A stretch of 64,000 bases of DNA from the NCBI GenBank assembly GCA_963575745.1, contig CAUYUJ010000969.1, forward strand, positions 85,553 through 149,552. Direction: 5' to 3'. Below, in pieces: positions 1 to 64,000 of the stretch. The first letter of the stretch is position 1. Every line of letters starts with the position of its first letter. The position numbers and the translations under genes were made by a program. The notes beneath the pieces are model-generated. The model did no database searches. It worked only from the letters and a program-made list of their open reading frames with translations, and was not told the DNA's origin. Source of the DNA: Prorocentrum cordatum (taxonomy: Eukaryota; Sar; Dinophyceae; Prorocentrales; Prorocentraceae).

Positions 1-930
1 TCTGCGTGCACGTGCACACGCAGTCTGCACATGTACACATGCGCATGCATGCATGCATGCATGCATGCATGCATGTAGGTTTGTATGGCGCATGCATCCA
101 CTTACCTATACGTGACCATGCACGCCTGCATGACTGGACTCGATGTCTGGATGTGTACATGCAAGCATACATAGATTCGTGCATGTATGTCTGTATGCAT
201 GATTGTATATATACACGCATACACACATACAACCAGGCCTGTGTGTATGTCCGTGCGCGTGTGTGTTTGCATGTGTGTGTATGTATACATGCATGTGTAT
301 ACACAGGCGTTTGCACATGCACGCGTGCATGCATGTATGTCTGCCTGTCTGCCTGTATGCATGTATGTATGTATGTACCTATGTATGTATGTATATATGT
401 ATGCATGCATGCATGTATGTATGCATGTGTGTATGAGGGTATGCATGCATGCATGCATGCATGTATACATGTATACATGTATGTACGTATGTATGCATGT
501 ATGTATGCATGTAGTTGTGTATACGTATTGACATGTGCATGCCTGTATGTATGTGTGTATGTATGTCCGCCTGGTTGTATACATGTATGCATGTACGTAT
601 GCACGTGCATGTATGTGTACATTGCGTGCAGGTATACATGTATGTCTGTCTGTCTGTCTGTCTATCTGTCTGTCTGTCTGTCTGTCTGTACGTATGTATG
701 TATGTATGTATGTATGTATATATGCATGCATGCATGCATGCATGCATGCATGTATGTATGTATGTATGTATGCATGCATACATGCATGCATGCATGCATG
801 CATGTATGTATGTATGTATGTATGCATGCAGATAGGTAGCTAGGTAGGTAGGTGGGTAGGCATGTGTACATGCGTGTATGCGTGAATGTGTGCGTGTGCG
901 TACGTATAGGAACTAGTACAATGTAATGGA
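1..930. repeat. Tetranucleotide microsatellite (ATGC/GTAT/CTGT)
   Basis: Nearly every base belongs to degenerate four-base repeats: ATGC runs (near 45-75, 720-750, 780-802), a TCTG run (about 641-690) and GTAT runs (about 690-720, 750-770). Because unit length is 4, all six frames stay open for long stretches and give His/Cys/Met/Tyr-rich translations of no biological meaning. I see no gene in it. Confidence 0.95.
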
Positions 931-1019
931 GCTGCACACATGGATGAGGGATTGAGTGTAGCCGTGGAAGTGAGAGATCGAGGGGGAGAGAAGGACGAGG
1001 AGGGCAAGGAGGATGAGGA

Positions 1020-4000
1020 AGCCTTCGGGGCTGCTGCTGGGCACTTCATACGCTTCATGGGCGTGCCGCCTGCTGGTGCTGCTGGTGCTGCTGCTGCTGC
1101 TGCTGCTGGGCGCTTGATCTGGGCAGCGCCAGCACTGGCTCGTCTTTGATGGCCACCATCTCTCTCGGCTCCTGCTGCGTCTTCTTCTTCTTCTTGGTCT
1201 TCGTCTTGGTCCGCGACTTCCTTCGAGATCCTCCTCGCCCTCCTCCTCGTGCCGTCCCGTTCCTCCGCATCCACCTCATCGGTTACGTGATGTTTGAGTT
1301 CCCTTCTCTGGTTCCGTCCTCATTCTCTGTCTCCTCCTCCTCCTCTTCCTCCTCCTCCTCCTCCTCATCATCATCCTCATCCTCTTCCTCCGCCTCCTCC
1401 TCCTTCCTCATCATTCCTTACCTTGCAATCCCTTTCCTTGTACCGATCGCCGTCCTCCTTCTCATCCCTTGCCTCCTCGCCTGGAGGGTGCCCCCTATCG
1501 TTGTCTCCCTCATCGTCATCATCATCAGCAGCATCAGCAGCATCATCATCATCGCCATCATCATCATGACCGCCATTAACATCATCACCATCATCCTCAT
1601 CACCCTCATCAGCATCATCACCACCATCAGCAGCATCAACGTCATCATCATCAGCATCATCATCATCATCATCTGCCTTGGCGTTGTCTCGTCGTTCACT
1701 TGCTGCTGCTGCTGCTGCTGCTCGTCCTCCTCCTCCTCCTGGCCCTTCCTCCCTCTCGAACTCTGGTTCACTCGTTCCCTCGATCCTCGGCGTCGGCCTG
1801 CACGCTAGTAGGCTCTTGATGAACGGGATTCGACGCCTAGGCGCCTGCGCTGGCGTCTCGACCTGCTCCTGCTGCGCAGCCTCGTCCTGATCTTCGTCTT
1901 GGTCGAAGTCGCCCTTCTGCTGCACCTCTCCCCAGTCATCCTTTTCCTGATCGTCCTCCTCCTTACCTCCTCATTACCATCCTCCGTCTCCTCATCGTAT
2001 TTCCCCTCATCTCTCCTCCTCGATCCTCCTCCTGCCCCTCCTTCTCCTCCTCTTCCTCCTGCTCTTCCTCTTCCCTCACCTGCCCCTCATCCCCTCGTCT
2101 CTCCTGTGCCTTCCCTCGTACATGTTGGTTTGACTCATATTCCTTGTTACCTCCTCCTCCTCTTCCTTCTCCTCCCTCTCTCGATCCTTCTCCTCCATCT
2201 TCCTCATTCGTCCTCCTTCGCCCTCTTCGCTATTATCCTCCCTGGCAAACCTGTGCCAACATCTGCCGGAAGCCGTCCTCGGTAATTTGCTCCTCATCTT
2301 CGCTGTCGCAGGGCGTGATCTGCCTGTCTGCGCTTGCCTTTTCAGGAAGGCAGGGGGGGACTCGAGGCGCAACCGAGGAATGATGGGTCATAATGACGAA
2401 AGAGAGGAGGGAGGCGGTGGCGGACGAAGAGGAGAAGGAGGAGGAAGAAGAGAAGGAGGAGGAGGAGGAGGACGAGGAAGCGGAGGAAAAGGAGTGCTGG
2501 AGAGGCGCGAGGAGGAAAAGGATGATGGGGGCGTGGCACGGTGGATGAGAGGGGCGCCTCCATCTCCGCTCTCGATGGCTGGGTGCTCGCTCCATTCATC
2601 TTCTGGTAGTGCGCGTGGATGCGCCGAATCGCTCGTCCTTGCAAATACCTTGGGCTCGAACGCTGTTGACGACTGTGGTGGTGGAGGAGGAATGAGGCAG
2701 ATGAGGGGACGGTGAGGATGAGCAGGAGGACGATGATGACGATGATGGTGATGTTGATGATGTTGATGCTGATGCTGTTGATGATGATGACGACGACGAT
2801 GATGCTGATGATGCGGCTGCTGATGATAATGATGATGATGCTGATGATGATGAGGAGGAGGAGGAGGAGACGAAAGGAGAGGAGGAGCATGATGAAGAGG
2901 AGAAAGAGGTGGTGGACATGTGCATACTTCTACCCACTCCTCCGCATCCTACCCTCCTCGAAGGCGCCACTCCAGTGCTCTTCGTCACCGTCATCTCTAA
3001 ACCATCTCCTCTTACTAGTGTTCCTCCTCATCCACCTCGAGATCCTCCTCCTCGTCCTCCGCCCTCCGTCCTCCTCCTCCTCCTCCTCCTCCTCCTCCTC
3101 CTCCTCCTCCTCCCCCTCCCTCTCCCTCTCATCCTCCTTAATGTTGCCCCTCGGCACTGGTGCGCCTTCATGACCTTGTTCGTCGGGACGCGGCCGCGCT
3201 TGTCTTCGTTCTGCAGGTGCACGCGGAGGGGCGCCCAGTACAGCGATGACCATGCCGCCTCTAGGGGGAGGGTCGCCCCTCCGTTCCTCGTTCCTCGTTC
3301 CCCCCGTTCCTCCTCCATCCTTCACCCCACTTTTCCTACACAATACAATCCCCCTTCTCCACCTCTCCTCCTCGTGCTCCCGTCCTTATCATCATCCTCG
3401 TCTGTTCATTCGGGCCTCCGCGCACTTCTGGGAGATGCGCAGCGTGTCCGTGATCTTATCCAGCGCCTCTGCCATGGGGATCCACACCTGGGACTCCCTC
3501 CCAGTGGCCCCATCACCCCCGTCCTCTCTCACCGTCCTTCCTCGATCCACCTTCCTCGCTCCTCCTCGTCACATATCCCCCCCTCCTTAACCACAATTCT
3601 CCTGCAGGGCTGGTCAGTGTTGTCCTATTCCTCGGCGGCTGGATCGCGCGGTATCCTCACTTCCCTGGTTGTTGTCATGTTCTTCCTCATCCTCGACCCG
3701 TCTCCTCAATCCCCTTCCTCGTGGATCCTCACCATCCTCGTATCAATTATGGTTGATCCCACTCGCATAGTGTCCCTCAGTGCACCTGCATCGCCGCTCT
3801 GTTCGGGCGCGACGTGTACTCCTGCTGATAATCCTCGAAATTGGGGATCTTCGCACCTTGATGGGGCGATGGTGACGACGCGGAGGATGGCGCGCCAGGG
3901 GAGTTAGCAGGAGTGAGCTAGCAATGCAATGGGGAGGAAGCGGAGGAGGGCCATGCGAAGTTGAGGCAGAGGAGAAGGAGGCGGAGGAGGAGAAGGAGGG

Positions 4001-4502
4001 GAAGGGAAAACCATGTGCAGGAGCAGGAGCCGAGGACGCATTGAACGCACGCCGATCGACCGAGAGGCAGATCTGCCGTCGACGAGGGGATTGAGAGGTG
4101 GAGGAAGAAGGGCACCCGCGATGACTGGCTGGCCCTCCGTGTAGACCAGCGCCTGATGGCTGGGTGCGCCCCTCCTCCACCCTGCCACTCCTCCCCCTGC
4201 CCCCCCTGCTCCTGAGGCATGCTCCTAGCCCGCGTGATCACCATCGTCTCTCAGTATCGCCAGTCTTCCCGATCTTCCTCATCTCCTTCCTAGTCGTCCT
4301 CCTTCTCCTCTCCCGTGTCCCCGTTCACTCCCTCACACCCTGCACCACTCCCTCTCCCTCCTCCTCCTCCTCCTACTACTACTACTCCTACTCCTCCTCA
4401 TCCTCCTCCTCCTCCTCCTCGAGCCTCCTCCTCCTACTCCTCCTCGTCCTCCTCCTCATCACCACCACCGTCATCATCATCAGCAACAGCATCGTCATCA
4501 TC

Positions 4503-4534
<32 letters not shown>

Positions 4535-4887
4535 CATTTTCAGCATCAGCATCACCACCATCACCACCACCATTTATCATCATCATCATCAGCATCATCA
4601 TCATCATCGTCGCCAGCATCGTCAACATCATCATCATCACCATCATCATTACCGTCATGATCCTCATCAGCACCACCATCACCATGACATTCATCATTGC
4701 CGTCATCAGCATCGACATGATCACCATCACCGCCATCAACATCATCATCATCATAAACATCAGCATCACCATTATCATCAGCATCGCCACCAGCATCAGC
4801 ATCAAAACCATCACCATCAGCATCACCATCATCATCATCGCTCCTACCTCATCCATTCTTCTCATCCGTTCCCCATCTGCCACCCTC

Positions 4888-4930
<43 letters not shown>

Positions 4931-4983
4931 CTGTCGCTCTCGCTCTCTCTCTATCTCGTTATCTCTCGCTGTCTGTGTCCCTC

Positions 4984-5031
<48 letters not shown>

Positions 5032-5355
5032 TTTCGTCTCCTTCTCTCTCCCTTTCTTTATTTCTCTCTCTCTCTCTCTCTCTATATCTCTCTCTCTCTC
5101 TCTATAATATCTTCCTCTCCCTCTCTCGCTCTCTCTGTCTCTCCCCCTCTTTCTCTCTCCCTCCGCCCCTCCCTCGCTCTCTTCCTATATCTCTCTCTAT
5201 ACTTATTATACCGTTCTCTCTCTCTCTCTCTCTCTCTGGCACTTTCCGTTATCTCTCTCCCTCTCTCTCCCTCTCCTTTTTTCGAGATGCATATATATAT
5301 ATATATACCTGTACATATCCCACCCTCTCTTTATTCCTGAGATCTCTCTCTGTCT

Positions 5356-5391
<36 letters not shown>

Positions 5392-6188
5392 CCCACTCCT
5401 CCGCCCATGGAACCTCGGCGATGTTCTCGGGCCCCTTCGTGCTGCACGCCCTTCTTCGGCACGACCCCAGCTTCGACGCGCCCACGGCGCCCTCGGAGGG
5501 AGGGGGGGGGGAACCAGCACCCTCGTCGAGTCGATGAAGAAGGAGGAGAAACACAAGAGGACGAGGAGGAGGAGGAGGAGGGACAGAAGGACGAGCAGGA
5601 TTGAGAATGGATGATCTTGACACGATTTGCGATGGCGATGTGGAGGATTGTGAACGAGGAGAAATTTGGAGGAGTAGGCGAAGGATAGGAAAGGAAGATG
5701 AGTGGGAGGAGGAGGAAGAGGAGGAGGATAAGGAGGAGGACAGGCCTCGGGATCGAAGACTGGTATCCCTGCGCGGTCGCACGCCTCGTCGAAATTGAGC
5801 CCGAACTGGAAATGTTCTTCGATGAATGCCTCGATCCCACTCCTCTCCTCCTCGATCCTCCTCGGTCTCTCGCTGGTCCTCGAACCGGAGGAGAAGGGCG
5901 ATTAAGTGAAGGGGGTAGGAGGCAACAGGAGAATGAAGAGGAGGAGGGAAAAGGATGAGAGGTAATATCATGAGTGCGACGGGAGAGCAGGACAAGGAAT
6001 GAGAGGGGAGGAAGACAACCACAATTCAGATTGAAGAGGAGGATCGAGGAGGGTGACGAGGGTGAGGAACAGGAACGGGAGGGGGAGGAGGGTGAGGAGG
6101 AGGAGGAGGAGGAGGAAGAGGAGGAGGAGGAGGAGGGTGAGGAGGGGGAGGAGGAGCGTTCGGCCTCGGAGTCGGCCGCGGCCGCCAT
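1020..6188 (-). CDS. Putative host gene of short exons separated by simple-repeat introns
   Basis: No function recognised. Between simple-repeat blocks the minus strand shows islands that read like ordinary protein. An ATG at 6188 opens MAAAADSEAE. Near 5835-5758 a frame reads IEAFIEEHFQFGLNFDEA followed by CDRAGIPV. Near 4160-4112 it reads HQALVYTEGQPVIAG. At 3856-3786 it reads AKIPNFEDYQQEYTSRPN, ending in ATGCAG before gtgcac. At 3487-3416 it reads VWIPMAEALDKITDTLRISQ, ending in GCGGAG before gcccga. Further islands are near 3243-3157 (RVHLQNEDKRGRVPTNKV), 2640-2560 (IRRIHAHYQKMNG), 2320-2251 (ITPCDSEDEEQITEDGF, ending in CACAG before gtttgc), 1925-1780 (acidic, then RRRIPFIKSLLA) and 1275-1030 (Lys-rich, then poly-Q or poly-A depending on frame). 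The two 71-72 nt islands follow AG and are followed by GT or GC, as expected for exons. Exon limits and phase are inferred. This could also be a decayed gene. Confidence 0.4.
1320..1680. repeat. (TCC)n then (ATC)n triplet repeats
   Basis: TCC runs at about 1330-1400 are followed by imperfect CAT/ATC triplets at about 1505-1675. On the minus strand the ATC part encodes Asp-rich or Met/Leu-rich strings depending on frame. It lies between two candidate exons, so I read it as intronic, although an Asp-rich coding tract is possible. Confidence 0.85.
1940..2250. repeat. Pyrimidine-rich (CTC/TCC) stretch
   Basis: Interrupted TCC/CTC repeats on the plus strand with few purines. It lies between candidate minus-strand exons near 1925-1780 and 2320-2251. 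No coding signal of its own. Confidence 0.7.
2395..2890. repeat. GGA tract and GAT/GATGCTGAT tract
   Basis: GGA/GAAG repeats at about 2404-2520 and imperfect GAT/GCT triplets at about 2715-2890 flank a short candidate minus-strand exon near 2640-2560. Confidence 0.8.
3040..3135. repeat. (TCC)n microsatellite
   Basis: About 20 perfect CCT/TCC units on the plus strand, giving a poly-Glu or poly-Arg shadow on the minus strand. It lies just downstream of the candidate exon ending near 3157. Confidence 0.9.
4350..4850. repeat. (TCC)n then (CAT)n triplet repeats
   Basis: About 100 bases of TCC/TAC repeats followed by nearly 400 bases of CAT/CAC repeats. The plus-strand translation is Ser- then His-rich and the minus-strand one Met/Val-rich. 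Neither shows any non-repetitive domain. Confidence 0.9.
4882..5400. repeat. (CT)n dinucleotide tract
   Basis: CT/TC repeats broken by short T-rich or TAT segments and one (TA)n stretch at about 5290-5310. Leu-Ser alternating translations here are repeat artefacts. Confidence 0.95.
5540..6150. repeat. GGA-rich stretch
   Basis: Interrupted GAGGAG repeats at 5545-5600, 5700-5745, 5925-5960 and 6050-6150. It surrounds the candidate minus-strand exon near 5835-5758 and abuts the CpG-rich segment around the candidate start at 6188. Confidence 0.8.
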
Positions 6189-6290
6189 GTGCGCGCGCGC
6201 GCGGGCGCTCGCCCTGCCCGCGGCGCGGGCCAGAGCCAGCGTTCCGCGCGCGCAGCGCGCCGCGCCCCGCGCGCTCCTCATTCCCCCCTC
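6160..6290. promoter_or_regulatory. CpG-rich segment around a candidate minus-strand start
   Basis: A very CG-dense stretch (GCGCGC runs, GCGGCC) holds the ATG at 6188 reading MAAAADSEAE on the minus strand. Base composition changes sharply to AT-rich at about 6430. Calling it a promoter region is inference from position and composition only. No TTTT box or other dinoflagellate promoter motif was identified. Confidence 0.2.
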
Positions 6291-6439
6291 CTCCCGTTCA
6301 CCTTTCCCTCCTCACTTTCCTCTTCCCGCCCACCCCTCCTCTCCCCCTTGGGGTCATTTCGCCCCAGACAATCCACGGCAAATACGTACGCTGGCCATGG
6401 ATGAGCCGCAGGCGTGTGAACCTCCTATTATTCCACTTG

Positions 6440-6471
6440 CACCTCTGATTTCAACATGATATCATATATAT

Positions 6472-6506
<35 letters not shown>

Positions 6507-7440
6507 CATAATATGGCACATTGTTCTGCACGCGCGACGTCATATGAACAAAAACAGAAAAGATGGCACGTGCCACCCCGAAAACTGGATGGTGAAATCC
6601 AATTCCGCCTCGCACACGCGGCGTCATATATTCGAACAAACAGCAGGTTGCACAGTTCATTATCAAACAACATGTAGCCGAACGCGACAGTGTGAAACAC
6701 AACGCTTTTCGCATCGCGCGCAGGGTACCCGGCACACCCCAGGCAGCATGGAGTTTTATATTGTGACGCAGCGTATTTTCTTTATCTCGCGCGCGCCCTG
6801 GCGCGCGCGCGCTATAACAACCATTAATAAAGAATGCACATCTTAATTTCGAAAAATGAATGGTGACAACCAATTGTTTCACTCGTATTCTGAGGGCCTC
6901 AGCATGGAATTTTACCTGTTGAAACCTCATGTTTTCCTTACTGCGCGCGCGCGCCCTCTGGCGCGCGGGCAATATATGCAAGAAACTTGATGGAGGCATT
7001 GGAAATACGAATGAAACAATTTGTTTTCACCATTCATGTTTCGGGGTGGCACGTGCCACCCTTGATTTTTCCATACGACGTTATTCTGTCTCTTTTTTTC
7101 CCCTTCTTGCGTTGCGCATGTCAGAGCGCGCGCGCGACAAGGAAAGCGTTGTGTTTGAGGATCGAGCATTCCATGTTGAGGTCACCAGAATACAGGGCGC
7201 GCGCGAGTGCGCGCGCGTGCGTGATAAAAGGAAACGTGCTACTCGACTATGTTTATTTCCATGTCAATGCCTTCATAAAACAAGTGAAGCAGTTTCGCCA
7301 TTCAGTTCTCGAGTTTAACATGGAAGATTTATGCGCGTTGGAAACTATGTTTTGTTGTGTCTCCTTTATCGGTGTATCTAGCACGTGCACTGTATTTGCT
7401 ACGGCCTGTTGTGACTGGTCACGTCGGGGTGTCTACTTGT
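6440..7440. repeat. AT-rich foldback region with nested inverted repeats and (CG)n cores
   Basis: Long imperfect inverted repeats are visible. Arm 6853-6898 (starting ATGAATGGTGACAACCAATT) matches the reverse complement of 6992-7036. The segment near 6553-6581 is the inverse of 7038-7065. Each outer arm carries the palindrome GGCACGTGCC (6564-6573 and 7048-7057), and the second copy extends to the perfect 18-bp palindrome 7044-7061. A direct repeat (6749-6812 versus 6900-6969, spacing about 152) ends in GCGCGCGC-CTGG-CGCGCG cores. (TA)n occurs at 6462-6510. No convincing ORF. It looks like a foldback or degenerate inverted-repeat transposon, not a gene. Confidence 0.7.
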
Positions 7441-7579
7441 AAGAAAAACCAAGACATCTAGCAACAAACCAAGACATCTGACAAAAAAACAAGACATCTG
7501 ACAAAAAAACCAAGACATCGCACAGTCTGGAACAAAAACCAAGACAATCCACAAAAACCAAGACATTTCGCAGCTATGG
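7441..7579 (+). repeat. Short tandem repeats of AACCAAGACATCTGACAAA type
   Basis: Six to seven degenerate units of about 17-25 bp share the core CCAAGACATCT or CAAGACAT. They lead directly into the A run at 7580 and may be the 3' end of a retroposed transcript. Confidence 0.8.

Positions 7580-7653
<74 letters not shown>
7580..7653 (+). repeat. 74-nt uninterrupted poly(A) tract
   Basis: Exactly 74 consecutive A residues follow CTATGG. To the right the sequence is the minus-strand coding region of element 1, so the tract lies at the broken 3' end of that element but in the orientation of a plus-strand tail. The simplest reading is a poly(A) tail of a plus-strand retroposed RNA inserted in, or recombined with, the element. 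Slippage of a shorter A run is an alternative. Confidence 0.9.
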
Positions 7654-7656
<3 letters not shown>

Positions 7657-7659
7657 CGG

Positions 7660-8815
7660 ATGTCTGGGTTCTCGCCTCGAGGAGGGTCGAGGCCCGGAGG
7701 CGGAGTGGGCGGAGGAGACGGAGGAAGAGACGAAAGGGGAGAGCCGGCCGGAGAGGGAGCCGGAGGAGAGGGAACGGGTTCGAGAGGAGGAGTGGACGCG
7801 TCTCTCGACTCGGCCGTGGCCCCTGGGACCTCGGGACCGTCCGACCCCCGCGGAGACGGCAGCGCCGTCGGAGGTTCCGACCGAAGCTCCTCGGCATCAG
7901 GGATCGAGTGGAGCCTCGAAGGGGGCTCGGCTCTAGACGACCCTCCCCCGGACCTGGCCGGTCGTCCTCCCGGGGCGAGCGGGCCCGTCTCCGAAACGGG
8001 GGTGGGTGGCCGGACCGTGGGCTCCTCCGCTGGTTCGGGTCCCCCGCCAGGCACCCGCGGCCCCGGGCCCGCTTGTGGCTGGGACGGCTCGCCCCAAGCC
8101 TCATCCGGAGGGGGTCCCTCCCTCATGACGTCGACGGCAGTGACACGGCGAGTCTGGGCGGCCTGCAACAGTTGTTGCCACTGGGGGTCCTGGGCCAGCT
8201 GCAGTCCGTACTCCTCCTCTGGACTCGCCAGCCTGAGCTGCTCAACACTGCACTTCCAGAGACGCGCCCTCACCGCGACCCACACCGTCGACCCGCCTTC
8301 GGCCAGCACCGCGACCCCAGGACCCGTCCAGCCATCCCCCCTGCGACCTAAAGCGTCGGCACGAGAGGAGGTCCTGGAGAAATGCCTCCAGATGAAGACC
8401 CACTGGCCCGGGGTGAAGGTCCTGGTCCCCGGGGCCTTGGCCCTCGAGGCACGGCTGATCTTCTCGCGGGACGTCGCGAGCCGCCTGGCGGCCGCCCGGA
8501 CCTCCTGGGCCATGGAGAACTCGGCTCCCGCCTCATCTTGCTCTGAGGCGGGCCGGACGGCGTCCTGCCACCCCGGCAACCCATTGTGGTCGTCGGACAA
8601 AATATCATGGGGCAGCCTGGGGTTCTCTCCGAAAACCAACTGAAGGGGGGAGAAACCCCCTCGATGCCAGTATCTATTTTTGTGAGCCACCAGCTCAGTC
8701 ACCAGGTCATCGAACTCCTGAAGGTCTCCTTGGAGCGAGGAACCTGCGTCAATCTCGGCCTTCACACGCTCCTTCACCCAACCCCCATGCCGCTCGACCC
8801 TGCCGTTCTGTCAGG
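7660..8815 (-). CDS. Element 1 integrase C-terminal region and linker
   Basis: After the catalytic Glu the frame reads LVTELVAHKNRYWHRGGFSP, then LVFGENPRLPHDILSDDHNG, the usual copia-type NxxxxxxGxSPxxLxFG-like stretch. An SH3-like block follows (GQWVFIWRHFSR, GDGWTGPGVAVLAEGGSTVW, VRARLWKCSVEQLRLASPEE). The rest is Pro/Gly/Arg-rich linker ending GENPDIRS at the poly(T) complement of the 7580-7653 A run. The RT domain that should follow is absent, so the element is truncated in the integrase-RT linker. Confidence 0.75.
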
Positions 8816-9280
8816 GGGAATCCGCGTCGCCCCATCCCTCGGGCGAACCTGGAGCCAAACTCGGACCCCCCATCCGAAATCACAAAGTGGGGGGCCCCGA
8901 ACGGTCGGATCCAGGATCGAAGAAACTTGGACCAAACCGAGGCGGACTGGGCATTGGGCACGCGGACGACGACCTGAAGGTTGGATCCGTGATCCACGAC
9001 GTTCAGGAAGGGGTGGGTGACCCCCTGGAAATCGAGGTAAAACAGGTCGACCCCCACTATATGGTTGAAGCGGAAGGTGCGTGGCATCGCCACCCGGCGG
9101 TGCACACCGGTCCTGGCCCTCTCAGCGCACTCCGAGCACTTAAACCCCTTCCCCACCCACCGGAGGAGATGCCTCTTGGTTCCCCCGGCCCGAAGCACCC
9201 TGATGAATTTGCGGGTGTCTGGGTGGCCCATGTTGACGCGAAGCTTGTACAGGAGTCGCTTTTCCTCCTCCTGGGGCTCG
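8780..9280 (-). CDS. int: Element 1 integrase: HHCC zinc finger and DDE core (frameshifted)
   Basis: The frame reads YKLRVNMGHPDTRKFIRVLR, then KRHLLRWVGKGFKCSECAER, an H-x-H-x-C-x2-C zinc-binding domain at about 9250-9110. Catalytic core: FNHIVGVDLFYLDFQG (first Asp, about 9055), FVISDGGSEFGSRF (second Asp, about 8875) and, in a different frame, NGRVERHGGWVKERV (Glu, about 8800). The shift, plus loss of a few residues between GSRFARG and NGRVE, breaks the enzyme, so this copy is a pseudogene. The motif order identifies a copia-type rve integrase. Confidence 0.8.
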
Positions 9281-9529
9281 GGTTCCTCGGGACCCTGGCC
9301 CGTCTGGGCCTTGGCGTTCGGTCCTCTGGTCTCTGGCTCGTCACCGCTGCATTCACCTGACTCTGCTTCCGCCGCGCCCTCGCCTTCCGCCGCCCCGTCT
9401 TCTCCCGGAAACGCCCCCTCCGAGAGCCCGGCCCACGAGGGTCGGAGATGTCTCGATGCCCCACCCCACTGCTCCGCCACGGCTCTCGCCACGAGCTGAA
9501 CGAACTGCGGCGGGCAGCGAGACGCCTTA

Positions 9530-10400
9530 GTGGTGACCGAGCCTCCCTCCAGCACGGCGTGCCGGTGATCTCCTGAGCACAACTTACCTTCCAACGGCCT
9601 AAGGAGGCGGGGGTGGTTGGACATGATTCCGGTGGGTTTCTCGTTCAGGACACGATCGTCGACTCTCACGCCAAACCTGCACATGTCGATCCTCAATCTT
9701 CTGACCCCGGGGAGCCCGAGAATCGTTCGCACCAACTCGGTGGCCCAGGAAGACGCATACAGAGGATGTTCGAAAGCGAAGAAGCGGCCCCGAGACACCT
9801 GGTGGTCCGCGATCTCCATACAGAGGATAAGATCGCGGAGACCGCCCCTCAGTGACCGATGCCAATCGCCGGGGGCCATCCGATCGCGATTCAGCTGATT
9901 GATAGCCGAAAACGACCAGCACTCAGAACACAGCCAGATCATCTCGGGTTCCTCGGGCCGGATCCTTCCCCAGAGTTCCCCGACGCCCCGACGGCGGGAG
10001 GAGTCCCACCACAGCTTACGATCCCAGCTCGCCTGAGTGCCGACGGGGGCCCCGGCTCTGTCGACTGCCGGGACTATTCGGGGGGGGGAGAAGACCTCGA
10101 TGAAGGCCGTCTTGGCCCGTCGACCCGAGACGAAGTCCCCGGGAAAACTCCCCCCAGCTCGATTCGTCGTTCCCCCAGAAGCTCTGTCGGCGAGGGCTCT
10201 TCTCACTCGGGACCCGCACGCGACCTCGTGGTCATCATTATACCTATCACCGTCCAGCCACTCGAGCTCAAAGGCCGAGAGCCCGCTCGGGGTTTCCCGG
10301 ATCTGGTTGGGAGACCCATTGCCTTTGTGAGGTGCGCTCGCAGCGCCAGAAAGTGAACAGCTGCACGCAGCGAAGCACGCGGCAAGACTCAGCCGCGCAG
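9530..10400 (-). CDS. Element 1 C5-cytosine-methyltransferase-like block
   Basis: Three blocks appear in the order and spacing seen in C5-methyltransferases. KTAFIEVFSPPRIVPAVDRA (about 10113-10060) sits where motif I (DLFSGIGG-type) would lie. MIWLCSECWSFSAI (about 9965-9915) recalls motif IV P-C-Q-S-F-S, with the Cys kept but Pro replaced by Glu. GRFFAFEHPLYASSW (about 9790-9740) recalls motif VI E-N-V. It ends with EKPTGIMSN and a C-x-G-x-H-x-H segment (CSGDHRH). The resemblance was judged by eye, and loss of the PC and ENV residues argues against catalysis in this copy. The block runs in frame into integrase. Confidence 0.4.
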
Positions 10401-10421
10401 CCGCGCCAGCCCAGGGCTGGC

Positions 10422-12376
10422 TCAGATGAGACCCGGCAGCCCGGCGTCGGACAGCACCTCCCACGCCTCGTCCGTCTGCTCCGGAATCGTCGGGAGGAGC
10501 TCCGAGGTCGCCCCCGTCGTGGTGAGCACCGTCATGGTCGTGGTCGTGGTCGTCGGGCTCGGCCGATTTGGCCCACCGCTGCCGCTCGGCCCATCCTCCG
10601 GGGGAGGAGGCTCCCACATCGGAGGAGGAGGCGGCTCTCCACTCCCCGACGCCGCGCCCCCGCTCGCCTGGCCGAGCTGCTGGTGGTACGCCTGGACCGC
10701 CGCCGCCGCCTGAGGGTCGTTCAGCACGTTGACGATCCCCGCCACAGCATTCCCCACCTGGACCATCATCTGACCCAGCTGCCCGACGGACACCTCGAGG
10801 TTGGAGATGGAGGCCTGCATGGTGTTCACCTGCTCGTGCACCGCATCGAGGGACTCCCCGAGGTCCTCCATCACCGCCAGCGTCCCCTTGATGTGCGTGA
10901 TGCCCTGGTAGATCTGCCGCAGGCCCTCGAGTGTCTCGGTAGGCTGGCTGGTTCTGGGCCGCCGTCGCCACCTCGATCATGCGGTCCACCACTCCTTGCA
11001 CCCGGCCGAACTGCCGTAGTCCCTCCGGGAGTGTCTGCAGGTGCCACTGCAGGCCCTGGAGCAGCCCGCTCAAGCTATTCACCACCGTCAGGGCCGCCCC
11101 CCCGGCTCTGAACTCCAGGTCGTTCTGCAAGATGTCGACCGCTTGCTTTGCCGAGGCCGCTGCCGCCCTGGCTGCCTCGGCCGCCGTCGGAGGTTGAGAG
11201 GCGCCACCTGGAGCCATAGCTGAGGCTGGGATCCAGGTGAGTCTCTCCTTGCAGGCTGTGCACTTGCTGCCGCTGCCCCACTGGTCGCCGAAGAACTTCG
11301 CCCTGTCCCGCGGGTGAGGACACCCCCCGGTCGGAGCTGCTGCCGCTGCTGCCCCCGCTGCCGAGGCTGCTGCCGCCGCTGGCCTCGGAGGAGGCTTGCT
11401 CGCAGCGGGACCCGTCAGAAGCGCCAGGTGCTCCGGCCCTGGGGCGATCGCTGCAGCTGCCGTTGCCTGGGGTCCCGTCGGGAGACCGCTGGGCGCCGGT
11501 GGCCGCCCCGCTGCCGCGGCCTGGGCTGCAGCCCAAGGCATCGGATCGGCTGGGGGCTGCCCTGGCGCCGCCGGCTGTCCCTGAGGAAACAGTCCGAGCG
11601 GGGCGGGCCGATCTGGCGGCGGAGGCCCTGGCGGGAGAGGCGGTTGGGACAGTCCTGCCGCCGTCCACGCTGGCATCGTCGCGGTTGCCTGCGGCACGGG
11701 CATCGCCCCTGGCCCCGCCGATGAGGAGCTCCCCGCCTGCGGCCCGACGCCGTCGAACTGCGTGAGAGTGGACTGCTCGCTGTCCAACTCTGATTGTGCC
11801 TGGGCCCGGCGGGCCTCGAGCAGCGCCTCCGTCGCCTGCTCGGCCCCGGGCTCCTTCTTCCTGCCGGCCTGGACCGTGGCAGCGAGGGCCGCCGCGGCCA
11901 CCATGAGCATGCGCATCGCCATCATCACTCGAAAGGATGGGCTGGTCGGAAACCTGGGATCCTGGACGGATGCCTGAACTGAGGCTGTCGCTGGAACCGA
12001 AACGTTCAACTGACATCTGATGTCGGATGGGATCGAGAACTCTGGAGTCCCCGTTGCTGGACCCGTTCTTCTTGGCCTTAGCTCTCCCTCTTGATCTTAA
12101 GCCCCGGACTGTCCTAGAGCGAGCCCGCTGAGCCCGTGGCATGATAAGCTCGAGCACGCTCTGAACGACCCCGACGACCAGCATGTATGCCGCAAGACCC
12201 CCGAGCACGATCGTCGCCCATAGCAGGTCCCCGATGCCCCTGGTCTCCCTGATGTCCCGGGCCCCCTGGCACCTCCTGGTCCGAGATCCCCTTGGAGCCC
12301 TGACGCTGCTTGTAAGGAGACCCCAGATGACGATGAGAGGGATGATGTAATCCATCAAGGTGCCCTGGTCCGACAT
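10422..12376 (-). CDS. Element 1 membrane / zinc-ribbon / coiled-coil ORF between protease and integrase
   Basis: The ATG at 12376 opens MSDQGTLMDYIIPLIVIWGL, a probable transmembrane segment, and a second lies at IGDLLWATIVLGGLAAYMLV near 12230-12170. After a frameshift near 11930 a third hydrophobic stretch (MMAMRMLMVAAAALAATVQA) precedes a long Pro/Ala/Gln-rich region. A C-H-C-C zinc-ribbon candidate follows (CPHPRDRAKFF then KCTACKERLTW, about 11320-11235). A second shift near 10940 leads into an amphipathic coiled coil (LDAVHEQVNTMQASISNLEV) and a Pro-rich tail ending in a stop at 10422. Function unknown. Its place upstream of integrase suggests a separate ORF of the element or a captured gene. 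Confidence 0.5.
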
Positions 12377-12389
12377 CTTCTGCACCGGA

Positions 12390-13714
12390 CGCCCAGCCAG
12401 CACAAAAAAGGAGGGAGACAGAAAGGGGCACTTCCGGAGTGCAGACTCCGGAACCGTGCACGGGCCTGAAATTCGGCCGACGATGCCGACCATGCGATGC
12501 CCTGAGCCGAGCCGGGTGAAGGTCACCTCCGGCTTCGGCGTGTCTAGCTTCATGGCATTGTCGGGAAGGTTGATTACTGCCCCGAGAAACTCAAGCAAAT
12601 TCACGCTCAGGATGCGGGGCACGGCGTCCAGAAGGACAGTGGTCTCCACCACCCCGAACGCCTCCTCTAGGCACAGTGGGAACAGCACCGAGGCGATCAC
12701 CTTCGCCGGGCCGCCGACTCCGTGGGCTGCTCGAGGCTTACGATGCTGCGTCGGGATCAGCACGTAGCACATGTCCAGCTCCGCCAAGGCCTGGGACTCC
12801 CCGTTGAGAGCCTCGAGGCCCGCCAAGTCAAGCAACCCTTGGTTGGCCCTCGTCGTCAGGTAGACCTCCGAGGACGGCTCCTGCTCGGCCTCCTGCCAGC
12901 TGGGAAAGTTGGCCGAGACGCTGGGGCCCACGTAGCCGTCGAACGTGTACGCCGAGAGGCTCCTGTTCTTCAGGTTGTCGCGGTCCCTGGATTTGTCCGC
13001 TGCCGGTGGGTTGGGACACTCGCTGCCCCGGTGCCCCTTCTCCCGACACAGTCGGCAGCGGGTCACCTTCATCAGCTGCTGCTGGGACAGCCTGCCTCGG
13101 CCTCCTACTCCACGGCCGCGACCGCGCCCCTTGGCGCCTCCTCGGCCGCCAGCACGAAGACCCAGGCGAGAAGGACGAGGAGGTGGTGGCGCGGCTCGGC
13201 CACCTCCTGACCTGCCGCGGAAGTACTCCCGGCCCTTGCGAGCCGCGCGCTTCAAGTCCTTGTTCTGCTTCCAGGACCACTCGTTGGCTAGCAAGTTGAG
13301 CGCCTCCTCGACCTCATCCTCGCAGAGGTCCATGTCTTCGATCTCGGCCAGCAGGGCCTCGGTGTCGATGTCACCATCATCGTCGAAGTAGTCGAAGCCC
13401 TCGTCCCCGTCGTCGGACTCGAGGATGGGATCACCCGAACCGTCGACCGGACCCGAGGGGTGGAGAAAGGAGGAAGACTGAGAGACGTCGGCACCTACAC
13501 TAGGAAACGCGTCGAGCCTTAAGTCGTCCTCACGCGCCATCATGGCGCCCGAGCTCGCTCGCCCAGGGAGTAGCCGCTCGGAGCCTGTCGCGTCCATCTG
13601 CCGTTGGCATAGTCGAGATGGCCGTGAGTCAGCGTTCTCAGGTTCTGCATGCCATGCGCCGAGAGTCCGGCGCCTTCCTCGAGGAACAGGCCCTTGAGCT
13701 TCGAAGACATCCAA
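12390..13714 (-). CDS. Element 1 Gag C-terminus (CCHC knuckle) and retropepsin-like region
   Basis: An acidic segment (DDGDEGFDYFDDDGDIDTEA) is followed by a basic Gly/Arg-rich stretch and the zinc knuckle CRLCREKGHRGSEC (C-x2-C-x4-H-x4-C) at about 13060-13016. A retropepsin-like region starts near 12850 with GLLDLAGLEAL, where the usual D-T/S-G/A is D-L-A. It continues to ILSVNLLEFLGAVINLPD near 12600-12560, matching the usual hydrophobic-hydrophobic-G flap-to-helix pattern. The altered active-site triad suggests the protease of this copy is dead. The frame continues without a stop into the membrane segment below. Confidence 0.65.
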
Positions 13715-14062
13715 AGATCATGGCCCTCAGCTTCTAGCAGTTGAGCCTCTCGCCTTGAGACGTACTGGCTGAAAGACTCCTTACTCTCTCGAGCGGCCTC
13801 GAAGAGAGCCTTGCGCCCGGAGCGCCTCAGCTCATCTCCTTCCCGCTCGCCGATCATCAAGTCCATCCTGGCCAGCAGCGTCTCCAGCCACGTGCTCGAG
13901 GTCAGCTCGTGGTCCGGGATGTCCTCGAATCGAGCCTGCATGGACCAGTCGAAGAGCTTCATGAAGCGCTCCGAGCGCCTCCACAGCGCGACGTCCGTGT
14001 TCGCATTCCAGCGGCGGAGGGCCCTCCGCCACTGGCGGTAGTGAGTCCAGACCGGCCAAGCC
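13540..14062 (-). CDS. gag: Element 1 Gag, helical body (UBN2/Gag-like)
   Basis: The frame reads AALRRWNANTDVALWRRSER, then MKLFDWSMQARFEDIPDHEL and WLETLLARMDLMIGEREGDE, then SKESFSQYVSRREAQLLEAE. That charged, helical pattern with a late SFSQYVSRRE segment resembles the copia Gag/UBN2 region, where an F-x-Y-x-x-R-x-R-x-x-L helix precedes the nucleocapsid. The frame runs out at 13540, where it must shift to the next ORF. Conserved W and FxxY residues are intact. No viral envelope gene is seen, as expected for copia elements. Confidence 0.6.
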
Positions 14063-14603
14063 GGGGGGTCGGTGTAGTCACCTCGGGAGCCTCCGCCCCA
14101 CGAGCCCTGCCATGACTGAGATCTCCAGTCGTCGCTCCACCAGCCGCTGGGCCCGCGCCGGCGTCGCCCGTCTTCCCGCTGTCGTCCTGCCAGCCGCCTG
14201 CCCAGCTGCGACCTGCACCTCCGGCCTGGACTTGACCGTCTGGTGCTGTCGCCTCGGCCGCCGGCGCCGGCTCCCCGGCCTGGCGGCCGCGACCGCTGCT
14301 CCAGGGGTCGCTGCCGGCGGACTGCCAGGGGTCGCCGTCGCCGGACTTGCCGTTCCAGCCGATCCAGCCACTGGCTGGCTCCTTGGTACTCGTCGTACTG
14401 CGTCGGGCCTCCGCCGCGGTCATAGTCTCTGACACTACGCTGGCGGCGATGGCCCTGATCTGCTCTAGAGAAATGTTGACCGTGCTGCCCGGCGCCGCGC
14501 TTCCCGAAGCGCTCCCACCGCCCGGCAGCTCTCCTGCGGGAGGATCTGCTCCCGCCCGCTCTCCTGTCTGCTCGCCGTTTCCCGTTGTCCCCTGGGACGA
14601 CAT
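13991..14603 (-). CDS. gag: Element 1 Gag, N-terminal part
   Basis: The ATG at 14603 opens MSSQGTTGNGEQTGERAG. A Ser/Gly/Ala-rich disordered stretch is followed by NISLEQIRAIAASVVSETMT and a Trp/Gly/Asp-rich linker with several GWxGW and DPW motifs. The frame must shift near 14060 to continue into an unbroken Gag body reading HWRRALRRWNANTDVALWRR. In the original frame the C-terminus is a nonsense tail. Upstream in-frame codons exist to 14678, but the ATG at 14603 is preferred because it begins the recognisable linker. The role is inferred from position 5' of the zinc knuckle. Confidence 0.65.
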
Positions 14604-14699
14604 CGCCGTAGATCCCCTCGCACGCTCAGCGTCTGAGCGCGGCCGTGGCGGAGGCACGCGAGCGCCGGCGGAGCCCACCCTTCACGGCTGCTCCCCGAC

Positions 14700-15590
14700 A
14701 CACATGGCCGCCCGCCTGGACCGCGCTCCGCTACCAACTGTGGCAGCAGGAGGATTGGGCAGATGTTTTTCCCTTGAGCCAACACAGGCGAATCACGGGT
14801 ACAAACCTGACTCGCACACCATATGCTGAACCTAGACTGACAAATCTGGCATCCCTCCACATCGGGCGACCCAGGAACGCCCTTGGCGAGGCGCAGCTGC
14901 ACGAGAGACCGTGCTCTCTTCGGCGATGCATGGAAGAGTCGGACCGCCGGAAGGCGTCCCGAGGCTGGAAGATCGCCGAGACGCGAGGAAGACGCGCGAA
15001 AACCTCAAGCCTCGAGCCTGTCGGCCCCCCGCTGAGCCCATCCCCCCCCCGATCGGGGACCGAACTCTATACACCGGCACTTTTTTTCCGGCACCGCAAT
15101 GAAGTTTGCACAGGAAAGCGGAGCCTGGCGTATACGGGATACTGGCGTATACGTGAATCGCGACTTGCCGGAAAACCGAGGGAAGAAATATGCACCACAC
15201 CATCCCGACGTCGTCCCCGACCCTCAACAAGTTCTGGGATCGAAAACAGCCCGCCACTGGTGATGTATATGCTCCAATTTTGAGTATCGTTTAACCGATC
15301 CCCATCCCCAGCGGCGTGGCCTGGGCCCCGCTGGCCGATTTACCCCCCTAGATGGGGATATAGGTCGTTCCCTTCGGGTTTCAAAGGGTGTATCCCCAAC
15401 TGGGGTGGTAATTTGGTGGGGGTCTCGAAAAGGATGGAGATGCATGGGGATGGGGATCGGATAAACGATACCGAAATTTCCGACCTGACGTTGCCCCTGA
15501 TTCCTTCTTGGCCCCTGGTGGTGGCGCCAGCGGACCGGCGGCGCGCCGGGGGTGGCGAAGGACAGCCCCGGGCTCACCGGCATTGCCGCC
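14700..15590. other. Intergenic DNA upstream of element 1, no recognised gene
   Basis: It probably contains the remains of element 1's 5' leader or LTR on the minus strand, but no matching direct repeat exists on the other side of the element, so no LTR can be defined. Short direct repeats (GCGTATACG at about 15128 and 15144) and a GGGGAT-rich stretch (15300-15460) are visible. No protein-like frame. Confidence 0.4.
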
Positions 15591-15599
15591 GCCACCTCC

Positions 15600-15603
15600 G
15601 CCA

Positions 15604-15634
<31 letters not shown>

Positions 15635-15687
15635 GAGGAGGAGGAGGAGGAGGAGGAGGAGGAGGAGGAGGAAGAGGAGGCGGAGGG
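15600..15687. repeat. (GGA)n microsatellite
   Basis: About 25 GGA/GAG units directly precede the spliced-leader relict at 15688. Poly-Glu, poly-Gly and poly-Arg translations on the plus strand come from this tract. Confidence 0.95.
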
Positions 15688-15709
15688 TCCGTAGCCATTT
15701 TGGCTCAAG
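15688..15709 (+). other. Relict dinoflagellate spliced leader (DinoSL)
   Basis: The 22 bases contain CCGTAGCCATTTTGGCTC followed by AAG, preceded by T, matching the conserved 22-nt dinoflagellate trans-spliced leader as I know it. It is followed by GCCGCG instead of the GT donor and short intron of an SL RNA gene, so it is a genomic copy of a leader already spliced to an mRNA. Such relicts are established evidence for reverse-transcribed mRNAs re-entering dinoflagellate genomes. Confidence 0.9.
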
Positions 15710-15773
15710 GCCGCGCGGACCGGGCCCAGGCGCGCGCTTCCCAGGAGGCGCCGCGAAGGACGTTAGCCTCTCC

Positions 15774-16232
15774 ATGAAGAACATTGGTTGCGAGACAGCA
15801 CCCACAGGTCCCGCGTGGAGGTCGCCCGCCGCTGTCAAGACAGCAGTGGGCCGACTCGGATACGCAGCGAGAACCGAGAGGAAGAGGTGCGACCCCGACG
15901 ACGTCGGCCTGTTGTGGAAGGCCGCATGCGGTCATGCATGGGAGCCCCGCCCGCCTCGCCCATCCCGTTTGCGAAAAGATGCCCCAATTTCCACCCCAGC
16001 TGAGGTCACGAAGCGGGAATGCGGTCAGCATGTTCAGACAGCAGTTGTCTTGCCCAATTCCGCATCACAAGCCCAGTCATCAAGAAACGCGGGCAGAGGT
16101 AATGGCAGCCATCAGACAGCCATCAGACACCACTCGGTGGCGAGGGAGATAGGAACCCGACGCCATAGTAATTTCTCAAAGGCAGTGTGCGTGTGCGGCA
16201 CAACGATTTTCTTCTCACTCCCTCTGTCATAA
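15774..16232 (+). CDS. ORF of a probable retroposed, leader-bearing mRNA
   Basis: The first ATG after the leader relict (64 nt downstream) opens a 152-codon frame: MKNIGCETAPTGPAWRSPAA, then a basic Arg/Lys-rich stretch, then a Ser/Gln-rich C-terminus ending near 16232. No domain recognised. The residue mix is plausible, but with several CG-rich codons it could be fortuitous. The start is chosen because of the leader. No poly(A) remnant marks the 3' end, so the extent of the retrocopy is unknown and may include the minisatellite ORF below. Confidence 0.4.
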   Translation: MKNIGCETAPTGPAWRSPAAVKTAVGRLGYAARTERKRCDPDDVGLLWKAACGHAWEPRPPRPSRLRKDAPISTPAEVTKRECGQHVQTAVVLPNSASQAQSSRNAGRGNGSHQTAIRHHSVAREIGTRRHSNFSKAVCVCGTTIFFSLPLS

Positions 16233-16467
16233 AGTGGGCAGTGGCAGCGGACAGAAGCAACAGTGGCAGCGGTCAGTAGCACTAGCAGTAGCAACAGCGG
16301 GGCAGCAGGCAGCGGAGCGGAACCAAGGAAGCAAAAGGGCGAAGACACAAGCCGGAACCAGAGCGTGCGAGAAGCGACAGCAGAAAACGGAGCGGGCGCG
16401 AAGCAAGAAGCTGGCGAGTCTGCAGTCCAACGTTACTGGCGAGCCCCTGGAAGTGCCACCCTGAGAG

Positions 16468-17337
16468 ATGTGGGAGGCCAAGCTGGAGCCCGACACTGCT
16501 ACTCAGCTAGTCAGGAAACGCGAAGCCAGCGCCCGATTCCGACAGCTACAGCAATGGTGGCAACAGCCTTGCGGCCGCGCGGCAGCAGAGGCGGCGGGCA
16601 GCGGTGCGAGGATGCGAGTCCAGACGTCATCAGCTGCAGACAAGGGCGCGCGCGTGCGAGAAAAGACGGAAGTGGCAGCGGATAGCAATGCGAGGACGGG
16701 CGCCCAGACGGCGTCAGCTACAGGCTGGGACGCGCTCGTGCGAGACGAGACACTGGCCGCGGGCACTAGTGCGGGAACGGGGTCCCACTCGTCATCAGCT
16801 ACAGGCTGGGACACACGTGTGCGAGAAGAGGCGCTGGCAGTGGGCGGTGACGCGATGTTAGGAGGCCGGACGTCGTCGGCTGCATGCTGGGGCACGCGTG
16901 CGCCAGGGGAGACGGCAGTGGTAGTGGGCAGCAGTGCGAGGGTGGGCGACCAGACGTCATCAGCTACAGGTTGGGGCGCGCTCGCGCGAGAAGAAGCGGT
17001 GGCAGCGGGTAGTGGAGCGAGGACGGGAGCTCAGACGTCATCAGCCACACGCTGGGACACGCGCGCGCGAGAAGAGAGAGCGGCCGAGGGCAGCGGCGCG
17101 AGGCAGGGAGCCCAAACGTCATCTGCTGCGTGCTGGGACAGCCGTTTGCGAGAAGAGGCGGCAGTGGCAGCGGGCAGCAGAGAGAAGACAGAAGCACAGG
17201 CGGCATCAGCTGCAGACTGGGACGTGCGTGTGCGAGAAGAGGCAGCGGCCGCGGGAACTGTCGCGAGGATGCGAGTCCAGGCGTCGTCAGCTGCAGACTG
17301 GGGGCGCGCTCGTGCGAGAAGAAGCTGGCAGCTCTAG
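16468..17337 (+). CDS. Minisatellite-encoded ORF with 27/28-residue Trp-anchored repeats
   Basis: The ORF is 289 codons. From about 16600 it consists of eight to nine degenerate repeats with consensus close to TSSATGWDTRVREEA then AAGSGARTGAQ. The repeat Trp codons lie at 16726, 16807, 16888, 16972, 17053, 17134, 17218 and 17299. Successive spacings are 81, 81, 84, 81, 81, 84 and 81 bases, always a multiple of three, and no stop occurs although units differ at many positions. That pattern suggests the frame was under selection at some time. Function unknown. The N-terminal 45 residues are not repetitive. It may belong to the same retroposed transcript as the leader relict. Confidence 0.5.
   Translation: MWEAKLEPDTATQLVRKREASARFRQLQQWWQQPCGRAAAEAAGSGARMRVQTSSAADKGARVREKTEVAADSNARTGAQTASATGWDALVRDETLAAGTSAGTGSHSSSATGWDTRVREEALAVGGDAMLGGRTSSAACWGTRAPGETAVVVGSSARVGDQTSSATGWGALAREEAVAAGSGARTGAQTSSATRWDTRAREERAAEGSGARQGAQTSSAACWDSRLREEAAVAAGSREKTEAQAASAADWDVRVREEAAAAGTVARMRVQASSAADWGRARARRSWQL
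16600..17320 (+). repeat. 81/84-bp minisatellite, about nine units
   Basis: Each unit contains CAGACGTCATCAGCTACAGG, a GCTGGGACACGCG-like segment and GCGAGAAGAGGC. Units diverge by roughly 15-30 percent by eye. Indels are three bases long. Confidence 0.9.
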
Positions 17338-17403
17338 CTGCTCTGGCTGCGGCGAGATGGGCAGAAACCAGACCGCCATCAGCTACACGCGGGGGGGCCT
17401 TGC

Positions 17404-18012
17404 GTGCGAGGAGGGCTGTCAGCGGGGGCTGCCGCATACGGGGCGACTGATGACAGCGCGCCGTCCGTGCTCCGTGCGGATGCGCCCGCCTTCGTCCTCG
17501 CAGCTGCGCCTACTTCAGCAGCGGCCGCATCCCCGCGGAGCGCCTTGCGGGGAGGCCGCGCCGCGGCCACGGTCGAGCGCCAGGCTGCGGCCGAGCGTCA
17601 TGCAGTGGCCGTGGATGCGGCTGAGCGCCAGGCAGCGGCCATGGCGGCCATGGCAGCGGCAACTGCAGACGCATGGGGCGGGTACCCAGACAGCGGCAGA
17701 TGGCGAACCGTTATCCCTCGCACCGAGGGGCTCATGTACGAGGCGTGCACCATCGACCAGGTGGGGAGGCTCTGCGAGGCGCGGGCGCGGCGGGCCCGCG
17801 GAGGAGCGAGCAACTCCGAGAGCGACTCCGGTAGCCGCTCCGACAGCGGCACAGACGGCTCGGAGACGGCTGATCTCCTCGGCGAGCCCGACAGCGACTG
17901 CGGGGCATGGGGGCCAGACGGAGAGTACGAGGAGGGCGAGACCGACCCGACAGCGAGCACAGCGGGTGCGAAACCGGTTGAACCGCGCCCAGTACGGGGC
18001 GCCCGCCGCTGA
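17404..18012 (+). CDS. Ala-rich then acidic ORF, unrecognised
   Basis: The frame is 202 codons. After an Ala-rich first half (VERQAAAERHAVAVDAAERQ) it reads like a real protein: GGYPDSGRWRTVIPRTEGLM, YEACTIDQVGRLCEARARRA, then a Ser/Asp-rich acidic stretch (SNSESDSGSRSDSGTDGSET) and DCGAWGPDGEYEEGETDPTA. It ends in basic residues at a stop, but the frame appears to shift near 18008 into the next ORF. Not recognised by family. Confidence 0.4.
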   Translation: MRGGLSAGAAAYGATDDSAPSVLRADAPAFVLAAAPTSAAAASPRSALRGGRAAATVERQAAAERHAVAVDAAERQAAAMAAMAAATADAWGGYPDSGRWRTVIPRTEGLMYEACTIDQVGRLCEARARRARGGASNSESDSGSRSDSGTDGSETADLLGEPDSDCGAWGPDGEYEEGETDPTASTAGAKPVEPRPVRGARR

Positions 18013-18314
18013 AGGGAGCGTTCTGGCCAGGCCGCGTCGCGGACGAGGTGCCGGCCGAAGCGTGCGCCAACAGGCGCGGAGGCGGCTTCATCGCGGGGCT
18101 CTTCGGCATCTTCGAGGTGGCCGTCGCGCTGCTCGAGGGCATCAGGGTAGGGAGGGAGGTAGGAGTGAACACCACGGGATTGATCCACATGGCTAGAGCG
18201 CAGCAGCAGGAGGAGGAGGAGGAAGACGAGGATGAGGGCGAGGAGGAGGAGATGGAGGAGGAGGAGGAGGAGAAGAAGAAAAACAGGAAGAAGCAGAAGG
18301 AGAAGGATAATTAA
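18009..18314 (+). CDS. C-terminal ORF with hydrophobic segment and Glu/Lys tail
   Basis: The reading frame continues the previous one after a likely frameshift: LKGAFWPGRVADEVPAEACA, then a hydrophobic FIAGLFGIFEVAVALLEGIR, then a Glu-rich and Lys-rich tail encoded by a GGA/GAAG tract and ending KEKDN at a TAA. The hydrophobic piece could be one membrane helix. A GT after ATCAG (near 18147) could be a splice donor instead. Unrecognised. Confidence 0.35.
   Translation: MKGAFWPGRVADEVPAEACANRRGGGFIAGLFGIFEVAVALLEGIRVGREVGVNTTGLIHMARAQQQEEEEEDEDEGEEEEMEEEEEEKKKNRKKQKEKDN
18205..18300. repeat. GGA/GAAG tract
   Basis: Purine-only triplet repeats on the plus strand, coding for the Glu/Lys tail of the ORF ending at 18314. 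Confidence 0.85.
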
Positions 18315-18339
18315 GTGGACTAAAGTAATCCCAAGATGA

Positions 18340-19330
18340 ATCAACCGATGCTGCAATACACCCTCTCCGTCCCAAGTCCCCTGCTAAATCCATGCAAGTC
18401 TTCCGTTCCACTGCGGGCGCCCCCCCTTGAATGACGAGCGGCTGGTCGGTCCGCCAGACAAACGCGGGCGCCTTTTGTAAAGGATCATCCCTCCAATTGA
18501 GGGACGCCCAGGTTAGGCCCATTCTGGAGAGCATGTGCCCTCCATCCGTGTAAGCGTTGCAGGACGTCATAATCGTGGACGCATGTCCCGCGGAACTCCC
18601 ACGCGAGAATCTTTCCAGGAAGCTTGGGGATAGCCCCATTTTCAGAAGCACGTGCCCTCAAACCGTCCAAGCGTTGCAAGATGTCACCATCATGAACATC
18701 TTCTCAGAGGAACTCTCACGCGAGAGCCCCGATTCGAAAGAGGAGCTGTGGCACAATGTGGGACGCCGGGTCGTAGAAGTCGGGGAAAGGTCAAATGAAT
18801 ATAGATGGTGGGAATTGTCGTCGAATCCGCGCGAGGCCAAGAGGAGACCCCAATACGGTGGGGGGGCGTTCGTTAGGGAATGACCTAGAAGTGCAGACCC
18901 TGGAGGGTCCCTTGTCTGATGAAGGCAGCGGCGACGTCCATGGCCGATCCACGATTGGAATTCCACCAGCTTCCAAACCCTGTATTCCGTTTCGAAGGAT
19001 TTCTTGTCCAATGCCCCCACCGTCTTGGAAAGGACTCGCCATCCACTCGGGCAGCTGAGGACACTTTGAAAGCCCAGTATGCACGGCGCCAGGTCGAGAG
19101 CCCCTTTTTGAAAACGGCCCGCCCTCGATCTGTTCTCTGGTTATAGGGAACGATGGTGCGTGCGGCCCAAAAAAAGCGAGAGCCCCATTGTGAAAACCGG
19201 CTGTGGTCCATGCGCAAACGAAAATCTGAACTCATCTGCTCCTTGAGGGCTCCTGCGGCGACGGCGGCGATGAAGATGAGGATGACGATGCTATTGCTGT
19301 TGGTGGCGACGGCGAGCCTGCGAACGCTTG
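18340..19330. repeat. Degenerate ~113-bp repeats and unannotated DNA
   Basis: Two units align well: 18518-18617 and 18631-18731, sharing CCCATT, TGCCCTC, AAGCGTTGCA, GATGTCA and CTC(A/C)CACGCGAGA. Further decayed pieces (GAGAGCCCC followed by TTTTTGAAAAC or ATTGTGAAAAC) occur near 19098 and 19179. No coherent reading frame was found on either strand. Confidence 0.6.
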
Positions 19331-19334
19331 AGGG

Positions 19335-19720
19335 AGGATTGTAATATCTGGGAGCGCCTGGGAGCGTCTTGGAGCGTCTGGGGACGCTTGGGGCAGCATG
19401 GGCAGCGTTTGGGTCCAAAATCGGCGTCGGCGAGACATGTCCGAAACTCATCGGTGTTTCTGTATATGGTATCGATGTGTTGGTGTGTTTTGTCTTTTGT
19501 GCCCAGGGGATCTTCAGCACAGGGGGGCGGATCGATGTTTAAGATAAGCAGGTGCGTACTGAATGCAGTATTTCGCATGGGATGGTGAGGGTTGGGCCGG
19601 ATGGATGTGCACCAACTTGTGTTTGTTGCATCGGATGGAGCACCGAATGGTATGTGTTGCATGGGATGGTGAGTGTTAGATCGGATGGATGTGCACCGAA
19701 TATGTTTGTTCCAACCCTCT
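19335..19720. repeat. Short GGGAGCG repeats and an ~84-bp direct repeat
   Basis: 19346-19410 contains imperfect GGAGCGTCTGGG units. 19575-19615 and 19659-19700 are copies of GCATGGGATGGTGAG, then GGATGGATGTGCACC. Non-coding. Confidence 0.6.
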
Positions 19721-19849
19721 GGTGCAAGATTTTCGTTGTGAAAAGATCACCGCGGTCTCCACTCCTCCTTTCCTCCTCCTCCCTCCTCCTGCGCTGATCC
19801 CTGGATGGTTGATAAAACCTTCGTAAGCTCCTGGGGGGTCAAGCGGAGT

Positions 19850-20215
19850 CGGGGGGGGCACGCGCACCCAGACGAGACCTCGCTGCTCCCTGGGTGTCTG
19901 CGAACTGCGCAACTTTCACTACGTTCGCGGGCTCCTAGGAGGTCAAGCGGAGTGGGGGGGCACGCGCACCCAGACGAGACATCGCTGCTCCCTGGGTGGC
20001 TGCGAACTACGCAACTGCCACCGCTTTCGTGGACTTCTGGGAGGTCCAGCAAAGTCGGGGAGGCACGCGCACCCAGACGAGACCTCGCTGCTCCCTGGGT
20101 GGCTGCGACCTGCGGAACTGTGACCACTTTCGTGGGCTCCTGGAAGATCCAGCGGAGTGGGGGGGCACGCGCACCCAGACGAGACCTCGCTGCTCCCACC
20201 CCGTCGCTGCCTCGC
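19850..20215. repeat. 102-bp minisatellite, four units
   Basis: The core CACGCGCACCCAGACGAGAC recurs at 19859, 19961, 20064 and 20166 (spacings 102, 103, 102), each followed by CTCGCTGCTCCC. Spacing is mostly a multiple of three, so long ORFs arise on both strands, but one 103-bp unit breaks the frame, which argues against coding. Confidence 0.9.
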
Positions 20216-20224
20216 CGCTGGGAC

Positions 20225-20578
20225 AAGGACTGCGTCACATTGAATGCACAACATAGGCTGCACCACGTAGACTGCACAACATAGGTTGCACCACGTGGTC
20301 TGCACCACATATGCTGCACAACATTGGTTGCACCACATATGATGCTCCACCTATATTACATTACATGTTGCGCACCACATCGATTGAACAATATAGATGG
20401 CGCCACATAGATTGCACAACAAGGAATACACCACAGAGATTGCACAACATACACTGCACAACCACAAATGTTGAGCCACATGGATTGCACAAACATAGAT
20501 TGCACCACATAGAGTGCACTATATAGATTGCACCACATCGATTGCACAACACAGGTTGCACTACATATATTGCTAGAA
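20225..20578. repeat. ~17-bp minisatellite (TTGCACCACATAGA)
   Basis: About 20 degenerate units alternate TTGCACCACATAGA and TTGCACAACATAGG forms. No coding potential. Confidence 0.9.
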
Positions 20579-20604
20579 ATACACTGTTTGGGGCCCACGT
20601 TGGC

Positions 20605-20778
20605 TAACATGTTTAAGACGAATGTGCGCGACGCTAAAGCGAGTGAGACATTTCGAAAACCACCCGGGCTCCATCCCTGAAACTGTTGCAAGTTGTTTCA
20701 GACGAGTGCGAACGACCCTAAGGCGAGAGCCACACTTTGACAACCAAGCAGGCTTCATCCTGGAAGCCGTTGCAAAGT
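20605..20778. repeat. 84-bp tandem duplication
   Basis: 20609-20692 and 20693-20777 align as diverged copies (TGTTTAAGACGAATG versus TGTTTCAGACGAGTG, ending in CTGTTGCAAGT versus CCGTTGCAAAGT). Confidence 0.75.
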
Positions 20779-20789
20779 TTAAACTTCGG

Positions 20790-20870
20790 GATCGTAATGG
20801 ACGAAGAAATCTCAGGCGAAACGCCCGGCCCAGCCTACGGACGCAGCTGGTGGCGCAACTGGGAGAAATC
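20790..20870 (+). repeat. Single inverted copy of the SGET repeat
   Basis: On the plus strand GATGAGGA-like DNA reads DEEISGETPGPAYG. It matches the SGET units of 46.8-47.1 kb, which lie on the minus strand, so one copy sits here in opposite orientation. Confidence 0.45.
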
Positions 20871-20879
20871 ATCTGTGAG

Positions 20880-22182
20880 GGGAAGGAATGGAAGAGGAGG
20901 AGGAGGAGGAGGAGAAGGAGGAGGAGGCGGAGGAGGAGGAGGGAGGGGTAGGGAGGGAAGAAGGAGGAGGCTCGCCTTTTGGAGGCTCCTGGAGGCTCTC
21001 CGTAGGCCCCCAGGCGCCCGAAGGTTCATGAACACTCCGATCAGGTTCGCCCTTGAAAGCCCGCAACCCCTGGAGGCCCAGGAGGCCCTGGGGCAAGCGG
21101 ATGCGCTCAGTGGGTGGCTCAATCAGAAAAAACACCACGCGTGAAGACGAAGCCTGCAGAGACTGCTCGGGAGCGCCTGGAGGTCATGATCTACCTGCCC
21201 CGCACACGAGGGAGCGGGCAGTGCCTCGTCGCGAGGCGTCTTGGATGGAATCGGTGTGCGTGACCCACTCAGCGGTCGATTTCGGAAATCCTGGACCCAA
21301 AAATCGTGTCATCTCTTTCGTGTCATCTCTTTGCGTACTGGGCGGGAAGATACAACATGTGGTGTGCAGAATGAACAACATAATGCAATAGCACACAATG
21401 TGGCGCCATCTCTTTGGGGCGCATCTAATTGATTTCCGCCGGCTTCCGCTAGCTTTGCGCTGGCGGCGGCGGCGGCCTCGCTTTACTTCCGCCGCCCTCC
21501 GCTGGCTTTCCGCCACCTTCAGCCGAGGAGGAGGCGTCAACTCCTTCGAGCCCTCGGAGAAGCCCTTCTCTGGAGCGCCCCAAGAATGCACCGAGCCACA
21601 ACTGGGCGCACGCCTGCCTCCTCTCTCGGTGTTCCCGGTGGCGCGCACCCAATAGCTGGCGCGAGGGGGGCGGTCGTCTAAGAAGCCTGGAAGGCTCCTA
21701 AGGAGGCGGGCGGCTTCGCGGGAGCCCTCCCAGCCTCTGAGAAGTCGTCCGAAGTGGCTCTCGGGGACTTTTTTTTTGGACGAGGAGGAGGACGAGGAGG
21801 AGGAGGACAAGGAGAGTTTGATCCCTGACTGCACGCACAAATTGAAGCAGAGGTTGCGTCGGCGAGGCGCCGAATCCCACAAAGGCCTCTGCTTGAACTC
21901 TGCCACGTATACGTTGGCACGCCAGGACACGCTCTCCGGGACCCTCTGCGAAGGCTCGTGTCCCCTGTTAAGCTCCCCGCCCTCTCGGGAGCCCCTCCCC
22001 CGCGCCATCTACCTGTGCGCGCCGCCGAAAAATTCGGGAAACGAAAAGGGGCGAAACACCAGGCTACGAAGCTTCCCAAAAAGTCCCCCAAGAGGCTCCC
22101 CAACAGAGCCCAATAGGCTCCCAAGAGAGCCCCAAGAAGGGCTCCAAAGCGTCAGCGTCGTCGTCGCCGCCGCCGCAACCGC

Positions 22183-22218
<36 letters not shown>

Positions 22219-22843
22219 CCCGTTTCCAGGTTGGCGGCGCCGGCCGTAAGGCCTTCCCAATACCAGGATGCGTTCGGGAGCTCCGGACGCCCATGTACTA
22301 TGTTCAATGGACACATGATAACAAAAAATCCCGCGCCCTGATGTCTCTGAAGGAACTGGCTGGACCACCTCGCGCGCTGCATTTCCGAGCCCAGAGATGC
22401 GGGAACGCCGGCAGAATGCGAAAATGCGTCAAGCCAAACTGACCAGACCACCACAGTTCAGGGCATCTCCGAACCCAGAGTTGCGAGGACGTTTCTGGCG
22501 AAACTGGCCAGGCCACCCCCGATTTTGGCGGATGCCTCTGAGCGCTGACCCCTTGGCCAGAACTAATTCCTACTGCAAGAGCCTGTTTTTGTATTATCCG
22601 CGATAACGGGCGTTATCGGGGGGGGGCCCGCTCCGATCACATCACGGCGGGCTTCGGTATCCCGGGGCCATTTTCGAGCCCCTGGGCCCTCGGGAGGAGG
22701 AAGATAAGGAAAAGGGAGAAGGAACAGATGAGGAAGAGGGGAGTGGGGAGGAACTCCTGGGAACACCTGGAGATTATGCTGCTGCTGCTGCTGCTCCTTC
22801 TCCTCCTCCTCCTCCTCCTCCTCCTCCTTCTCCTCCTCCTCCT
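20880..22843. other. Non-coding DNA with simple repeats, left flank of element 2
   Basis: Contains (GGA)n at 20890-20945; a minus-strand open frame at 21184-22008 that looks fortuitous (Ser run from GAG/GGA repeats); the CCCCAAGA-type repeat at 22076-22145, related to that at 48.06-48.2 kb; a (GCC/GTC)n stretch at 22160-22225; an 8-bp hairpin CGATAACG-GG-CGTTATCG at 22602-22619; and (CTG)n/(CTC)n at 22775-22843, into which element 2 appears to be inserted. Confidence 0.6.
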
Positions 22844-23152
22844 CCAGTCTTTCTTCTGAAAATCGGGGTAAGATGTCAAAGGAATTAGGGTCTCATGTTG
22901 ACTATGCTCAGTGGTGGAGGATACGGGATGAGACATCGATGCAACTGCATGTTATCCGTTAAGCAACTGTACTCAAATATAGGAAGTGAGGAGGCCGGCC
23001 AGGGACGGACGACGACACGGGCCGCCCACGCGCCCCCCGGCGCGCTCCTTTTCACACTCGAGCAGTATGATACAGCTTCGGTATGCAATGATACCAATGT
23101 CAAGGTATGGCAAGGCAGGCAGCAGGAGAGGCAAGTGTATAATGAGGCGGAG
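22844..23152 (-). repeat. Element 2 LTR, 3' copy
   Basis: It aligns base for base, without gaps, with 45962-46270 and shows about 13 substitutions, 11 of them transitions. The left end abuts (CTC)n. To the right is internal sequence whose minus-strand form is GCGGGGGGAG then TAAATATGCTCCCC, a plausible polypurine tract just before the LTR. Ends do not show a clean TG...CA, so the true LTR limits may differ by some bases. Confidence 0.9.
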
Positions 23153-23417
23153 GGGAGCATATTTACTCCCCCCGCGGCGGGTTTCGTAGAGTCCAACCAG
23201 CCACAGCCCGTCCGGCCTGTACATATTTACAGCCACCGGAGCGAACCCCAAAAGCATTTTACCGCTCAACGGTGGTTGCCAGGGGGCTGAGGGCCGGAGA
23301 AAACCCGACGAAACCCACCAATAGATAAATAAAGCCTCTCCGCCGAAACGACTGTGTCGTTCGGTCGGTGCCGTGGCGACTTGGTCGCACGGCTCGCGTA
23401 TGATCTCACTCGTCGTA
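23153..23417 (-). other. Element 2 3' non-coding segment with candidate polypurine tract
   Basis: Between the last ORF and the 3' LTR. On the minus strand, the end next to the LTR reads GCGGGGGGAG, a short purine run where a polypurine tract is expected. No ORF with protein-like composition. Confidence 0.4.
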
Positions 23418-24809
23418 CTAGAAGAACCGCGATTGTGAAGGCGGAGACGGAGGTCTCGGAGCCGCAGACGATGAGCCTCCCTTTTGCCCAGCTGCCCAAC
23501 GAGGCGCAGCTGGCTTGCCTCCCTTGCCAGAGCCAGCATAGGGAGCTGGCCGGATGTTCTTGGACTCGTCCTTGCTCTTGGCGCACCCCTTGCCTTCCTC
23601 TCTTGAGAAGTAGTAGTCGTAGTCGTTGGGGAACACAAAGTGCCACAGACGACGCATGTTTTTTCTGCGAGTCATCCAGTGTACTACGTCACGGTGAACC
23701 CAGTATCCCTGCAATCCATCCGCCGTGTACTTCGGGTAGTGGATCGCGGGGTTGTAGTCACCAGCAGCGCGGCCGGCATCCGTGGCCCCGGCGCGCGCGC
23801 GCGGACATTGACCGATCCCATGTGTCCCCGACAGAAGAACGTCTCGAGAACTCCACTCCCGCCGCGACGGTTTGACCGCCGGCGGAGTGAGGAGACCCAG
23901 TAATGTCACCGTTGGCCCGATCGTCTTGGACGGCGGGCCTTCTAGGCGGAGGAGGCGGAGCTGGGCGAGCAGCAAGGCTTGCCCTTGCTTTCGCAACAGG
24001 GCCCCTTCCGAACCGGCTGGGCCGTCGGAGGGCTCGCCAGCGCCTCCTTCCTCACGAAGACGTACTTCATGCTGCAATTTCGCGCATCTCACAATACCCC
24101 TCGCGGCAGTAGCGACATAGGCACCATATTTTCCACAGGCAATGCGAAATGGGCCTTCGTCGCTGTCTTGGATTTCAGTTGATTCCACGAATGGGTATAA
24201 GAAGAAGACAGCATCTTGCAACTTCATTCCCTGGCGACGGATCTCTGCACGACGCAGTTTTCCCAAGTCGCTGGCCCACGCCTCAATGAGGTCGTCCGTT
24301 TCGACAGCCGCACGGACACGGCAATCAAGCGCGCATGCGTCAGTGCGGCGCTTATCCGCGTCATGCCCTGCGGCTGCGTCGCGGGCATAGAGCCCGCGCG
24401 CGGGGCATGCAATGCAATACCCCTGAGCAATAAAACAACTGATGAGCTCACGGACAATCACAAACACACGCATGACACGAAGACCCAATTCAAGGTCTTT
24501 AACGGGAATCCTCCAATTCCGCACAATGGCCAGTCGCACATCGTCAGGGACAACATGTGTCAAATTTCCCGTTAGGCGCAACCTATTGGTCGCGCTCGTG
24601 TCCGGGTTATAGCATGCATGCTCCGTGACGTATTGCGCAACCACATCGGTGGCTTCTTTCTTCGTCACTGCGACGCTCAATGCGCCATCAACACGGCGAG
24701 GGTACACCTGTCCATCGGGCAGATGAAGATCGATCTTCCCGTCTAGCATAGGCCTGGGACCCGCAGACAGCGGTGAAATGGAGGGGAATCGGTTCGAGCC
24801 CCTCGTCAC
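23418..24809 (-). CDS. Element 2 cargo: last unrecognised ORF
   Basis: The 463-codon ORF reads MLDGKIDLHLPDGQVYPRRV, DGALSVAVTKKEATDVVAQY, RLAIVRNWRIPVKDLELGLR and VMRVFVIVRELISCFIAQGY. It then has a Cys/His-containing part (CIACPARGLYARDAAAGHDA), KLRRAEIRRQGMKLQDAVFF, a disordered stretch and a basic, aromatic C-terminus (YTADGLQGYWVHRDVVHWMT, MRRLWHFVFPNDYDYYFSRE). Long open length and mixed composition support coding. The family is not recognised. It is the last coding block before the 3' LTR, about 265 bases away. Confidence 0.5.
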   Translation of the reverse strand: MTRGSNRFPSISPLSAGPRPMLDGKIDLHLPDGQVYPRRVDGALSVAVTKKEATDVVAQYVTEHACYNPDTSATNRLRLTGNLTHVVPDDVRLAIVRNWRIPVKDLELGLRVMRVFVIVRELISCFIAQGYCIACPARGLYARDAAAGHDADKRRTDACALDCRVRAAVETDDLIEAWASDLGKLRRAEIRRQGMKLQDAVFFLYPFVESTEIQDSDEGPFRIACGKYGAYVATAARGIVRCAKLQHEVRLREEGGAGEPSDGPAGSEGALLRKQGQALLLAQLRLLRLEGPPSKTIGPTVTLLGLLTPPAVKPSRREWSSRDVLLSGTHGIGQCPRARAGATDAGRAAGDYNPAIHYPKYTADGLQGYWVHRDVVHWMTRRKNMRRLWHFVFPNDYDYYFSREEGKGCAKSKDESKNIRPAPYAGSGKGGKPAAPRWAAGQKGGSSSAAPRPPSPPSQSRFF

Positions 24810-25009
24810 CTGTCGTCTCGGTTTGACCGGCGACAGGTTTCACAACACTGAGAGGATGATCGGAACAGATTCTGTTGCGCCTGGATACAGACTTGGATTG
24901 ACAGGCAGGACGAGCAACAAACCGATCCGCCCAGGCAAACGGCGGACGTCCACGAGGGCTGGGCCCTGTGGCGTCCGCACCGGTGTCTTGCGCGTCGGGC
25001 AACCAGGGT

Positions 25010-25703
25010 GCGGCTCCTGTCTTCGCATCTCGCAATGTCTAAAGAGTCGGCACAAAAGTACCTGTCCTCCGCATGCTGCGCCCCCATTCATCCCAACCTT
25101 CGCCGGGTGAAATATACGAGTCGTGTGCTTCTGGCCAGTCGAAAGCAGCCAGAGCAGGACAAGAAAGGGGCGCGCATGCTGATCGATATCCGTGGCCCAG
25201 AGCAGGGGCCACCACTCAGCGATCGCTGGTGCCTTAACCCCTTGTCTCTCGGACAAGAATGCTATCCGTTTTATAAATCGCCTCTTGAGGGGTTCAAGGT
25301 GCTGAAAGGAAGGTCCATGACGCGCCGGCGGCTGGGCCGCGGCGTCGTCAGGGAACCAAGCAGGAACGCTGCCAGGGCGGCTGTTGCCAAAAGTTTGACC
25401 TGAAGCAGCCATCGTAGTGTATCCACCTTCTGCCCCTTTCCGATCCAGTTTCAAATTGTTGTTGATGTTCGCCATGACATCCGCTGACGCTCTACGCTGC
25501 CGTTCTATTCTCTCTCTAACATAGCGATCATGCGCCCAAGAAAAGGTGTCATGATCGGGAACGGTCAGCCTGAAGCCATTTCTCCACAGTGAGTCCTCAA
25601 TGGTTCTCGTCTTAAGTGACTGGAGCAAATAATTGTGCGCAACCATGCACTTGCACCTGACTGGGTTACTGCAAAAGGGGCAACGGCCGAAGCCAGTCCG
25701 CAC
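25010..25703 (-). CDS. Element 2 cargo: CxxC segment and unrecognised domain
   Basis: Begins FGRCPFCSNPVRCKCMVAHN, a C-x2-C...C-x-C putative zinc site, then LLQSLKTRTIEDSLWRNGFR and FSWAHDRYVRERIERQRRAS, a Gly/Pro linker, and FIKRIAFLSERQGVKAPAIA, then EWWPLLWATDIDQHARPFLV. After about 25130 the open frame is probably a shadow. No family recognised. Confidence 0.4.
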
Positions 25704-26211
25704 TCAGTGCAAGTCAGCGCAGAGGAACCGACCGTCGTCATCCCAGGGAACAGACCCAATGAATGCGTCTGCCCTGTCAGACCAGTGTCTAAAATCTGGC
25801 CGTAATGTCACAGTCTCGTCAGTATGAATCCAAGCAAGCATGGAACTGTCATCAAAATCTACCTCATACGAGGTCCACTCCTGATTAAAGACAAGGGACC
25901 AAAAAGTCAACTTTCGGTTCACATCTGGCCTATCGTCGACTGTGGCAAGAGTGGCAGCTTTATCGATGTCGGTGAACCTTGGCACTTCATGGGACACAAG
26001 GGTCCCGTCGCGGCAGACCCGGTACGAAAACCGGGTAAGCACACGGCCATTGAAAACAAGAACTAGTGGCCAGGAGTCTCTGTGTTTTGGAAGCTGGCCC
26101 CACAGACGGACTGCGTCCGCTGTGGGCCATGATCCAATCGTAGGAGGCTCTCCCGCCTTCGGGGCTTGGCCCATGGCGCGGTGCTCTTTCGCAGGAGCAC
26201 TCTCTCCATCC
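25704..26211 (-). CDS. Element 2 cargo: unrecognised beta-rich segment
   Basis: Reads SWPLVLVFNGRVLTRFSYRV, CRDGTLVSHEVPRFTDIDKA, NRKLTFWSLVFNQEWTSYEV and SMLAWIHTDETVTLRPDFRH, alternating hydrophobic stretches that suggest a beta sandwich. Ends FIGSVPWDDDGRFLCADLH at a stop at 25704, immediately followed in another frame by the Cys-rich segment. Family unknown. Confidence 0.45.
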
Positions 26212-26906
26212 CTACGCTGGCTTAGCCAGGAGGGAAAAACGATCTGGGCTTTGCATGATCGGATCCCGCTCGGTCGAAAGAAGCTTCAACAATCCATAGT
26301 CCGCCTCGGGACAAAGACCTGATGCGTTCATAGGGAACTGAATTTCTCCGAGCAGTGATCCCATCAACGCTTCCATGTCCGTTACATGGAGGAGAGGCCC
26401 ATGACACCTGGCTAGGCCAGGATCATAAGGCGCATACATCCTCTCGATGGAAGCAACGAACGTGGAACGTCCCTGACACGCTCGATAGAAAACGGCGACG
26501 GGACATGTAGCCCGCTCTTCCCCATGGAGGGGCCACCCCTTAAAGTCGCGCCAGTGCCGATGGACGCTGGTTTCGTTGATGCAAGCAAGGTCGTCAGGGA
26601 GAACACCTAGGACTTCCACGGTCCCTGGCTGCAACGCGGCTAGGCCGTGCGCAGCAAGTGCCACTGTTTGGTGCTCATACCCATCTTCATGCATCTTGTC
26701 CACTAGGTCTCCAAAACAGACCCAACCTCCCGAAGACCTCGCGTAACCGGAACACTGTCTTGCGAGGTGCGTAGCAAAACCTCCAATGCGCTTCGCAAAT
26801 ACATCTACTCGACCACTGTGGCGTCGCCAAAAATCCGCAGAGCCTAGGGCCGTCGGATTTTCGTCATCAGAGACGCCCACAGCCAACGGAGTCAGGGCCT
26901 TAAAGG
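26212..26906 (-). CDS. Element 2 cargo: Tpt1/KptA-like (ADP-ribosyltransferase B) block
   Basis: Reads FDPRAFKALTPLAVGVSDDE, then RVDVFAKRIGGFATHLARQC and SGYARSSGGWVCFGDLVDKM. This resembles the N-terminal winged-helix lobe of RNA 2'-phosphotransferase (L-S-K-x-L-x-x-x-L-R-H ... D-G-W-V-x-V-x-D-L-L). Further on comes CHGPLLHVTDMEALMGSLLG, which may be the H-x-T start of the NAD-binding lobe. The canonical arginines and the H-x-H were not found, so catalytic competence is doubtful. The family call is tentative. Context: a second ART-fold-like domain lies 3 kb upstream in the same cargo. Confidence 0.3.
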
Positions 26907-27330
26907 CCCGAGGATCAAATCCGCTGGGAACATCGTCAGAATAAAATTCTGCCCAGAGAAATCCCGCACCTTCTCAAAACTATATATGTCCACGGAAAAC
27001 TCGCCCAACAATGCAAATATAGGATCCACGACGAGCTCCGCGATACGTTTGAGCGTATCAAACGTTTTATCACAAAGGGCCTCGACACCAGGGGGTACAG
27101 GACCGGTAGAATGAGCCTCTCGAGCTCGCCTCTTCAACTGAACAGGCGTGCTCTCAATAAATCGAGTGCGGTCATTCAACAAAGGATAAAGCTCTTTGCC
27201 CCTGAATTGGTCAGCATGACCAACGGCAACCTCATTTTCGCCCGAACGGTGCGAATCCTCCGTCGGGCTAGGCTGCCGCATGTCAGGGGAAAGCGGCAGT
27301 GTCGCTCTGCGGAAGAAGCTGGTCGCCGCT
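26907..27330 (-). CDS. Element 2 cargo: unrecognised helical segment
   Basis: The frame reads FRGKELYPLLNDRTRFIEST, PVQLKRRAREAHSTGPVPPG, VEALCDKTFDTLKRIAELVV and DPIFALLGEFSVDIYSFEKV, ending FSGQNFILTMFPADLILGP. The start of the ORF upstream of about 27330 is a shadow of the linker. It joins the Tpt1-like block below after a frame change near 26905. Confidence 0.4.
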
Positions 27331-27608
27331 GGGCCAGACCGATAATCGTCCTCCTCGAGGAAGATAAGGCCAGGGCCCCCCCTGATGCGGAAACTCATGG
27401 AGGTCACCAAGATCTGGGCTGGCCTCAAGAGACCCCGGCGTGTCTGGGACACCCAGGGTTCTGTTCGCTGGGGAAGGCTCCGCAACGTCTTGTCCGCTCG
27501 GAGCGGCGACCGGTGGGGTTGCCTTCGCAGCGGGCGCAGCCGCATCGTCAGAAGAGCTGTGGACTTCTCTGGTAGGGGACGTTTCCGCAACCTCATACGG
27601 CGCGGCAT

Positions 27609-29375
27609 TTGTCACATCAACAGCGCCCGAGTCAACCTGCATCGGGCCCCCCTGCACCAGCGTGTTCTCCGCTCTGGCTGGGCCAGGCGGAGGTTTAGGT
27701 CACCTACCGCCACGGCTGGGCCGGACGGAGGTGCAGGAGGAGCAGGCACCCCGTCCACCCACGGTGAGGCCGCTCTCAGTGCGAGGCTGAGAACTCTCGC
27801 TCTCGGCGGCAATCTCAGGGGTAGGAACGAAATCTGATTTCGCGTTCTTGATATGGTCTACAACAGTGGCTGCAAATTTCTTCTACGGGTTCGAGTACTC
27901 TCCTGGCTGATGTGTCTTCTTTTTCTGTGCAATATTGTATACCTTCATTGCGGCTTCAGTTTGCACCTCCATTTCCTGCAAATTATCAGGATCCTCCTCG
28001 ATCGCTGGGTCCGCGGAAATTGCACGACTCCACTGGATGAAGAAGTCGCGCTCATTCTTGAGCGCATTGCGGGCTCGCTTTCCAGCAACGTGGCAATGTG
28101 AAACTTCTTTGGCGGTCCGGACAATATTGGACGCAGCGCCATTCCCTTCTGGGGCCAGAGATTCCTCTGACGAGGGATCTCCGCCCATCTGATTCGGGAG
28201 AGGGACTGCAGGAGTGTCCAGCCTTTGCCTCCGGGGCGACCAGAGCCCACACCCTCGGCAGTCTTGGCTTCTATCTCAACTGCAACAGCCTTTGCCACGG
28301 GGCCCTCGGTCTTCACGGCCGGGTTCACCCCAGCACCGCCTTGGGCAGACGGGGGAGGCCCCGGAAAAGTTTTAAACTGCGACTGCTGAGGTGCCGCCTT
28401 GGGCGCAGCGTCAGCTTGCTGACGCCTGTAGTCGGTGCATGGTTGACGCTGAACCGTCCATCTCGAAGCTCGGGGAGCAGGCGGAGGCGAACGGAGACGT
28501 GGTGTCCAAGTTGGCCTGCCCGGAGGCACAGGCCAAGCCTGGGGCTTGCCTTCCGTCGCCCCTGCGCCTGACGGCTTGGCCGTTGGCCGCGCAGCCGTAG
28601 GTGCAGCATCAGCGGGCCTGGCCGGTGATCTCTCCCCAGTAGCTGCGGCACTCGCCGGTCGGACTGAAGGATTGTCGGCTCCAGTATCAGCGCCAGCCGT
28701 CTTGGCCGGCGGAGGCTTCGCCATTGAAGCAACACCCCTCGGATCGAATGGTGGCGGAGGCTTCTTCGGCACATTGCCCGCCGGCCTAACTGGAGGCGGA
28801 TCCTTCTTCGGCGCAACGTTCGCCGGCTTGGCCGGTGGCGGCGCCATCTTTGCCATGGCATCCATTGGCCTATCTGATGACGGCGCCCCCCTTGGCGGAG
28901 GCGGCGGCACAGCCGCATTCGCAGCTGCGCTTGTCGCGGGAGGAGGAGGCACCACCTCAGCCACGGCTGTGCTGGGCGGAGAATGGGGCACCCCCTCAGC
29001 CTCCGACGCAGGCCGTCCCAATGGGGGAAAATACTCGGCAGCAAGCGAAAATGAGGCGTCGGGAAGCCTGGCCGCCGGCGCCTGGGCGTGAGCATCCATT
29101 GGTGTTGTGGCTTTGGCCTTGTCTTCATTTTCTTGATTAGCCCGAACGAGCGCCTTGGATTTCTCCGAGGCCTCATCTTTATGCAATGGGTTATTCCTAG
29201 TAATTCTAACTCCCTTGTCTTGGGGCCATGGCCACATATCATCAAACTCTGAGCGACACGGCCGGCAAGGATCGCGATCCTTCTGCCGAACGACGGGCCC
29301 CAAGGTTGGGACCCACTGCCTCTGTGCATCTCGGACTTGGTCCGCGGCATCCACTCTCTCCTTGTCGCGATAACG
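27609..29375 (-). CDS. Element 2 cargo: Pro/Ala-rich linker with short ordered parts
   Basis: Starts DAADQVRDAQRQWVPTLGPV and RPCRSEFDDMWPWPQDKGVR, then about 250 residues of Pro/Ala-rich repeats (PPPAKPANVAPKKDPPPVRP). A frame change near 28200 leads to VSHCHVAGKRARNALKNERD, FFIQWSRAISADPAIEEDPD and EAAMKVYNIAQKKKTHQPGE, an ordered helical piece, then another disordered linker. No function recognised. Confidence 0.4.
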
Positions 29376-29800
29376 CTAAACCCCGAAGTCTTGCTCCAGG
29401 GGCCACTTCATTTGTCCGGCGACATGTTGCAAGAAAGTGTAAGCCTGAGTGGCATGAAGTGCCGCTGGCGTCCAACGGTACAAGCGAAGCTCACTTAACA
29501 CCATCTGAGATGGGCCACTACAAAACTGATCGGGCATGCCCTTGATGCGCACAGGCTTTGCATAGAAAATAACCTCCGCAGATACCCAGATGCCATCTAC
29601 AAAAGTCTCCTCTGCAACAGAATATGTAGTATGTGTAAAGGGATCATCAATACAAGGGAAAGAATACACGCCCACGTGCCCCTTTTTGAAACCCGCTCCG
29701 TAGCAGGGATTCGATGGGAGCAACTGATGGCCCTCCAATATCGATTGGAGGGCGGTCACAGACGTACCGTGGACTGTCTGCTCCATCCTGAGGACGGGTC
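29376..29800 (-). CDS. Element 2 cargo: ADP-ribosyltransferase-fold-like domain A
   Basis: The frame reads EQTVHGTSVTALQSILEGHQ, LLPSNPCYGAGFKKGHVGVY, then SFPCIDDPFTHTTYSVAEET and GIWVSAEVIFYAKPVRIKGM, ending at a TAG at 29376. An H-G-T-S followed by an A-L-x-x-I-L helix, an L-x-P-S and a G-V-Y strand is the arrangement seen at the NAD-binding end of PARP and Tpt1/KptA-type proteins. The call is by eye. Other H-G-T-S proteins (for example phosphoesterase-like) are possible. Start codon unclear, since it is probably an internal polyprotein domain. Confidence 0.4.
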
Positions 29801-29941
29801 TTGGACCTCCTCAAGCTTGTCCGCCGTTACAAGGAAGGGCAATGTGAGCCGTGTACAGTGCATGTTCCCCGCCTCGTGGGTCTTGGTCGACAATTTTGCC
29901 CAATCCAGGCCATCAGCAACGGTGGCCTCTGGATCTTCACA

Positions 29942-30729
29942 TCACCGATCGGCCTTAATCACAAAGAAACGCAGCCAAATGGGAGCCATATAAGAAGGAT
30001 CCAAGACAGGGGTCTTCGTGGATGCATGTAGCATCTGGCTACCCAACCAGGCATCTCCTGGAGCATGAATCTGGATGGTATTGAACTCTTTGCTGCGGGC
30101 CGGATTTTCTCCTTTCGCAATTTTTTCAACACGGTCCTCCTCCCCTGGGTAACAGTTCCCAGGCATCATAGGTACAGACGTTACAGGGGCGAGCACGGGG
30201 CCGCGGGGCGGCTGGGCCGCCCGCTCTGCAGTAACATTACCCGAGGCGGCTGGGCCGCTGGGTTTGGCAACAGACACTACCTTCGACAGCTCCTCTACCG
30301 CAGGGCGCATATGTTGATCATGTTGCACCCCCTCCGTAGGCAATCGGAGGCGTTCCCCTTCCGGGGGCATGCCCGGACAAAAGGAAAGACACCGAGGTAA
30401 GAAATATCGATGATCTCGCCGGGGATAAAACTCTGCGTGCACATTCCCTCGTTTGAGAAAACCAACGAACTTGTCGGAAAGTTTGGAATGAATAGCCCCG
30501 CCCCCTGTCCCGTCTTGGACGGCAGGGAACTCAACGGGGTTCGACGGTATCCGAAATGGACGAGTGTTGAGCACAGACTTGGGCACATTGTTCTCAGTGG
30601 GGTTCCAATCTTGCCAGTGCATGCCAATCTGTTTGAAGGTAGCCTCCTCTGGCGCGCGCCCGCCGGCTCTTTTCTTCGCCCGTGGGTTACCCTCCCGAAC
30701 GGCTGGGCCGCTGGAGGGTCGGCAAAAGA
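29942..30729 (-). CDS. Element 2 cargo: unrecognised ORF (basic, Pro-rich)
   Basis: The ORF continues from the SGNH-like region without a stop. A basic stretch (GNPRAKKRAGGRAPEEATFK) is followed by WQDWNPTENNVPKSVLNTRP, KLSDKFVGFLKRGNVHAEFY, a linker with hairpin-encoded AAQPP/GPAAS motifs, and EFNTIQIHAPGDAWLGSQML, then LDPSYMAPIWLRFFVIKADR. No family recognised. The end could start the next domain, which follows after a frame change. Confidence 0.4.
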
Positions 30730-31770
30730 ACAGAACAGCGAGTTCCGCCGCCTTGAACATGTGGTCTGCAAACATCTCGGCCGCCTTACCTCTCACCATT
30801 TGTCCGTCTCTGTCTATCTTATAATCACTGTGCTCTGACAGAAAATGGTAAGAGTCACCGGCAGGGTGCTGCAACTTGCGGCAAAGGCATGCACCGTCAA
30901 GAATCATGATGCGCGGGCATGTCCCCGCGGCCTTCTAGTCTTCAATCCGACGGTTCATTCGAGCTCGGACAAGAAAGGCGACGTCGTCCCACATAGGGTC
31001 AACACAACCTCCAGCCGGGGACTCACAACACCTGTGGTCCCCACCAATGTACAGCATCTCAATCGCGCCATCAGGCGAGCGCTTGACCGCATCGTCTATG
31101 ATGCGATCAGCTGCCTCTAACATTAATCGGAGGGCTCCAGCGAGGAGCGTTGGATCTTCATTCCGCTTCCCTTCTACGCGAACTCCAAGCAATTTAACTA
31201 TCGACTGATCAGCAATATCATTAACTGGAGTGTGGACTCCCTTCACGTAGTGCTGATGCCCTGGGTTCGTCCAATTGTGCGACTAGGCGGCTTCCCGAAG
31301 GTCGGGGCCCTTGCAGCCACTCATAACGTTGGCAGAAATGCCATGGACGAGCTCTTGCATGAAATATGGAATGTAATGGCTTGGCGTGACTTTCTGCGCG
31401 GCCGCCGTTCTGAACGAGACCGTAGAATCAGAAACGATATGAATGGGGCAAGACCAGAACTTGTATTGCTTGTGTTGCATCAAGCATAAAGGGGGGAAAA
31501 GTCCGTAGTAGGCTTTCCAGTTGCCATCATGGCCGCAATGTCCCCACCAACAAATGGGACCCATGAGTGCCCATTCTGGCGGGCAACCTGGGCAATGGCC
31601 TGGCACTTCTCTAGGAACGACAAACTGCCCGTCCAGGCCTTCAGACGAGGATCTGTTATTTCAACATAAATCTGAAGAATCTCGGACACTCGAACCTCCC
31701 ATTCATGCGTGGGCGGTCTGGGGCCCTCGGCGAACTCACCCTTGCGCCAATGGTAGTCGAGGACGTTCAA
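30730..31770 (-). CDS. Element 2 cargo: SGNH-hydrolase-like domain
   Basis: The lead-in (VRVSEILQIYVEITDPRLKA, AIAQVARQNGHSWVPFVGGD) shifts frame near 31490. Landmarks then follow in SGNH order: IHIVSDSTVSFR (block I, S-D-S for G-D-S), ISANVMSGCKGPDL (block II Gly), IEMLYIGGDHRC (block III, G-G-D-H for G-x-N-D) and, after a shift near 30930, HPAGDSYHFLSEHSDYKI (block V D-x-x-H), followed by GKAAEMFADHMFKAAEL. SGNH enzymes are esterases/lipases and acyl-transferases. The assignment rests on motif order by eye. The block III Asn is not in its usual place, so this copy may be inactive or the call wrong. Confidence 0.4.
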
Positions 31771-32640
31771 GGGGCCACGCCCTAGATAGGGCGGGCCCTC
31801 CCATCGTCGTCGACTCCCATCGGCCCCGCATCAGGGGGCCCACCTCCGCCACCGCCCCCAGGGGGGTCACCAAAGGGCGGAGGATTCCCTGTGGGAGAGC
31901 CACCTGAGCCGGACGGGGCACCCCCACCGCCGGCTGGGCCAGGGGGAGAGCCACCGCCCGCTCCGCCCTCGGCTTGGCCGGGCGGGGCAGCCGGACTTGA
32001 GGCCGACCCAGCGGATGGTCCGCCGCTCGCCTGCCGACCAGCTCCTGGATTGTCCAAAGGCTTCTGTGGCACAGATCCAACCGATGGAAGCGACATCGCA
32101 ATGTTCGCTTGATTGCTGGCCGAGCCGACTGAGTCGGCCGGCAGCTCCGCTCCCAAGCGTGGACTTTTCGGCGCCTTGACCGGACCCTCCTCATTGTCTC
32201 TGGAAGGCCCCTCTGAGGGCGCCCCAAGATCAGGCTGCTCAAGATCTGCGGGCAAAAGTGGCTATTCTCCAGCGACGACTGGGTCGTGCAGTTCGGTCTT
32301 GGTCTCAGTGACTGGCGGAGAGCGTGGCTTCTCAGTCGAACCAACACTGTCTTCAAGGCCAGCACTCGCAAGCCACCCCTTCAAGTCATAGGGGCGCGAC
32401 CACCAAGGAGCTGCCTTACGCCGGGCCACAGCCTGCTCGGGAGAAGACTGGAAATAACTAGCTCTGGCTGAATCGGTGAGAGCCCCCTCAACAACATGCA
32501 CAGGCATGTAGGGGCGGCCCTTAACAACAGGCAGGGCACGCATAGTACCCCAACAGGCAGGGCACGCATAGTACCCCAGCCGCCCCCAGCGGCTTGGCCG
32601 CGGGGCGGTGAGTGCGGTGAAGGGCCCCAAATGTTCAACC
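31771..32640 (-). CDS. Element 2 cargo: zinc-like start then Gly/Pro-rich linker
   Basis: From 32642 the frame reads GRLGYYACPACWGTMRALPV, RPYMPVHVVEGALTDSARAS and PWWSRPYDLKGWLASAGLED, then passes (frame change near 32260) into a Gly/Pro/Ser-rich linker to about 31782. Only the first 90 residues look ordered. Family not recognised. Confidence 0.4.
32528..32576. repeat. 23-bp tandem duplication in the cargo
   Basis: GGCAGGGCACGCATAGTACC is repeated twice with CCAA between copies. It duplicates a C-x-x-C-bearing stretch in the minus-strand frame (YYACPACWG) and causes the frame change there. Confidence 0.8.
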
Positions 32641-33879
32641 ACACAATGGGAGAGCCTTTCGTCTTGTTGTCCAACACTGGGACGCTCACAAAATCACCGT
32701 ATATCGTCACCCGCCGGCTGGCTGGGCCAACGGTGGGACCCGCGACCTCTCCCTTCTCGAGAGTTCGGACAGGACGTCGAGCCTCCCCTGGCGCTTTCAT
32801 GTACAACTTGCAGACCAACTTCGTCATTTCATCCGGGTATGACTGAAAATAAGTACCCTCAAGAATCTGGTCAACCTTAGGAGGATCATAATCGAAACGG
32901 CACGTGGCTTTTCTATCGAATGTTGTCCAGTGGGCGACCCACGGGTCCTGCGAGACACGAGAAAACAGACGCTCAAAGATCGTCTGTGAGCTGGCGGCTA
33001 AATCTTCCTTCAATGCGGTAACGACTTGGTCGCTCCGCATGCACAATATATGGTGCCGCCACATCGTGTAGCGCCAGCTCCGCCCCCTGTTGCGCACGAG
33101 CGAAGTGCCCCTTGCATGGCTAGGCCTGGACCATTCGGTCTCGTCAGGATAACAGCGAAGGACATGTTGCTCCTCGCGGGGATTGCGTTTCTCACGAGAG
33201 GGGGCGGCTGTCTTCTTGGCAGGCTTGGTGTCATCAACATTAGCGGAAGCGGCTCTCTTACGAGCTGCATTTTCCGCTGCGTGAATTTCGACGCCGCCTT
33301 CTATTTCGATGTCAACATCCATCGTGACATCGCTGGGACTAAAAGGATAGACCGTCTCCCCGGCCGGCTGGGCCGACGGGGCGACGCCCCCGCTCGGCTG
33401 GGCCGATGGGGACACCTCTTTGTTCGCATTGGGAGGGGCCTGTCCTTCTGCCCCGATAGGAGGTTCTTCGCCTTCGGGCAAATCCGAGGCGGGTTCATAC
33501 ATGGCATCACCCGAGCAAACCGAAGTCACATCCTCCCCCGACGGCGCGGCCGCTGGAGTATCCAGCGGTTGACACATGGGTTCGGCCAATGACCAATCGG
33601 GCGCGCGAGGACCGCGGCAGGCGGGGCCCGCACAGCCGCAACGGGGCGGCGGCGCGGTCCGAGGGGAGGCCGGCCGCCGGGTGGCCCGCGCAAGCTCTGG
33701 AGACAAAGCGGCAGCGGCACACAGGGAATTAGAAGAGGAGACAGGATGATAACGAGATGACAACATGCGCTCAGCAGCACGAGCAACAACAATGTGAACT
33801 TGCTGTGCAAAGGCATCCGTGGAATCTTCAGCCGACTTACAATCCCTGCCACTGGCCTCAACATGCTCATGCGCGCCGT
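32640..33879 (-). CDS. Element 2 cargo: linker and unrecognised domain
   Basis: The ORF (from 34192 in this frame) first gives an Ala/Pro-rich, hairpin-bearing linker (GGVAPSAQPAGETVYPFSPS), then an ordered stretch: QTIFERLFSRVSQDPWVAHW, KVDQILEGTYFQSYPDEMTK and LVCKLYMKAPGEARRPVRTL, followed by RRVTIYGDFVSVPVLDNKTK. The ordered part of about 150 residues is mixed helix/strand. I do not recognise the family. The frame shifts near 32640. Confidence 0.45.
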
Positions 33880-34448
33880 CACATCTGCGCTCAAGTCCCT
33901 CAATCACGTCATGAGATGCGGATGCAATCGTCCAGGGCTTTTTCATGAAGTTGCCCTTTCTGCCCCTTAAACCATACGCACACCCATGCAGTGCCGTTTT
34001 GACGAGCCCTAGCTCTCTCATGAACTCTTTCACCTGGGGGCCACTCCAATAATTACACTGCGCAGGCCACTCAGGACAAACTGCACCCCCCCGCTCTGTG
34101 CACACCACGGGCAATCTCGCGGAAGTTCCAAAACAGATATCTGAAGTCGGTCCTAACACCTCGAAGCCTACGCATCGCTCAATCATTTCCAATGCGAAAA
34201 TAATGGGCTTCGTTCACGTATTCCCAGGGGGAACCACCCGTGCAGGGCATTGAGCCCCATAGAGCTATGTGTTGTCCTTTGAACTTCATGATATCGTTCA
34301 GAGCCATTCTTCTTCCCTTATCGGTTTTCATATCTTCTCTCTCCGTATACCGTATCACCTTACAAGAATTATCAACGAAATTCTTGGGGGTTCCAATCCT
34401 GCTCTCAGGGCCACAACAATATTCTAATAAGAGTCGATCCCGGGTCCA
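33880..34448 (-). CDS. Element 2 methyltransferase-like domain downstream of RNase H
   Basis: The frame in phase with RNase H reads RLLLEYCCGPESRIGTP (motif I position), CKVIRYTEREDMKTDKG (acidic motif II/III position) and IALWGSMPCTGGSPWEYVNE (motif IV position, with P-C as in C5-methyltransferase active sites). After stop and frame changes near 34195 it reads RTDFRYLFWNFREIARGVHR, then CPEWPAQCNYWSGP (E-N-V position). It ends with HGCAYGL...KKPWTIAS and CDGAHEHVEASGRD. The last block matches the C-x-G-x-H-x-H ending of the methyltransferase-like block in element 1, so both elements carry versions of this domain. Activity on DNA is inference. Confidence 0.5.
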
Positions 34449-35379
34449 CTAGGTGGCCGGGGCGCAATCGTCCCGGATCCAGAATTCCGCCCAGTCGGTC
34501 CATCTACTTGGGTGATAATCGCCATCGCTGGAATCAGCATTCGAGTTCTGTTCAAAGGGGCGATGATATTTTACATCTTCAGCACGCCAGTTATCCGCAC
34601 GGTCAATAGTGAAACCATGTCGGACATTGATTGCGTAGGTACGACGCTGATCAGCCAACCTGTCTGGGTCAACTGGGCAATCTGTATTCATGGGCATAAA
34701 CGTGACAAGTTTAGGAACGAAGTGCCAACGTTTAAGACTCAATCCGCGTTGTGTCCAGTGATCCTTCTTATTCTGAAAATTAGCAGCAGCAGCAGCAGAA
34801 GGAATCTGAGAAAGATGAAGGTTGTAACCGAGCGTGTCTTCTTCTTGCTCGGTAGTAGCTGGCTCGGATTGTGACTGTTCATCACATTTCGATCTCGACT
34901 GATCCGATGCATCAGACTCGCTTCCACTCTCAGTTAGGTCAAACATCGCTCTCATCTCAATCTCCTCCTTTGACCTGGGTTGATCGGGTCTTCTCCTGGT
35001 TCCTTCTTTCTTCGCATTCGGAGTAGTTGCACTCGCTACCACGGCTTGGCTGGGCGCATCTGCCACCGCGGCTTGGCCGGGGGCAGCGTCGATGGCAGCC
35101 AGGCGCTCGGCGCCGCTCGGTGCCGCTGGAATATGTTTTGGCTTTGGGGAACGCACAGCGGGCTTACCCTTGTTAAGACGCTTCTTTTTCTTATTCATCT
35201 TCTTACTGGGTGCGACAGCTCCTCTCCGCAAGGCCGAACTCGGACCTAAGCGGGGCCTCGGAATCCCCCCAGGCTTCAGGGGGGGACCGTCTGAGAACAT
35301 CAAATTTAGATAGTCTTGGCACCGCTGGGCGGTCCAAAACTTAGGAGTCACTACGTTGACCAGAAATAATACATTAACC
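34449..35379 (-). CDS. Element 2 linker after RNase H
   Basis: The same ORF as the end of RNase H continues with a Lys-rich basic patch (KKMNKKKKRLNKGKPAVRSP), an Ala/Pro stretch, an acidic Ser/Asp region and a more ordered C-terminus (DHWTQRGLSLKRWHFVPKLV, RRTYAINVRHGFTIDRADNW, GDYHPSRWTDWAEFWIRDD). It ends at a TAG immediately followed, in the same frame, by the methyltransferase-like domain, so an original read-through polyprotein is likely. Confidence 0.55.
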
Positions 35380-36447
35380 CAGGCCAAAGGGTATGTGAAT
35401 CTCTTCGTTCCAATGTCGGCAGCTTCATTTTGCGCCCGCTCGCACTGAAGTTCCACGATGCCTCGAGAGAACTGTTCATACACTGCGGCAGCATCAATAC
35501 GATGAGTTCGCGGAAGGTGCATAAGCTTCATGGACCCTCCGGCTTTAATGACCTTGCAAACTGCCTGGTTATCTTCTAAGAAAAGGCAACGCGTTCGTCC
35601 TCCAAGCAATATTTCCCGAAGCGGAGGGCAGCAAGCAGCTCTTTTCGCAGGGCAAGGTCAGCAGCCACAATTTCAGCCTCAAGAGTGCCATGGGAAACGC
35701 ACGTTTGCCGCTGAGATCCCATAGACTGCCCAGCTCTAGTGCTAACTGGCACTCGTGCTCCGATGTGTCCGGATGTCACTGGCCAGATCCGCATCGGAGT
35801 ATTGCTTCAACAAGACATCCTCCATGCTATCACCTACCCACGAAGACATGCGGCAGTGAGAAGTACACTTGATATAACAAAAGAGGCGGAAAGATCCATG
35901 TCTCGTTGCTCTGTCCATTTGGTAATGCAACTCGCCGCATGGCAAACAGCGCAGAGAAGGTCGTATCGAGCCATTCGCGCACCGCATAGGATCTTCATCA
36001 AGACTTTCGCCGCAATTGGCTGGAGCACGACCGACTGGGTCGGTGGCTCCGGATCATTGAGGCTGGCCGCTGCGGCTTCAAGGCCGCGCACGACGATCTC
36101 TTGATCTGGGGGCCCAACGTCAACACTGACGTTCAAGGCTGACGCTATGGCTTCCTCTGCTGGAAAGCAAACTTCGCCTCGAGGCCCGCCTTGGCCGCCC
36201 TCGAGATCGGCAAGTTCGGGGCCAATAGGGGCACCTGCAGCAGGATACGTAGCTGGGTCAGTATCTGTGAGTTGGGCATATAAAGTAACACAGGGATCAA
36301 ATAATTCAGTCATGTCGTACTCTACGACTCTGGCCTGTTTGGGTTCTCTAGATTGGTATGGCTCTGGCGGCTGGGCCGCTGAGTCACCCCCCGTTTCCTC
36401 CTCATCGCTCTCGTCTGGTTCTTCTGAAACTTTAGGAGGCGGCGGCT
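35380..36447 (-). CDS. Element 2 RT C-terminus and RNase H
   Basis: After an acidic insert (EEPDESDEEETGGDSAAQPP, TELFDPCVTLYAQLTDTDPA) the copia RT-RNase H junction follows: PIAAKVLMKILCGARMARYD, LLCAVCHAASCITKWTEQRD, then in other frames KQYSDADLASDIRTHRSTSA and GTLEAEIVAADLALRKELLA. The RNase H ends with CLFLEDNQAVCKVIKAGGSM, LPRTHRIDAAAVYEQF and QNEAADIGTKRFTYPLAWVN. The D, E, D and final D-x-x-T-K landmarks of Ty1/copia RNase H are all visible, spread over three frames because of indels. Confidence 0.8.
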
Positions 36448-37241
36448 CTAAAATCGCGGGCAACTCACCTTGCCACTCGACTGTGTGGATAGCCGGTGTT
36501 CGCAGCCCAAATATCGCCCGACCGCTGTCGGAGGGTCGACCTCTATGCTTATGGGGCAATTGGGAGATGGGGATTGTAACAGCTTCCATCCTTGGGTTAG
36601 CTTGTCGGCAGGACCGGCCAGCCTAAAATCAGAGACATATATTAGCCAGAAAAGTTTCAATTCTGCGTGGAAATAACAGCTGCGCCACGGGCTACATTTC
36701 ACGAAGCCGTTAGCCGTAACACGCCCTTCGCCGTGCTCCCAATATCCCCCTGAATCAGGGCGCCCATGCAGAGACAAAATCAACGGGCACACGGGGTTGC
36801 GCATATGCGACCAGGACTCAGGCCACTCATCACGGGGCAGGAACACCCATGTCGGGGTGCCACCCAGCCTTGATTGAGCGCAGGCCTGACGGGCGTCGGC
36901 TTGTTCGATACTATGGCCTTCGAAGGGCCCGTAGGAGTCAGCTGCTTTGCTGGCCTGCATTGTAGCAGGGCCGCTGGAAAGTTCTTGAAACACCGCTGCA
37001 TCTTTATTCTGATCTCTCACGCTAGAACCGCCGAAGACGACCCGACCTTTATACTTGCGGTCTTTGTGTCCGAGTGGCAGCTCGGAATTCTTCTCGTCAA
37101 AGATCGCGAAGGGGCGACCAAAGTGGACAGTCTCCCCATTGACTTCCGCAACAACAGCAGCATGTGTTTGACGCCTTTCTCGTGCCATGTGCCTATTTCA
37201 TGCAACCGGCCCCACTCCTTCCTCAAAGGCGCCCTTGGCAT
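36448..37241 (-). CDS. Element 2 reverse transcriptase (copia type, YVSD)
   Basis: The N-terminal part (RAPLRKEWGRLHEIGTWHEK) joins through a frameshift near 37185 to VAEVNGETVHFGRPFAIFDE, KNSELPLGHKDRKYKGRVVF, then GHSIEQADARQACAQSRLGG (motif A region, Asp kept) and TPTWVFLPRDEWPESW, all typical of copia RT. The catalytic box reads FWLIYVSDFRLAGPADK, so the first Asp of YVDD is Ser (codon TCT). Without that Asp polymerase activity should be lost. Together with frameshifts this marks a dead copy, unless YVSD is shared by related elements. Confidence 0.85.
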
Positions 37242-38400
37242 CCTGGTTAGCCTGGGCTTCGACTTTGGAAACCGATCGCGCTACAGCGGCATCAATCCGA
37301 GTCCGTCGCCATTCGTTGGGGAGTTGAAAAGGCTCGTCGACAACTGAGATGAGATCCGCAAAAGGGGTTGCACAGGTAATCCAAATCTTGGCATTGGAGC
37401 CGAGCCGTGCTGCAACGGCATCCGAGGCACGCTCCGCCGCGACGCGGCGGCCGCCGGACTCAAGGTCAGGCTTGCCTCTTGTGCCACCTCAGAATCCGCA
37501 TCGGATAACGGGCCCCTACCGACTGGGCCGGAGGGATCACCATCACGTGCGACGGCACCACCGCGCCAATTTTGCTTCCACCAAACATCCGCATCATCCG
37601 AAAGGTAGTCGTCTGAGTCATCCTCCGCGGAGGATTCGGTGGCCACAGCTGCGGCTTGGCCGCCCTGTGCCGCCTGTCTACGAAATCGCTCAACGACCCA
37701 CGGAGCGGCTCCTCTTGCCTTTGGATGTGTCGCAAGAGAAGCAGCATCCTCCTCAGAGAGTGGACGAGCCGCGGGCGGCTTGGCCACTGCGGGCCCGGGT
37801 GGAGTCGGTGGATCTTCCACGCCCAAACCCATATCACGCAGTAGGGCGAGACAAGGGGCGGGATCGTCAATACCAAAGAATCCTCTCTTTTCGGCCTTGT
37901 ATTGCTCGACAGCCTGTCGGCGTTGAGCCTGATTCATGTTGAACCAGCGTCCAGGATGAATGCCAGGATTGGTGGGTTCGGGCAACTTCTTTAGCCATTG
38001 AGCACCGCGCTCCGGATCTGGGTCTGCAACCCACACTCGAGTCACAGCGACGTAGTCGGGATCGCAATAATGTACAACTCGTATGCTGCATGTTATCCGA
38101 CGACCTGTCAATGGGAGCTTTTGTGTCAACTCATCTTTCGTTAGGCCAACGACAATACGCCGATCCTCATAGCATTCCATCGCATCCAGGTTCTGAGTCG
38201 CGCGAGCAAGGAGCGGCCCTTTCCCAGGGACTTGTTTCGCGCGGCTTGGCCGCCGAAAAGTTAGATTGACGATGCAAACGGTACTCAATATGAGCGAGAC
38301 CTAACTTCTGATCTTGATCTTCATCTGGGCGAGAGTCTCGCTGCGGGCCCCGACCGTCAACGACCGCAGGCTCGCCCTCCACGCACACAGACCCCCCAGA
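37242..38400 (-). CDS. Element 2 integrase-RT linker
   Basis: The frame from 38400 reads QRDSRPDEDQDQKLGLAHIE and shifts near 38230 into an ORF ending at 37281 (LDAMECYEDRRIVVGLTKDE, TRVWVADPDPERGAQWLKKL, AQRRQAVEQYKAEKRGFFGI). Then a Pro/Ala/Asp-rich stretch (SSAEDDSDDYLSDDADVWWK). Mostly disordered with one basic helical part. No known fold recognised. It fills the usual low-complexity gap between integrase and RT. Confidence 0.5.
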
Positions 38401-39572
38401 CCGTCATCATCATCGGAATCGGCCTCGGAGTCCGGCGGCGGCGCGCTCTCGCCTCCTCGGGGAGGCGGCGGCATAATCACGGCGGGATCCTCTGCACAAT
38501 ACGGGTGGACCGATTGCGCTCCTGCCCCCTGCCCCGAGCCGTCCGGGACGGCCGCGGCTTCGCCGGCGGGAGGAGTCGCAACGGAGCGCACTTCAGTCAT
38601 CGCCTTCTCGTGCGCTTTCCTCATCGGAAAATGGGGCGATTGGTCATCAGCAGTGCCATCTAGGACTTTGCTGTAGACTTGATCGGACTTATCTATGGCG
38701 GGTCGCTTGCCTTCGGGCGTGCGCCCTGATTCCACGTTAAGTCCATCTAGCTGTCTAAACAGCACAACATAGCTCTCTGGACCAACCATGCCCCCCGCTT
38801 TGTGTACATACCTCAGGTATAATCCAGGAATCATTGCACCGCCAGTCTTGGCGATCCGAAACCTCGGTTCTGGCGGGGGCACATAACGTACAAGAGACCC
38901 GAAGGGAAGAAGCGGTGCCTCAAACGGATGTCCAAAGCGACGTTCCCAACTCGACTTCCCTTCCTCAGGGGCCCTGGCGTTGTAGCAGAGACAAAAATAT
39001 CTGACGGCATACGTCCAATATGGCGGTGGGAGACCGGCCTGCATGAGCAGAGCTCGAGTCCCCATCTGTACCACGCCGTTTGCACGTTCGGCAACAGCGT
39101 TTTGCTTCTTGTTTCCTGGGATGGTAGGATCATGGGCAATCTTGAGCTCGTAACATGCCCTTGCAAGCTCGCGTGCACCATCTGTATAACAGTATTCGAA
39201 CTTCTCTCCCGGGGCTTTAAGGTTTACTAAAAAGTTACAAATGTGAACCGCAGACTTGTCGTGCACACCCTGAGCGGCGAGAAAATCAGTTGCTCGGTCG
39301 CGAAAAGTCACGCACGCGGTCTCATCGTGGAGCCCCCGCGAGAGTTCATCCATCGCAGACCAATGATCCATCGTCGTCAGGTGTCCAAACGAAGTGGGGT
39401 TAGCGCATGGACGGGGAACCTTCAGCCCTTTGTTGCGCGCTTTGCGCTGCTGTCGTCTGCTAGCTTTGGCCCAATTGCATACTGAGCAATATGGGTTCTT
39501 GGGAGTATGAGTTAGGAGATGCGGAAGGGAGGCTGCGGCCTGCTCAAGCTGCTCGGCAAGGGAACCCGACAC
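38301..39572 (-). CDS. int: Element 2 integrase
   Basis: The zinc-binding part reads LPHLLTHTPKNPYCSVCNWA (H-x3-H...C-x2-C). The catalytic core follows: FGHLTTMDHWSAMDE (first Asp, near 39370), EYCYTDGARELARAC (second Asp, near 39185), NAVAERANGVVQMGTRALLM (Glu, near 39090). Next come the copia-type W-x-x-x-F/Y-x-C-x-N segment (WTYAVRYFCLCYNARAPEEG) and FGHPFEAPLLPFGSLVRY. All three acidic residues are present and the core is open. After an acidic linker the frame shifts near 38390. Confidence 0.85.
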   Translation of the reverse strand: MSGSLAEQLEQAAASLPHLLTHTPKNPYCSVCNWAKASRRQQRKARNKGLKVPRPCANPTSFGHLTTMDHWSAMDELSRGLHDETACVTFRDRATDFLAAQGVHDKSAVHICNFLVNLKAPGEKFEYCYTDGARELARACYELKIAHDPTIPGNKKQNAVAERANGVVQMGTRALLMQAGLPPPYWTYAVRYFCLCYNARAPEEGKSSWERRFGHPFEAPLLPFGSLVRYVPPPEPRFRIAKTGGAMIPGLYLRYVHKAGGMVGPESYVVLFRQLDGLNVESGRTPEGKRPAIDKSDQVYSKVLDGTADDQSPHFPMRKAHEKAMTEVRSVATPPAGEAAAVPDGSGQGAGAQSVHPYCAEDPAVIMPPPPRGGESAPPPDSEADSDDDDGLGGLCAWRASLRSLTVGARSETLAQMKIKIRS

Positions 39573-39593
39573 CTCAACCTCTGAATCATCTGG

Positions 39594-40472
39594 TCATGGT
39601 TCTGACGGCTCGTCGATGTCGACTAGGTCGACACCGTCAGCGTCTCCAACTTCACCCTCCTCGGGCCCGGGGGCCGCGTCGCACGCATTGGAGTCCAACC
39701 CTTGATCCATGTTGTAGGGGAGGTATCCTGAGACCCCGTACCAACAAGGGCTCTTATACGCGGCTGCGCGGGCCACGGCTTTGCCGGGCTGAACGTCGGC
39801 CCCACCGACGGCATGGCCGTGGCAGGGCAAAGACGAGAGACACTCGGAGGCAGCGATGCCGGTAGGTGTCCGAATCCAACAGCATTCGCTAGCCTTACGA
39901 GGCGAATAGTAAAAATAAGTGATGGTATCCGCAGAGTCTAATGAGGACGGAAAAACGGGCGCGAACTCAGTCGGCCGCCCGTCAACGTAACTGTGGCTTC
40001 CAATCAACTCATGTGTATGCAAGTCTCTGGTTACGCGAGTCTGAACAGCATTGGGCGGAGGGCCTCCCGCCGATTCCACATTGCCCAGAAATGCCTTGGC
40101 GCCTGGCGTCACGCAACACAACCGCCCGGGGATATCACCCTCTCCAGCGGCAACCGCGCACATCCACTGACCCAGCGCCTTTTTGCCTGACAGGGTCAAG
40201 CATGGAATCTTGCCCTCAACGATCAGGTCCACTCTTTGACCGTTGGGCAACAGAAGGTAGGGCCTTCGGCCTGCTGGCCAGAAGAAACTAAAGCCGCGAT
40301 CCATGCACCGCTCTCCTACCGAAATCACGCACGGAGTCTCCGGCATGACCAATGCGTTAAAACTACCACCCTTAAATTTAGGGCACGCGACGCGAACTGA
40401 ACCGAAGGCTTTAGATTCTCCCCCGGCAATATTCAGAGCGATCGATTGCGGAAGCTTTCGAATCAGTCTCAT
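39594..40472 (-). CDS. Element 2 protease, C-terminal part
   Basis: The ATG at 40472 overlaps the stop of the Gag ORF (ATGA). The frame reads RLIRKLPQSIALNIAGGESK, then FNALVMPETPCVISVGERCM and FFWPAGRRPYLLLPNGQRVD, the expected remainder of a retropepsin-like fold after the DTG in the upstream ORF. It then becomes linker and ends DEPSEP at a TGA. The next ORF (integrase) is in the same frame, so one TGA separates protease from integrase. Confidence 0.65.
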   Translation of the reverse strand: MRLIRKLPQSIALNIAGGESKAFGSVRVACPKFKGGSFNALVMPETPCVISVGERCMDRGFSFFWPAGRRPYLLLPNGQRVDLIVEGKIPCLTLSGKKALGQWMCAVAAGEGDIPGRLCCVTPGAKAFLGNVESAGGPPPNAVQTRVTRDLHTHELIGSHSYVDGRPTEFAPVFPSSLDSADTITYFYYSPRKASECCWIRTPTGIAASECLSSLPCHGHAVGGADVQPGKAVARAAAYKSPCWYGVSGYLPYNMDQGLDSNACDAAPGPEEGEVGDADGVDLVDIDEPSEP

Positions 40473-43400
40473 TGCACTTGCACTTTTGATATCTTTCCGC
40501 CATAAAGGTTATACCCACACCCCGTATCAATGATAAAGCTCAGCGCTCCAAGACGTGCAGCATCTTTGTCTGCACATCCCGCAGCGGCTGCGCCGCGCGG
40601 GCCCTCTTCCCCCTCCTCGGTCCTCAACCAAAGGTGCCAGACATCAGCTTGTAGGTATGATGCCTTGATTAGGGCCTCCGCCGCAGACGCTCCCCACTGG
40701 GTGGATAACTGCTGGCGCACTTCAGCTGGGGACCTCCACCTATCTTCGCAACTCGAGGGCAACTCTTTTAGGTCGTGGCGACGCGCCCTCCTACAAGCGA
40801 TGGCGGGTTCCGCAGTCGAGCGGCGAAATCGGACGCGGAAGTTGCACCGGCCCTTTGTCTGAGATCGAACGCAGCTCTTGCTAGGGGGTTCGCTCCAATA
40901 CATCTTGATAGCGCCCCGGGAAAGAGGGCGCAGGAAATTTGCAAGAATATTTACCAGATTCTCAACTTGCCCCCTGCGCACGCGGAGGGATTCTCCACTG
41001 GAGGGGCGTTTCTCAACTCCTCCGCATATATTTATAAAAGCCTTTGGAAAATGAGGGCCGGCCTGCTTCTGCCCAGGAATGCCCCGAATTAGCGGGGCAG
41101 GGCGCGCTATCGCGCCCAGGCTGACTGGGTCAGTGGACACGCCCCTGCCTCCCCGCATTCGGTCTGAACGACGCGAGCGTCGCCGCGTCCGTCTAGCGAA
41201 GAAGGCAAGAAATATTATCCTTAACAAAATGAATCCAATCAGTCCATCTGCACTGGCGGCTGGGCCGCCAGTGCTGAGCCAGTGTCGCGGATGGTTGGGC
41301 GTGGTCTGAGCGAACCAACAATCCTTTCCACGCGTGCACTTTCCCGTTTCCTTGAAAGAGCGACACGTCATGTCCTGACCGTTGCCTTTGCCCATGCTTT
41401 TGTCTCCATCTCTCCTGCGTCTCTCCGAACTGGCGATGGCGGCCCCAGAGCCACCACCACCCGCAGATGAAGAAACATTGGCAGCAGCGGCATTGGCTTG
41501 TTCAGTTGCGCACTCATATCCCAGAGTCTGTCCCGCATTGAGCTTCGCTTGTTCAAACTTGTCGCGCTTGAGCTTTTCTGCGTCGGTCAAGGCTCTGTGT
41601 TGCCTGTAGCAACCGTCTGGGGGTCCACGGCAGTTCTTAGGATCACGTGAAAAAGGGTAACACGGCAACTTGCTCTGTTTTCCGCGCGAACGATCGCATT
41701 GACCCCTATTGCGTTGCTGCGCACCCTTTCCACGGCCACCCGCTGGGGTCTGTGATCGGCTCTGTGCCTTTCGGTATCCGCCTTTGGGTTTCTCAGACCT
41801 CCTTCTGGAACTCGCACTCGGAGCCGGGGCAGCATTCGATTTAGCCCCCGCAACCGGCTGGGCCGGAGCGGCGGCTTTAGGCTTCTTATGATTAAACGGG
41901 CAACCCTGACCTGCATGCGGGCAGGTCTCGCCCTTACGCACAAACTTGCACGTCGTCTCGCCCTTGGTCACTCCGTTCTGCATAACGTCCGCGGGTTCCC
42001 CAAGACGCGCTGCCACTTCTGCCGCAGCGGCTTTGCCGTTGAGGCCTCGGCGGTTGTCGTTGCCGTTGCCTCCACCGCCGCCCAATCGCGTCTGTCGAGC
42101 ACGTTGATTCAAAGTACCCTCATGCAAACTTATGTTCCATTCTTCCTTCTCACACAACATCATCCATTCAATCTGGGTTATGAGCCATTCGTAGGTTTGC
42201 ATGCCCTCTCCTAGCTTGTCCGTGGACAAATCATAAAGTTGGCAGACTAGTTCCAACTTCTTCGGCTTCCTGCATTGCTCAATGAAGTGTGCATGGATCG
42301 AAGCTCGCGTCTCATCAGACGGAGGTCGTACGCCGTAGAGTTGCTGATGCACATCCGCCCACTCATTATAGAAATTGTATAAATCAGCATCTGGGCGATT
42401 GGGGTCAATAACTACCTTGAAGATGTCACGCGAAATGCGATGTTGACTTAACTCCGATCTGACTGAGCACCAATAGCAAATGGCTCGTATCATTTCGCGC
42501 CCTGTTAAGAGTCTCTGCTCATTCTGGGCGCCGCATTCCATACGATTGGTCTGTTGGAGGAAGTGAATGTGATGAGCGGAAAGACTGCGATCCCTACGCA
42601 TTTTGCTAAATTTCTCCATCAGGTTAGTGGCAATCATGATGTCTAGACGCTGGGATCGACCTGGATTTCTTAGCTGTTCTTCAGTCACAGAGGGGCCCAT
42701 AGCTTCCATGATCCAGAGCTGTGCTTCCCGAATCTCAGGAGACGATCCAGCAACAGCGCGAACCGCATGCATCTGCCACTCCCGTATGTTTGTAACATCG
42801 GGAATGCCCATCAGATCAACCTTCTGGTTGTTCCCAACCTGTCTCCACTGATCCAGAGGGGGGCTCTCGTCATGGCCTCCCGGGTCATTGGGCCCTCCTG
42901 GGCCCTGAGGTCCGCCACGACCGCCCCCACCGCCTGGGGGCCCAGGACCCCCCGGACTCCCTGGCGGCGGCTTCTCCGACTGGTCTCGAATGGCATTGGC
43001 GAGTGCTGACAAGATCTCGGTACTTGGTGCGGTACTATGATCATCCCCATCCTTGTCTTGCCCTGCCCCGCCAGGCGGCGTGGCCGCTGGCGCATGACCC
43101 TCACCTCCACCAGACGGCTGGGCCGTTGTCGGTTTCGCTGGTCCCGCCATGGTGAAAGGGTGATAGTCAATAAAGGTCATGCCATCAGTAATACCTGTCA
43201 ACTCCGCATTGATGGGCACATTGTTCCTGGAGATGCCTGGCTTGGCCGGACCTTCGGTTGCAGGGCCAGGGACAGTATAATGGGGTTGCATGATTGGCCT
43301 CACGGGCGTGTCCTGTGAAAGCCGGGGCATGTCGAACAGACTGAACCTGGGCAACTTATCAAATTCTCGATATATTGCAAGGACTATATTCCCATAGTTC

Positions 43401-43882
43401 TCGGCATCTGTTTTGCCCTCTCGATCATGGCCGCTTCGTGGTCGGCAGATTGCAGTTGAGACTGCGCGTTTGGCCCTGATTTCTTTCCAGGATTCAGTGA
43501 TGACAGCCTCGAGCTCCATCGCTTCTTTCTCTGACGCAGCTGCGCGTGCCAACGCCTCATCTTTCTCTCGAAGGTTGGCAGCTGACCAATCTGAGCCCAG
43601 TCGGAGCTGTTCCTCAGCTTGCTCCTTCATCCGCTGCATATTACGTTTATCAGCGTAAAAAATCATCAAGGAGCTTCTGCTGTTGGGCCCCAAAATTGGG
43701 ATCAGCGCTATGTCGCTGCCATTGCCCACCCCACTCCACCTGTTCCACGGGCAAACTCTTTCGTCGAGTACAAGTGACGCAACGTCTGGTGCTCGTGTCA
43801 AAGTGGTTTCTACGGCTTGGCAATCTGCAAGTAGCGCATGTTCCGATCTTCGGACTCGAGCATATTGAACAACTCTCTCCAT
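40469..43882 (-). CDS. gag: Element 2 Gag with CCCH zinc fingers, ending at the protease active site
   Basis: The ORF spans 1137 codons; real coding probably begins near 43650 (FYADKRNMQRMKEQAEEQLR). A Pro/Gly linker is followed by a helical Gag domain (WQMHAVRAVAGSSPEIREAQ, LSAHHIHFLQQTNRMECGAQ, YNFYNEWADVHQQLYGVRPP). Three CCCH-type fingers follow: CKFVRKGETCPHAGQGCPFNH near 41950, CYPFSRDPKNC...GCYRQH near 41665, and CRSFKETGKC...CWFAQ near 41370, the last with its His replaced by Gln. CCCH fingers instead of a CCHC knuckle are unusual for copia Gag. The ORF ends with the retropepsin motif FIIDTGCGYNL near 40530, canonical D-T-G, and stops at 40469. Confidence 0.75.
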   Translation of the reverse strand: MERVVQYARVRRSEHALLADCQAVETTLTRAPDVASLVLDERVCPWNRWSGVGNGSDIALIPILGPNSRSSLMIFYADKRNMQRMKEQAEEQLRLGSDWSAANLREKDEALARAAASEKEAMELEAVITESWKEIRAKRAVSTAICRPRSGHDREGKTDAENYGNIVLAIYREFDKLPRFSLFDMPRLSQDTPVRPIMQPHYTVPGPATEGPAKPGISRNNVPINAELTGITDGMTFIDYHPFTMAGPAKPTTAQPSGGGEGHAPAATPPGGAGQDKDGDDHSTAPSTEILSALANAIRDQSEKPPPGSPGGPGPPGGGGGRGGPQGPGGPNDPGGHDESPPLDQWRQVGNNQKVDLMGIPDVTNIREWQMHAVRAVAGSSPEIREAQLWIMEAMGPSVTEEQLRNPGRSQRLDIMIATNLMEKFSKMRRDRSLSAHHIHFLQQTNRMECGAQNEQRLLTGREMIRAICYWCSVRSELSQHRISRDIFKVVIDPNRPDADLYNFYNEWADVHQQLYGVRPPSDETRASIHAHFIEQCRKPKKLELVCQLYDLSTDKLGEGMQTYEWLITQIEWMMLCEKEEWNISLHEGTLNQRARQTRLGGGGGNGNDNRRGLNGKAAAAEVAARLGEPADVMQNGVTKGETTCKFVRKGETCPHAGQGCPFNHKKPKAAAPAQPVAGAKSNAAPAPSASSRRRSEKPKGGYRKAQSRSQTPAGGRGKGAQQRNRGQCDRSRGKQSKLPCYPFSRDPKNCRGPPDGCYRQHRALTDAEKLKRDKFEQAKLNAGQTLGYECATEQANAAAANVSSSAGGGGSGAAIASSERRRRDGDKSMGKGNGQDMTCRSFKETGKCTRGKDCWFAQTTPNHPRHWLSTGGPAASADGLIGFILLRIIFLAFFARRTRRRSRRSDRMRGGRGVSTDPVSLGAIARPAPLIRGIPGQKQAGPHFPKAFINICGGVEKRPSSGESLRVRRGQVENLVNILANFLRPLSRGAIKMYWSEPPSKSCVRSQTKGRCNFRVRFRRSTAEPAIACRRARRHDLKELPSSCEDRWRSPAEVRQQLSTQWGASAAEALIKASYLQADVWHLWLRTEEGEEGPRGAAAAGCADKDAARLGALSFIIDTGCGYNLYGGKISKVQVQ

Positions 43883-44054
43883 TGCCCCCTTTCGCGGGCC
43901 GCGGCTGCCGAGCAGCTCTTACTCGCAACATTGGCGGCGCTCCGCCTTCCAGGGGCGCCGAGCCAGGCTGGGCCTGCGACGACGTCGCACCAGACGGCTG
44001 GGCCGCCGGCGACGGTCGTCTGCTCGCCCCCGCCGGCACAGCCGGCAGGCACAT
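43650..44054 (-). CDS. Element 2 second Cys-rich segment
   Basis: Reads CSICSSPKIGTCATCRLPSR, then HFDTSTRRCVTCTRRKS, with four C-x2-C-like pairs, followed by VEWGGQWQRHSADPNFGAQQ and QKLLDDFLR. The part before about 43880 may be in a different frame (ERGQWRELFNMLESEDRNMR). It connects through a frameshift near 43650 to the main Gag ORF. Confidence 0.45.
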   Translation of the reverse strand: MCLPAVPAGASRRPSPAAQPSGATSSQAQPGSAPLEGGAPPMLRVRAARQPRPAKGGNGESCSICSSPKIGTCATCRLPSRRNHFDTSTRRCVTCTRRKSLPVEQVEWGGQWQRHSADPNFGAQQQKLLDDFLR

Positions 44055-44208
44055 TTCGTCACCTAAGCATTTTCGTGTAGCTTGAGCTCTTCTCGGTACT
44101 GAATATTAAGATCAACTATCGTCGCAGCCACGATATGCGCATTGGCCGCTTCCAACCTGGCGGCACTAAGTGGGTCTTGGAGCTCCTGCTTATCATGTTC
44201 TGCCCTGG

Positions 44209-44640
44209 CTATCGCGGCCCCCCCCCTTCTATCCTCGCCGCCGCAACAGCGGCGCAGGCGGGCTCGGCATCTACAGATTGACTGTTTGCCGTTATGGCAG
44301 CCTGTCGGTCAGAGGACATTGCCTCAACAACCCTGTCCTCGGCCTCTTCCTCCGCGCGCTGCTGGGCAGCCGCGGACTGATAGGACATTTGTTCCATCAA
44401 GTCTTGCCCCCGCCTACTGGCAGCTCGGGCCAGGGCGACTCTATCGGCCTCGAACATCCTCCGGGCATCGGCAATAACTGCGTTCATTTCTTCTCGATCC
44501 AGTCGGGCCTGTTCAGCCCTCTGAGCCTCCAGGACCATGATTTCTTGCTGTCTCTTGGCCTCAACGAATCTGGCCTGATCCTGCATGGCTGGGATAAGAA
44601 GGCATTGGCAGCTATGTTCTTCCATCTGAAAAACAATCCT
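44209..44640 (-). CDS. Element 2 coiled-coil segment of Gag region
   Basis: The sequence is charged and heptad-like throughout: FVEAKRQQEIMVLEAQRAEQ, then ARLDREEMNAVIADARRMFE, then SAAAQQRAEEEAEDRVVEAM. It lies directly downstream of the Cys-rich segment after a frame change. A long coiled coil next to zinc domains suggests a role in capsid assembly, but that is inference. Codons before about 44640 in this frame are a shadow. Confidence 0.45.
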   Translation of the reverse strand, partial: RIVFQMEEHSCQCLLIPAMQDQARFVEAKRQQEIMVLEAQRAEQARLDREEMNAVIADARRMFEADRVALARAASRRGQDLMEQMSYQSAAAQQRAEEEAEDRVVEAMSSDRQAAITANSQSVDAEPACAAVAAARIEGGGPR

Positions 44641-45083
44641 CACACAACCATTGATTGCCGCAATTAGGACACGCGTCAGAACAGTTTCCACACACTGGGC
44701 GCTTGCAGGGTCCGCCCTGTTCGTGAGTTTTCCCCGGGCACCTGTTCCCCGCCTGGGGCGGGCAGTCGGGGCCTCGGTTCCAGCATACCTCACGCATGGA
44801 TGCCGTACTGTTACTTCTCTGAAGTCGATCGTGCACCAGATCGTGGCATCTTGGGCCTTCCCCTGCTCGACGCAGACGATCGAGGGCGAACGTGCGTGCT
44901 TTCCGGTGGCTTGGCCACCTCTCGAAGCTCCTCATCCCGTTCATCCTGTTTAACCAACTCAGTGAGCGTTGCTGAGGGGTTGAACATCACGTCATCCTCA
45001 ACTACCGCGGGCATTGACGGTTGCCAATCGCCTGGGGCGACGGCAGTTCGATAGAACCCTTCCTGAAGCGGGGAATCATTCAA
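44612..45083 (-). CDS. Element 2 Cys-rich zinc-binding segment
   Basis: The first part (45083 on, EGFYRTAVAPGDWQPSMPAV, ATLTELVKQDERDEELREVA) shifts frame near 44920. It continues to STASMREVCWNRGPDCPPQA, NRCPGKTHEQGGPCKRPVCG and NCSDACPNCGNQWLCEDCF, about ten Cys in 50 residues at 44797-44645 with C-x2-C pairs typical of a binuclear zinc domain. Family not identified. It is likely part of an extended Gag. Confidence 0.5.
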
Positions 45084-45229
45084 ATCATAATTTCGTTCCT
45101 GTGCTTCTTATGTTGAGGAGCCGGCGTTCAACCTGTGGTCTCCCGGTCATGCTTCACATGACATTGGGAACTCATTTCTACCTTGGCCGCCTGGGGCGGC
45201 AGGTCACTGACCGTGGTGTCTAAATCTGG

Positions 45230-45793
45230 TTATGCGAGCGCTTTCCCAAGGGCTTCCAGGTGATCGTAGTCAACGGTTTCTTGCCCAGGGGATGACCTTC
45301 CGTCTGGGACGGGGTGGTCAGCAGCGCTCATTAGCGACAAATCTCGGTTTGGTGATACATGATCATTCGCATACTCTATGTCTGCCTCCATGGAGTTGAT
45401 ATCGTCTTCGTCATCAAGCTGTTCGTCGCTGTCTTGACCGGGTTGCCCGTTCAAGGCTATCGGGATGGGGTGGGTCTCATGCGTGCGACCCCAACCGTCT
45501 GGGACGGCGGGGAGCGCACCGCCGGATTCCTTTACGTCTTGCGACCCACTGGCTGGGCCAGCGGCCAGCTCGACAAAACGCACGGCAGAAGGGCTGGAAC
45601 GTATTGTCTCTGAGGATTCAGCTATCCAAGATGAAAAAGCTCTTCGCCTGGCATTTACGGCTGCGCCGTCCCGCCTTATCGGGTCTAGGGTTTGTTCACG
45701 ATCCCTGATCGGAATACGAGTGGGAGAATCATTTACTGACAAGTCTATGACTTCTCCCGCGCCCCTTCCACGAGAAATCCGAGTGGGATTAAA

Positions 45794-45832
<39 letters not shown>

Positions 45833-46054
45833 GCCCTCCCCCGGGCCGCTGTCCTGATGTTCTTGCCCGTCTCGATGCACAACGTGTGATCCAGCGGTCA
45901 ATTCGGCTGTCTCAGCATAGCTCATCCCTATTGCGATTTGGTCGCGGGTTTCGGCTGAGAACCAGTCTTTCCTCTGAGAATCGGGGTAAGATGTCAAAGG
46001 AATTAAGGTCTCATGTTGACTATGCTCAGTGGTAGAGGATACGGGATGAGACAT
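45230..46054 (-). CDS. Element 2 leader ORF starting inside the LTR
   Basis: The ATG at 46054, inside the LTR, opens MSHPVSSTTEHSQHETLIPL, then TSYPDSQRKDWFSAETRDQI. A Ser-Leu run comes from a (GA)n tract at 45797-45830. The rest is acidic and disordered (DEQLDDEDDINSMEADIEYA) and ends ALGKALA at 45230. The 3' LTR encodes the same first 30 residues (start at 22936) before running into microsatellite. No domain recognised. It could be the N-terminus of Gag or a separate product. Confidence 0.55.
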
Positions 46055-46270
46055 CGATGAAACTGTATGTTATCCGTTAAGCAACTGTACTCAAGTATAG
46101 GAAGTGAGGAGGCCGGCCAGGGACGGACGACGACACGGGCCGCCCACGTGCCCCCCGGCGCGCTCCCTTTCACACTCGAACAGTACGATACAGCTTCGGT
46201 ATGCAATGATACCAATGTCAAGGTATGGCAAAGCAGGCAGCAGGAGAGGCAAGTGTAGAATGAGGCGGAG
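45962..46270 (-). repeat. Element 2 LTR, 5' copy
   Basis: Same length as the other copy. It contains on the minus strand the ATG at 46054 that opens the leader ORF. Just inside it the minus strand reads TGGTTCTCAGCCGAAACC, which begins with the TGG expected of a tRNA primer-binding site, but the tRNA was not identified. On its outer side it runs straight into (TCC)n. Confidence 0.9.
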
Positions 46271-46615
46271 ACTCCTCCTCCTCCTCCTCCTCCTCCCTCC
46301 TCCTCCTCCTCCTCCTCCTCCTCCTCCTCCTCCTCCTCCCCTCCCCACCTCCCTCCTCTTCCTCCTCCTCCTCCTGTTCCTCCTCCTCCGCCTCCTCCGC
46401 CTCCTCCGCCTCCTCCGCCTCCTCCGCCTCCTCAGCCTCCTCATCCTCCTCCTTTGCCTTTTCCTCCTCCTCCTCCTCCTCCTCCTCTCCTCCTCCTCCT
46501 CCTCTTTGTCCTCCTCCTCTTTTTCCTCCTCTTCCTCCTCCTCTTCCTCCTCTTCCTCCTCCTCTTCCTCCTCCTCCTCTCCCTTCTTCCCCGGTCGTCG
46601 TCTGCGCCGTCGTCC
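46271..46615. repeat. (TCC)n microsatellite, right flank of element 2
   Basis: Uninterrupted and interrupted CTC/TCC units, with a (GCCTCC)n subtract at 46386-46445. Leu-, Ser-, Pro- or Glu-rich ORFs here are artefacts. Confidence 0.95.
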
Positions 46616-46784
46616 TCCTCATGCGGAGGAGTGGGGAGGATACTCAGGAATATGTTTGTGAACGTTCGGGGGGCGCGTGTCCATACGTATCCTTTGTGGG
46701 CGTTCGGAGAGCTCGCCTGTATTACATTTGATCGCGATGATGCTGCAAGTTATTGCGCAGCTCTTCCTTTCACGTGCTTCCTGT

Positions 46785-47125
46785 TCATGTCAGGAAAGGC
46801 TTGAAAACTAACGTTTCGCCTGAGACATCCTCGCCAAATCGTGAAGTTGGGTGTCGCATCTTAAGACGTAGTTTGCTAAGAATGGGCGTTTCGCCTGAGA
46901 CATCATTGGACAAATTATGAGGTTGAAATCTTAAGTCAAATTTGCGGACCTGAAAAATGAGCGTTTCGCCTGAGACATCCTCGAGAAAATGCGATGCGCC
47001 AAGAGCCTTTGTAGTGCATGTTTTCGGAGCGATCTCGGATGACTTCCAAAGATGGCCCAAGAAGCGAAGTCATTGAAAACCCCATGGTTTGTAACCTATT
47101 CGTTTAAAAATCAGCGTCTCGCTCG
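46785..47125 (-). repeat. ~75-bp SGET repeat
   Basis: The core CGTTTCGCCTGAGACATC occurs at 46812, 46887 and 46962, and a decayed one at 47114 (spacings 75, 75, 152). On the minus strand each encodes EDVSGET or NDVSGET followed by (L/P)IF-like residues, giving an ORF of three 25-residue units (47060-46785). Being in frame, it may be coding. A related unit lies at 20.8 kb. Confidence 0.7.
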
Positions 47126-47640
47126 AGACATCCCCTAAACAAATCCTTTGAACGGGCCCTCGAATCCATCTGGTTTCCTCCTCATCATCCTCCTCCTCCT
47201 CCTCCACCTCCCGGTCGCGGACAACAGCGACAACGACGAATTCCTGGGAAACCCTTCAGATTCTCTGGAAACCCTTGATGATTCCTTGAAACATGTGGGG
47301 GAAACAGCGTGACGTGATCGGGGGGGGAGGGGCGGGGGCGATCATGAGCGTTATCGCCCAGACTGAAAAGAACAGGTTCCAACGTGACCCCAGTCAGCAC
47401 AGCTGTTTGGGGAAGCGCGGCAAGGAAGGCGTGCGAACGGGAGCCGAAGCAAGGGAAAGGGGGACAAAGAGGCAACATTTCCAAATAGAGTTCCCTGGTT
47501 GTGCCATGCTTTTGAAGATATGCATGATAAAGATATGCGAACGTGCTGACAAGACAACGCGGCCCGGACAACCCCTTGGACAACCCCACTAGAGCCCGGA
47601 CAACGCGGCACGGACAACCCCACAAGCATCCCCAGGACTT
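47126..47640. other. Non-coding stretch
   Basis: A short TCC tract (47180-47210), a direct repeat AACCCTT(C/G)A(G/T), and a repeat of CCCGGACAACCCC/GCACGGACAACCCC (47562-47620). No protein-like frame. Confidence 0.5.
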
Positions 47641-47644
47641 TTCC

Positions 47645-47830
47645 CATAAGATATATAGATATATATATATATATACATCTACATGTACATATACATATAC
47701 ATATACATATGCAGATACGTATACATGTACATATACATAAACATATACATATACATATACATATGCGTATACATATACATATACGTATACATATGCATAT
47801 ACATATACCTATACATATAGAGAGATATGC
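47645..47830. repeat. (ATACAT)n microsatellite
   Basis: About 28 hexamer units of ATACAT/ATGCAT with a (TA)n start. Translations are Tyr/Met/Thr alternations. Confidence 0.95.
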
Positions 47831-47869
47831 TTATGTGGATGATCATGTTAAAAATTAGCCGGCCCAACG

Positions 47870-48215
47870 GGCCAGAGGCGTGCTAAGATCTCCGGTAACT
47901 ACTTCACAATATTTCTAATTCGCGCGCGCGGGGCGGCCCCTGGGGGGCCCTGGACGAAAAGTACCCCGGCCGATCCCCGGCTGATCCCCGGGCGATCCCC
48001 AGGGGAGGCTATTTTTCGCCACCCCTCACGAGGATCGTGGCCTCCGAGGAGGGGCTGCAATCGACTACCCCCCCTCCCGCCCCCCAAGGGGCCCCCAAGA
48101 GCCCCCCAAGGGGCCCCAGGGGAGCCCAATACGCCGCCAAGGAGCCCCAAGACGCTCCCAAGAAGCCCCCAAGAAGCCCCCAAGACGGCCCCAAGAGGCC
48201 CCAAATAGCGCTCCA
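47870..48215. repeat. CCCCAAGA-type degenerate short repeat
   Basis: Imperfect 9-12 bp units (GCCCCCAAGA, GCCCCCCAAGG) at 48070-48205. The minus strand gives Leu-Gly-Ala-Ser-Trp-rich translations. The same family occurs at 22076-22145. A GATCCCCGG repeat lies at 47970-48000. Confidence 0.75.
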
Positions 48216-48421
48216 GGGCCGGCGGAATGAGCGAAGCGATGAAAATTATGTGTCTTGTATTTTATTCGTTCATGCATAAGCACGAGAACAACACACAAAA
48301 AAGAAACGTCGCGGGCGGTCTGGGATATCATATCTGGAAGCATTCCCCTTAAGATTCAGATGAGAATCCTGTTGTAGAATTCTGCTGTTCTCGCAGTCGT
48401 AGTCGCATTCGCGATGCTAGT

Positions 48422-49546
48422 CGCAGTGGCAACGGCAGTCGCAGTCCCAGCCTCAGCCTCAGCCTGCCTCAGCCACAGCCTCAGCCTGCCTCAGCCTCAG
48501 CCTCAGCCTCAGCCTGCTTCAGCCTCAGGCTGCTTCAGTCAGTCTGCCTTCATCTCAGCCTTCAGCCTCGGCCTCAGCCTCAGCCTCAGCCTCAGCCTCA
48601 GCCTCAGCCTGCCTCATCAGCCTCAGCCTCAGCCTCAGCCTCAGCCTCAGCAGCCTCAGCCTGCCTCAGCCTCAGCCTCAGCCTCAGCCTCAGCCTCAGC
48701 CTCAGCCTGCTTCAGCCTCAGCCTCAGTCTGCCTTCAGCCTCGGCCTCAGCCTCAGCCTGCCTCAGCCTCAGCCTGCATCAGCCTCAGCCTCAGCCTCAG
48801 CCTGCCTCAGCATCAGCCTGCCTCAGCCTCAGCCTCAGCCTGCCTCAGCCTCAGCCTCAGCCTGCCTCAGCCTCAGCCTCAGCCTGCCTCAGCCTCAGCC
48901 TCAGCCTCAGCCTCAGCCCTCAGCCTCAGCCTCAGCCTCAGCCTGCCTCAGCCTCAGCCTGCCTCAGCCTCAGCCTCAGCCTGCTTCAGCCTCAGCCTCA
49001 GTCTGCCTTCAGCCTCGGCCTCAGCCTCAGCCTCAGCCTCAGCCTGCATCAGCCTCAGCCTCAGCCTGCCTCAGCATCAGCCTCAGCCTCAGCCTCAGCC
49101 TCAGCCTGCCTCAGCCTCAGCCTCAGCCTGCTTCAGCCTCAGCCTCAGTCTGCCTTCAGCCTCGGCCTCAGCCTCAGCCTGCCTCAGCCTCAGCCTGCTC
49201 AGCCTCAGCCTCAGCCTCAGCCTCAGCCTCAGCCTCAGCCTGCCTCAGCCTCAGCCTCAGCCTGCTTCAGCCTCAGCCTCAGTCTGCCTTCAGCCTCAGC
49301 CTCAGCCTCAGCCTGCCTCAGCCTGCCTCAGCCTCAGCCTCAGCCTCAGCCTCAGCCTCAGCCTCAGCCTCAGCCTCAGCCTCAGCCTCAGCCTCCTGCC
49401 TCAGCCTCAGCCTCAGCCTGCTTCAGCCTCAGCCTCAGTCTGCCTTCAGCCTTCAGCCTCAGCCTCAGCCTCAGCCTCAGCCTCAGCCTCAGCCTCAGCC
49501 TGCCTCCTCAGCCTGCCTCAGCCTCATCAGCCTGCCTCAGCATTCA
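48422..49546. repeat. (CAGCCT)n hexanucleotide satellite, 1.1 kb
   Basis: About 180 hexamer units with regular CTG/CTT variants. A larger pattern (GCTTCAGCCTCAGCCTCAGT, then CTGCCTTCAGCCTCGGCC) repeats at about 48710, 48985, 49130 and 49265, so the tract has higher-order structure. All plus-strand frames are open (Gln-Pro, Ser-Ala, Leu-Ser). Confidence 0.95.
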
Positions 49547-49833
49547 AAATGTGGCCCGGGAATGGAGTTCTGGGAACTCGAAGAACACGAAGTGGCCTAC
49601 AGTTGGCTCCGGGCATTCAAAATCATGCCCAGGAATGGAGTTCTGGGAACTCGAAGACCACGAAGTGGCCTACAGTTGGCTCCGGGCATTCAAAATCATG
49701 CCCAGGAATGGAGTTCTGGGAACTCGAAGACCACGAAGTGGCCTACAGTTGGCTCCGGGCATTCAAAACCATGCCCAGGAATGGAGTTCTGGGAACTCGA
49801 AGACCACGAAGTGTGTAACTGTTGGCTAAAAAA
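49541..49833 (+). repeat. 73-bp minisatellite, four units
   Basis: CATTCAAAATCATGCCCAGG begins units at about 49541 (variant), 49614, 49687 and 49760. Units are over 95 percent alike. Since 73 is not divisible by three the same unit is read in a different frame each time, which explains three overlapping open frames. Confidence 0.95.
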
Positions 49834-49944
49834 ATCCCCGGCACCCCCCCGGATCGCGCGACCCTCCTGGGGCGTCATGATGCTCTCCTGTGACTCTACT
49901 AGAAACCTATCAGTCTTCGCTGTTAGGTAATCAGGCGGCGCGCG

Positions 49945-50155
49945 CGCACACGTAGCAGGGGGGGGAGGAGGACGAAGGAGGGAGGGAGGGAGGGAGGGAA
50001 GGGAAGGGATGGAGAGAGGGAAAGAAGAGTGACGGAGAGGAGGAGGAGGTGGATGGAGGAGGGAGGGTAGGAGGGAGGAGGGCGACGACAAGGAGGAGGG
50101 AGGAAGAGGAGGAGGAGGAGGAGGAGGAGAAGGAGGAGGAGGAGAATGAGGAGGA
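49945..50155. repeat. GGA/GGGA purine tract
   Basis: GGAGGGA repeats then GAGGAG repeats on the plus strand, ending where the A/C-rich region starts. Confidence 0.9.
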
Positions 50156-50379
50156 CCACCAATGACCGACACCACCTACGCACTACGAGCTCCAAGCAGC
50201 CACCAGGGATAACCCAAGGTGGCCAAGAATACGATGCCACCTCACACCAACACCCATCACTGAGCTTCACCCCAACAACCACACCACGCACGACGACAGC
50301 AATCCAAACTACATCCAGCCCGAGCCATCCATGGTCCCAACACACCCGCAAGGACCACAATTCACCCCCAAGCAACCTA

Positions 50380-52594
50380 AGCACATCAAAACCAGAGGAG
50401 GATTCAGATTCCCAACCGACCTGCCACCAAAGACACGCACTACGCATTTGTACAGCAACAATTCGCAGAAAAATACGACATCGACAAATCTCATTACGAC
50501 CACCCGGAGAAGCTGCGTTACACATGCAACGGACACACGAGAATGCGACCACCAGAGCAAACCATTCCCAATCTCACCTTCAAGAACAAGAAGGCCAAGC
50601 CTGACAGGAGAAGGATCGACACCAGCTACGAATACATTCCACCAACCCCAGCCAAGATACCAACTCCGCCCACACAAACCAGTACCGACAAAAGACATTA
50701 CCCATGGAGAGACGACATCGAGGTATGCTAAGACACAACGCATTCCGACGAGAGCTTCGACGAAAACGACCCATGAGCCAAGATGAGCGGTGCTGCGGAC
50801 ACCCACTAGTTCTGCCTCACGTTGCTCAAACCTAATAAGTACCACGACATGCACTGCCCCAGCGGATGGACAGCATACTGCTGCTACGCCAACGACACGG
50901 ACACGAACGGCCACGAAGACGACAGCTGGCACTACGCGATGTACTACCACGAAGCGTCCAACACATACACGTACAGGTTCCCGAACGACGGCCTCCTACT
51001 CCCTGGCCGGCACAGGTACCTCAACAAGTACAACAACGAGTTATTCGTACACCAAGACGGCAAGCAACTCCTACCACACCCGCCGTTACGACCAGATTCC
51101 CGGGCTACACCACTATCGACCTGCACTACGCCACCAAATACAACAACCAAAAAACTCAAGCTCAAAGACGCCAATCAGGCAGACACGCACCCGCCGATGC
51201 CCAAACCACCCAAACACCCCACATTCACACGCTACGGCAACGACCAGCAAGCATTCGCAGCACACTACCGCGACAATCTAGCCCTACGACTGCAAGTCGC
51301 TACGACCAGCCAACACCTCCAGGCACCACTCACGGGAGGATAAGCACAACTCAACGCCAACAAGATCGCGGACATACAAGAAGTTGCCCAATGGCTCAAC
51401 GCCTGCCACGACGAAGACGACATCATGAAATACGACTGGGCGGTCAACATACGTGATACAGCAGCTCTACTACAGCAAATTTACAGCCCGACTTCGGCCA
51501 GGCGCAATGCCACGACTGCCCACAACGATAACGATGACAGCGAAGCAGACTCCAACACCGACGTCCCACAGCACACCCAGCCGCCACCGCCCAAGCTACC
51601 ATCGCCAACACTCCAGACCCTTGCACCCAAACCACTGGCCCCTACGCTACCACCACCATGGAACACATGCGACAACCCGACGGACACGCACCAAGACTCT
51701 GACACGGTATCGCACTCACCAACAATGACGCTACCACCAACGCATACCAACAACGCACAAAGCGGGCAGACCCCACCACCTGCTACAAAACACATCACAA
51801 AGCACAACCACCCACAGCAACAACAAGGCACCATCCCAAGCAAACCCATGCCGAAAAATATACATATCAAGACCACGCCAGCTACCACGCCGACAACTCC
51901 AGCTAACAAGCGACCATACAAACCACCACCTGCGCACCTGTTAGCCCAAGCCAATCAACCAACACAACAGCAAGCGGCCACGCCCAACAGCAACACCACA
52001 CCCAATAAGCCAATCACAGCCACAGTCCAAGCCACTACCATCATAAAATGGTCACCATTCAAACAAGTCATCCCAGCCCATCCACCACCACCAGTATTAC
52101 AAATACCAACCATCTGCCCACCAGAAGAAGACATCCTGACACAACAGTGGATTTAGGAGTGACCCATGCGGAATTTGGCACCACAGAAACTCGCTACTCT
52201 GCATACCTACTTCCCGACTATTGCAGCACAAACCATCGCGACGCACAACGAAGCAGCAAGACGGGGAGAGCAGCAGGGCCACATCGTCAACCGACATGTC
52301 ATCTTCATCAACGTCACCGGCGACCCCACACTCCAAAACTACACCGCCAGGCTCCGCACGCACCAGTCCCGCTACGAGACCTACATCAACAGCCTCCGCG
52401 ACTACCTACCTGGAGCACCGTTCAGGGAGCCTCCTCCCAAACGAGTGGTAACACTACACAAGGCCGTACCCAAGCCCAAGCCGACCCTGACTGCAAGGGA
52501 TCAGTTTATCTACATAACCAGCGACGGCAATTACCACGACATCCACATCCAGTACCCCTTCCGCCATCAATTACCGCAGAAGGACATCTACTGA
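50380..52594 (+). CDS. A/C-rich reading frame with in-frame stops, function unknown
   Basis: One plus-strand frame stays protein-like for about 720 codons: TKDTHYAFVQQQFAEKYDID, KSHYDHPEKLRYTCNGHTRM (50440-50540); CPSGWTAYCCYANDTDTNGH, DDSWHYAMYYHEASNTYTYR, GLLLPGRHRYLNKYNNELFV (50850-51060); GNDQQAFAAHYRDNLALRLQ (51235-51300); LNANKIADIQEVAQWLNACH (51350-51420); a Pro/Thr/Gln-rich linker; then QGHIVNRHVIFINVTGDPTL and DQFIYITSDGNYHDIHIQYP, ending QKDIY at 52594. In-frame stops occur near 50729, 50774, 50808, 51341, 52154 and 52160 (TAA, TGA, TAG, TAA, TAG, TGA). Third codon positions are mostly C. It may be a pseudogene or several small genes. Not recognised. Confidence 0.5.
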
Positions 52595-52605
52595 ACACAG
52601 CGGAC

Positions 52606-53690
52606 TTACTCATTGCAGCCGGGCACGTTATATTTCCTACTCCCTCTGCCTCTTTAACAAAGATGCGCAATACACCTTCCGCTTCTCCGCCGCGATTTGA
52701 CAATCTGGTGGCTCCTTCCCCTCCACTGCCTGTGGCTTACCAGGGTATTCATCAAACCCCGAGTAACTACCTAAGATGGGGCTTCTACGTTCTCGCGGTG
52801 GGGGTGGAGCTTCACTAGCCCAAGAGGCATTTGGGTACCCACAGAGACGAGCCCCATTATTTCTGACGCCACTCCTTAAGCATGTCCGCTCTCATTGTTC
52901 TTACTGCCTGGTCGCGCGATCTAAACTTAGACAGAAGCATATTGTACTACCTCACGCTTCCTGGCGTTCCATTGTGATACAAGTTGCTTCTACAAGATGC
53001 TGCAGGCGCCGCGCATCTCATACCAGAAATCTCCATTCCTCCATTTCACGGTTGCGCCATACACCCCCCGTCTTTCGTCCAGCGTTTCGACATGCTAGTG
53101 GCACCTCTCTCCAACCAAGGTTCTGGGTGATCCCATAAAACCCTGGCTGACTAAGCACGCTGCCGCCCGGGACGCTTCATTCAGCAAGAACGGGTATCGC
53201 AGCGTGCCTATAAAGTCTATAGACCTGACATTTGTTGAGGGGCACCGAAAGTATCTTCCTCCTGTTACAGCCGCCCACGGCGAGTCTAGCAGCAACACAG
53301 AGAGGTAAGTACCGTTATTTGCTTACCAGTCTTGCTCAAAATTACTTGGCCAGCCTCTTCTTGCAGGTCAGCCGAGCATAGACTACCTGCACAGCGATCT
53401 CTCCCCCGTGGCCCTCCCCATCGCTGGGGCGCAAAACACCTCCTGTTGGCCGCTTCGGCTTGACAACCTGGTGGCATCTCCCCCTCCTCTACAAGCTGAT
53501 GCTAGACACTTCGAGGCCATCCTCCATACCGCGCGCCCAACTGGCACTTGGGTCCCCAACTGGAATGTGCCCCTTTGTTTATTCTCACAGCACGGCAGCA
53601 CCTTATACATTATGGAGTGGGGGAGGTGCGGTGGGTCGGGTGAAGGAGGCTGTGGAGGAGGGACCAGAGATCGTCTGACCCCGCTTGCAA
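52606..53690 (+). repeat. ~380-bp degenerate tandem repeat, three units
   Basis: A block of the type GCGCAATACACCTTCCG...GACAATCTGGTGGC recurs near 52666, 53053 and 53427 (spacings 387 and 374), each preceded by a GCAG(C/G)-start segment. Units are strongly diverged. No coherent ORF. Confidence 0.6.
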
Positions 53691-54400
53691 GTTGTTTCTA
53701 CAACCGAATACAGCAAGGGCAGCATCTCAAGAACTGTTTTTGTCTGACAAGCATGTAGCTTCAGGCCTAATCCGTGCAGCTGCTCTCACCTCAGCTTTCA
53801 GGCAAGCCTATCAGGCCAGCCTTAAAATATGGAGGATAGTACAAGGTTGGGGGTCAACCAGAAACCCCAGCCCACAGTTCGGACTTCTCTCTCCTCTGCC
53901 AATACACAGTGCGCCTCACTGCTTCCCTCTACTCACCTCGTTATCTCATTCCTACCCCCGCACTCCTGACAGAAATACGGTGAAAGTGGCCCTCCACCCA
54001 GGAACGGAAGAGCGGGCCTACAGCTGGCTAAAAGAGCTGGCCTACAGCTGGCAAAGAGGGAGCACTGCACAGTACAATACTACAGTGACGCCTCACGTTA
54101 CTTTTCTATAAATCTACAGCAAGGGCAGCATCCCAAGAACTGCGGATTGTCCTAAAAGCCTGTATTATCAGGCTACTCTGCGCAGCCGCCCTCACTCAGC
54201 TACAGGCAAGCCTTACGGGCCAACCTTGTAAAGGACGGACGCTGACGGGGTTCATTATGGGTGTGGATGAGCACATTCATATATGGTTTGGGGTAAACAA
54301 AAATCCTGGGCAGCAACCCTAGAACTGCACTGCCACGGCGTCGCACTCTGTACTTTTTCTTTCACCTGCGTTTCTTGTTCGACAGCATGTACCTCAAAGT
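53690..54400 (+). repeat. ~406-bp degenerate tandem repeat, two units
   Basis: CAGCAAGGGCAGCATCTCAA at 53711 and CAGCAAGGGCAGCATCCCAA at 54117 start matching segments that share GCAGC(T/C)GC(T/C)CTCAC, CAGGCAAGCC and a GGGGT(C/A)AACCA/AACAA end. Confidence 0.65.
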
Positions 54401-54770
54401 TGTAACTCGCACTTATCTGTTGTTTGTCTCGTACTGCCGCTTATCACTCCAAATTACATGTTGGGACTTTGCTCGCCTGTATGCACGCCATTCCGTGCAT
54501 GCCAGCCACTGCTTTACCTACCGAGGCGGCACCACCAACTGATCTTACGGGCCTACACCTACCTTAGTTAGTATGTTATAACTCCTGGCGGTCTACTAGC
54601 TAGGGTGTTTGCCGACCTCGAGGTCCTGGCGGGCGCCTACTCTTTTTTTTCTGTTCTAGTACATTACTTTTCTCAGCTCAATGTCACGGCGCCCGCCAGG
54701 GCTTTTTTACGCCGAGTCGTTGCCCCACAGTCGCAAGAACTCCACATGTGCACACATAAGGCCTGGCCAG
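54400..54770. other. No feature recognised
   Basis: Mixed-composition DNA without repeats or a protein-like frame. The GGCGCC segments at 54638 and 54690 are short inverted motifs only. Confidence 0.4.
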
Positions 54771-54774
54771 CAAC

Positions 54775-55250
54775 AAGGAGGAGGAGGAGGGAGGAAAAGG
54801 AGGAGGAGGAGGAGGAGGGAGGAAAAGGAGGAGGAGGAGGAGGAGGAGGAGGAGGAGGGAGGAGGAGGAGGAGGAGGAGGAGGAGGAGGAGGAGGAGGGA
54901 GGAGGAGGAGGAGGAGGGAGGAGGAGGAGGAGGAGGAGGAGGAGGAGGAGGAGGAGGAGGGAGGGAAAAGGAGGAGGAGGAGGAGGGAGGAGGGAGGAAA
55001 AGGAGGAGGAGGGAGGAAACGGAGGAGGAGGAGCAGGAAGAGGAGGAAGAGGGAGGAGGAGGAGGAGGAGGAGGAGGCGGAGGAGGAGGAGGAGGGAGGA
55101 GGAGGAGGAGGAAGAAGAGGGAGGAGAGGAGGAAGAGGAGGAGGAGGCGGAGGAGGAGGAGGAGGAGGGAGGAGGAGGAGGAGGCGGAGGAGGAGGAGGA
55201 GGAGGAGGGAGGAGGAGGCGGAGGAGGAGGAGGGAGGAAAAGGAAGAGGA
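54775..55250. repeat. (GGA)n tract, 475 bp
   Basis: Interrupted GGA/GAGG repeats on the plus strand throughout. The four long ORFs here (Glu/Gly/Arg-rich on plus, Ser/Leu/Pro-rich on minus) are repeat artefacts. Confidence 0.95.
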
Positions 55251-55435
55251 GGCGGCATCCTCTCGCCTTTTCTCCGCCGCCGGCCTGCGCTGTCGGCTGC
55301 ACCGCGGCGAGCCACCGCCTCGGGCATCCGAGGTGCGCGCCCGCCGGCGCAGCGCCCTCGGGGGCTGCACAGCCGCCAGGGAGGCATCCGCGCCCGTGGC
55401 TGCCGGAGTCGGGCCGGGAATCCTCGGGGACGGGT

Positions 55436-56160
55436 GGACGTGGCGACCCTGGCGTTGGTTTAAGTCGGGCGTGTCCCCCCACAGGGGGATTTTCGACGAA
55501 AAATAAAAACTACCCCAAAAGTAATCAAACGATAATCAAAAAATAGTCTGGGGACTATTGTTTGCATATTTGTTGGCCTTTTTGGGGCATTTTGGGGGGG
55601 GTACTTTTTATTTTTCGTCGAAAATCCCCCCGTAGGGGGACACGCCCGACATAAGCGTTGGTTTCTGAAACCGCGCGGATCGTTCCATCTTGAGCGATCG
55701 GCACACATTCGATTTCCAAATCGTTCCACGCTGGCCACTTCTGGGCCACCGACGGCGTTTTCAGCCTTGAGCGCCCGCGGCGAGGTCGTCGCCGCGTCGA
55801 CGAGACACGGGCTTGCCGTCTGCACGTCCGCGACTTCTCCACGAATCCTCGGGATCCTGTGGCACGACTCCAGGGCGGTGGATGTGGACACGCTCTCTCG
55901 GCGGAGCCTCCCCGTGCGAAGACAGAGGCGGCGACTGGGGAAGCCAAAAGATACCAATGCCGCTGCTCCTCACAGGTCTCCTGGGGCGCCCTCTGACCAG
56001 AGGCGAATCCAGCCTTGGCGACGACGGCCTCACGGGAGGCCCAAAAAAAGGCGAAACCGAGGGAAGGGCAGCGGCATCGGCACCTCTCCCTCCCCTGTTG
56101 GAGGCCTGGAAATGGGCACCCACACCAGCACAGGGGCTGGCCTCCACGTGGGGAAGATGA
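55436..56160 (+). repeat. Dispersed repeat R1, copy 1 (interrupted by the MITE)
   Basis: From the GACGACCC-like start through TTCTGAAACCGCGCGGATC, GGCGTTTTCAGCCTTGAGCG and GTCGCCGCGTCGACG it parallels 61862-62220. Divergence is considerable. No intact ORF. The 3' limit is uncertain. Confidence 0.6.
55460..55654. mobile_element. 195-bp MITE with 8-bp target-site duplication
   Basis: Terminal inverted repeats of about 55 bp: the left begins TTAAGTCGGGCGTGTCCCCC and the right, reverse-complemented, begins TTATGTCGGGCGTGTCCCCC; both continue with TTTTCGACGAAAAATAAAAA. It is flanked by GCGTTGGT on both sides (55452-55459, 55655-55662). The paralogous segment near 61873 has a single GCGTTGGT followed by TTCTGAAA, that is, the empty site. 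No coding capacity. An 8-bp duplication suggests a hAT-type transposase in trans. Confidence 0.85.
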
Positions 56161-56164
56161 TCCT

Positions 56165-56240
56165 AGATTTCGGTGTTGGTGGTAATAGTTCGGTCACCCT
56201 AGAAGCCGGAATACTACCACCATCACCTAGATCGGGATCG
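56165..56240. repeat. Imperfect inverted repeat
   Basis: GGTGTTGGTGGTAATAGTTC at about 56172 pairs with GAATACTACCACCATCACC ending near 56228, and the outer CTAGAT motifs also pair. Short foldback structure. Confidence 0.55.
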
Positions 56241-56306
56241 CCCTCCCTCTGTGGAGGCACACCGCCGGTCTTGGTGTTGGTGTCGACCTCTAGGCCTGCG
56301 ACCCTT

Positions 56307-56470
56307 GATGAGCCTGTTTTCCACCACCACCACCATAGGTTGGAGGGGGGAAGGAGGAGGAGGAGGAGGAGGAGGAGGAGGAGGAGGAGGAGGAGGAGGA
56401 GGAGGAGGAGGAGGAGCAGGAGGACCCCCCCCTCCAACTTATGGTGGTGGTGGTGGAAAACACGCCCATC
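56307..56470. repeat. Foldback element with (GGA)n centre
   Basis: Arms 56317-56350 and 56425-56460 are inverted copies (TTTTCCACCACCACCACCAT then AGGTTGG or AAGTTGG and AGGGGGG) with one mismatch in 34 bases. Pairing continues imperfectly about 10 bases outside. The loop is a pure (GGA)n microsatellite. Non-coding. Confidence 0.8.
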
Positions 56471-56694
56471 AGACCCTGAGCGAGACGCCCCGCAGGGAGC
56501 GCGCGCCGGACGCCCTCACAGCGCCCCGGCCGCCCAGCAGAGGCTCTCGCGGAGGTGCTCCGGGATCTGCACCCGGGCGGCCTGGCGGGCCGCCCCGCGG
56601 CCCCGCGGGCGCGCGCCCCGCAGGGAGGAGGAAGCTCCTCGTTCTGCTTGGAGGAGACAATGGCCCAGGCATGCTTGCCTCATGTCGGCCCTCC

Positions 56695-56785
56695 ATGCCC
56701 AAAAATACTCAAAAAGTGGTCCCCAGGCTATTGTTTTTACTATTTTTGAATATTCCCCCTGTAGAGTGACAGGCCCGACTTAGTG
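56695..56785. repeat. Decayed half of a MITE related to 55460-55654
   Basis: CCCCAGGCTATTGTTTTTAC and CCCCCTGTAGAGTGACAGGC then CCGACTTA resemble the centre and right terminal repeat of the MITE (CCCCGTAGGGGGACACGCCC then GACATAA). The left arm is missing or unrecognisable. Confidence 0.5.
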
Positions 56786-56789
56786 CTTG

Positions 56790-57480
56790 CGCTGCAAAAA
56801 AACATCAGGACGGGAGGTTTTCGGCCACTTTCGGCCCTCAAGGGCCCTTGCTGGGCCGGGGGGCCGTGAAAACACCACTTGGGACAAAAAAACGGCCCCG
56901 GGGAATGGGTCGGGACTTCCAGGGACCGCGTACGGAAAACAGCCGGACATCGCCTGTATGGGGAGGGGAGCAAGACCACAGAGCTTCACCTGACTCGGCC
57001 TCGGCCGCTACAAGAGGTCGCCAGGCAAACTGATGCGAAATGGAGGAGGAAGCCCACTGCCCCAGAACGGCACGCGTCGCGACGAAAAGCACACCTTGTG
57101 GCCACAGAGGAACAAAGAATGGTCATTCACATATAAACTTTCGGAGATCCCCTCCCTGGCGCGAAGGGCTGCGCCAGAGGCGCTGCCAGGGGATGAAGCA
57201 CCGATCCCAGAAATCCGCGCGGAGCTCCGAAAGTCTACGTTTGCGGCATGTTGCTTTTCTTCGAGGCCTTGCGCTCCACGTCACTGGGCCTCCGGAGGCC
57301 CGCTTAGGGCGCCCAGGGCCGCCGAGAGTTGCCCGCGGCGGCAGGCCCGCCCCGGGGATGGAGCCGAGAATTGCGGAAACTCACTTCGTGAGGACACCAC
57401 GACGTCGGAGGTCTAGGACTAGGATGCAATCGACCCACCTTGATACATCTCACCACAACCAGTAGGAGAGTAGAGGTTTC
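56790..57480. other. No gene recognised
   Basis: G/C-rich mixed sequence. Several overlapping short frames (56838-57465) have basic, low-complexity translations on both strands and no recognisable motif. Confidence 0.4.
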
Positions 57481-57539
57481 TCACGCTGCATGACCTCGTT
57501 GGTTCTGTAGAGGCTTACCTCGCAAATCCTTCACGCCAA

Positions 57540-57810
57540 ATGTGACCCCTCGACATCTACGCATTTGGGGGGCACTGCGCGGGGCCTCGATGGTTTTGGC
57601 CAACCTGCCACAAGCTCGACGCATTTCGGGGGCAGTGCGCGAAGCATCGATGGTCTTTTGGGGGGTGCACGCAAAAGCTAGCCTCGATGGCTGTTTCAGG
57701 GAAATGCGCGAGGCCTCGATGTTTTGTCGGGGCGGTGTGCTATGGCCTCGACGCATGTCGGGCATATTGCGCGGGGCCTCGATGGTTGCGCGTGCGCCAC
57801 CAACGATCTG
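57540..57810. repeat. ~62-bp degenerate tandem repeat
   Basis: Units contain CGACGCATTTCGGGGGCAGT, then GCGCGAGGCCTCGATGGTTT. Four to five copies; the minus strand gives repeats of TIEAPRSAPQMRR type. Coding status unknown. Confidence 0.65.
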
Positions 57811-57899
57811 AGTCCGAAAGTCGGCAAGCTGGAAACTCGAGCCGACTCGATCAAAATGCACTAACTTGGCCAAGTTTGTTTGACGCCGTCTGCGATCTC

Positions 57900-58480
57900 A
57901 TCGCTGAAGCTCCTAAGGCACCCAATAAATGAAGCGGGGCGGGACGGGGAGGAAGGGCGAGAGGAGGCGGGGGATGAAGAGAAGGAGGAGGATGAGGAGG
58001 AGGGCCAGGCGGCCAAGGGGAGGAAACGGAGGGAGTACGAAGTCAAGTTCCGTGCTGGGGCCATGTGGAACCGCAGCTATTCAACCTGAGGATGAGTTTG
58101 CGCCACCTCGCCTCCGGGACCGTGGGCGAGCCGACGCATTCTGACGACGTCGGGCCCTTACCAATTTTCAAATACTTTCAGGCACTCTTTTGCGAATCGT
58201 TTTGGGATCCCGTGGAATCCCGTGGGCCCCCACAAATTGGGTTCCGGATGTTTAAGGGAGTCTCGCGAATCTATCGGGCGCACAACGCCGTTTCGGGGGG
58301 GGGGGGGTACTTGCGGCGCGCCGCGCACGGAAAGGGAGAGGGACTTCGGGAGCGCCGCACACCGAAGGGGTACTCAGGGCGCGCCGCGCTCGGGAGGCGG
58401 CGCGGATGGGGGGCACTTGAGAGCGCCGCGCAAACCTGGCTGACCATCAATGCACACCTCAACAACGACCTCAAGTTCGA
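57900..58480. other. Short GGA tract and G-run, no gene recognised
   Basis: GGAGGAGGATGAGGAGG at 57950-58000, a 12-G run at 58296-58307, and repeated GGCGCGCCGCGC motifs (58311, 58376). No convincing ORF. Confidence 0.4.
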
Positions 58481-59000
58481 CCTCAATTCTGACCTCAACT
58501 TTGACTTCGGTATTCAATTCGGCGTTTCAATATGGTCACGTGTTTGACCTCGGCATTTACCTCGGCGTCTTAGCCGGGCCTCAATTTTGACATCGGCATA
58601 CACCTCGGCGTTTTAGTCGGGCCTCAACTTTGACCTCGGTACCTACCTCGACGTTTTCATCGGACTTCAATTGTGACTTCAAATTTGACATCAATTTGGA
58701 CATCGGCTCTTGCCCTATCAGAAACGACGCCAATCGATCGTACTCGTCTCTAAGTTGACCTCAACTTCGACTTCAATTTTGCCCTCGGTATTCACCTCGG
58801 CGTTTGAATCGGGTCTCATGTTTTACCTCGGTATTCACTTCAGTGTCTTAGTCGGGCCTAAAGCTTGGCCTCGGCATTCATCTCGGCGTTTTGGTCGGAC
58901 CTCAATTTTGACCTCGGCATGCACCTCGGCGGCTACTCGGGCCTAAATCTTGACCTCGGCATCTACCGCGGAGCAAAGTGCTGACCTCGGCGTTAACCGA
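58480..59000. repeat. ~57-bp tandem repeat (GACCTCGGCATTCACCTCGG)
   Basis: Nine or so degenerate units combine CTCAATTTTGACCTCGGCAT and CACCTCGGCGTTTTAGTCGG. Units vary in length, so no frame is maintained. Confidence 0.75.
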
Positions 59001-59099
59001 TCGGCCCCGGCCCGAACCCGCCCAAGGCCTGCTTCGACCCGAGCCCTGACCCCGACCCGAGCACTCACGCAAGCCAGTGGCCGCCGGCAAGTGGCGACC

Positions 59100-59345
59100 A
59101 GACCCTGCGTCCCAGGCCCCGAGCACTAGGACTTAGCCCGAGGCCCTGGCCCTAGGCCCTAGGCCCAGGGCCTAGGCTAACCCGAAGCCTATGGCCCAAG
59201 CGAAGCCCAAGGCCCTAGACCCTTGGCCTAGCCCTGAGGCCCAAGGCTCAGGCCTAGGCCTGAACCCAGGGCATGGGTGTGAGGCCGAGAGCCTACGGCA
59301 TGGGGGCCTAGGGCCTAGGGCGTGGCCGTCTGGGGCCTAGCGCCG
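59100..59345. repeat. GGCCTAGGCC-type short palindromic repeats
   Basis: Overlapping CCCTAGGCCC, GGGCCTAGG and CCAAGGCCC words, each close to its own reverse complement, form a self-complementary stretch. Confidence 0.7.
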
Positions 59346-59389
59346 AAGCGGTCGCCCGCAAGACGGCGCATGAAGAATGTCGACATTTC

Positions 59390-59900
59390 TCATTGCGCGC
59401 ACCAAAAATCATCGATGTCTTTCGCGCGGGGCGTCGGTCGCACTGCCAATTCTGGGGCTGGCACCCGCCGATCGGTCGCCTTGCCAGTTCTGGGGTCTGT
59501 CGCCCGCCAATTCTAGATTCTGGGGTTGGTCGCCCAACAGTTTTCGGGATGGTCGACTGCAGCCCAGCCAACTGTTTTTTTGAGTCGCCCGCCAATTCTG
59601 GGGTTGGTGGACCGCCACTTCTCGGGGGTCGCCAAGGAAACGATCGAGGTCTTTCACGGGGAAAGTCAAATCATCGAGGTCGTATGTACCGCACGCAGAT
59701 TCGATCTAGCTATGGCATGTCGAACGCAAAAATATCGAGGTGTTTCGTGGTCCACCCAAAAGGCAACCGAGGGGTTTCATATAAAAGACACCCAACTGCT
59801 TCGCGGTGCGCATCGAAACCAATCGAGGTATTTAATGGCGCACGCGCCCGGACACCGAGGTGTTCCATGACGCACACAAGCAAAAAAAACATCGGCGATG
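59390..59900. repeat. Two adjoining minisatellites (CGCCCGCCAATTCTGGGG and ATCGAGGTNTTTC)
   Basis: 59440-59620 has about five ~36-bp units of TCGCCCGCCAATTCTGGGGT. 59400-59440 and 59640-59900 have units of about 57 bp containing ATCGAGGT(C/G)TTTCA. Both give open frames on both strands. No conserved domain. Confidence 0.7.
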
Positions 59901-60439
59901 TGTTCCCAAAAACATCAAAATTGAAACTACACGTACCGACGTAATCCGCAAGGTAGCCACCGAAAAAAAAACAATGCGAATTGCAGCTTATGGTAATGCG
60001 GGCGATTGCATCCTAAGTTTAGGAGATCACCACCAACACTACCACCTGGGAGGGTGCAAGAAAAACTGCTTCGTGGATGGCACAAACGCAAGATGTTCCG
60101 CGAAAGTGCCCGCAAAGGTATACGCTACCACCTCCCCTGACCCTGCACATCCCTCCCCCCGGGTGGTGCAGATGATCATCCCTCCTCCGACCCATGCGCT
60201 CGTCGTCGTCATGCTCGTTCTTGTTCATTGATGTCATTACTCTGCAAAGAAATAGTGCCACGGCGTGCCTATGAAATGCAACCTGTACTCTACCTGCGCC
60301 CACCACTGGAACACGCGCGGTTGTGATGAGCTGTCACATGTGGTCAGAGCGGAATCAAGAGCCACTCTCCTCCTCCCACTCCGCTTCCTCCTCGTCTTCC
60401 TCCTCCTCCTCATTCCTTCCTTCCTGCCGCACGGCTTCA

Positions 60440-61480
60440 CGAGGCGCGCCCAGTCGGCGCCCCGCGGCCGGCCAGGTCGCCCGGCACGGCCATCTCATTC
60501 CGCGGGCGGCCCCCAAATGCCTGCCACGCGGTGACCCTCCCCACGGCCGAGGGCATGGAGGGTGACGCCCGACGCTACGCGGGAGGCGCCCGCCCTCCAT
60601 CACCCCTGGGAGGGGTCCCTCCGGCGGCCCCCCCAGCACGCAGCTGGTAGAGTGCCGCGCGGGGGCAGCCCCCAGCAGCCCCCTTGTGAGCGGGTTGCTG
60701 CGCGGCGGGCACTCGGCCCGGAGCGGAAAGGCGCTGGATGGATCTGTAAAGGCCGTGGCGACAGGGCGGCACAGGCCAGGCCAGCCCGAGGCAGAGGCAG
60801 AACAAGGCCCAAGGCGGGCCCGGGGCAGAGGGAGAGAGGAGGGCAGGGGGAACGCGAGGGAGGGCGGCCCAGGGGGGGGACCAGGAGAGGGGGAAAGGAG
60901 GGCAAAGGGGGGGGGGGCGACGGAGGGCGGCGAGGCTCAGGGGGCCAGGACGGCGGGACCAGGGGGCGGGCTCTGGGATCATGCGCATGTCCGCTCCAGC
61001 TTGGCCTGGCTACTACTGCTGCGTCTCCCCCGCCAACCCCCGGCTCCGCAGCGGCACCGCCCCGAGGCGGCGGCGCTGAGCAGCGCTGCGCCGTGACCGC
61101 CCACCGTGCCATCCGCCCCCCGACCGTGCGCACGCGGCCTGGGCCGGGGGTCGCGCACTGCACGGGCGTGCGGGGGGGGCGGGGCGGGGGGCCTCGGGCG
61201 GGGCCACACCGTACCTTTTGGGCGCTTCCACCAGCCTCGGAGGCGCTCTTGCAGGCTGCCTGCGGCTGCAAGAATCAGCCCTGCAGCCCTGCTGGCAGAC
61301 GCGTATGCCCTCTCGGCATGAGGCGGCGACGATCACGAGCAGCCGCCCATAGGCTGGACAGGCCAGTCCCCCCCCCCGGGGGCTTCGCCCCGCCCCGTCG
61401 AGCCGGGGCCTCTGAGCGCCGCGCGGCGGCAGTCGTAGATCGCCCGCGTCCCCAGCCGAGGTCGTCCTGGTTATCAGTCA
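60440..61480. other. GC-rich kilobase with open frames on both strands
   Basis: Very high G+C with G-runs (60909-60918, 61171-61178) and CCCCCCCCGGGG at 61369-61380. The longest open frame (60562-61485, plus) starts at a GTG and is Gly/Arg/Ala/Pro-rich; antisense frames are equally open. High GC suppresses stops, so I do not call a gene. Confidence 0.4.
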
Positions 61481-61861
61481 GTTAGGCGCGAGTCAACAGT
61501 GACAGGTCTTTGTCGCGCTGTGTTGCTGCGCGCGACTCGCCGCGTGCCCCAGGGCGCTGGAAGCGGTGGGCGAATCAGCTGTTGTTTGATGCGATGCCGC
61601 AGGCGCGGGAGCGGGCCGTGTTCCCGTCGCCCCCTCCCCCCATCCCTCTCGCTTGCCCCCTCACTCCGCCGACGTCGCCGCAGGGCAGACTTCGCGCTGG
61701 TAAAGAATGTGTCTCGCTTTGTTTGTGGGGCGCCTACAAGAAAGGCCTGGAGAAGGCTCAAGACAGCCAACCAGGGCGCAGATGCCTTTCAGCTCACAAA
61801 CTATTCTAAAGCCCACACATCCCCAGTCCCCTCTGTAAGTGCTTCTGGCAGATTCGTGTCA

Positions 61862-62220
61862 TGACGACCCAGGCGTTGGTTTCTGAAATCGCGTGGATCT
61901 TTCAACCTTGACCGGGCGTTGTTTACCTTGGCAAGCGAGACCGTTCAATACTGGCCGAGTTCAGGCCGCCAGCGGCCTTCAACCTTCAACGCCCGCACTG
62001 GGGTCGCCGCCGCGTCGACGCGACGCGAACCTGCCGTACCCCTCCAACTCCCGCCTCCAGGGGAGTCAGCTCTCTACGGTCACCCTCGCGGACCCGTGCT
62101 CGCGCTTAAGCTGTGCACTGCGGGGTCGCGGTGACAGCTCAGACAGAGCTGGCGGCACGTGCACGCCCTACACAACTGGCAACGGACCAATGCCGCTGCC
62201 GGAAAGAGACAGCGGGGGCT
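61862..62220 (+). repeat. Dispersed repeat R1, copy 2 (empty MITE site)
   Basis: Parallels 55441-56000: GGCGTTGGTTTCTGAAATCG here versus the same words split by the MITE there, followed by matching GGATC(T/G)TTC, CTTCAACGCCCGC/CCTTGAGCGCCCGC and GTCGCCGCGTCGACG segments. Confidence 0.6.
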
Positions 62221-62774
62221 GGCTTCCCAGAAGTTGGAGAAGAAATGCTGGGCTGGACATGGTCAACCAATGGCTCGACTGAGGCAACCTGTTGCACAAG
62301 CAGCCTATCATAGCTTGGAGTCTGCTGGTCGGAAAACCATAGCTTGACGCGAATACCTTCAGCACTGCATAGGTGCACTGACGAACGCGCGACACTGGAA
62401 TTGTCGACCCAGGTATTCCAATGATCGGCAGCGCGCTTAGATGGAGCGCCGAATCCAAAACGTGTGGACTGCCCTACCTTCGAAGCAAGCTGACACATTA
62501 AGTTTGCATCTAACCAGCTCGAAATCTCCACGTCTCCGAAGTGGACGCCCAGTCGATGTTGACACATAGAAGACTGCGAGCAAGAATTTCATGTCGATGA
62601 CCAGTGTGGCCGACAGTCAAAGTGAGTCTTGGGCGTGATCTCCAAAGCTATGTGTAAGTATCTCGGGGCTGCGAATATGCAGCGTGAAGACTGTGGAAGG
62701 AGTGACAGATTACAAGATGTCCAAGAGCTGAAGGATGTCTTATGAGTGCTTGCACGTTCCAGTTTTCCGAACAT
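62168..62774 (-). pseudogene. Unrecognised minus-strand reading frame with one in-frame TGA
   Basis: One frame runs from 62774 (FGKLERASTHKTSFSSWTSC, LHIALEITPKTHFDCRPHWS), through a TGA at 62589, to HRLGVHFGDVEISSWLDANL, MCQLASKVGQSTRFGFGAPS and WNTWVDNSSVARSSVHLCSA, then a second part that may shift (ALPIIGIPGSTIPVSRVRQC). Composition is less GC-biased than the surroundings and looks like decayed coding sequence. Family not identified; a transposon-derived fragment is possible. It overlaps the end of R1. Confidence 0.35.
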
Positions 62775-62789
62775 GCCAGAGGTAAGTAG

Positions 62790-63400
62790 ATCATCTACAC
62801 TGTGCTACCAGAGAACGTTTGGTAGTTTCGCCCGAAGCCGAGCCCAAAAGTTCAAGGAAATCTCAGCACCTTCGCACCAGGCAGGCAGCTTGCACACATC
62901 CTGCATGTGTTGGAGCGCTGTGCTCCAAGTGAATCAATGCAAAAAGGAGAGATGTCCACCATGAGGCCCGTATACCGAAGGTTGACCACACGTTTCTCGT
63001 AACGATCTACTTGCATGGTAGGACCAGCCAGCGAACTACCTCACAGCAGTTTTGGGAGCGTCAAGAGAGCCCACTGCCACCCCCACTTCAATATCGCAGC
63101 TTTCATCAACTGCGGTTTCATCCCTGATGCTTCTCACGAGTTGGAGATCACTTGTTAACAGGGCATTCCAAACTGTGCTGAAGCACCCTATGGTAAGATT
63201 ATCGCGCTCCTGCGCGGGGCTCTGGGACTGCAACACTGGACGTAAAATGCCTCATCTCCCAGCACATGATGAGTGTGAAGGGCATGAGATGAGACCTTTC
63301 CTGGGTCAACTTCGTAAACTAGCTCTCGCGGTTTTTACAAAGTTCTTGGTGCTGCGCCCATGGGCAATCTGACCTCGCTCCGGCTGTTGATTCGACGCCA
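62790..63400. other. No gene recognised
   Basis: Mixed composition; short frames only (for example 63052-63372 plus). No repeats apart from (GA)n at 63401-63418. Confidence 0.4.
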
Positions 63401-63480
63401 GGAGAGAGAGAGAGAGAGCACGAGGGAAACTCACGCACGAGATCTGACGTTGCGACGAGACGGACTTGTTTTCCGAATCT

Positions 63481-63571
63481 CGATCAAGAAAGGCTACGTA
63501 CACATAGTATGTGTACGTAGCCTTTCTTGATCGCCATGACCACATATGCGTCACATACACATATGTGGTCA
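63481..63571. repeat. Two adjacent palindromes (53 bp and 35 bp)
   Basis: 63481-63533 is a perfect inverted repeat with 26-bp arms (CGATCAAGAAAGGCTACGTA then CACATA) around a single G. Three bases further, 63537-63548 (TGACCACATATG) and 63560-63571 form a second hairpin with 12-bp arms and an 11-nt loop. Confidence 0.95.
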
Positions 63572-63839
63572 CGGGGATCACGTGTTTGGCTGTCGCTCGT
63601 GCGAGATCCAACAGCATCGAGCCGGGAGACCAGACCGAACGGAAACGGACATCGAATCCGGCTGCATCGGCACGAAGTCGGAACCGAATCGCCTCGGCCG
63701 CGCCGGGATGCATCTCAGCGCCATGCAGGCATCGGGCCGCCTCGGCTCGTCGATCCGTCGAAATCGGATCCGATCTGGCCAGCCGATCGGTCGGGCCGAA
63801 CTGGACCTTGCCAGCGTCGTCGTCTCCTGCTCCCGGTCT

Positions 63840-64000
63840 GCGGCTGCCTTTCCCCTCCTCCTCCCCCTCCCCTCCCTCCCTTCTCCCCTCCTCTCCCTCC
63901 CCTCCCCCCCCCTCCCCTCCCTCCCCTCCTCCCCCTCCCTTTCCCCTCCTCCCCCTCTCCCTCCCCTCCTCCCCCATCCCTTTCCCCTCCTCCCCCTCCT
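63840..64000. repeat. CTCCCC-rich pyrimidine tract
   Basis: Interrupted CCCCTCC/CCCTCC repeats running to the end of the window. The Gly/Glu/Arg-rich minus-strand frame is an artefact. Confidence 0.95.

Follow-up and report, generated by a model that had tools for sequence, protein, structure and literature searches.

Layout of the element

The window analysed here is a 64,000-nucleotide stretch of the 4.13-Gb genome of the dinoflagellate Prorocentrum cordatum. Positions 22844-46270 are occupied by element 2, a 23.4-kb LTR retrotransposon read on the minus strand. Its 5′ LTR (45962-46261) and 3′ LTR (22844-23143), both on the minus strand, form a direct pair with 96% identity. Matches of the family LTR are found genome-wide, and many copies share the same layout. 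A first look at the genome gave 1171 LTR candidates, and 40 of them were scored.

The protein labels of element 2 rest on motifs and unnamed homologues. The open frame at 40469-43918, on the minus strand like the other frames, carries a Gag-like region together with CCCH zinc-finger motifs and IDTGCG, a protease-like motif, and it is 45% identical to P0002 across the aligned part. We infer that it is Gag. The CCCH motifs were read in its translation, with Pfam zf-CCCH appearing only at E 0.6, and a fold search with a segment of Gag gave no support for the label. The frame at 38301-39593, 53% identical to the unnamed homologue P0001, is presumably an integrase from its motifs; a Pfam search with it returned no match. 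On motifs of the same kind, we take 36448-37197, which has 75-76% identity in the loci of a sister family, to be a copia RT and 34449-35657 to be an RNase H. The RT-like frame had no relevant match in Pfam and none in a PDB-sequence search, and Pfam gave no backing to the RNase H label. The order of integrase upstream of RVT_2, again presumed from motifs, fits Ty1/copia, with no relevant Pfam match for the RT and integrase frames. Element 2 also has about 11 kb of additional 3′ open frames.

An array of hairpins in one orientation

About 65 sites in element 2 share one structure, instead of the roughly 30 counted in the first-pass annotation. Each is composed of a variable outer stem, an asymmetric internal loop and the tip CGnC-TKG-GnCG as written on the plus strand. 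In sense RNA the tip reads CGnC-CMA-GnCG, where M is C or A (loop CCA or CAA). The outer stem, the sense-strand loop and the loop switch described below had been missed. The stems had been thought to differ freely, and this is correct for pair -3/+3 and the outer stem, where most of the variation lies; the 4-bp tip itself follows the consensus CGnC/GnCG. The pattern CGxC-TKG-GyCG occurs 35 times in element 2 and never on the opposite strand. Its x and y are complementary in 32/35 cases, with all four pair types represented, and in 193/209 cases within slightly overlapping pieces of six copies. The outer stem played no part in the choice of sites. Its extension score reached 4 or more in 62% of 60 sites versus 19% of 3000 random positions, and Watson-Crick pairs filled 184 of 392 outer cells versus 130-166 when the arms were slid by -2, -1 or +1.

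Triloop hairpins with a stem of at least 5 bp number 82 within 22844-46270, and on the plus strand the loop is TGG in 25 and TTG in 9. These 34 compare with a mean of 0.93 in 60 second-order Markov simulations, and for stems of at least 4 bp the numbers are 54 and 3.6. The reversed loops CCA and CAA stay close to background (2 versus 1.2 at 5 bp, 6 versus 3.8 at 4 bp). Both the single orientation and the excess over random sequence that had been claimed are borne out. All nine hairpins of at least 6 bp reported earlier were found with the right coordinates and loops, and a TGG or TTG hairpin begins at 19 of the 21 reported 5-bp starts. At 43974 there is TGCGAC-GAC-GTCGCA instead, the TGG hairpin being at 43964-43976, and the loop at 26217 is TTA.

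All sites are read on the minus strand, their loops are given for the plus strand, and bit scores are matches to the structure model. They are present in every 2-kb bin of element 2 and not in the leader only. Loop TTG is found at 23365-23397, 23856-23888, 23910-23942, 24807-24839, 26150-26182, 28383-28415, 28560-28592, 28812-28844, 29321-29353, 29785-29817, 30499-30531, 31958-31990, 35057-35089, 44895-44927 and 45427-45459. Loop TGG is found at 24002-24034, 24944-24976, 25317-25349, 27429-27461, 27663-27695, 27701-27733, 28524-28556, 30197-30229 (7-bp tip), 30235-30267, 30688-30720, 32000-32032, 32264-32296, 33353-33385, 33383-33415, 35310-35342, 36020-36052, 36356-36388, 43103-43135, 43953-43985, 43983-44015, 45017-45049, 45176-45208, 45289-45321, 45484-45516 and 45538-45570. 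The loop is TAG at 26397-26429 and 26625-26657 and TGA at 32114-32146. Sites recognised by the model only are 26096-26128 and 28686-28718 (15.6 bits each), 31919-31951 (16.1 bits), 36175-36207 (18.4 bits) and 43064-43096 (17.2 bits). The remaining sites are given below with their sister or copy comparisons.

The motif is nearly confined to one element group within the DNA sampled. With both strands counted, the window flanks hold one paired tip whose loop ends in G, 55 kb of random genome holds one with a loop in G and two with a loop in A, and six other copia-type pieces (33 kb) hold two with a loop in A. To the right of element 2 there are five 6-bp TGG hairpins, of which four belong to a 73-bp tandem repeat (49565-49798) and the fifth lies at 47935-47949, and element 1 holds a loop-CAA tip at 14052-14064. 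The earlier statement that no such hairpin lies elsewhere in the window is not exact. An Rfam scan of the window at gathering thresholds gave no matches, and a targeted literature search found no comparable hairpin array in any LTR element.

Constraint among copies and the loop switch

Most hairpin sites are kept in six other copies of the family. Divergence among these copies is 5.0% in the tip with its loop, 7.6% in the outer arms, 10.4% in the internal loop and 10.0% in the rest, with a dip on both outer arms. At four-fold sites it is 4.6% in tips and 12.6% outside, and at G/C positions alone it is 4.2% and 7.9%. The two LTRs within each of the six copies differ by 5.4-6.7%. The tip value does not exceed this range, and the tips have therefore barely changed beyond post-insertion decay. 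Since four-fold sites outside the tips reach 12.6%, selection on the nucleic acid predates insertion. The alignment of related copies, which had been proposed as a check, showed that paired bases covary; for example, the hairpin at 28560-28592 has a two-sided change of A-T to C-G in five copies. The site set is not rigid across the seven copies. A strict TGG or TTG tip is present at 71 places in any of them, at 48 places in at least five and at 12 in all. The site at 45922-45954 (site 45939), some 20 nt away from the 5′ LTR, has kept its tip in 6/6 other copies and not in the window copy.

The sister family is 73-76% identical to element 2 over the main segments, and its four loci are themselves related at 84-90% identity. 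The tip is kept there at 16/17 mapped sites, and compensatory changes are seen in the hairpins. G/C cells of the tip stem differ from the sister in 30/182 cases at mapped sites that were not selected for a sister hairpin, so the constraint is milder than the 6.2% difference at 10 sites selected for having one.

The third loop base is G in element 2 and A in the sister family at 11 of 15 comparable sites (of 65 in the array), with one count per site and no polarity assigned. The background change from G to A is 11.6% for all G, 9.1% for the third G of TGG/TTG and 5/30 in CTGGG/CTTGG elsewhere. The binomial P is 4e-8 against the all-G rate and 3e-9 against the third-G rate. Paired tips whose loop ends in G or A number 34 and 1 in the element and 3 and 33 in the sister. 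The sister loop is TGA at the TGG hairpins 41110-41142 (closing pair C-G to T-A), 41245-41277 (11-bp perfect stem), 41843-41875 and 44738-44770, at the TTG hairpin 32578-32610 and at the TAG hairpin 34434-34466. It is TGA in 3/4 loci at 37764-37796 (TTG, one mismatch), TTA at 38230-38262 (TTG), TTA in 2/3 loci at 44347-44379 (TGG) and TAA or CAA at 39608-39640 (TAG), and it ends in A at the model-only site 37508-37540 (15.1 bits). At 40573-40605 loop TGC faces TGA, TGC or TGT, and the tip of 37640-37672 (TTG) is broken in the mapped sister loci. No switch is seen at four of the 15 sites. These are 32707-32739 (site 32724), with TGG in both families; 33010-33042 (site 33027), where TTG faces GGC with one broken pair; 40682-40714 (site 40699), a TGG site degenerate in the sister; and 38528-38560 (site 38545), a tie in which CGG faces TGA in two loci and TGG in two. 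The TGG hairpin at 40772, set aside as off-motif, retains TGG in all four sister loci.

Candidate readers of the hairpins

The RNA of element 2 would carry about 65 short hairpins along its entire internal region, and a single element-specific factor may recognise all the loops. Its specificity would have shifted in one lineage alongside most of the loops. With less certainty, this factor may be the element's Gag with its CCCH zinc-finger motifs, and the hairpins would then be dispersed packaging or assembly signals through which Gag selects and compacts the 23-kb RNA that encodes it, to the exclusion of RNA from sister elements. As in known dispersed packaging signals, many stem-loops with variable stems share a loop motif, and conservation between related genomes exceeds that of neighbouring sequence. 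We give about even chances to this reading, in which the hairpins are RNA signals for a single element-specific factor and Gag, packaging the genome that encodes it, is the most probable candidate.

Other explanations were weighed against this one. The tips often encode AQP, GPA or AKP, as expected if they arose from codon or protein bias in Ala/Pro/Gln linkers. However, the probability of such an origin is negligible. Synonymous-codon shuffling of 16 minus-strand ORFs, a codon-matched control suggested earlier, left a mean of 3.3 tips (maximum 9 in 200 shuffles) versus 40 real ones. The 46 tips within a single frame occupy mainly two reading phases (22, 21 and 3 across the three), four-fold sites are constrained in the tips, and the switch at phase-1 sites alters the protein by turning a Pro codon into Ser, as read from the codons. 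Tiny mobile hairpin units repeatedly inserted into the retrotransposon would explain the numerous near-identical tips and their strand bias. On the other hand, flank identity is 0.261 versus 0.255-0.256 at random positions, target-site duplications are not clear (mean longest match 1.5 versus 1.3), the seven copies show no clean hairpin-sized presence or absence over 60 sites, and the sister family, about a quarter diverged, has tips at the same places with compensatory changes. Spread of this kind is very improbable. The first-pass annotation had left the choice between unit spread and selection on structure, and only the latter is backed, strongly, by the outer stem, the pairing, the four-fold constraint, the codon shuffles and the loop switch. 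A mutational process in hairpin loops (C-to-U deaminase or editing) might have produced the family difference with the reader unchanged. The switch is indeed C/U at the first loop base of sense RNA, and PMC11453091 reports nuclear RNA editing in P. cordatum. Such a process leaves the conservation of the hairpins unexplained, the middle C of the sense loop becomes U in only 1/33 cells, and the G/A difference is unpolarised; we consider it improbable.

The functional form could also be single-stranded DNA, namely minus-strand cDNA with loop TKG, with a role during reverse transcription or integration, for instance. The constraint operates before insertion, as this would require, and wobble pairs show no preference for sense RNA. 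Plus-strand departures amount to 36 G.T and 38 A.C in one count and 36 G.T and 32 A.C in another. In the comparison of the two families, the tips show 3 G.T and 10 A.C, a lean towards sense RNA, and the outer arms show 29 G.T and 16 A.C, a lean the opposite way. These pairs do not settle the functional strand. Tips are predicted to form more frequently in sense RNA (mean 0.77 versus 0.52), a difference that in the model comes from the tip itself and not from adapted flanks. We know of no dispersed cDNA hairpins with a role in LTR elements, and the DNA form is quite unlikely. More credible, although still rather doubtful, is an RNA-binding factor that reads the hairpins at a different step in the life of the element's RNA, namely its export from the nucleus, its stability, its shielding from silencing by the host or control over translation of its many open frames. 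All the evidence for a common reader fits it equally, the additional 3′ frames could encode such a reader, and the sites extend well beyond the leader. However, if the reader came from the host, no difference between sister families of one genome would be expected, and with so many sites assembly would be a better fit than export or stability.

The hairpins might serve as an identity code among sister retrotransposons in one nucleus, in which the roughly 65 loops of an RNA bear one letter and a change in the reader's specificity shifted most of them to another; this we propose tentatively, at somewhat less than even chances. If so, each sister family would package only its own RNA. About 65 sites per RNA, the LTR candidates of the genome and at least two loop states form a natural experiment, from which sequence data together with simple binding assays could reveal the letter, its reader and the order in which they changed.

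In our view, it is still a matter of debate how LTR elements and RNA viruses tell their own genome from cellular RNA, and dispersed signals are difficult to demonstrate because their sites are few and degenerate. Retroviral and Ty1 packaging signals are complex regions close to the 5′ end and are not known to form arrays along the whole RNA. Bulged hairpins of the IRE or MS2-operator type have a short upper stem, one or more unpaired bases on one side and a recognised loop. The hairpins of element 2 resemble them in the upper stem, the one-sided unpaired bases and the shared loop, with no sequence relation seen. Dispersed hairpins of the REP or MITE type are many small inverted repeats. Those of element 2 differ in fixed orientation, in near restriction to one element group within the DNA sampled and in the absence of mobility marks; as candidates for a mobile or MITE-like repeat they were rejected, since clear target-site duplication, shared ends and clean presence or absence at homologous sites were not found. 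Retroviral and Ty1 signals, as described in PMC8096270 and PMC8396678, would have in common with element 2 a structured RNA of an LTR element bound by Gag. Dispersed packaging signals of ssRNA viruses and hepatitis B virus are described in PMC6281560 for MS2, picornaviruses and HBV, with STNV and others also among the examples, and like element 2 they have many genome-wide stem-loops with a common loop motif and variable stems. Element 2 differs from these viruses in being an LTR retrotransposon of 23 kb with about 65 putative binding sites, and in its defined tip with an internal loop, its strict triloop and the parallel loop change in the sister family.

Element 2 and its hairpins

The LTRs of element 2, a 23.4-kb retrotransposon at 22844-46270, are 300 nt each and 96% identical (22844-23143 and 45962-46261). 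Its long open frames resembling retrotransposon genes lie on the minus strand. Therefore, the minus strand was taken as the genomic RNA, in which the TGG/TTG loops of the plus strand become CCA/CAA. Wobble pairs, used as a strand test, gave no decision. The predicted folding of the tips was 0.77 for the sense RNA and 0.52 for the other strand, and this bias was rejected as strand evidence because flank shuffles proved it intrinsic to the tip. CTC/TCC microsatellites adjoin both ends of the element (22794-22845 and 46272-46579), and thus it was probably inserted into, or beside, such a repeat. The window has a GC content of 58.5% and belongs to an assembly of 4.13 Gb in 21,875 contigs. The P. 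cordatum genome is given as ~4.15 Gbp (PMC10449503), and 59.7% stands in a table column taken as GC (PMC11453091).

The first-pass annotation had described many small hairpins with a fixed loop, always in one orientation, and their excess over chance was confirmed. Hairpins with a TGG/TTG triloop and stems of at least 5 bp numbered 34 against 0.93 in simulated sequence, and those with stems of at least 4 bp 54 against 3.6; the reverse loop orientation was near the simulated background. Codon bias was one competing explanation of the motifs. Shuffling of synonymous codons in 16 frames left a mean of 3.3 tips, with 9 as the highest of 200 shuffles, against 40 observed. The pattern CGxCTKGGyCG (K = G/T), in which pairing is not a criterion, occurs 35 times in element 2 and 0 times on its opposite strand. 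Its x and y bases are complementary in 32 of these occurrences, and in 193 of 209 in pieces of six other copies.

The anatomy was determined from a divergence profile of 60 sites aligned on the loop. Divergence is low in the tip stem (-5 to -2 and +2 to +5), rises in an internal loop (-8 to -6 and +7), and is low again in the outer arms (-15 to -9 and +8 to +12), with background values beyond. An outer-arm stem extension scoring at least 4 was found at 62% of the 60 sites and at 19% of 3000 random positions. Watson-Crick pairs fill 184 of 392 outer-arm cells, compared with 134, 166 and 130 when the arms are slid by -2, -1 and +1, the slide of -1 being the second-best register. In the whole structure 72% of cells are paired (55% shuffled, 33-52% slid; 56% for the outer helix alone), a figure that counts the inner stem, itself selected for pairing, so that the extension, slide and CGxCTKGGyCG tests are fairer.

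Four of the 60 first-found sites (29501, 40772, 33678 and 32046) were left out before the model and the divergence counts, and a hairpin model scored in bits was built on the other 56. At 16 bits or more it marks 56 places in the window, mostly its own training sites, all inside element 2 and 55 of them on the plus strand. Nine further sites found by the model, some scoring near the best outside match of 15.8, bring the 56 training sites to a total of about 65, at a mean spacing of 346 nt; none lies in the LTRs. Neither element 1 (7458-13714) nor arbitrary genome sequence (55 kb, including 2.6 kb of N; best score 14.9) had a match of at least 16 bits. Six other copia-type pieces, 33 kb together, held two, of 22.5 and 16.1 bits. 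The former, on the sense strand of one such locus (L036:4197-4229), may be a chance match or a distant case. One 17-base pattern counted genome-wide gave 8 matches against 7 for its reversed control and was uninformative; scans of IMG/VR and GTDB found no relatives.

Some hairpins lie outside the array. A single GGCCCC-TGG-GGGGCC hairpin stands to the right of element 2 (47935-47949), and a 73-bp tandem repeat (49540-49813) carries four GAGTTC-TGG-GAACTC hairpins, which also occur twice, 73 bp apart, in a random locus (L030, 586-673). In element 1, the frames on the minus strand show a CCHC knuckle, judged by eye, and a weak match to an integrase core (E 0.0019, short of the Pfam cut-off).

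Constraint on the tips among the copies

Six further full-length copies share 87-92% identity with element 2 in the main segments and carry hairpins mostly at the same sites. A strict TGG/TTG tip is present in any of the seven copies at 71 places, in at least five at 48, and in all at 12. Spread as hairpin units, one of two explanations offered in the first-pass annotation, would leave clean empty sites. These were not seen: the 60 aligned sites differ by point changes or ragged deletions. At 30170-30172 the window copy lacks about 275 nt present in all six others, a segment that includes a further TGG/TTG tip in copies A, B, C and F.

Divergence against the window copy is biased downwards because the sites were picked as perfect in it, and comparisons between the six other copies were used instead. 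These gave 5.0% for tip and loop, 7.6% for the outer arms, 10.4% for the internal loop and 10.0% for the remainder. Four-fold sites differ by 4.6% in tips and 12.6% outside, and G/C positions by 4.2% and 7.9%. Codon positions 1 and 2 outside the hairpins are changed at 8.9%, more than the tips; therefore, the tips are under stronger constraint than the proteins. The LTR-LTR divergence within each copy, a proxy for decay after insertion, is 5.4-6.7%. Since tip divergence is close to this value and other positions are higher, the latter also changed before insertion. The tips are strongly constrained during replication of the element and look free of constraint once in the chromosome.

Parallel loop switch in a sister family

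A genome search with P0001, an integrase-like homologue (53% identical), gave 98 scored hits of 3974 candidates, element 2 and its family members among them. Four hits, fetched as 8-kb loci, form a sister family whose main segments share 73-76% identity with element 2, and a fifth piece of 3 kb was located near one of them. In the four loci the model marks 17 places at 16 bits or more, each of them antisense, the orientation also found in element 2. Sixteen of 17 mapped window sites have, in one or more of the sister loci, a tip with at least three of four pairs. At these unchosen sites 30 of 182 G/C tip-stem cells differ from the sister, a figure used in place of the 6.2% tip difference at ten sites hand-chosen for having a sister hairpin.

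Loop base 1 is retained in 41 of 43 sister cells. At loop base 3 a G of the window corresponds to A in 33 of 43 cells, compared with 14% for G positions elsewhere. Typical exchanges, window to sister, are TGG to TGA, TTG to TTA and TAG to TAA. With one vote per site and the same rule for all 65 sites, 15 were comparable: 11 switched from G to A, one was tied and three did not switch. The G to A background is 247/2133 for all G, 26/287 for the last G of TGG/TTG and 5/30 in CTGGG/CTTGG elsewhere. Among paired tips, loops ending in G and A number 34 and 1 in element 2, and 3 and 33 in the sister. The sister's 16 reverse-strand matches to the A form are not independent, as TTA and TAA are reverse complements. 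At 41127 the closing pair changed from C-G to T-A along with the loop; the off-motif hairpin at 40772, left out of the counts, keeps TGG. For stem covariation, a check proposed in the first-pass annotation, the comparison of element 2 with the sister gave 11 distinct two-sided changes at eight sites.

A candidate reader of the loops

Most comparable sites show the same loop change with their stems still paired, an effect that one shared reader of the loops would cause. Sister families in one nucleus differ, and therefore such a reader is likely to be encoded by the element. Gag would be the obvious candidate, since it must pick out the element RNA and its frame carries predicted CCCH zinc-finger motifs (by motif; Pfam is weak). 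Dispersed packaging signals are a proposed feature of ssRNA viruses and hepatitis B virus (PMC6281560). In our working model, which applies this proposal to element 2, the hairpins would be such signals. Targeted searches of open-access papers turned up no hairpin array of this kind in an LTR element.

The protein names of element 2 rest on motifs: neither Pfam nor a search of PDB sequences with the RT frame supported them, nor did a fold search of a Gag segment (model mean pLDDT 72; best E 1.7). The region at 23144-34400, downstream of the RNase H-like frame, has about 11 kb of open frames on the minus strand; those scanned gave no Pfam match at E 0.01, and the region may hold accessory genes.
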